A stretch of 22,648 nt of DNA. Origin: a virus. The translations under genes and the position numbers were made by a program. Of the stretch, positions 1 through 22,648 are shown piece by piece. Positions within the stretch are counted from its first letter, which is position 1. Each line of letters begins with the position of its first letter. The DNA lies in IMG/VR virus record IMGVR_UViG_3300017772_000146, positions 1 to 22,648 of that record. One strand, written 5' to 3'. Below the pieces are notes generated by a model. The model was given only the letters and a program-made list of their open reading frames with translations, was not told where the DNA came from and made no database searches.

Positions 1-100
1 CGTTTAACACGGCGCCCGTGCATGCAATAATTCGCGTGTCCTATTTAGACGGTTTCCGTGCATGTTGGACAACGCGTGTCCTATTTAGACGGTTTCCGTG
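1..100. repeat. 40-bp tandem repeat, about 2.5 copies
   Basis: Two identical 28-base blocks lie at 33-60 and 73-100, exactly 40 bases apart. A diverged copy occupies 1-24 in the same register and ends in the same CCGTGCATG as 56-64. Each unit carries a short inverted repeat ACGG-N3-CCGT (9-19, 49-59, 89-99); in the first copy it extends to CACGG-CGC-CCGTG (8-20). The array ends 33 bases before the -35 box of the plus-strand promoter, so binding sites for a regulator or replication initiator are plausible. More copies may lie outside the window. It is too short and regular to be called a CRISPR array. Confidence 0.8.
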
Positions 101-133
101 TATAAATCCATTTAAAAAAATATTAAATAATAC

Positions 134-161
134 TTGCATTTAAATCTAAGATTGCTATGTT
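134..161 (+). promoter_or_regulatory. Sigma70-like promoter with palindromic operator in the spacer
   Basis: The -35 box is TTGCAT (134-139), the spacer is 16 bases and the extended -10 is TGC-TATGTT (153-161). The spacer contains the palindrome AATCTAAGATT (143-153). It drives the 61-codon gene starting at 188. The same layout with near-identical sequence recurs on the minus strand at 12673-12700, which makes both predictions much stronger. A protein bound to the palindrome would cover the polymerase contact region, so repression is the simplest reading (inference). Confidence 0.75.
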
Positions 162-187
162 TAAGTCAAGAAAACGGAGGAACATAA

Positions 188-373
188 ATGAAATTATTTA
201 TAAAATTAGTATTAATTTCTATATTTAACAAAAAGTATATTAATTGGAATCAATTAAGTTTAGATCTTGCTTTTTCTTTAGCGAAAACAAATCTTTTGTT
301 TCACCCTGAAGATAAGCCATTTAATAAACTTCTTACTAATAATGAAATAAAAATATTAGTTAGCGACGATTAA
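188..373 (+). CDS. Small protein of unknown function, only plus-strand gene
   Basis: This 61-residue protein is not recognised. The start is well supported: GGAGG (176-180) sits seven bases before ATG, behind a good promoter, and the gene is followed directly by a strong terminator hairpin. The N-terminus is hydrophobic and basic (MKLFIKLVLISIFNKK), then there is a mixed helical region and an acidic end (LVSDD). I see no clear signal peptidase site, helix-turn-helix or cysteine motif. It is transcribed against the late operon and shares its promoter/operator type with the metallopeptidase insert near 12.6 kb. An accessory or regulatory protein expressed outside the late programme is therefore plausible. 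Confidence 0.7.
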   Translation: MKLFIKLVLISIFNKKYINWNQLSLDLAFSLAKTNLLFHPEDKPFNKLLTNNEIKILVSDD

Positions 374-389
374 ATATATTATAAAAAGT

Positions 390-420
390 AAAATGGCGGG
401 ATCATAACTCCCGCCATTTT
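390..420. terminator. Bidirectional intrinsic terminator
   Basis: An 11-base perfect stem, AAAATGGCGGG (390-400) and CCCGCCATTTT (410-420), with a nine-base loop. U-rich tracts follow in either reading direction because the stem is bounded by A4 and T4-5. It lies between the convergent plus-strand gene (ending 373) and the last late gene (ending 515), so it can stop both transcripts. Confidence 0.9.
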
Positions 421-514
421 TGTGTCCTAACAAGTGTCCAATTTGTCGTCAAACACAAAGCATAATCAAAGATGAAAAGCGTTCTTTCTTTTTTGCTTAT
501 ACTTATTTTTAAGC

Positions 515-697
515 TTACATCAATATAGTTATAAGAGTAGCAATAGATATTCCTGCAATGATCCAACCATAAATCTCTTGCCGTGTTGGTCGCGTTGCTA
601 AATCTTTCTGTATTTGATCTAGTTTCTCAAATAATTTCTCTATGTCTTTCATAACTTTATTGATCATTTCTTTTTGAGTATATCCGTTATCGGCCAT
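515..697 (-). CDS. XhlA-like coiled-coil protein with C-terminal membrane anchor
   Basis: A 60-residue protein with a charged heptad-like region (about residues 8-40: KEMINKVMKDIEKLFEKLDQ) and a single membrane helix at the extreme C-terminus (about 43-60, IYGWIIAGISIATLITILM). This layout matches small phage lysis accessory proteins of the XhlA type, found next to holins, though sequence similarity could not be tested. AAGGGG lies upstream of the ATG. It is the last gene of the late operon, about 95 bases before the terminator. A role in holin regulation or membrane fusion at lysis is inferred from architecture and position. Confidence 0.65.
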   Translation of the reverse strand: MADNGYTQKEMINKVMKDIEKLFEKLDQIQKDLATRPTRQEIYGWIIAGISIATLITILM

Positions 698-747
698 TTA
701 AAAGCCCCTTACAATGTAGAGAGCAACCACAACAAAGTATTTTACAA

Positions 748-891
748 CTACATTTTGCCGTCATCGTCAATCCAATCCCATTCTTTAAATTTTAAAATTT
801 CTTTTTCTAGTTTATCAACCTTACTGATAATAAAATAAATTGATTTTAATAAAAAGTAAAATGCGACGATCCCCATAAAAATTTGTTCCAT
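748..891 (-). CDS. 47-residue single-span membrane protein
   Basis: Start ATG at 891 is preceded by a near-ideal AGGAGG (minus strand, spacing about five), and the stop of the preceding gene runs into this ribosome site. The protein begins with a membrane helix (FMGIVAFYFLLKSIYFIISK, residues 5-24), then a short charged helix (KVDKLEKEILKFKE) and a tryptophan/aspartate-rich tail (WDWIDDDGKM). It sits among holin-like and coiled-coil genes at the end of the late operon, so a lysis-associated role is likely. The family is not recognised. Confidence 0.7.
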   Translation of the reverse strand: MEQIFMGIVAFYFLLKSIYFIISKVDKLEKEILKFKEWDWIDDDGKM

Positions 892-902
892 AATGTCCTC
901 CT

Positions 903-1424
903 TTAATGTTGGTGCATATATGCCTCAAGATAAGTAACCCTATCTCGTAAATTATCTAACTCCCATGTTTCTAGTTGATTGTTTTCTAATGTTGTTATTT
1001 TTTTAAGTAAATCTTGCCACTCCCATTTCATCAATTCATAAGCTTGACTATCTTGTGGCGGATTGTTTAGTTCGCTTATGTATCTTGCTTGAAAATCCTC
1101 TAGTTTCCATTCAAGATCTCTAACCTCATTGTCTAAATTTTGATAATTTGCTTTTAATGTAGTTAATTCATTTTCTAAAAATTCTGCATTGTAAGCAATT
1201 TGTTCAAGCGCGTATATTTTTTCATATAATACAGCAATGTCATTTGATACCATTGTGCTTTCTTTTAATTGATAAAATTCATATTCTATGTTATTCATGC
1301 GGTCGTCAATACCCGTTAAAGTATTAACAATGTTTGTAACTGATTGAAACCCCGCGCCTATTGATCCAAGTAACGTTATACCCGTTACAACTAAGGCTAG
1401 ATTATCTTTTAATTTTTTGATCAT
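903..1424 (-). CDS. Membrane-anchored long coiled-coil protein, lysis-cassette hypothetical
   Basis: A 173-residue protein with an N-terminal hydrophobic segment (about residues 9-34, ALVVTGITLLGSIGAGF) followed by about 130 residues of predicted coiled coil (repeated EYEFYQLKES, LEQIAYNAEFLENELTTLK and RDLEWKLEDFQARY patterns). It resembles an elongated envelope-spanning or antiholin-like protein, but no lipobox or second membrane span is visible, so a spanin call is not justified. Its ATG overlaps the stop of the preceding 34-residue ORF (TAATG at 1422-1426) and lacks a good Shine-Dalgarno, which implies translational coupling. Confidence 0.7.
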   Translation of the reverse strand: MIKKLKDNLALVVTGITLLGSIGAGFQSVTNIVNTLTGIDDRMNNIEYEFYQLKESTMVSNDIAVLYEKIYALEQIAYNAEFLENELTTLKANYQNLDNEVRDLEWKLEDFQARYISELNNPPQDSQAYELMKWEWQDLLKKITTLENNQLETWELDNLRDRVTYLEAYMHQH

Positions 1425-1528
1425 TATATCTTACAAGAATCTCCGCAATCGTCATTAAATTCTTGAGAAGTATCTACAAATTGTGGGTTGTCGGTTATAA
1501 AATTTTCGGGTAATTCAAACTCGCCCAT
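1424..1528 (-). CDS. 34-residue acidic microprotein with CGDSC motif
   Basis: Reads MGEFELPENFITDNPQFV onward to FNDDCGDSCKI. It is strongly acidic, with a closely spaced cysteine pair (C-G-D-S-C) near the C-terminus. Both ends are coupled by TAATG overlaps: its ATG uses the stop of the upstream Cys-rich peptide, and its own stop gives the ATG of the coiled-coil gene. The protein is soluble and of unknown function. The overlaps at both ends are the main argument that it is translated. Confidence 0.55.
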   Translation of the reverse strand: MGEFELPENFITDNPQFVDTSQEFNDDCGDSCKI

Positions 1529-1566
1529 TACCTACCACCACAACAACCATTACCACAACAGTCCAT
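1528..1566 (-). CDS. 12-residue cysteine/glycine-rich micropeptide
   Basis: The ORF reads MDCCGNGCCGGR and stops. It follows a very strong ribosome site: GGAGGA, encoded in the last Gly-Gly codons of the upstream gene, lies five bases before the ATG. Four of twelve residues are cysteine in two CC pairs, which could bind metal or form disulfides. It ends in TAATG, which starts the next ORF. It may be a genuine micropeptide or simply a loading site delivering ribosomes to the two downstream coupled genes. Confidence 0.5.
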   Translation of the reverse strand: MDCCGNGCCGGR

Positions 1567-1568
1567 TG

Positions 1569-1781
1569 TTATCCTCCTAGTTTTATTAAGATCTCGGTAA
1601 TTGCTGAATTTAGCTCTTGCTCTCTCATTGCAAGAGAAATTAAATCATCTTTTGCGTCGTTAATTTGTACGATTAAAACGGCAACTTCTTGTTGTAGATC
1701 ATTCACGGTTTTAAAAAGCCAAGCTACAAGACCCGCTAGACCGCCCTGTAATATTTGATTTAAATTAACAGTTGCTTTCAT
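1569..1781 (-). CDS. 70-residue membrane/coiled-coil protein, lysis cassette
   Basis: An N-terminal membrane helix (about residues 8-25, ILQGGLAGLVAWLFKTV) is followed by a helical coiled-coil-like region (DLQQEVAVLIVQINDAKDDL). The start overlaps the holin stop (TAATG), so the two are translated together. Size, topology and position next to the holin suggest a holin partner or antiholin. No family is assigned. Confidence 0.65.
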   Translation of the reverse strand: MKATVNLNQILQGGLAGLVAWLFKTVNDLQQEVAVLIVQINDAKDDLISLAMREQELNSAITEILIKLGG

Positions 1782-1999
1782 TAATCCTCAAATGTTGCCT
1801 TTGGTTTATATTGCTCTAAAGCGTGTTGAATCACGGTTATAAATGAACTTAAAAAAGCTACGCCAAGTAATTCAAATAATTGAGCGTCTATAATTCCCGT
1901 TGAATTTGCTAAGTATAGTGAAAGCGCAGATTGCAGTCCCGTACGAAATGCTTTTGAAAACATAAATTTCCAATATGCTTTCCAATTATTTTTTTTCAT
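1781..1999 (-). CDS. Phage holin, r1t-like
   Basis: A 72-residue protein with a basic, aromatic start (MKKNNWKAYWKFMFSKAFRT) and two hydrophobic helices (about 19-33, GLQSALSLYLANSTG, and about 41-60, LFELLGVAFLSSFITVIQHA), with a charged tail (EQYKPKATFED). Length, the W...F...RTG.Q layout and the two spans match r1t-type phage holins, which form membrane lesions that release or activate the endolysin. GGAGGA lies directly before the ATG. It overlaps the upstream zinc-ribbon gene by four bases (ATGA) and the downstream membrane protein by TAATG. Confidence 0.75.
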   Translation of the reverse strand: MKKNNWKAYWKFMFSKAFRTGLQSALSLYLANSTGIIDAQLFELLGVAFLSSFITVIQHALEQYKPKATFED

Positions 2000-2130
2000 T
2001 CTTCCTCCAATATTGAGATTTGTTTTTTATTATACTTGGAGCATTCTTTGTTTCTACAATGGAAACCTTTATTTTTATTATTATAGTCCCATTGTAAAAA
2101 ATTTTTACATTCGGGACAAGATATTTTCAA
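1996..2130 (-). CDS. 44-residue zinc-ribbon microprotein (TTG start)
   Basis: Translation from TTG at 2130, behind AGGAGGT, gives a basic 44-residue protein with two cysteine knuckles, CPEC (C5-x2-C8) and C25-x4-C30 (HCRNKEC), the usual spacing for a treble-clef or zinc-ribbon fold. It ends in an acidic EEE and overlaps the holin start by ATGA. Such small zinc ribbons in phages can act in transcription or protein-protein contacts; here it sits in the lysis cassette and its role is unknown. The TTG is tight on the Shine-Dalgarno (about four bases), but no other start fits. Confidence 0.7.
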   Translation of the reverse strand: MKISCPECKNFLQWDYNNKNKGFHCRNKECSKYNKKQISILEEE

Positions 2131-2138
2131 TTTACCTC

Positions 2139-2741
2139 CTAAAGAGGTGCAATTCCTTTTGTTATGTAATTTTTTATTAAATTAGTATTACTATAAATTT
2201 GATCTAACTTTTCTTTATAATTTGGTGTTAAATAATCATCATTTGACGCTTTGTTGTCGTTGTTGGAATCTCCATAATTTGTGGTTAAATTTATTGCGGT
2301 TATTTCTAGAGTTACTTTTTCTCCTGCATTCATAGATTTTGCAATTTTGTCGTAGAATTTTTTATATGCGTTTCTGCTAGATCCAATAAACCCGTCTTTG
2401 CTAACATCTAAATCTTGTTGAGTATCACCTACAAGAACGCAACCCGCCGAATTTTCGTCGGTGTTACCACTATGAAAAAGCACCCATTTAAAGTTTGGAA
2501 TATCTTTAATTTCTAACATTCCGAAATGATCCGCGCCATAACGCGCAGAATATTTATTGTGAAATCCGCCCTCTTTTCTAAATTCTACGGGATATGTTCC
2601 GTAAGGAATAGCGGTCTCTCCATATACTTTAACGTCGCGTATTTCGTCCTCTAGCGTATAACATTCAAAGACGCCGTCTATAAATAGCATTCCATTTGTT
2701 GCGTCATTACCAAATTGATGACGAATAAGATTAATTTTCAT
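2139..2741 (-). CDS. DUF5675-like protein, candidate cell-wall (lysis) enzyme
   Basis: 200 residues. The N-terminal ~150 residues match the DUF5675 pattern: MKINLIRHQFGNDATNGMLF, a CYTLEDEIRD strand, IPYGTYPVEFRK and the conserved HSGNT...SAGCVLVG segment (His about 91, Cys about 101). The H...SAGC arrangement is reminiscent of L,D-transpeptidase-type active sites, and members often occupy the phage lysis locus. Enzymatic activity is therefore inferred, not shown. A low-complexity Asn/Asp linker (about 157-169) leads to a ~30-residue amphipathic C-terminus (NYKEKLDQIYSNTNLIKNYI) not typical of the family. It is the only endolysin candidate here and lies just upstream of the holin. Start coupled to the previous gene by TAATG. 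Confidence 0.7.
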   Translation of the reverse strand: MKINLIRHQFGNDATNGMLFIDGVFECYTLEDEIRDVKVYGETAIPYGTYPVEFRKEGGFHNKYSARYGADHFGMLEIKDIPNFKWVLFHSGNTDENSAGCVLVGDTQQDLDVSKDGFIGSSRNAYKKFYDKIAKSMNAGEKVTLEITAINLTTNYGDSNNDNKASNDDYLTPNYKEKLDQIYSNTNLIKNYITKGIAPL

Positions 2742-3043
2742 TATTCAGGCTTTGGATTATCGGCTTTGACTTGAGCAATATGATCTTTCCAATTTGTAGT
2801 TTCATTAACTCCGTCCCAATATTGCATGTCTAGTTGCTCTCCTATTGGTAAATAAGCATTTTGTCTTGCCTCAATGTAGCCAAATTGTTGGTCATTCCAT
2901 TTAGAATTACCTAAATCTATCTTCGCTTGTGCGTAATCATCATCAGAAAATTCTGATACAATTCCATTTACTGATTTATTAATTGGTTTAGCGTCCTCAA
3001 TTTCTTGGTCTGCTAACGCTTGTAGTTCTTCTTTAGTAGCCAT
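2741..3043 (-). CDS. Tail fibre assembly/XkdW-like hypothetical
   Basis: A 100-residue acidic protein. The C-terminal half holds a pattern seen repeatedly in small proteins after phage tail genes: RQNAYLPIGEQLDMQYWDGV, then WKDHIAQVKADNPKPE. The R..AY.PI.EQLD...W...W...I..VK...PKP layout resembles XkdW-like and tail fibre assembly proteins, whose exact role is unclear; chaperoning of fibre folding is often proposed. The N-terminus (EELQALADQEIEDA) is helical. AGGA precedes the ATG. It lies between fibre and lysis genes, consistent with an assembly factor. Confidence 0.6.
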   Translation of the reverse strand: MATKEELQALADQEIEDAKPINKSVNGIVSEFSDDDYAQAKIDLGNSKWNDQQFGYIEARQNAYLPIGEQLDMQYWDGVNETTNWKDHIAQVKADNPKPE

Positions 3044-3072
3044 ATTTTTATCCTATCATATATTAATTGGTT

Positions 3073-3606
3073 TTATTCTTTTAATCCATATAAAACAAAA
3101 TTGCCTTTTGTTATATTACCTGTATCAAAATATATTAGTATCCCGTCAACAGTAGTCAGTTCCTTTAATATTGCTCCCTCAAATTGCCCCAACATTAATT
3201 TCGTTCCACCGTCTGATAAATAATTGTTATATATAACCATTTTCGTGTTATCACCGCTGTCGTTAGCAGAATATATATAAGCAACACCGTGATGACCTGA
3301 AGTACTAGAATTGTCCGTTGAGCCCGACATACTTATTTGATTTCTACCCGCAAGTCCTAAGTTATTGTATTGAGAAGAAATAAAAGATTGATCGGTTCTT
3401 GCATAAGCAAGTCCCATAACATAATTACTATTTGAGTTGCCCGTACCGCTTTGCGTAAATCTTCCCATTAAATCTGCACCGCCTGTAGCAGGAACTACAT
3501 CAGAATAATATAAAACACAAGTATTATAATCACTTGTTATTCCCGTTAATGTAACCGATCCGCTATTACTAGCAGTAGCCGTACTTAATTGAACAAAATT
3601 ACTCAT
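3073..3606 (-). CDS. Tail tip/receptor-binding-like protein, paralogue 3 of 3
   Basis: 177 residues, rich in Ser, Thr, Gly and Asn with alternating beta-strand patterns and no predicted helices or transmembrane segments. It ends GNITKGNFVLYGLKE, the G-x(4)-G-x(4)-YG terminus shared with its two upstream neighbours. It starts with ATG overlapping the previous stop (ATGA, 3603-3606). Central motifs such as SSTSGHHGVAYIYSAND suggest a beta-sandwich. The location after the fibre gene and the multiplication of the family suggest a receptor-binding or virion decoration role (inference). Confidence 0.65.
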   Translation of the reverse strand: MSNFVQLSTATASNSGSVTLTGITSDYNTCVLYYSDVVPATGGADLMGRFTQSGTGNSNSNYVMGLAYARTDQSFISSQYNNLGLAGRNQISMSGSTDNSSTSGHHGVAYIYSANDSGDNTKMVIYNNYLSDGGTKLMLGQFEGAILKELTTVDGILIYFDTGNITKGNFVLYGLKE

Positions 3607-4124
3607 AATATTCCATATACCACTAGCTTACCGCCACCAATACGACTTGCAGTTTCGTTCATATCAACAACAATTCCGTCATAAGAAGTTGTGTTTTGTA
3701 TTCTACCAATCCCAAAAATAGCTCTATGGTTATCACTAGCATATTCTGTACTCTCCCAAATACAAGCAGAAGTAAATGCTTGAAATGGATTGCCTACATA
3801 AACAACACCATTACCCGCTCTACCGCTATCGTCTGCACCTGCAAAGGTATTCGTCCAACGAGTATCGCTTGTACTTCTACTATCACTAAAACTCGCCTCC
3901 GCTTTTAACCTATATAGTGCATACTCATAAACGCCACCGCTTTCAACGCTACCGTCAGACGCTTTTACTAATCTGATATTTACGCCTGTATCAGTTGAGT
4001 TCTCTCCAACTATTCCAACGCCAACTATTTTATATAAAGAAAAATCAGCAGAAAATATATCATCTATCTGCATAGATTGAACTCCTGTTGTTAATGTAAC
4101 TGATTTAATTTTTTCTATACTCAT
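3603..4124 (-). CDS. Tail tip/receptor-binding-like protein, paralogue 2 of 3
   Basis: 173 residues of beta-rich sequence. It begins IKSVTLTTGVQSMQIDDIFS, has the central GAD(D)SGRAGNGVVYVGNPF region and ends ASRIGGGKLVVYGIL, matching the terminus of both neighbours. The N-terminal strand-turn-strand (SLYKIVGVGIV...VNIRLVKASDGSV) aligns by eye with the YKIHFVTYTL...CRFIEGGTV segment of the upstream copy. ATGA overlaps join it to both neighbours. Divergence between copies is high, so the duplication is old or under diversifying selection. Confidence 0.65.
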   Translation of the reverse strand: MSIEKIKSVTLTTGVQSMQIDDIFSADFSLYKIVGVGIVGENSTDTGVNIRLVKASDGSVESGGVYEYALYRLKAEASFSDSRSTSDTRWTNTFAGADDSGRAGNGVVYVGNPFQAFTSACIWESTEYASDNHRAIFGIGRIQNTTSYDGIVVDMNETASRIGGGKLVVYGIL

Positions 4125-4693
4125 AAAGTAACCCCATATAAAGAAATTGTTCCCGTAAGATTACTACCACTATTTAAACCTAATATTCTAAATCCATTAA
4201 CCGTGCTTTTTTGATCCATAGTTCCACCTCCGTGTGATTTGAATAAATTATTTGAGTTGTTAAGTCCTGTAAAATGTGTGCTTATAGAAGTATATAAGTT
4301 GCTATCCCCTGCGTTGTATATGTAAAAATAACCACTACCACCCTTACCATTTGCGCTTGCCGAACTTTCGCCAATCTCAATTGCGGTTGCTGAAGTACTA
4401 TTAGCATGTATATCTGCGTTACTATCTTCGTTATTGCCCTGCGACAAAATTGTAAATAGACCTTTTTTATAAACGCTACTGCTCTCGACCGTTCCACCCT
4501 CTATAAATCTACAACCAAACTCTTCATAGCTTGCTCCTTTAAGAGTATATGTTACAAAATGAATTTTATACTTACTCTCATTAATGCTTGTAAAATCTAT
4601 ATTTGCAACTGCACTAGGTGTTTGTGTTTGAATTAATACTAAATCTTGAACTGCACCACCGCTTAAACCAAATCTTGCACTACCTAAAGGCAT
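4121..4693 (-). CDS. Tail tip/receptor-binding-like protein, paralogue 1 of 3
   Basis: 190 residues, beta-rich, first of the three-gene family. It starts MPLGSARFGLSGGAVQDLVL, with a Gly-rich lead absent from the other two, and ends SGSNLTGTISLYGVTL. The segment GKGGSGYFYIYNAGDSN corresponds to the YIYSANDSGD and GVVYVGN segments of the other copies. The extra N-terminal ~10 residues might dock this copy to the fibre encoded just upstream (inference). It overlaps the next gene by ATGA. Confidence 0.65.
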   Translation of the reverse strand: MPLGSARFGLSGGAVQDLVLIQTQTPSAVANIDFTSINESKYKIHFVTYTLKGASYEEFGCRFIEGGTVESSSVYKKGLFTILSQGNNEDSNADIHANSTSATAIEIGESSASANGKGGSGYFYIYNAGDSNLYTSISTHFTGLNNSNNLFKSHGGGTMDQKSTVNGFRILGLNSGSNLTGTISLYGVTL

Positions 4694-4701
4694 AAAGGCT
4701 C

Positions 4702-5412
4702 CTAACTAAATTCTTGTAATGCGTTTATTAGTGGAGTTCCCGCGTCAAAAAATAAGAAAGTAACTAAATCAATTGCATTTGCACCCGACGAAACGGTGTA
4801 TCCTCCACCGCCCGCAGTTTTTCCCGTTACATGACCTCCGCCATTTATTGTTATTTGATTAATTGCAACCGTTTTTGCACTAGACGCGTGTTGCGTTATT
4901 TGTAATGTAAATGTTGATACCCCATTTGTTGCAACGTTTGTAAAATCTATATCGGTTATATTTTCCGTTAATGTTATTGATCCCGTATTTCCGTTAGCTA
5001 AATTTATTGCAATAGCGTTTGATGATGAAGTTAAAGCAACGTCTGTTTCTGCATAATCCTTAAGAACTATTGCGCTTGCTACTTGGTCTGCAAAGGCAAC
5101 CTCGCTATCAATAGCTAAATTAACCGTCACGGCGCCCGATACACCACCGCCCGAGAGGTTTGTTCCCGCTGTAACCCCCGTAATATCACCCTCGCCTATA
5201 AAATTAACCCAAGATGATCCGTCATAAAATTGTAAAGTATTTGAATCTTTTAGAAAACAAAACATTCCCTCCGCGTCGCTTGTACCAAGCGCTGTATCAC
5301 GTGCGGAAGAATCCGCATATACTTGAACAACTTGGTCTTGTATAAACGTTTGAAATTCCGTTGCGCTTATTAAATCTCCTGTAGAGTAACTTTTCCAACC
5401 CGCGCCCGCCAT
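4702..5412 (-). CDS. Tail fibre protein
   Basis: 236 residues. The N-terminus (WKSYSTGDLISATEFQTFIQDQVVQVY, then EGMFCFLKDSNTLQFYDGSSWVNF) is the phage fibre/baseplate attachment style often seen in uncultured phage tails. It is followed by GDITGVTAGTNLSGGGVSG, a recurrent fibre motif preceding shaft or knob domains, and a Ser/Thr/Asn beta-rich C-terminus. There is no chaperone-type autocleavage domain. The Shine-Dalgarno is modest (AAGGAA). It lies between the distal tail protein and the three tip proteins, and probably forms the trimeric fibre connecting them to the tail tip (inference). Confidence 0.75.
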   Translation of the reverse strand: MAGAGWKSYSTGDLISATEFQTFIQDQVVQVYADSSARDTALGTSDAEGMFCFLKDSNTLQFYDGSSWVNFIGEGDITGVTAGTNLSGGGVSGAVTVNLAIDSEVAFADQVASAIVLKDYAETDVALTSSSNAIAINLANGNTGSITLTENITDIDFTNVATNGVSTFTLQITQHASSAKTVAINQITINGGGHVTGKTAGGGGYTVSSGANAIDLVTFLFFDAGTPLINALQEFS

Positions 5413-5429
5413 ATTATAAAAATTCCTTT

Positions 5430-6695
5430 CTAGCTATAAGCAAACCTCGTGCCCTCTCCTAGCTTAGCTTGTCCTAAAATCCAAGCAGATGATCCTGCGG
5501 GAGATAATGTAACCTCCCAAGACCATGATTGAGTACTAGCATTCACGTTATGTTTTATGCTTTCAATAAATAGTTCGTCCTCTATTGTAGTCGCGTTCGG
5601 ATTTTTTACAATTACCTTAATACGATCTCCAAATTCTCTCCCTAATGCTTGTGGCCATATTGCCGTGTTTTGTCTTGGGTTTGCAACTAATCTATCAAAC
5701 CTCAAAATAGGTAAAGAGGTTTCTGCAATTTTTTGTTCTATTAAAGATAATACGTTTGCGTCGCTCGTGTTTAATGTAGTTTTTGCCGAGCTTTTTGCGG
5801 TGTATCTTATAACGCTATCTGCGTCCGATATATATTGAGTTGATCCGCCCGATCTAGTCCATTCATAAACATTAATAATCTCATTGTCATCAAAAGACAA
5901 AGAAACGTCGCTATACGGCAAGTTAGTCCCCGTGTTACTAAACGTCGCTTGTACATTGACCGCGTTTGTATTAGAAAGTCTGTAATCTCTATTTCTAAAT
6001 GTTGCCTTTCCGTCTTTACTAATAAAAAATTGAGCATTCTCAGATATTTCACATTCTCGTAAAGCAGACAAAACATTATCCGTTAATGATTGACTTGTTA
6101 CGTTTAAAGTACCCGTGTTTATATCTCGTCTATTTGACGGCCACCCGATTGCGTTTAATATTCTTGTTATCCTAGCTGATGATAATTCCGTTTCGTCTTC
6201 GTAACCTATTCTTGTTGTTTGGCCTAAATTACTGAATCCCGCTCGCCCTAAACGCCACGACCGAGTATCAAGTAATTGAGATTGAAATAATTTAAAAGCG
6301 TCTGATCCGCTAAAGGTAACAATTGAATCTTGACCCTGAGCGGTAAATTTAACGGGGATATTTGTTAAAAATCCCTCAAATATGACATAGGTTGATGAGC
6401 TATATGTTGCTGAAATTTTAAATCTTTTCAATGGTTGTATTTTTGTTCTTGAGTTTGTTGAGTCGTAGTATGGAGAACTTGTATTACTTGGATTAAATCT
6501 ATTATCGGCGTTAGATAAAAGTATTTCAGCAGACCCGCTTACAAATTGACCGAGTTCGTTTTGACGCCCTCTAGTTGTATTAAATGCTCTAACATATTCG
6601 CTAACGTCTGTAAATGATTGAGATTCCTCAAAAGGCTCGCTATCAAACGCAATTTCAACAGTAATATTGACATTACTATCAAAAGCAACGCTCAT
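5430..6695 (-). CDS. Distal tail / baseplate hub protein
   Basis: 421 residues, soluble and beta-rich. The opening (VNITVEIAFDSEP, then TDVSEYVRAFNTTRGRQNELG) and the GSAEILLSNADNRFNPSNTSSPYY...IQPLKRFKI block are typical of siphophage minor tail/baseplate proteins that follow the tape measure. The C-terminal section (QALGREFGDRIKVIVKNPN ... IESIKHNVNASTQSWSWEVT ... LSPAG) matches the hub domain of the same proteins. It overlaps the tape measure stop by ATGA (6692-6695). It should cap the tail tube and carry the fibre; that role is assigned from position and motif style. Confidence 0.75.
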   Translation of the reverse strand: MSVAFDSNVNITVEIAFDSEPFEESQSFTDVSEYVRAFNTTRGRQNELGQFVSGSAEILLSNADNRFNPSNTSSPYYDSTNSRTKIQPLKRFKISATYSSSTYVIFEGFLTNIPVKFTAQGQDSIVTFSGSDAFKLFQSQLLDTRSWRLGRAGFSNLGQTTRIGYEDETELSSARITRILNAIGWPSNRRDINTGTLNVTSQSLTDNVLSALRECEISENAQFFISKDGKATFRNRDYRLSNTNAVNVQATFSNTGTNLPYSDVSLSFDDNEIINVYEWTRSGGSTQYISDADSVIRYTAKSSAKTTLNTSDANVLSLIEQKIAETSLPILRFDRLVANPRQNTAIWPQALGREFGDRIKVIVKNPNATTIEDELFIESIKHNVNASTQSWSWEVTLSPAGSSAWILGQAKLGEGTRFAYS

Positions 6696-9127
6696 GCTAA
6701 GCCCTCAATTCCTCTATCGCTTGCTTTTTTAACGGCTATCGCAACCGCGTCTTGTATTGATTGCTTGTCTTGTAAGGCGCCCTCAACATTTACGTTAATG
6801 TTTGTATTGTTCATAACTCGGAATGCGTCAGATCCCGCAAAGGAAGAATTTGATCCACCGCCACTTGATAGTGAAACAAATTTATCGGCTTGACCTCCGC
6901 TTGTATCAAAAACCGTTGGAGATTTTCCACCGCCACCGCCACCAAAAGACGAGGAAACAGGAGTACCCGATAAATCAAATATCTTTTTAAATTCTAAATA
7001 TAAATCTCCTAATGATCCTCCAACCGCATTAACCATTTGTTGTAACCCCTCTTTTAATGCCCCTATTGAAGAAACGTCGGCCAATGCCTCGTCTAGTTCT
7101 TGTTTTGCAATTGCTTGCTCTAAAACATTTTCAATAGAGCGCTCGGTTGCTTTGTTTAAGTCTTTTGTTGCTTTTTCTAAATCCTCCGTTGCTTTTTTTA
7201 CTTTTTCTTTTTCTCTTGCAACATCATCTAAAGCGCTTTGATAATCCGCTTGCGCTTGCTCCTCTTGTCTTGTTGCAGAAGTACTCGCCTCAATTAATTC
7301 GTTTAATTTTTGTTTTGCTAGTTGTAGTTCTAATTGTTGAATTTTTGTTCTTTCCTCAACGTTATTTAATTTTTCAACTGCTTGTCTTTGTCTTTCAATT
7401 GCTAGTTCTTCCTCTAGCGTTACTTGTTTTGATTTTTCTTTTTCTTTGTTTAATTCGTCAAGCATGGTATCTGCTTTAATTTGAGCTAATGTTTGCTTTT
7501 CTTGAGCTTTTGTTAATTTATCTTTTGCGGATTTTTCGTCATTTTGTAATTCAATAACATTTTCTTCAATATCTTTTAATTTTTGATAGGCGCCAAGTAC
7601 TTTTTGCAATAAGCCTAATGATTTTTCTTTTCTTTCCTTATTAAGTTTTATTTCTTCTTCTGTTAATTCTTTAGTAACGTCGCTTTGATCTATTAGCGCG
7701 TCGCTTACGTTCATTGATTCTATTTCGTACCTATGAGCGTTGTTAATAGCGTCCTTTTGTACCGAGTTTAAGAAATTTTGCTCTTGCTCTAAATCTCTCA
7801 TTGCTTGAGCAAAGTCTTGATGAGTTTTAATTAGCGCTTGTTCTTTCTCCTCTGCTTTTTGTTGAGCGTTGCTATATTTGTCATACTCAACACCGCCCAT
7901 GCCTAAAATTAGTCCTTGCTCCTCCATAAGTTTTGTGCCCTCCGCAATTGCTTTGTTTAAATCGCTTTGTGGATCTAACACGTTTATTATGCCCTGAGCT
8001 AATCTATCAAAGAATCCAATAGCGTCCTCAAGCGCGGGAGATACTCGCTCCATTATTAACAATCCTATTTCGCCGAACTTGTCTCCAAGCACGGTTAATT
8101 GACTTTGTAAAGATCCCATTTGTTTCTCTGAAACTTCTTGAGTAGTTCCGCCCGAATCCCTCAGCGCTGATTCGTATTCTCTTATTTTGTTCGTTGATCC
8201 CGATAGAATTTTGACCGCGTCGGCTACACCTCTGTTTAGTCCTAATTGATCCAACGTACTTGCTTTTAATTCGTCGGACATTGGTTTTAGTACTCTATCT
8301 AATTCCTCAACAATATCGGCAACATTTTTCATATTGCCCTGCGCGTCAAACATCTCAAGTCCTAGCTTTTTAAATTCATCTCCATTCTTTGCGGTTGCTC
8401 TTGGAATATCACGAAGTACTTGATTTAATTTTTCTCCACCCTCTGCGCCCTTTACACCTGCGTCCGCGAAAACTGCTAACACCGCGACGCCCTCCTCAAT
8501 ATCTTTATTTACTACTTTTAAGGCCGATCCTGCTTTTGAAGTAAGCGCCTCTGAGAATTGTTGAACGCTTGCGTTTGCTAATGTATTTGCTTTCACAAGA
8601 ACGTCTGTAACCCTAGTCAAATTTGTCAAGTTTTGTTGCGCGTCCGATACCGTTAGTCCTAATGCGGATTGAGCGTCTGTCGCAAGATCTGTTGCGGTGG
8701 CCATGTCAAACATACCCGCTTGAGCGAATTTTGCTACTTGAGGTAATGCTTCAATTTGTTGCTCGGCGTCTAAACCCGCTGACGCTAGAAAGAAAAAGGA
8801 TTCGGCGGTTTCTTTAGCGCTAAATGTTGTCTCTAAAGCTACTTGGCGAGCCGTACGCCCCATATCCTCTTGTTGTTCAACGGTGGCGTTCATAATGGCC
8901 AACGATTGATTCATTGCGTCATCAAAAGCAATAAATTCTTTTGTTGCGGATACTAAGGCCTTTGACATTGCTACGGCACCCGCAACAACACCAATCTTCA
9001 TTGCCGTACCGAATTTCCCCAAACCTTTGGCGCTTTTATCTCCGCTATTACCAATCCCCGATAATTGACGCTTTGCTAATTCAGCGCCTTTTGTAACTAT
9101 GTTTAAAACTATATTTGATACGGCCAT
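6692..9127 (-). CDS. Tail tape measure protein
   Basis: 811 residues. The N-terminal ~360 residues form a TP901/PhageMin_Tail-type domain: FIAFDDAMNQSLAIMNATVE, ARQVALETTFSAKETAESFF, LASAGLDAEQQIEALPQVAK and SALGLTVSDAQQN are classic core motifs. A hydrophobic stretch near residues 45-65 (MKIGVVAGAVAMSKALVSAT) precedes it. A long coiled coil (about 480-690, rich in EKEKSKQ/LEKATKDLNKATE) is followed by a Gly/Ser linker (SSSFGGGGGGKSPT). At about 1.5 angstrom per residue, a family rule of thumb, it would set a tail of roughly 120 nm. Overlaps the downstream gene by ATGA; AGGAAA precedes the ATG. Confidence 0.92.
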   Translation of the reverse strand: MAVSNIVLNIVTKGAELAKRQLSGIGNSGDKSAKGLGKFGTAMKIGVVAGAVAMSKALVSATKEFIAFDDAMNQSLAIMNATVEQQEDMGRTARQVALETTFSAKETAESFFFLASAGLDAEQQIEALPQVAKFAQAGMFDMATATDLATDAQSALGLTVSDAQQNLTNLTRVTDVLVKANTLANASVQQFSEALTSKAGSALKVVNKDIEEGVAVLAVFADAGVKGAEGGEKLNQVLRDIPRATAKNGDEFKKLGLEMFDAQGNMKNVADIVEELDRVLKPMSDELKASTLDQLGLNRGVADAVKILSGSTNKIREYESALRDSGGTTQEVSEKQMGSLQSQLTVLGDKFGEIGLLIMERVSPALEDAIGFFDRLAQGIINVLDPQSDLNKAIAEGTKLMEEQGLILGMGGVEYDKYSNAQQKAEEKEQALIKTHQDFAQAMRDLEQEQNFLNSVQKDAINNAHRYEIESMNVSDALIDQSDVTKELTEEEIKLNKERKEKSLGLLQKVLGAYQKLKDIEENVIELQNDEKSAKDKLTKAQEKQTLAQIKADTMLDELNKEKEKSKQVTLEEELAIERQRQAVEKLNNVEERTKIQQLELQLAKQKLNELIEASTSATRQEEQAQADYQSALDDVAREKEKVKKATEDLEKATKDLNKATERSIENVLEQAIAKQELDEALADVSSIGALKEGLQQMVNAVGGSLGDLYLEFKKIFDLSGTPVSSSFGGGGGGKSPTVFDTSGGQADKFVSLSSGGGSNSSFAGSDAFRVMNNTNINVNVEGALQDKQSIQDAVAIAVKKASDRGIEGLA

Positions 9128-9349
9128 TTATTTCCTTTTCTTGTACTCCGCCTCAGTAATTGCTCTTTGTTTATTTAATTCGGTTTGTTCAAATATATAA
9201 AAAGCAACCCATTGCTCATACTCCAATGAACTCATTCTAGTGATTAATTCGCCCCGTGTCATTCCTAGTTCCCGAGCAAGTTTAAATTGAAAATAGAAGT
9301 CGCTATTAGTCTTGAAATTCGTCCGCGTCTGCGGAACCTCCGATTCCAT
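9128..9349 (-). CDS. Tail assembly chaperone, lambda T-like (DUF4035-type)
   Basis: The 73-codon frame contains LARELGMTRGELITRMSSLEYEQWVAFYIFEQ, the hallmark of lambda gpT/DUF4035 proteins, which in lambda is made only as the frameshifted extension of gpG. Here the frame is +1 relative to the upstream G-like gene and overlaps its last 44 bases. The ATG at 9349 is directly preceded by an in-frame TAA and has no Shine-Dalgarno, so independent initiation looks weak. Expression as a fusion of about 174 residues is more likely. The last codons run to KRK just before the tape measure. Confidence 0.75.
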   Translation of the reverse strand: MESEVPQTRTNFKTNSDFYFQFKLARELGMTRGELITRMSSLEYEQWVAFYIFEQTELNKQRAITEAEYKKRK

Positions 9350-9653
9350 TTAATTCGTTAATAGCTAAAAATATACGATCAACAATGTTTGAATCTTTGT
9401 TATATAGCTCATTAATTAAATCGTCATCAAGTTCGGGATCAATAACGCATGTTTTTAATAATTCTTTTTGATAATCAAAAGCGTCTTTTCCCTCGTCATC
9501 AAGAATACGACCCAAATTAATTTGCATTTGTTTGGAAATGCCTTTGAGCTTTATAGAAACGCCCCATTCTTGAATTATAAATTCTTGTTCGGGAACGTTC
9601 GGCAGACTACTAATTGAATCTGCCGTTAGTCTTTTAATATTTTTATTTGTCAT
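9306..9653 (-). CDS. Tail assembly chaperone, lambda G-like
   Basis: 115 residues, acidic and helical, placed between tail tube and tape measure as expected for the major tail chaperone. It begins NIKRLTADSISSLPNVPEQE, followed by a strand pair (FIIQEWGVSIKLKGIS) and helical segments (LLKTCVIDPELDDDLINELY), resembling XkdN/gpG-type proteins. In this family the C-terminus is normally extended by ribosomal frameshifting into the T frame. Here the in-frame stop comes two codons after a TTT-C site. It presumably coats the tape measure protein during tube polymerisation. Confidence 0.75.
   Translation of the reverse strand: MTNKNIKRLTADSISSLPNVPEQEFIIQEWGVSIKLKGISKQMQINLGRILDDEGKDAFDYQKELLKTCVIDPELDDDLINELYNKDSNIVDRIFLAINELNGIGGSADADEFQD
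9314..9317 (-). other. Candidate +1 ribosomal frameshift site (TTT-C)
   Basis: Reading the G frame (minus strand) gives GAA TTT CAA GAC TAA. A tRNA-Phe on TTT can re-pair with TTC after slipping forward one base, which enters the T frame (AAG ACT AAT AGC). Within the overlap I found no other codon that re-pairs as well after +1 or -2 movement. A GGAGG lies about 20 bases upstream, too far to resemble the release-factor-2 gene arrangement. The site is a prediction from base pairing and gene arrangement only. Confidence 0.4.
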
Positions 9654-9677
9654 TTGTGCGTCCTAACTAATCAAGTT

Positions 9678-10088
9678 CTAATGAGTACCGCGTGTTACCG
9701 CACCCGAAACTTGCATATCTGCGCTAAAACCAACAACATCTCCTACGGGAGAAGAAGTTGAGTATGAGGTTATAAATGCCTCGCCTGTATATTTTATTTT
9801 ACCGCTTGCAGTTCCTTCGGGTGAATACTCATAAGAAAGCGAACCTGCTTGACCTACTACGGCGCCAAGAATATCGTCTGCTGTACTATCCCAAGCACCC
9901 GCAATAGATATAGTTGCGTCCTTTAAACCAACAATATATTCTTTATTGTCGTCGCCAAGCGTTGTTGTTTCTGCTAAATCAACGGTTTGTGGAAAATCTA
10001 CTGAATTAACGTATGCGCTAATGTCGGTTAATGATCCGCTTGCATTGTCTAGTTTAAAACTACTGTCTTTACCATGTACGAAAGCCAC
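9678..10088 (-). CDS. Tail tube protein, short paralogue (GTG start)
   Basis: 136 residues. MAFVHGKDSSFKLDNASG, TVDLAETTTLGDDNKEYIVG and SPVGDVVGFSADMQVSG align by eye with the larger protein encoded immediately upstream. The TVDLAETT.G..NK.YI.G block and the closing SPVGD-FS-D-Q strand are features of siphophage major tail proteins. The start is GTG (10086-10088 on the plus strand as CAC) with a strong AGGAGG nine bases away, built into the end of the preceding gene. A single-domain tube protein of this size could form the whole tail tube or a specialised ring. Confidence 0.8.
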   Translation of the reverse strand: MAFVHGKDSSFKLDNASGSLTDISAYVNSVDFPQTVDLAETTTLGDDNKEYIVGLKDATISIAGAWDSTADDILGAVVGQAGSLSYEYSPEGTASGKIKYTGEAFITSYSTSSPVGDVVGFSADMQVSGAVTRGTH

Positions 10089-10100
10089 CTTATATTCCTC

Positions 10101-10814
10101 CTATTTGTTTCTTCCAAATCCTACTATAACAGAAAATGACGGGGTTGTTCCACCTATTGTAAATACGACTTTTAGGTATCTATTAACCGTTGTACCTTTT
10201 GCGACCGCCTTTACTTCCGCCCCTGCACTAGTAAGTCTTGTGAATGCAACCAAATCAGCATAAGTTGAATTATCTGCTGAATGGGTAATTTTTGCGTCTA
10301 ATGTTGGAGATGATCCGCTTACAGTACTTGCAATGATAAAAGCGCCCCCGCCATTTGCCGTTGCCGTTGTATTATCACGTGCCGTACCGCTTGCGGTTGA
10401 AGTCTTTGTTGCGTTCTCTAATACTTTACCCGTAAATAAACCCTCGTCTGCTTGATAATCTACTGAAAAAGCAACGATATCTCCAACGGGAGAACTTAAT
10501 CCGTAGTTTGTAATATTACCTTTTCCAAATGTTGCGTGATCGTTTGCGTCTAATCCGTCAATCCCGATTGCGAGAATTTTATCGGTTGATGATCCTAATG
10601 ACGTTTGAATTGGAGAATCTGCCGTTGCGTCATAAAACCCCGCCAATGCAATCGTTCCGTCTTTTGCACCCGTAATATAAGTCTTGTTTGAATTTCCAAA
10701 CGTGGTGGATTCGGCCAAATCAACAGTTCTTGTTGAATCAGCGGTTTGTAAAAAAGAACTTATTTCTGTTTGATCTAAAAATACTTTTGTATCTTTACCA
10801 TGTTTAAAAGCCAT
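10101..10814 (-). CDS. Tail tube protein, long paralogue with C-terminal domain
   Basis: 237 residues. The first ~135 match the short paralogue (MAFKHGKDTKVFLD, TVDLAESTTFGNSNKTYITG, SSPVGDIVAFSVDYQ). After residue ~145 follows an extra Thr/Ala/Gly-rich beta domain (SGSSPTLDAKITHSADNSTY, then RYLKVVFTIGGTTPSFSVIVGFGR) resembling add-on domains of tail tube or head decoration proteins. The ATG is immediately preceded by the stop of the 26-codon Arg-rich ORF, and a GAGG is about ten bases upstream. Which paralogue is the main tube subunit cannot be told from sequence. Confidence 0.8.
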   Translation of the reverse strand: MAFKHGKDTKVFLDQTEISSFLQTADSTRTVDLAESTTFGNSNKTYITGAKDGTIALAGFYDATADSPIQTSLGSSTDKILAIGIDGLDANDHATFGKGNITNYGLSSPVGDIVAFSVDYQADEGLFTGKVLENATKTSTASGTARDNTTATANGGGAFIIASTVSGSSPTLDAKITHSADNSTYADLVAFTRLTSAGAEVKAVAKGTTVNRYLKVVFTIGGTTPSFSVIVGFGRNK

Positions 10815-10895
10815 TTATCTTTTACCTCTGTTTCTTCTATTTCGCCTGCGGTTTCTTGTGCTTGAACCTCCGCCATAGCTACGTCCATAACCCAT
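10815..10895 (-). CDS. 26-residue Gly/Arg-rich micropeptide
   Basis: ORF from ATG at 10895: MGYGRSYGGGSSTRNRRRNR, then RNRGKR and TAA immediately before the ATG of the long tail tube gene. About a third of residues are arginine, placed after a Gly/Tyr/Ser head, so it could bind nucleic acid or act as a ribosome feeder. The nearest Shine-Dalgarno-like GAGG lies about 13 bases upstream, which is long. Exact fit between the two flanking genes is the best support. Confidence 0.45.
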   Translation of the reverse strand: MGYGRSYGGGSSTRNRRRNRRNRGKR

Positions 10896-10900
10896 ATTAG

Positions 10901-11092
10901 TTATTCTTCCTCTTGCTTGTTAGTTAATTCTTGTAATTTTTTTTCTTTATATTCTTTTGTGATTTTAATTAATTCGCCCTGATCAACTAACCATTTAATT
11001 GACTTTTGCGGAATATCTTTATTTGATATCGCTTGTCCTTTTGCGAAATATTTATCTTTAAATGTCAATCCATTCACTACTTCGTATGTCAT
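10901..11092 (-). CDS. Small head-tail region hypothetical
   Basis: 63 residues: a short beta-rich front (EVVNGLTFKDKYFAKGQAI), then IPQKSIKWLVDQGELIKI and a charged helical tail (KEYKEKKLQELTNKQEEE). The K.G..I......S..WLV.QGEL pattern resembles small conserved proteins near the head-tail junction of siphophages, several of which are structurally SH3-like. It shares a WL/G...GEL-type look with the 62-residue protein at 13949-14137, but I cannot establish homology. The start overlaps the previous stop by ATGA. Confidence 0.6.
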   Translation of the reverse strand: MTYEVVNGLTFKDKYFAKGQAISNKDIPQKSIKWLVDQGELIKITKEYKEKKLQELTNKQEEE

Positions 11093-11499
11093 GCTATTAC
11101 CTCAACTAAAAATTCAACGCCTAATAATTCAACGTTGTTTAATTCAAACGCCCCATAATCCCGTGCCTCAACTACTCGTAAGGTGCTTGCAATCCCTCCA
11201 AGCGTTTTATCGCTTTCAATTGCTACTTTCATGCTCGAGGATCCCGAGCTATTTAAAAAAGCGTCTAACGTTTCTTGACTATCTTGCCCGTCAATATTAG
11301 ATACAAATAGTCTAACAGGAATTATAAATTTGTCAGAACCTCGCGCCATTGAAAAGTCATATTCTAAATTTTCCAATACGCTTACAACGGCTAGCGGTGG
11401 ATCAAACCTATGAGGAACGTATGAATAAACGCTTATATTAGATAGGTTGTTTCCAATGTTAGTTCCAATGGCCTGCCGTAATGAAGTAAGACTAGCCAT
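11089..11499 (-). CDS. Tail terminator / minor tail protein U-like
   Basis: 136 residues. SLRQAIGTNIGNNLSNISVYSYVPHRFDPPLAVVSV, then IPVRLFVSNIDGQDSQETLDAFLNSSG...VAIESDKTLGG and LLGVEFLVEVIA match the fold pattern of tail terminator and gpU-like proteins: N-terminal helix, a strand with P-hP, a paired helix with a long loop, and a final strand pair. It sits upstream of the tail tube genes as such proteins do. It probably forms the ring that ends tube polymerisation and joins the head. It begins within the last eight bases of the preceding gene. Confidence 0.7.
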   Translation of the reverse strand: MASLTSLRQAIGTNIGNNLSNISVYSYVPHRFDPPLAVVSVLENLEYDFSMARGSDKFIIPVRLFVSNIDGQDSQETLDAFLNSSGSSSMKVAIESDKTLGGIASTLRVVEARDYGAFELNNVELLGVEFLVEVIA

Positions 11500-11695
11500 T
11501 GTTTAGATCGTCCTCAATTGGCCAATGTTCGTTCGTTATGTTTTCCATTCGCCCGATAAATTGAATCTCACTATTATCAGTAAGCGCTTGAATAACATTT
11601 ATTTGATTTTTAAATTGCTCGTCGCATTCATTTGGAGAATTACCCTCCGTCCGTATTTCAATTGTTCCAACAACGGTGTAAATTATTTCTGTCAT
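11492..11695 (-). CDS. 67-residue hypothetical, first gene of tail segment
   Basis: Acidic protein: MTEIIYTVVGTIEIRTEGNS, then DEQFKNQINVIQALTDNSEIQFIGRMENI. It looks like a small alpha/beta fold with two strands, a helix and another strand. Family not recognised. No Shine-Dalgarno is present: the ATG follows a TATAAT box by only six bases, raising the possibility of a leaderless transcript. It overlaps the tail terminator-like gene start by eight bases, which favours coupled expression. Confidence 0.6.
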   Translation of the reverse strand: MTEIIYTVVGTIEIRTEGNSPNECDEQFKNQINVIQALTDNSEIQFIGRMENITNEHWPIEDDLNNG

Positions 11696-11701
11696 CTTTG
11701 A

Positions 11702-11730
11702 ATTATATCACGCCATAAGATAATTGTTAT
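11702..11730 (-). promoter_or_regulatory. Possible promoter for the tail segment
   Basis: On the minus strand ATAACA (11725-11730) and TATAAT (11702-11707) are separated by 17 bases. The -10 is a perfect consensus and the -35 matches four of six positions. It lies between the metallopeptidase insert and the tail genes. Transcription would begin at or within a base or two of the ATG at 11695. Confidence 0.4.
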
Positions 11731-11769
11731 ATAGTAAAAAAGCGTTTTGTGGATTTCTTGGGTTCGTCT

Positions 11770-12546
11770 TTATGCCGTCATTTGTTTGGATTTGTATTCA
11801 TCAATTTGTTGATCGGTAATTTTAGTCCAATGATTTTGTCCAACCCCGCGTTCGCTCTGCCATACAAGTCTTTCTTTATATTCTTTTCTATTGTTTGTTG
11901 TATATGTACATTTGTCTGCAATTGCAATTGATTTAAAATCTACCCCAATGAATCCCTCCATTGTTAGTTTCATTTGATCTACGCATTGTTGTGAATGGCG
12001 TATAGGATTTACGCTTGCGTTTGTATCAATGAATGATCTAAATAATATTTCTTGATACGCATGTGATCTGAAATACCCCGTTAGTTGAAGTAATCTATTT
12101 CTAAATGATTTGTCGTGGCCGTTTGTGTTTATATGTGCAATTTCATGAAGTAGAGTTTCATCATTCCAAGACCAATTGTTCATACTCATAGTTATTGTTG
12201 CGCTACCGCCTAGCCCGTGCATACATGCTCTGCCTTTACCCGTTGTTGAATTGTATGTTGATACGATTAGCCCACCGCCGTTATGAGATCCGCTAAAATT
12301 GTGCAATGTGTATTTTTTTGGTTTTTGCGGACATACCCAATCTACATTTACAAATTTACGTGGGTCAAAATTTTGTCTGTAATATTGTGAATTGATAATT
12401 TTGTTGCCCGCTCTTTTTAAAAGCTTTTGTGCTTGGGTTGGATCTAGTTTTATAATATCAACTATATCAGGCATGATCCAATTAAATTGCGGTGCGGATT
12501 TACCCGCCTGCCTTTCGGCTTGGTATGTTAGTTTTTGTTCATTCAT
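11770..12546 (-). CDS. HExxH metallopeptidase-like protein (SprT-like), moron
   Basis: About 258 residues from ATG 12546; an upstream in-frame TTG at 12570 exists but is less convincing. The sequence TLLHEIAHINTNGHDKSFR carries HExxH plus a third histidine six residues later (HEIAH...GH), the zinc-site pattern of SprT-like and related metallopeptidases. The flanks (CMHGLGGSATITMSM, LGG...STYNS) fit a beta-sheet edge next to the active site. The rest is not recognised, and the C-terminal ~90 residues contain conserved-looking C and W positions. It interrupts the head-to-tail gene order, has its own promoter and is coupled to a leader ORF, so it looks like an accessory gene. Substrate unknown. 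Confidence 0.7.
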   Translation of the reverse strand: MNEQKLTYQAERQAGKSAPQFNWIMPDIVDIIKLDPTQAQKLLKRAGNKIINSQYYRQNFDPRKFVNVDWVCPQKPKKYTLHNFSGSHNGGGLIVSTYNSTTGKGRACMHGLGGSATITMSMNNWSWNDETLLHEIAHINTNGHDKSFRNRLLQLTGYFRSHAYQEILFRSFIDTNASVNPIRHSQQCVDQMKLTMEGFIGVDFKSIAIADKCTYTTNNRKEYKERLVWQSERGVGQNHWTKITDQQIDEYKSKQMTA

Positions 12547-12622
12547 TGAGAGATTTAATCCATTCTGCAAGAGATACTTGATCCCCGTGCAATGAGTCGA
12601 TACAGATATTTGAATTAGGCAT
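12539..12622 (-). CDS. 27-codon leader ORF upstream of metallopeptidase gene
   Basis: ATG at 12622 follows GAAAGGGGAACT, the best ribosome site in this insert. The ORF reads MPNSNICIDSLHGDQVSLAE to WIKSLNE and ends with TGA overlapping the downstream ATG (12546), which has no Shine-Dalgarno of its own. The peptide has no obvious domain. It either feeds ribosomes to the metallopeptidase, acts as a regulatory leader, or forms an N-terminus through a +1 frameshift. Position directly behind the promoter is clear from the sequence. Confidence 0.55.
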   Translation of the reverse strand: MPNSNICIDSLHGDQVSLAEWIKSLNE

Positions 12623-12672
12623 AGTTCCCCTTTCGGTGTTTTTATATGTATTTATGTAATTCATATAAGTTC

Positions 12673-12700
12673 AGTATAGCAATCTAAGATTTAATTGCAA
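12673..12700 (-). promoter_or_regulatory. Strong promoter with palindromic operator, twin of 134-161
   Basis: On the minus strand: -35 TTGCAA (12695-12700), 16-base spacer, extended -10 TGC-TATACT (12673-12681). The spacer carries AATCTTAGATT (12681-12691) four bases after the -35, the same offset as at 143-153. From -35 to TAT of the -10, 23 of 25 positions equal those of the plus-strand promoter. It drives the leader ORF and metallopeptidase gene. Confidence 0.8.
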
Positions 12701-12740
12701 ACCGAAAAAAAGAAATTTAACCCAAGTAATCCATATATTG

Positions 12741-12756
12741 AATAAAACGTTTTATT
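12741..12756. repeat. 16-bp perfect AT-rich palindrome
   Basis: AATAAAACGTTTTATT reads the same on both strands, and two further flanking pairs match after one mismatch. It lies 41 bases upstream of the -35 box of the metallopeptidase promoter and 39 bases after the stop of the gp10-like gene. It may be a second operator or part of a weak terminator together with the A/T-only tract at 12777-12794. Confidence 0.6.
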
Positions 12757-12794
12757 TAATAGGGTTTATTTACAATAAAAAAAAATAAAAAAAA

Positions 12795-13325
12795 TTATTT
12801 TGTTTTTTTAAATCTCAATTCTATTTCGTCTGCTAATAGCTTTAAATCGGCTTTTCGTTCAAATTTAGTATCTCGCTCTGCTATCAGTAAATATGGAACT
12901 AACGGCGTTCCTTTTTCGCTTATTGATTTTGCAACTAAATAAACGGGTATCCCTTTACGATCCGCCCACCCTCTTAATTTTGCATTCATAGGTGGCCAAT
13001 GAGGTTTGGATCTTTTATAAGGCTCATCTAATCTAAGACCTCTTGTACGTTTCGGGTCGCCATGTACAAAGCTTGATTTAGGAGAATGAGATTTAATTTG
13101 TATTCCTGCGGGTAGTCTTCCCATTGATTTAATTTGTTTAGTTCTAATTGATCTTTGCAACGCCCCCGTATCTACGGGAACAACTTCTTGCGCGCGTTTT
13201 TTTATTGTTTGGCCTGATGATCTCATATATTTACGAATCGGTTTTGTTCCTAGATTATTAAGATCGCATTGACGTCGTAATCTTTTTAATCCTTTGACTT
13301 CAAAGCTTGCATTAAATTGAGCCAT
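12795..13325 (-). CDS. HK97 gp10-like neck / head-tail protein
   Basis: 176 residues, basic. VVPVDTGALQRSIRTKQI is the signature of HK97 gp10-like proteins (PVDTG.L..SI), preceded by the KGLKRLRRQCDLN...KPIRKYMRSSGQTIKKRAQE helix. A mid-insert (PKRTRGLRLDEPYKRSKPHW) and VPYLLIAERDTKFERKADL follow. The family acts at the head-tail junction, often influencing tail joining. Its ATG overlaps the connector stop (TAATG). It is the last head-side gene before the accessory insert. Confidence 0.8.
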   Translation of the reverse strand: MAQFNASFEVKGLKRLRRQCDLNNLGTKPIRKYMRSSGQTIKKRAQEVVPVDTGALQRSIRTKQIKSMGRLPAGIQIKSHSPKSSFVHGDPKRTRGLRLDEPYKRSKPHWPPMNAKLRGWADRKGIPVYLVAKSISEKGTPLVPYLLIAERDTKFERKADLKLLADEIELRFKKTK

Positions 13326-13939
13326 TATAGGCGGTGCTTTATATATCCCTTAATAAGTTGCTTGGCGTCGGGATCCATGCGGGACATTAGTTCTACTTCT
13401 CCAACGTCGCTATTTCCATAAGTACTAAACGGAGCGTCTTTTCTTTTCCATAGCCTAGAGGTTTGAAGTATTGTCGCCATTTTAACGGCGTCGGGAACGG
13501 ATTCAAAACCCCACAATGCAGTAATCTCAACATGTTTTTTTATATCGGGATCAAACCTTTCGCTTGAGCGCCTATCAAAAATTCTTATTTGATTGAATGG
13601 CGCCTCCTGATCCCCGATCATATCTTGGACATTTATAGGGTTTAAATAAAAATCTGTATTTAACGTTAATGTTTTTTCATAGGTGCCGTCATCATTGTCG
13701 TCTATTTTTACAACTAAAGAAGTTGTATTTGCAATATCGGGGACATCAAGTATATATGGATTGTCGGGGGTAAAATGTTTTGCGAATGCAGACGTTGGTT
13801 TATAAAAATGTCTTCCGCAATAATTGTCAATTAAACGACATGCGCCTTTTATTGCTAAGTCAATATTTGAATCTTGAGAGGATCCGCTTAGGCCAATAAA
13901 ACTTTTAACATCTGAATTGTCGCAATATGTGTCGGCCAT
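13325..13939 (-). CDS. Head-tail connector, HK97 gp6-like
   Basis: 204 residues. The N-terminal helices (DTYCDNSDVKSFIGLS, DSNIDLAIKGACRLIDNYCG) and the C-terminal WGFESVPDAVKMATILQTSRLWKRKDAPFST block are the conserved core of gp6/gp15-like connectors, which form a ring under the portal. The middle (LDVPDIANTTSLVVKIDD...FYLNPIN) is the usual beta insert. It lies after the capsid gene and a small protein, the normal position. TTTAAA precedes ATG rather than a clear Shine-Dalgarno. Confidence 0.85.
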   Translation of the reverse strand: MADTYCDNSDVKSFIGLSGSSQDSNIDLAIKGACRLIDNYCGRHFYKPTSAFAKHFTPDNPYILDVPDIANTTSLVVKIDDNDDGTYEKTLTLNTDFYLNPINVQDMIGDQEAPFNQIRIFDRRSSERFDPDIKKHVEITALWGFESVPDAVKMATILQTSRLWKRKDAPFSTYGNSDVGEVELMSRMDPDAKQLIKGYIKHRL

Positions 13940-13948
13940 TTAAAACCT

Positions 13949-14137
13949 CTATTTATTTTCAGCAGGTTTTTTAGCTTTTGTTTCTTTCAATCCCCAAGCT
14001 TTTGCTTGAACGTCATTAATTTCGTCGCCTTTGTTAGCAAGAAGTTTTCCTTTACTCCAACCTTTAGGCAAGTCATCTTTAACGCCCTCTGCAATTTCGC
14101 CTGCGTCATTAATCCACAATCTTTTTTTAATTATCAT
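13949..14137 (-). CDS. 62-residue basic protein, head region
   Basis: The start chosen is ATG 14137, preceded by AAGGA with good spacing. The longer reading from 14197 would put the hairpin at 14159-14184 inside the coding region and has no ribosome site. Sequence begins MIIKKRLWINDAGEIAEGVK, then PKGWSKGKLLANKGDEINDVQAKAWGL and a Lys-rich tail (KETKAKKPAENK). It is not recognised; position right after the capsid gene suggests a small virion or head completion protein. Confidence 0.6.
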   Translation of the reverse strand: MIIKKRLWINDAGEIAEGVKDDLPKGWSKGKLLANKGDEINDVQAKAWGLKETKAKKPAENK

Positions 14138-14158
14138 AATTTCCTTTTCCGTTTGCTC

Positions 14159-14184
14159 CGCATTCGCCCCATAAGACGAATGCG
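14159..14184 (-). promoter_or_regulatory. RNA hairpin after the major capsid gene
   Basis: An eight-base perfect stem (CGCATTCG / CGAATGCG) extendable by a G-U and a C-G pair to ten, with a six-base loop (TTATGG on the minus strand). No U-tract follows, so it is not a typical terminator. Such structures after a capsid gene can protect the 3' end of the abundant transcript or partly block polymerase. Confidence 0.55.
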
Positions 14185-14206
14185 AAAACAAAACCATTTC
14201 TAACTA

Positions 14207-15454
14207 TTAAAAGTTAGTAATTTTTGCGAAAGCAGTCGGTCTATAGACGGGGAATCCCAATCTCATAGACGCTTTCATCATTACTTTATCTTTAGTAAAG
14301 AAATCGTCGTGGCTATCAGAAATAGCAACTTCAATTCCTTGTCTTGAGACAACATGACAAGCCTCGCCACCGCCGAATCTACCTACAAGAACGTCCCCTG
14401 CTGAAATTGCTGTATTAGCAACAACGGGAACACCCCAAATAGACGCGGTTGGAGCGCCTGACATCATGCCCGCTCCCATGAATAACGGTTGCAAAGCACC
14501 GCTTGTTGTAACTGCATTTGTTTCAGTAACAACGTCATTCCAATCGCTCGGGTGCATGAGGATCGCGTCGGGTTCCATGAATGCGTCTTTTCTGATTTCA
14601 GTAATTGCTTCGTAAATTTGTCCAATTCTCTTTAAGCTACCGCTATAAGATGAATAGTTAAACGAGTTAATTCCTGTAACGTTTAATACGCCTTTGATGA
14701 TTGGCGCAACACCTGATCCACCAATTAGAACGTCGGATAATCTTAATTCAAGCATTGTTCTTAATCTTGAATCTAGATATCCCTGAACTGCTGAAACGTC
14801 AGCAAGTAGTTCTTCGGTTACGGGTATTGATACACCAAATTTTCTTATTTCTTCTGTTTTTTCAGTAAATGCTAAAGCAGATTCTCCGAAAGCAGATCCC
14901 TCTGCAACTTCTGCACCATTGTTGGTGAAAGTTGATTCTTCCAAATATTTATATTGGTATTGGTCTGTTTGAATTGTATCAAACAAATCTATAACGCTAT
15001 TCGGATTTCTTAAAGCAGTCGGAACGATTAAATCGTCTCTAACTACTGCAGGTGGATAATTTGTTTCGGTTAAAAGAGTTTTACTTTCAAGAAGTGGATT
15101 CCACTTAATTTCTGAAGTAAAACCTTTTTGTCCGCCATTAACGAATGCTTGAACAGATTTTGATTCAAAAAGAGCTTGCCCTAGAGTTTTCTTTTCTACG
15201 GTCGGCTCGTCATTGAATACAGGAGCAGAATCAACTGCTTTACCTTTTTCAACGTCATTCTCTAAATCTTGGATAGATTTTACAAGAGCGTCTTCGTCTC
15301 TTACTTCTTTTGCAAGAGTATCAATTTCTTCTGATCTTTTAGCCATAGACTCTTTTGTTTCAGCGTCCATAGTTGCGGGATCAATTGTTTTTAATTGCTC
15401 TAATGCGTCTTCTCTAAGATTTTGGAGTTTGACTTTTTTTTCATTTATGTTCAA
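14207..15454 (-). CDS. Major capsid protein, HK97 fold (TTG start)
   Basis: 415 residues. The first ~95 form a charged coiled coil (EKKVKLQNLREDALEQLKTI, RSEEIDTLAKEVRDEDALVK), the delta/scaffold domain usually cut off by the protease. The HK97 fold follows: NPNSVIDLFDTI, TEKTEEIRKFGVSIPVTEELLAD, DSRLRTMLELRLSDVLIGGSG, DAILMHPSDWNDVVTETN, IWGVPVVANTAI, GRFGGGEACHVVSRQGIEV and MKASMRLGFPVYRPTAFAKIT. The only in-frame start is TTG at 15454 with GAGGAG nine bases upstream, unusual for a protein needed in hundreds of copies. Confidence 0.95.
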   Translation of the reverse strand: MNINEKKVKLQNLREDALEQLKTIDPATMDAETKESMAKRSEEIDTLAKEVRDEDALVKSIQDLENDVEKGKAVDSAPVFNDEPTVEKKTLGQALFESKSVQAFVNGGQKGFTSEIKWNPLLESKTLLTETNYPPAVVRDDLIVPTALRNPNSVIDLFDTIQTDQYQYKYLEESTFTNNGAEVAEGSAFGESALAFTEKTEEIRKFGVSIPVTEELLADVSAVQGYLDSRLRTMLELRLSDVLIGGSGVAPIIKGVLNVTGINSFNYSSYSGSLKRIGQIYEAITEIRKDAFMEPDAILMHPSDWNDVVTETNAVTTSGALQPLFMGAGMMSGAPTASIWGVPVVANTAISAGDVLVGRFGGGEACHVVSRQGIEVAISDSHDDFFTKDKVMMKASMRLGFPVYRPTAFAKITNF

Positions 15455-15472
15455 TTTAGATTTCTCCTCTGC

Positions 15473-16264
15473 CTAAACGTCAGACGTTTCGGCTAATATC
15501 CTTAATGTTTCTATAATAAGCTTTTCGTCCTCATCTGTTTTATTGACAACTAATTCATCTCTAAGGCCAACATTTAGCATGTCATCTAAATCTTGGTATG
15601 CCTCTTGAATATCATTTGTTAATTCAATAATTGCATTTGAGGATTTCTCGCTTAATTTTTTACCTTTTTCTAATCTTAGAGAAATAAGATCTCTAATTCT
15701 TTCAATTGAATGAGCCAAGCTCTTACGGAGCTCGTCTATTTCGTCGGTAAATCTTTTTTTGTCGCTATCATCATTAACCTCTTGCGTTGCATTTTTCACG
15801 GCTAATGTATGAGTATTTTGATTAGCGCCAACGAGTACGGGAGATACTTCCCAAACTCTTAAATCTTTTAAATATCTTACGTCGGTTTCTTGACCGTCTT
15901 TTGTAAATTTACCATTCTCGGAATCAATTACTTCATAACCGAATGACCATTGTTGGAGATCGCCCATAGCTTTTACTGTATTAAAAGCCTCGCGTCCTCT
16001 TTCTGTATCCATTATAAATTGACCATTAAAAGTTGCTTTTGATCCGTCTTGTTTTATTTCTCCGCGACCAATAACATCTTTCCAATCATGACCCCATACC
16101 ATAGCAACGCCCCTGTCTCCATATCCGCTTTTAATTGAGTCGGGAAGTACAACGTCTCCGTCGCTATCTATTTCGTTAAATATAGAAAAAACTGCCTCTA
16201 CTTTGCCCTCAACTTCATCAGTTGCTAGTAAGGAAATATTTTTAAATTCTTTGTTTGTACTCAT
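15473..16264 (-). CDS. Prohead protease, HK97/S78 family
   Basis: 263 residues. Catalytic histidine in VWGHDWKDVIGRG (H59) and serine in QQWSFGYEV (S107); DSDGDVVLPDSI (around 33-44), the GQFIMDTERGREAF strand-helix and VWEVSPVLVGAN complete the family pattern. A ~85-residue coiled-coil tail (KRFTDEIDELRKSL, IIELTNDIQEAYQDLDDM) may act as scaffold contact with the capsid delta domain. It matures the capsid shell by cutting the delta domain. Location just upstream of the capsid gene is standard. Confidence 0.92.
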   Translation of the reverse strand: MSTNKEFKNISLLATDEVEGKVEAVFSIFNEIDSDGDVVLPDSIKSGYGDRGVAMVWGHDWKDVIGRGEIKQDGSKATFNGQFIMDTERGREAFNTVKAMGDLQQWSFGYEVIDSENGKFTKDGQETDVRYLKDLRVWEVSPVLVGANQNTHTLAVKNATQEVNDDSDKKRFTDEIDELRKSLAHSIERIRDLISLRLEKGKKLSEKSSNAIIELTNDIQEAYQDLDDMLNVGLRDELVVNKTDEDEKLIIETLRILAETSDV

Positions 16265-16266
16265 AC

Positions 16267-18177
16267 TTATTTTTTTCTCCGTATCTTTTTCTCATGGTAT
16301 ATAGTAGTGCAACGACAATTAACAATCAATTCAATCGGCGCACCATACTTTGAGTCGGAGGGATAATCCATTTTATAACCCGCAACATTAAACGGCCTAG
16401 ATCTAGCACGTCGCTGATTATCAACCGCAATATGTTGATCTCTAACTAAACCGTCTCGTCTAGTTAGCCAACTCTTTTCTAATCTTAGTCCGCTTTTTTC
16501 TGCCCCGCGCTCTTTTCCATATTCTGCTAATGCTAAGCCCTCCGTTCTAGCAATTCGTTGCGCGCTACCTAATTGAGCCTTTGTAAGTCTTGTAGATAAT
16601 TCATTTGCAATATAGTCGGTCAATGCGTCGCCCGTTAATCCTAATTTTTGCGCCTCATCAAACGCTTTTCTAATTCCTCTTGATACCATATCCTTTCTTG
16701 TTTTTGACATTTCGGGAAGTAATGAGGTAAGCCGATCATTGACAAAATTTATTGCCCCGCTATCTCTAAACATTGTTTCAAGCGGAATTTGTACGCCCCG
16801 ACGTCCTCTCAACGGAAAAAATCCGCTTTGTATGATTGTTGGTAATGGTTTTCTTCTTCTACCCCTACGAATTGCCTCAATTTCTTTTTTAGTTGCTTTC
16901 TCATCAACTCGGATTGTTTCGGGTAATAGCTCCGTAAATTGAAAATAATAAAAATCGGTAATCATTGAAAGGTATAAATCATATACGTCGGCTTTCCAAT
17001 TTTTTGTGTTTGTATCAATAATGTGATTTATTGCTCCCAATATTCCAATTTGATTTGGTGGATTGGTATTTAAAAAATTTATAATATCTTTTTTTTGCCT
17101 TTGGATTAATTGATAATATTCAAGCGTTAATGTAAAATCCCAATTTCTAAGTAATGCGTCAAATTTCCACCAATGATTGTCTTTAGATTCGGCCGATTCA
17201 AAACGATTTTCTCTTTCTTCCCATTCAATTAGTTTTAATTGATTTCTACGTCGGACAATTTCTAAAACGGAATTATCTTTTTCATCACGCTTGTTCATTG
17301 CTTTAACTAATTTTTGGCTCCATGATTTACCCGCGTCGCCACCCCATAGCGCCCAAGCAATGCGTCCGTTTGAAGGAAATCCGTCCTCGCCCTGCCTATA
17401 TCCCTCTGCTTGTTTATCTACTTCATGTCTTGGAAAGTATCTTGCAATATGTCTTACTTTTTCGGGACTTGCAATTTGATTTCTTAATATGTATCTAGCG
17501 GATCCACGACCAACATTTGTTCCACCCCTGCCGTTTTCTTTTACCCATTCCAACCCGCGTTGCGCCTCCTCTTTTGCGCCTTTAGGAATTGTGAAGTCTA
17601 GATCGTCATATTTTCCTTTTATTTCATTCATTGCGTCATCATCACTTTTTCTAGTTGATAGCGGGTGTGATGACGGAAGTAAATCTGTATCGTATGGCGT
17701 ACGTCTAAATTTTAATTTTTGTAAAGCGTAAATAAATCCATTAACCCGCGCGTATGCCCATTGATCCGCTGAAGTAACATTACCTCTAACGGATTCGGGA
17801 TTTCCTCTATATGCTCCAACGCCCCTACGGAATACGGCTTTTAAAACTGCTAATGTTGTTCGTTTTCTTTTATCGTCGCCATATTCACTATTATGTTCTT
17901 CTAGTTTGTCTCGTAATGCGCTCTCTACTTTTGCGCTTACCTTATATGCTTTTCTAAAATCATTAATAATTCTTAATCTACCAACCTCAATGACAACATC
18001 TCTATCGGTTTGTTCATGATCCCCATTTTCTAAAATCGCCCATACGTTAATTGTTGCCGTTTCGTCTGTTTGATTTATTGATTTTATAATTCCGTTCGCA
18101 ATTGAGTCATCTTGCGGAGGTTTCGGAATATTCCAAGAAACCGCTTGGCCGACATTTAGATCATCAAGACTCGCCAT
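16267..18177 (-). CDS. MuF-like head morphogenesis protein with two N-terminal modules
   Basis: 636 residues. The C-terminus is a MuF-type domain (from about 537: AQRIARTEGLALAEYGKERG, then QHIAVDNQRRARSRPFN and VNCRCTTIYHEKK), the phage minor head protein found beside the portal. N-terminal to it are an SH3-like start (VGQAVSWNIPKPPQDD, about 8-70), a KRTTLAVLKAVFRRGVGAYR...YDTDLLPSSHPLS module (about 105-175) and a GAKEEAQRGLEWVKENGRGG...RIAWALWGGDAGKSW module (about 199-290). The latter two occur elsewhere as parts of phage head proteins. The function of the fused modules is unknown; ejection or protease-linked roles are conjecture. ATG overlaps the portal end by 14 bases. Confidence 0.85.
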   Translation of the reverse strand: MASLDDLNVGQAVSWNIPKPPQDDSIANGIIKSINQTDETATINVWAILENGDHEQTDRDVVIEVGRLRIINDFRKAYKVSAKVESALRDKLEEHNSEYGDDKRKRTTLAVLKAVFRRGVGAYRGNPESVRGNVTSADQWAYARVNGFIYALQKLKFRRTPYDTDLLPSSHPLSTRKSDDDAMNEIKGKYDDLDFTIPKGAKEEAQRGLEWVKENGRGGTNVGRGSARYILRNQIASPEKVRHIARYFPRHEVDKQAEGYRQGEDGFPSNGRIAWALWGGDAGKSWSQKLVKAMNKRDEKDNSVLEIVRRRNQLKLIEWEERENRFESAESKDNHWWKFDALLRNWDFTLTLEYYQLIQRQKKDIINFLNTNPPNQIGILGAINHIIDTNTKNWKADVYDLYLSMITDFYYFQFTELLPETIRVDEKATKKEIEAIRRGRRRKPLPTIIQSGFFPLRGRRGVQIPLETMFRDSGAINFVNDRLTSLLPEMSKTRKDMVSRGIRKAFDEAQKLGLTGDALTDYIANELSTRLTKAQLGSAQRIARTEGLALAEYGKERGAEKSGLRLEKSWLTRRDGLVRDQHIAVDNQRRARSRPFNVAGYKMDYPSDSKYGAPIELIVNCRCTTIYHEKKIRRKK

Positions 18178-19837
18178 TATCAGCTAATCTTTGTTGGTAT
18201 TCCTCATGAGTAGAACACGGCATATAAATTAAATTTCCGTCATCGTCGTGAGTATGCGTACCCGAGCAACCTAATTCCTCTGCCCTATCACGCGCCTCCT
18301 CAATTGTTGTAAATTCATCTTTTCCAACTTGCTCTTTATATCGTTCTTCTCCGAATCTATGTATTTGAGCCAATCTACTCTCCGCCAATTCTCTTGTTGG
18401 ATAGCAACCAAATGAACGCGTTTCGTTATCGTTATACACGCAATAGACGTCTTTGCCGTCATCATCTTTTTCTTTTTTGATTATTTTATATTCTGCTGAT
18501 TTTGTATTTTTATCAATCCAAGCATTTACTAAAGAACTAACTTCTACTTGAGATTCATCTTGCGGAGTATCTCCAAGCTCATCTTTTTTAATTTGCATTG
18601 TAGAGATATTCATTAAATAAACGTCATGAGAATTGTCCGTTGGTAATCCTACCGCCCGTCTTGCCTCGCCTACGGTTGCCCAACCGCCCTGTACGGCGAC
18701 GTTCATTCTATTATATAGTTGATCAACGTCCGTTTGTAATGCTCTTACTTTGCTAATGTCATATTCACAAGACATATTTTCTGCGTCGGGGTAATTAATT
18801 TTTAATAATTGATTTTCTAATTCTTGTGCAACTTGTCGCCATAGAGGAATTAAAGTATTTTCGGTAAATGCCTCTCTCAATTCTTTTGCGTTAGAATATG
18901 TTCCGTTTTCTAATCCTACTTGAAGACCGCTAAGAATTGCGGGAACGCCAAGCACCGCACTAATTCTTGATTCAGGAATTTGTCTAAGCATTCCAATGTC
19001 TAAATCTTTCGGACTAAATGACATTTTTTCAACTTTCATTGACCCCGATAAAATTAAAGGTAATCCTCTTTGAGATCCCCCTACCTTTTTCTGATACGTT
19101 CTTGAGATTTGCTCCGCCTCCTCCTCGCTAAGCCCAAAATCATCAGTTGGAGAAAGTATTACGCTTGGAACACCCATGTTGGATAATAACGCCGTTGATA
19201 ATTGTCCCGCGCTTTCATCTCCATATACTTCTCTTAAAACCGTTTTAATTGGAGCCAACCCTGATTTGTGGTCGTCGGGATCTATTCCAAATCTAATATG
19301 AATTATGTCCTCTCTTGGTATTAATACTTTTTTGTCTTGCATTTCATACTCATAAGAGGTTATTAATGTTTCCTTTGTCCCCTGCGGAGATACATATTGT
19401 GGCATTAACGGAAGTAATGCAATTACTTGACCCGCATTATTTTTTTGTTTTAAAATATATGCGTCGCCCATAACCGACGTTGCTGTAATGATATAACTAG
19501 CTAACAAATCTCCCGTCATAAATTCATTCGGATAAACTAATAATTTCTCTAATGGGTGGTTTGGAACGTACTCTATTTCTCCGTCTTCATTTGTTGTATT
19601 GACAACTAATCTTGCCTCTGCGAATGATCGGGATAATACATTTAAACATGAAGTAACTGCTGAATTGCTTTGGCCTGATCCTAAGCTATTAATATCAAAT
19701 AATCCCGCTTTGGAACTATACCCCTGCATATACCCGCTTGAACTAACGGGGTAATCATCTGCGAAAAAATTATAACGTTTTCTTTGAGTATCGCGCCTAA
19801 ATATAATGTCGCTTAATTTACGTCTTTCTTGAGCCAA
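18164..19837 (-). CDS. Portal protein, HK97 type, with C-terminal extension (TTG start)
   Basis: 557 residues. The HK97-type portal core spans about 1-430: SNSAVTSCLNVLSRSFAEAR, YPNEFMTGDLLASYIITATS, HIRFGIDPDDHKSGLAPIKT, SGSMKVEKMSFSPKDLDIGML and RISAVLGVPAILSGL are diagnostic. Beyond it come a VYNDNETRSFGCYPTRELAESRLAQIHRF module (about 468-497) and a GCSGTHTHDDDGNLIYMPCS module (about 522-541) with Cys/His placement suggestive of metal binding. Both are known as small add-ons in phage head proteins. Start TTG at 19837, with GAGG five bases away. It forms the dodecameric packaging channel. Confidence 0.93.
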   Translation of the reverse strand: MAQERRKLSDIIFRRDTQRKRYNFFADDYPVSSSGYMQGYSSKAGLFDINSLGSGQSNSAVTSCLNVLSRSFAEARLVVNTTNEDGEIEYVPNHPLEKLLVYPNEFMTGDLLASYIITATSVMGDAYILKQKNNAGQVIALLPLMPQYVSPQGTKETLITSYEYEMQDKKVLIPREDIIHIRFGIDPDDHKSGLAPIKTVLREVYGDESAGQLSTALLSNMGVPSVILSPTDDFGLSEEEAEQISRTYQKKVGGSQRGLPLILSGSMKVEKMSFSPKDLDIGMLRQIPESRISAVLGVPAILSGLQVGLENGTYSNAKELREAFTENTLIPLWRQVAQELENQLLKINYPDAENMSCEYDISKVRALQTDVDQLYNRMNVAVQGGWATVGEARRAVGLPTDNSHDVYLMNISTMQIKKDELGDTPQDESQVEVSSLVNAWIDKNTKSAEYKIIKKEKDDDGKDVYCVYNDNETRSFGCYPTRELAESRLAQIHRFGEERYKEQVGKDEFTTIEEARDRAEELGCSGTHTHDDDGNLIYMPCSTHEEYQQRLADNGES

Positions 19838-19944
19838 ATTTTCCTCTTTTCATATAGGCCACGAGAGGATTGAGAACGCACCAAAACCAACCCTCAAGCG
19901 ACCAATTCTTTATATTTTTATATTAGTCGCTATTTATATAATAT
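19838..19944 (-). other. 107-base spacer between terL and portal
   Basis: Longest gap inside the packaging/head operon. On the minus strand it contains GCGAC...GTCGC flanking an A/T-rich 22-base loop, then GAGGGTTG pairing with CAATCCTC (one G-U pair). No promoter with a good -35 is seen. A frame reading through into the portal region lacks any acceptable start, so I do not call a gene. It may be an RNA structure or a site for a factor. Confidence 0.35.
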
Positions 19945-21213
19945 CTAATAAGCCTTAAATTTTCTAGCTTTGTTTATTTCTAATATTGCATAAGATAAAG
20001 CATCAACTTGGTCATCATGCTCCGCCTCAGGAAATTGTAATAATTCTCTTTGTAGATCATCAATCCATTTTGCGTTACGTTTAAAATAAACTTGGCCACC
20101 CTCCATTTTAGCCGATAAAGGCATTGCGCGTGTGATTTTATCTCTATCTGCTTTTAATTCTCTAATTGCTATACCCTCTCGTCTAGCTAATTGAATCAAT
20201 GCAATTTGAAACCCCGCTCTTTCAACGCCAATATAATCAAGCTCATGTTGGATCATTGTTCTCTTTAGTAACGGAATAATATCAGGCGCCTCAAGTCTTT
20301 CTCTAATCATATCTAAAACTAGAATGTCATTATCGGGAGTAATTCCAACTATACAAACAACGGTGTAGTCGCTTGTTTCTTTTGTTGTAGTCGCTAAATC
20401 AACCGTTGCTATTTTCTTTAATTGGTCATCATGTATTCTTTTATTGTTTCCGTATTTATGCTCTAATTTATCAACATAGTAATTGTCGGCTCCAAGTATT
20501 GTTATTTTTTTAGAATCATAGAATTTAAACCAATCTTCTTTGAATATTCCGCCCGATAGCTCAACAAAATTTGCCTCGTACTCTTGACTATATAAATACG
20601 ATCCGATTTCTTTTCTTGCTATTTCTAACTCTCCTAATGGGACAAATGGATTAGTTGCGCTTGATAGTTGCCACGAATCCCAATCCTCCAAATTCTGCGC
20701 GTCATGGTATAGCTTTTCAAACCAATTAAAGCCTTTAGGAGTACTTATAAATAAAGCACCGCCCTGCCTTTCCGTTAATGTTGGCCTTACTACTTCCGCC
20801 CACGTATTAGGTTTCATAAATGCACATTCGTCTAAAACAACAAAATCTAAACCCGCGCCCCTTAATCTATCGGGATTGTCGGCCGATCTAATTGATACGG
20901 AACCACCAACAGGGGTTATAATTGTTTTTTCGCTTTCCTTTACTTCAGTTCCGTATTCAATACCGATATTTCTTAAATCTTTCCAACCCTCCAAAGCCAT
21001 TGCATAGGTTGGCGCAATCCACCAAGCACGACCTCCATTCCAAGCTTTTTCTAAACAAAGCCATACGCCAAGTCTAGTTTTACCCCAACGTCGCCCCGCC
21101 GATAGTACTTTAAACCTAGAATTGCTTTGAGCAACTAGCTTTTGGCCGTCATGTAAATATGGAAGTCTTACTTTATATTTTTGTTGTATTGATGATTTTA
21201 TTTCGGTTTCCAT
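19945..21213 (-). CDS. terL: Terminase large subunit
   Basis: 422 residues. Walker A-like SAGRRWGKT (38-46), Walker B LDFVVLDE (122-129) and coupling motif FISTPKG (155-161) make up the packaging ATPase. The nuclease half has ATVDLA (Asp 272), GVERAG (Glu 331) and HDDQVDALSYA (Asp 400/401/404), the three acid positions of the RNase H-like domain. It is on the short side for the family but complete. The ATG lies two bases after the stop of the 21-residue ORF and has no strong Shine-Dalgarno, so translation probably relies on coupling. Confidence 0.96.
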   Translation of the reverse strand: METEIKSSIQQKYKVRLPYLHDGQKLVAQSNSRFKVLSAGRRWGKTRLGVWLCLEKAWNGGRAWWIAPTYAMALEGWKDLRNIGIEYGTEVKESEKTIITPVGGSVSIRSADNPDRLRGAGLDFVVLDECAFMKPNTWAEVVRPTLTERQGGALFISTPKGFNWFEKLYHDAQNLEDWDSWQLSSATNPFVPLGELEIARKEIGSYLYSQEYEANFVELSGGIFKEDWFKFYDSKKITILGADNYYVDKLEHKYGNNKRIHDDQLKKIATVDLATTTKETSDYTVVCIVGITPDNDILVLDMIRERLEAPDIIPLLKRTMIQHELDYIGVERAGFQIALIQLARREGIAIRELKADRDKITRAMPLSAKMEGGQVYFKRNAKWIDDLQRELLQFPEAEHDDQVDALSYAILEINKARKFKAY

Positions 21214-21215
21214 AA

Positions 21216-21281
21216 TTATATTTTAAATGGCGCATAATATAAGCAATTTACAAAAATCACTAATACATACGCCAATATCAT
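21216..21281 (-). CDS. 21-residue hydrophobic micropeptide between terS and terL
   Basis: ATG at 21281 overlaps the stop of the preceding ORF (ATGA), and the stop lies two bases before the terL ATG. Sequence MILAYVLVIFVNCLYYAPFK-I is almost wholly hydrophobic, so it could insert in the membrane as a single span. It may be a real micropeptide or only keep ribosomes on the message up to terL. Evidence is the gap-free tiling. Confidence 0.45.
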   Translation of the reverse strand: MILAYVLVIFVNCLYYAPFKI

Positions 21282-21364
21282 TTTATCTTTTTTATATCGT
21301 GAATTTCGGGATTTGTAATTAATTCGTCATCTAAATCGTCAAGTATTATGTCGTCAAATATCAT
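21278..21364 (-). CDS. 28-residue acidic micropeptide after terS
   Basis: ATG at 21364 overlaps the terS stop (TAATG) and is preceded by AGGAGG encoded in the final codons of terS. The peptide begins MIFDDIILDDLDDELITNPE and ends IHDIKKIK. The strong ribosome site makes translation likely. Strong acidity and small size recall DNA-mimic or protein-binding peptides, but no family is known to me. Confidence 0.55.
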   Translation of the reverse strand: MIFDDIILDDLDDELITNPEIHDIKKIK

Positions 21365-21792
21365 TATTCCTCCTCTTGATCTATTACTATTTCTTTTTCT
21401 CTATCCAATGCTTGTCCGTCCGACCATTCTAAATTGACTTCTACGGGTTTGTTTGGATCAAGATTAACGCTTAATCTATCTCTACGGCCGAACTTATCGG
21501 GATACTTGCGCTCTAATACCCATGCGTCCGCCTGCCAATTACCCTCCTCTGCGACCTTTTCAATACGCGCTAAACGGCGCATAATGGCCTCTGATTCGGC
21601 TAGTTGGACTTCTTTCCAAAATGATTTATAAGGCTCTATGTCCTTTTCGGCCTTTTGACGCCATTTTCTAAATGTAGAGCTATCAATCCCCGCATAAAAG
21701 CAAGCGTGTTCTATATATGATCCAAGCCGTATTGCTTGTAATAATCGGGATCTAATCCCCTCGTCTATTAATTTATATGGTTTATTATTCAT
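21364..21792 (-). CDS. terS: Terminase small subunit
   Basis: 142 residues. An N-terminal helix-turn-helix (about 15-50: RLLQAIRLGSYIEHACFYAG, DSSTFRKWRQKAEKD) and the conserved FWKEVQLAESEAIMRRLARI...AEEGNWQADAWVLERKYPDKFGRRDRLSV central part are standard for this family. The C-terminus is acidic (EIVIDQEEE), as in subunits that contact the large terminase. It recognises the packaging site and regulates TerL. The start follows AAGAG loosely; a TATAAT at 21802-21807 is nearby but lacks a good -35. Confidence 0.9.
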   Translation of the reverse strand: MNNKPYKLIDEGIRSRLLQAIRLGSYIEHACFYAGIDSSTFRKWRQKAEKDIEPYKSFWKEVQLAESEAIMRRLARIEKVAEEGNWQADAWVLERKYPDKFGRRDRLSVNLDPNKPVEVNLEWSDGQALDREKEIVIDQEEE

Positions 21793-21816
21793 GCGCTCTT
21801 AATTATATTAACAAAA

Positions 21817-21845
21817 ATCCCCGCTTTAGTATCATTCGCGGGGAT
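21817..21845 (-). terminator. Intrinsic terminator before terS
   Basis: On the minus strand an eight-base perfect stem ATCCCCGC...GCGGGGAT with a 13-base loop is followed by TTTTTGTT. It ends the transcript of the gene at 21867-22349, just before terS. Confidence 0.85.
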
Positions 21846-21850
21846 CTTTG

Positions 21851-21863
21851 CCGTACTATACGG
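21851..21863. repeat. 13-bp inverted repeat CCGTA-N3-TACGG
   Basis: CCGTACTATACGG lies between the stop of the upstream gene and the terminator. It is a possible protein-binding site near terS (operator or packaging-site element), or part of the RNA 3' structure. Confidence 0.45.
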
Positions 21864-21866
21864 AGG

Positions 21867-22349
21867 TTATATTTTTTCTATTGTTTTTTGGAATGTGATC
21901 ATTGAATAATCTTTTTTTCTAACGTTTAATAATTCAACTTTTGGCGCATATAATGTCCAATGTTTGTCGCCATTTTGCTCCTTATTATCCCAATCCCTTA
22001 CTTGTACAAATAGCTTTCCGTTTTCAATTGTGTAATGATATTCCGTATCGCCATGTCTCATATATGTATTGTTTTCTGTATTTGAATCAGTTTCCAATGC
22101 AATTATTTGCAATTCATGTAGATATGCGTTTGATCCAAATGTTTGCAATCCCCAAGCAGAAAATCTACTTGGAAAGCTTGTTGGTTGCATTCTTGCAATT
22201 GATCCAAATGTATTTTTACTTGACTCCGCATGGCTCATAAATATACCTAAATACTCGCCCAATCCGTTTTTTACATATCCGTCATGGTGCTTGTATATAG
22301 AAATTGATTCCTCTGCGCCTTTTACTTGTATTGTTGCTCTAGTACTCAT
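21867..22349 (-). CDS. Phage hypothetical, MSTRATI...YKHHDGY family
   Basis: 160 residues. The beginning MSTRATIQVKGAEESISIYK-HHDGYVKNGLGEYLG follows the pattern of a widespread phage/prophage family of unknown function (strand, then YkHhDGYp..lG). Further conserved-looking blocks: SNAYLHELQIIALETDS, DTEYHYTIENGKLFVQVRDW and WTLYAPKVELLN. No catalytic motif or membrane segment is seen. AAAGGGAACG supplies the ribosome site. It has its own terminator, so it may belong to an earlier transcription unit than the packaging genes. Confidence 0.7.
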   Translation of the reverse strand: MSTRATIQVKGAEESISIYKHHDGYVKNGLGEYLGIFMSHAESSKNTFGSIARMQPTSFPSRFSAWGLQTFGSNAYLHELQIIALETDSNTENNTYMRHGDTEYHYTIENGKLFVQVRDWDNKEQNGDKHWTLYAPKVELLNVRKKDYSMITFQKTIEKI

Positions 22350-22387
22350 TCGTTCCCTTTCGTTAATTGTTTTCTTTTGTTTTTAAT

Positions 22388-22648
22388 TTATTTAATCTTT
22401 TCTTTATACCAAATGTCAAAATCAGTAATACAATTTTTATGAATTGTATCAATCTCATCTTCGTACTTAAAATATGTTTTACTAGGAATTTCAACATTTA
22501 CAGTATTATCAAAGTTTGTAACTACATCAATTTTATTACCGTCATAACCGTTAGTTACTTCAAACATTTTTGTAATAGCAATATTAATTGGTGTTCTATC
22601 TTCTCTAAATTTAAAAGATATTGAAATAGTATCGTAACCAAATTCTTC
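22388..22648 (-). CDS. Partial hypothetical protein, N-terminus outside window
   Basis: The open frame enters from the window edge and ends at TAA 22388-22390; 86 residues are visible. Segments include FGYDTISISFKFREDRTP, MFEVTNGYDGNKIDVVTNFD and IDTIHKNCITDFDIWYKEK-IK. It is a mixed alpha/beta acidic protein without recognised motifs. The codon pattern is open throughout and no competing frame is better. The start lies beyond the window. Confidence 0.6.
   Translation of the reverse strand, partial: EEFGYDTISISFKFREDRTPINIAITKMFEVTNGYDGNKIDVVTNFDNTVNVEIPSKTYFKYEDEIDTIHKNCITDFDIWYKEKIK

Follow-up and report, generated by a model that had tools for sequence, protein, structure and literature searches.

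The window analysed here, that is, the whole stretch of 22,648 nucleotides of the viral record IMGVR_UViG_3300017772_000146, carries two similar promoters on opposite strands, which are called P1 and P2. P1 (134–161, + strand) has the −35 box TTGCAT (134–139), a 16-bp spacer and the extended −10 TG-C-TATGTT (153–161), and P2 (12673–12700, − strand) has the −35 box TTGCAA (12700–12695), a 16-bp spacer and the extended −10 TG-C-TATACT, both conforming to the sigma-70 layout with the hexamers within the 15–19 bp limits. Each spacer holds one of the two AATCTWAGATT sites of the window, namely the putative operator O1 (AATCTAAGATT, 143–153), called from the pattern match and the family statistics given below, and the putative operator O2 (AATCTTAGATT on the − strand, 12681–12691), called from the pattern match. 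Scanning the window with the 25-base pattern TTGCA-N-TTAAATCT-W-AGATTGC-TAT gave exactly two matches, at 134–158 (+; TTGCATTTAAATCTAAGATTGCTAT) and at 12676–12700 (−; TTGCAATTAAATCTTAGATTGCTAT), which are identical at 23 of the 25 bases, and gave 0 matches in 100 dinucleotide shuffles with 3 mismatches allowed. The twin promoters with a matching spacer palindrome, as described in the original prediction, are thus real. Chance as the origin of the motif is rejected by the shuffles and by an enrichment in relatives that is specific to the palindrome, and recent duplication of a longer segment from P1 into P2 is rejected because the flanks of the two promoters are dissimilar. In a generic promoter scan of the window P2 was listed (9/12) and P1 (8/12) was absent from the list, with promoter-like sites being no commoner than in shuffles, and therefore the call of P1 and P2 as promoters is based on comparative evidence and not on consensus. 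P2 is identical in two related records (L003 and L004), and in the counterpart of P1 (998–1025 of L006/L028) the spacer and the −10 have diverged with AATC...GATT intact.

The genes beside the two promoters are as had been described. Behind P1 lies an open reading frame of 61 codons (188–373, +), the homologues of which in other phages are 55% identical, reside inside operons and lack the motif. Between this gene and the convergent late operon there is a hairpin (390–420), called on the − strand and having on the + strand a stem followed by a T-run, which is a probable bidirectional terminator. Behind P2 lies a 27-codon leader ORF (MPNSNICIDSLHGDQVSLAEWIKSLNE, 12539–12622, −), recognized from the sequence and the comparison of relatives, which has a strong RBS and overlaps the next ATG, that of a metallopeptidase-like gene (11770–12546, −). 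The latter is assigned from its HEIAH motif (HEIAHINTNGHDKSF), from a weak WLM profile match with an E-value of 7e-4, under the Pfam cut-off, and from the relatives. It follows an HK97-gp10-like neck gene (12795–13325, −), and comparison of this junction across relatives showed it to be empty in six of them (G009, G010, G011, G012, G017 and G018) and occupied by different cargo, behind its own operator promoter, in two other lineages (G016 and G008/G015). The earlier reading of the metallopeptidase gene as an insert therefore holds, the gene being cargo.

It is noted that the same phage has at least four extra operator promoters just outside the window, one leading into the terminase/late operon, two lying ahead of small genes and one ahead of an untranslated RNA. 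The first of them (TTGCATTTAAATCATAGATTGCTAACTT) is at 303–330 of the record L015, which is 99.8% identical to the window across 9.8 kb; it lies ~90 bp beyond the right window end, upstream of the terminase and late genes, and the first gene that follows it has its 3′ part at 22388–22648 (−). For the RNA, located in L021, an Rfam search gave no convincing family and no copy was found in phage records. Since this phage has six or more sites and one relative up to 12, the small two-locus regulon that had been suggested is contradicted, and, as the terminase/late operon itself is behind one of the operator promoters, the system is not restricted to accessory genes as had been supposed.

The palindrome was then compared across relatives. 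In 927 kb of terminase-related marine phages there are 68 copies of AATCTWAGATT, whereas matched control palindromes have ~2 copies each; among 30 palindromes matched in composition, the runner-up has 8 copies. The core conserved among the sites is AATC-N3-GATT, for which 109 of 114 non-redundant copies (96%) are at least partly outside ORFs versus 29 of 155 for control palindromes, with ORFs of 70 or more codons as the reference and 17% of bases uncovered by such ORFs. The sites are positioned either in the −35/−10 spacer or abutting the −35, with 54 and 23 sites in the family tally, respectively, where the strand of some spacer-type sites may have been miscalled; correspondingly, the operator centre is either 5–11 bp or 27–29 bp upstream of the −10. 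In the latter register 19 of 23 promoters have an exact TTGACA, mostly with TATAAT or TAATAT, and hence these promoters should need no activator. Operators centred near −40 are also in classic activator positions. Moreover, the palindrome is conserved independently of the promoter elements, the half-sites being kept among clades in which the register, the −35 and the −10 vary: it occurs at orthologous genes with a changed surrounding promoter, as at the MSTRAT gene in L013, L123 and L124 and after the SLT gene in L021, L120 and L124. The spacer palindrome is thus operator-like as originally proposed, occurring at gene starts and found again in relatives, where the spacer motif is conserved. 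Motif matches in L014, L016, L017, L020, L022 and L023, which have no clear promoter-and-gene-start context, were left aside as probably due to chance, and a good match in the unrelated contig L018/L019 was treated likewise. In the literature searched, no description of the palindrome as a regulatory site was found. From these comparisons, AATC-N3-GATT appears to serve as operator in a transcription regulon that spans the phage genome and includes P1 and P2.

An integrase (PF00589) and an HTH_3 repressor (PF01381) were found in 0 of the 18 related records, several of which are fragments, and a prophage switch was rejected for this reason. A terminase search of GTDB genomes gave no close match and no prophage, and no close phage isolate was found. 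The idea of expression from the prophage is thus unsupported, and the operator-bearing marine phages form a large group that is probably lytic.

A regulator encoded outside the window had been anticipated, and the best candidate is indeed encoded there: a winged helix-turn-helix (wHTH) protein of 68–70 aa with a predicted BldC/MerR/Cox-like fold, encoded in the early region (L021 2703–2915, −, and L013 4911–5117). As this early gene precedes later genes under operator control, an activator would fit as well. Only five families are present in all 12 operator-bearing genome sets, namely portal, TerL, TerS, a replication HTH_36 protein and the small wHTH. Every surveyed locus in which the recognition helix of the wHTH reads [T/K]RQ has the operator, at 0.31/kb in long loci, and the lineages with DRK (L053/L170), DRA (L182/L183) and KER (G007) have 0 operators in 59 kb where 18 are expected, in a sample that contains only three operator-less lineages, few independent events and loci fetched partly with the helix itself. 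In G008, where the helix is TRQA, AATC-N3-GGTT occurs at four promoters, and in L170 TAAATA-N3-TATTTA is repeated upstream of its own wHTH gene and one other gene; a search for alternative palindromes in G007, L170 and L183 gave none above threshold, the only two-copy candidate being that of L170. In L120, L123 and L158 an operator precedes the wHTH gene, so the protein may regulate its own expression; the wHTH gene of the present phage has no operator in front.

The AF2 model of the protein (pLDDT 80.8) has the predicted elements H7-14, H18-26, E35-37, E40-44 and H45-53, i.e., an HTH, then a wing of two strands and a third helix, all within fewer than 80 residues. Its best structural match is BldC (Z 7.9 over 54 residues, 13% identity), with weak Foldseek E-values (best 0.03), and family searches were also weak, with Pfam HTH_17 best at 0.001, weak matches to Phage_Cox and P22_Cro and a PHROG excisionase/regulator match at E 0.0019. 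BldC binds direct repeats head-to-tail and not palindromes (PMC5859096), and the candidate is without the MerR dimerisation helix, both of which count against it as a palindrome binder; an inverted repeat was the single conserved site recovered.

Based on the palindrome, the regulon and the covariation, which the sequences show, together with the enrichment, the position of the sites, their orthologous placement and the insertion of cargo with its own operator, we infer binding, repression and their timing as follows. With a probability of roughly 0.6, the phage's own small wHTH protein binds AATC-N3-GATT and, acting as a repressor, controls a lytic regulon that includes P1 and P2. Two wHTH molecules would probably occupy the two half-sites. 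With the operator placed within the core promoter, in the spacer or touching a near-perfect TTGACA −35 box, the bound protein would most simply block RNA polymerase. During the lytic infection the repressor would thus delay or cap the small early and middle genes, the promoter into the late operon, the untranslated RNA and the cargo genes, with inserted cargo such as the metallopeptidase arriving with an operator in its promoter.

Alternatively, the same wHTH bound to the same operator could be an activator, an early product switching on the middle and late operator promoters. This is possible and we regard it as doubtful. The place of the regulator gene, in the early operon that precedes the controlled blocks, the operator cluster centred at ~−40 as for a class II activator, the separation of the two registers by ~21 bp, i.e., on one helical face, and the often weak −10 of the window clade (TAACTT, TAAGTT) are consistent with it. 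By contrast, the 19 of 23 promoters in the −40 register with perfect TTGACA and good −10 boxes, the operators overlapping both −35 boxes at one divergent promoter pair, and the strong steric repression known from spacer-centred operators (PMC7804116) argue for the repressor.

Another proposal is that the palindrome is the binding site of a host regulator, taken over by the phages as a means of sensing the state of the host. A common host could explain the presence of the palindrome in phages with terminases only 56–57% identical. Against it, operator presence tracks the recognition helix of the phage wHTH instead of terminase relatedness: L170, with a terminase 72% identical, has 0 operators, and the 57% group has many. 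The half-sites have also changed in related lineages, and the proposal is improbable. Still less likely is binding by the HTH_36 protein, a replication-initiator-like protein that would double as regulator. It is universal in the operator-bearing phages and its gene is immediately upstream of an operator promoter, but its recognition helix varies among operator-bearing clades and resembles ours in the operator-less L170, the copy of which is 49% identical to ours, whereas the copy of G013, with 12 operators, is 29% identical. Finally, that the two copies reflect a strong promoter consensus or a recently copied promoter with no regulator is hardly credible, for while both are good extended −10 promoters and two copies per window could be a duplication, the differing flanks, the palindrome-specific enrichment and the half-sites kept through changes of register, −35 and −10 are all inconsistent with it.

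The proposed repressor system can be compared with known ones. In lambda-type phages the operators OR1 and OR2 lie around PR. The present sites are similar in being short palindromes in the spacer or against the −35, several per genome, with a small phage HTH protein as the (here candidate) binder, and differ in their 11–13 bp length with an N3 centre and in their genome-wide distribution, cargo genes included, instead of one switch region; no CI-like repressor or integrase was found in the 18 records, several of them fragments. Morons in the classical sense are known from prophages, from which they are expressed. The P2 cargo qualifies as a moron in having a promoter of its own inside the late operon and in being inserted between two genes that adjoin in relatives, where it is absent or replaced; unlike in classical morons, its promoter carries the operator of the phage's own regulon, and the phages are apparently lytic. 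The stoperators of Cluster A mycobacteriophages also occur in many copies of one short site per genome, with site and regulator differing together between phage groups, but they are asymmetric, monomer-bound, belong to temperate phages and affect elongation (PMC9283540, PMC6550527), whereas the present sites are palindromic and in promoter positions, 96% outside ORFs, in phages with no integrase detected. In size (68 aa) and predicted fold the candidate is like BldC, the small MerR-like wHTH proteins and phage Cox/Xis (PMC5859096; 8dgl, 4lhf, 4j2n); however, BldC, to which it is 13% identical, reads AATTXXXX(C) direct repeats and not an inverted repeat, and Xis serves excision, for which no integrase was found here. 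Similarly, CvkR, the MerR-type repressor of the type V-K CAST, is a mobile-element regulator acting on one short palindrome (AnnACATnATGTnnT) at the controlled promoters (PMC9938897), as is supposed for the candidate, with the differences that CvkR has a dimerisation domain and that half-site and spacing are not the same.

More generally, we tentatively suggest, as a possibility that falls well short of the main reading, that this lytic marine phage group, a widespread one, has a genome-wide regulon under a single palindrome-reading BldC-like protein, with operator and recognition helix diverging together into specificity groups (AATC-N3-GATT, AATC-N3-GGTT and TAAATA-N3-TATTTA), much as immunity groups do, though here without lysogeny, and with imported cargo being kept together with a matching operator in its promoter. 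An uncultured phage group gains a concrete regulatory code, consisting of one site and one candidate protein, which can be tested without the host by reporter assays in E. coli or a cell-free system. The site variants with their matched recognition helices constitute a natural data set for the choice of DNA by a small winged HTH protein. Moreover, carrying the resident operator may be the way in which cargo genes are brought into the lytic programme.

The 25-base promoter pattern has two exact matches in the window, at 134-158 (+) and 12676-12700 (-), and is absent from all shuffles of the window with up to three mismatches allowed. The two promoters, P1 (134-161, +) and P2 (12673-12700, -), are evident from the sequence as sigma-70-like, with a 16-bp spacer and an extended -10, and AATCTWAGATT, the narrow form of the operator palindrome AATC-N3-GATT, lies at 143-153 and 12681-12691. 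The genes behind them are as the original prediction described, with P1 preceding a 61-codon gene (188-373) oriented towards the late operon and P2 preceding a metallopeptidase-like gene, itself preceded by a 27-codon leader ORF. P1 and P2 do not match in their flanks, and thus their 25 common bases do not stem from a larger duplication. It is also noted that the interval between the phosphoesterase gene and P1 (window 1-115; 545-720 in L005) contains two copies of CGTGTCCTATTTAGACGGTTTCCGTG and tandem copies of CCTACGTTTAAGGGTTTAACTCGTTAAATTTCAAAACAAAT; L028 is without these repeats, P1 there lying directly 3' of the phosphoesterase gene. A perfect 16-bp palindrome, AATAAAACGTTTTATT, is present at 12741-12756, about 40 bp upstream of P2, and is retained in L003.

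The window record is a linear virus fragment of 22.6 kb. Its identity to the loci L004 and L015 is 99.8%, and L021, a contig whose name carries the sample number of these two, adjoins L004 with a 5-base overlap within the phosphoesterase gene (L028 being the guide). This identity and overlap suggest a phage genome of about 33 kb, of which the window, the 5' end of L015 and L021 would make up nearly all. At least six copies of the operator promoter lie on these three pieces: besides P1 and P2, the copy at L015 303 (about window 22738, 90 bp past the right end) leads into MANEKT, MSTRAT, TerS, TerL and the late operon, those at L021 1180 and 868 stand before two small genes that follow the replication gene, and that at L021 5661 drives about 300 nt without a substantial ORF, with a terminator-like hairpin at the end. 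Copies are similarly placed in L013, a close relative. A weight-matrix scan gave no intermediate sites, with scores either above 32 or not above background. The roughly 300 nt (L021 5330-5636, -) folds more stably than shuffled sequence (-74.5 kcal/mol, z -3.5) and is possibly a phage non-coding RNA ending in the terminator hairpin; Rfam gave no convincing match, and no copy was found in the other loci or phage records. On its 3' side lies a clear Mom-family DNA-modification gene (L021 4616-5323, -; Pfam Mom, E 1e-54), after which comes a ParB-like protein.

Moreover, cargo has evidently been inserted together with the operator. The junction behind the HK97-gp10-like gene is empty in six relatives (G009, G010, G011, G012, G017 and G018), where the next late gene follows directly. 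The same junction is occupied in G016, there almost identical to G009, by a 93-codon gene whose promoter contains AATCTAAGATT, in G008 and G015 by a 75-codon gene preceded by AATCACAGGTT or AATCACTGGTT, and in the window by the metallopeptidase, preceded by P2. By this comparison, P2 is thus a moron-type insert, and such inserts bring the phage's own operator.

The palindrome is conserved, enriched and placed at promoters. In relatives sharing about 70% identity in terminase it is kept at orthologous genes while the surrounding promoter has changed: upstream of the MSTRAT gene it extends into the -35 in L123 (AATCTTAGATTGACA...CCTAAAATT) and L124 (AATCTAAGATTGACA...CCTAATAT), and in L118 (TTGACAAATAAATCTTAGATTAATAATAT) it is located in the spacer. 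AATCTWAGATT occurs 68 times in 927 kb from 98 loci, most of which were retrieved through their terminase rather than through the motif; 6 of these occurrences come from motif-fetched loci and the window, and the runner-up among 30 composition-matched palindromes occurs 8 times. Of the 114 non-redundant AATC-N3-GATT sites, 109 fall wholly or in part outside ORFs of at least 70 codons; 11 control palindromes have a mean of 14 sites each, with 29/155 outside ORFs. The operator centre precedes the -10 by either 5-11 bp or 27-29 bp, and in the second of these registers exact TTGACA is present in 19/23 promoters. Three further arrangements are noted. In L126 (13902-13953) three operators within 52 bp between divergent promoters (AATCGAAGATT, AATCTCTGATT, AATCTTAGATT) resemble a compound operator. 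The operator promoters of one clade (L120, L123, L124, L041, L051, L133) also share TGGCCTAATAT at the -10, with GGCC as a second conserved element immediately upstream of it. On an unrelated contig with DnaB-like and deaminase-like genes (L018 4727-4754, -; L019 3503-3530), TTGCAATTAAATCGTAGATTGTTATTTT stands at a gene end before a short ORF, which may be either chance or parallel use of the site.

The best candidate for the protein that reads the operator is a small BldC/MerR-like winged helix-turn-helix (wHTH) protein (L013 4911-5117; L021 2703-2915), as suggested by the protein families, its recognition helix and two operator variants. Only portal, TerL, TerS, the HTH_36 replication protein and the wHTH protein are present in 12/12 operator-bearing genome sets, and each of these five families also occurs in at least one of the three operator-less sets. 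The AlphaFold model of the wHTH protein (pLDDT 80.8) has an HTH, a two-strand wing and a third helix, and its nearest structural matches are BldC (Z 7.9, 54 residues), the excisionase RdfS, BmrR and further domains of the MerR type, such Z values being middling. The operator covaries with the start of the recognition helix: all loci of the compared set with T-R-Q or K-R-Q have it, while those with D-R-K (L053/L170), D-R-A (L182/L183) or K-E-R (G007) have no operators over 59 kb, against an expectation of 18 from the density in the other lineages; the operator-less side consists of three lineages, and most wHTH loci were fetched partly by the helix itself. This covariation cuts across overall relatedness, since L170 is closer to the window (terminase 72%, HTH_36 49% identical) yet operator-less, whereas G013 is more distant (57% and 29%) yet has 12 sites. 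In G008, whose helix is TRQA, four promoters carry AATC-N3-GGTT, in three cases as TTTAAATCACAGGTTTATAAT or nearly so. L170 has only two copies of TAAATA-N3-TATTTA, one immediately before its wHTH gene, a position taken by AATC-N3-GATT in L120, L123 and L158. The wHTH protein would bind the operator as two molecules. The leader of its gene has a GC-rich hairpin in several clades (L120, -, near 11219-11290; L124 near 8300-8396; L117 near 3990-4061; L013, -, near 5118-5190; L170 near 6400-6485), in most with CCTTTCT on the loop side and a Shine-Dalgarno sequence of the type AGAAAGGA, as though RNA structure gated the translation of the regulator.

We consider repression the simplest reading of operator binding, with a probability of about 60%, because the sites are centred in the spacer or abut the -35, where a bound protein would block the polymerase most directly, and because the promoters with an abutted -35 are near consensus and should need no help. 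Strong repression by way of an operator in the spacer has a precedent (PMC7804116), as has a MerR-type repressor with one short palindrome, CvkR (PMC9938897). Activation through the same operator, which we regard as rather improbable, would accord with operator centres near -40, the classic activator position, with the two registers about 21 bp apart, and with the regulator being an early gene upstream of the genes it controls. Two results argue against expression from a prophage, one of the possibilities raised in the original prediction: neither an integrase nor an HTH_3 repressor was found among 18 related records (several of them 28-35 kb long) with searches that gave matches in 14/14 control genomes, and the GTDB species genomes contain no close relative. 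Operator binding, most simply as repression, would time a lytic programme.
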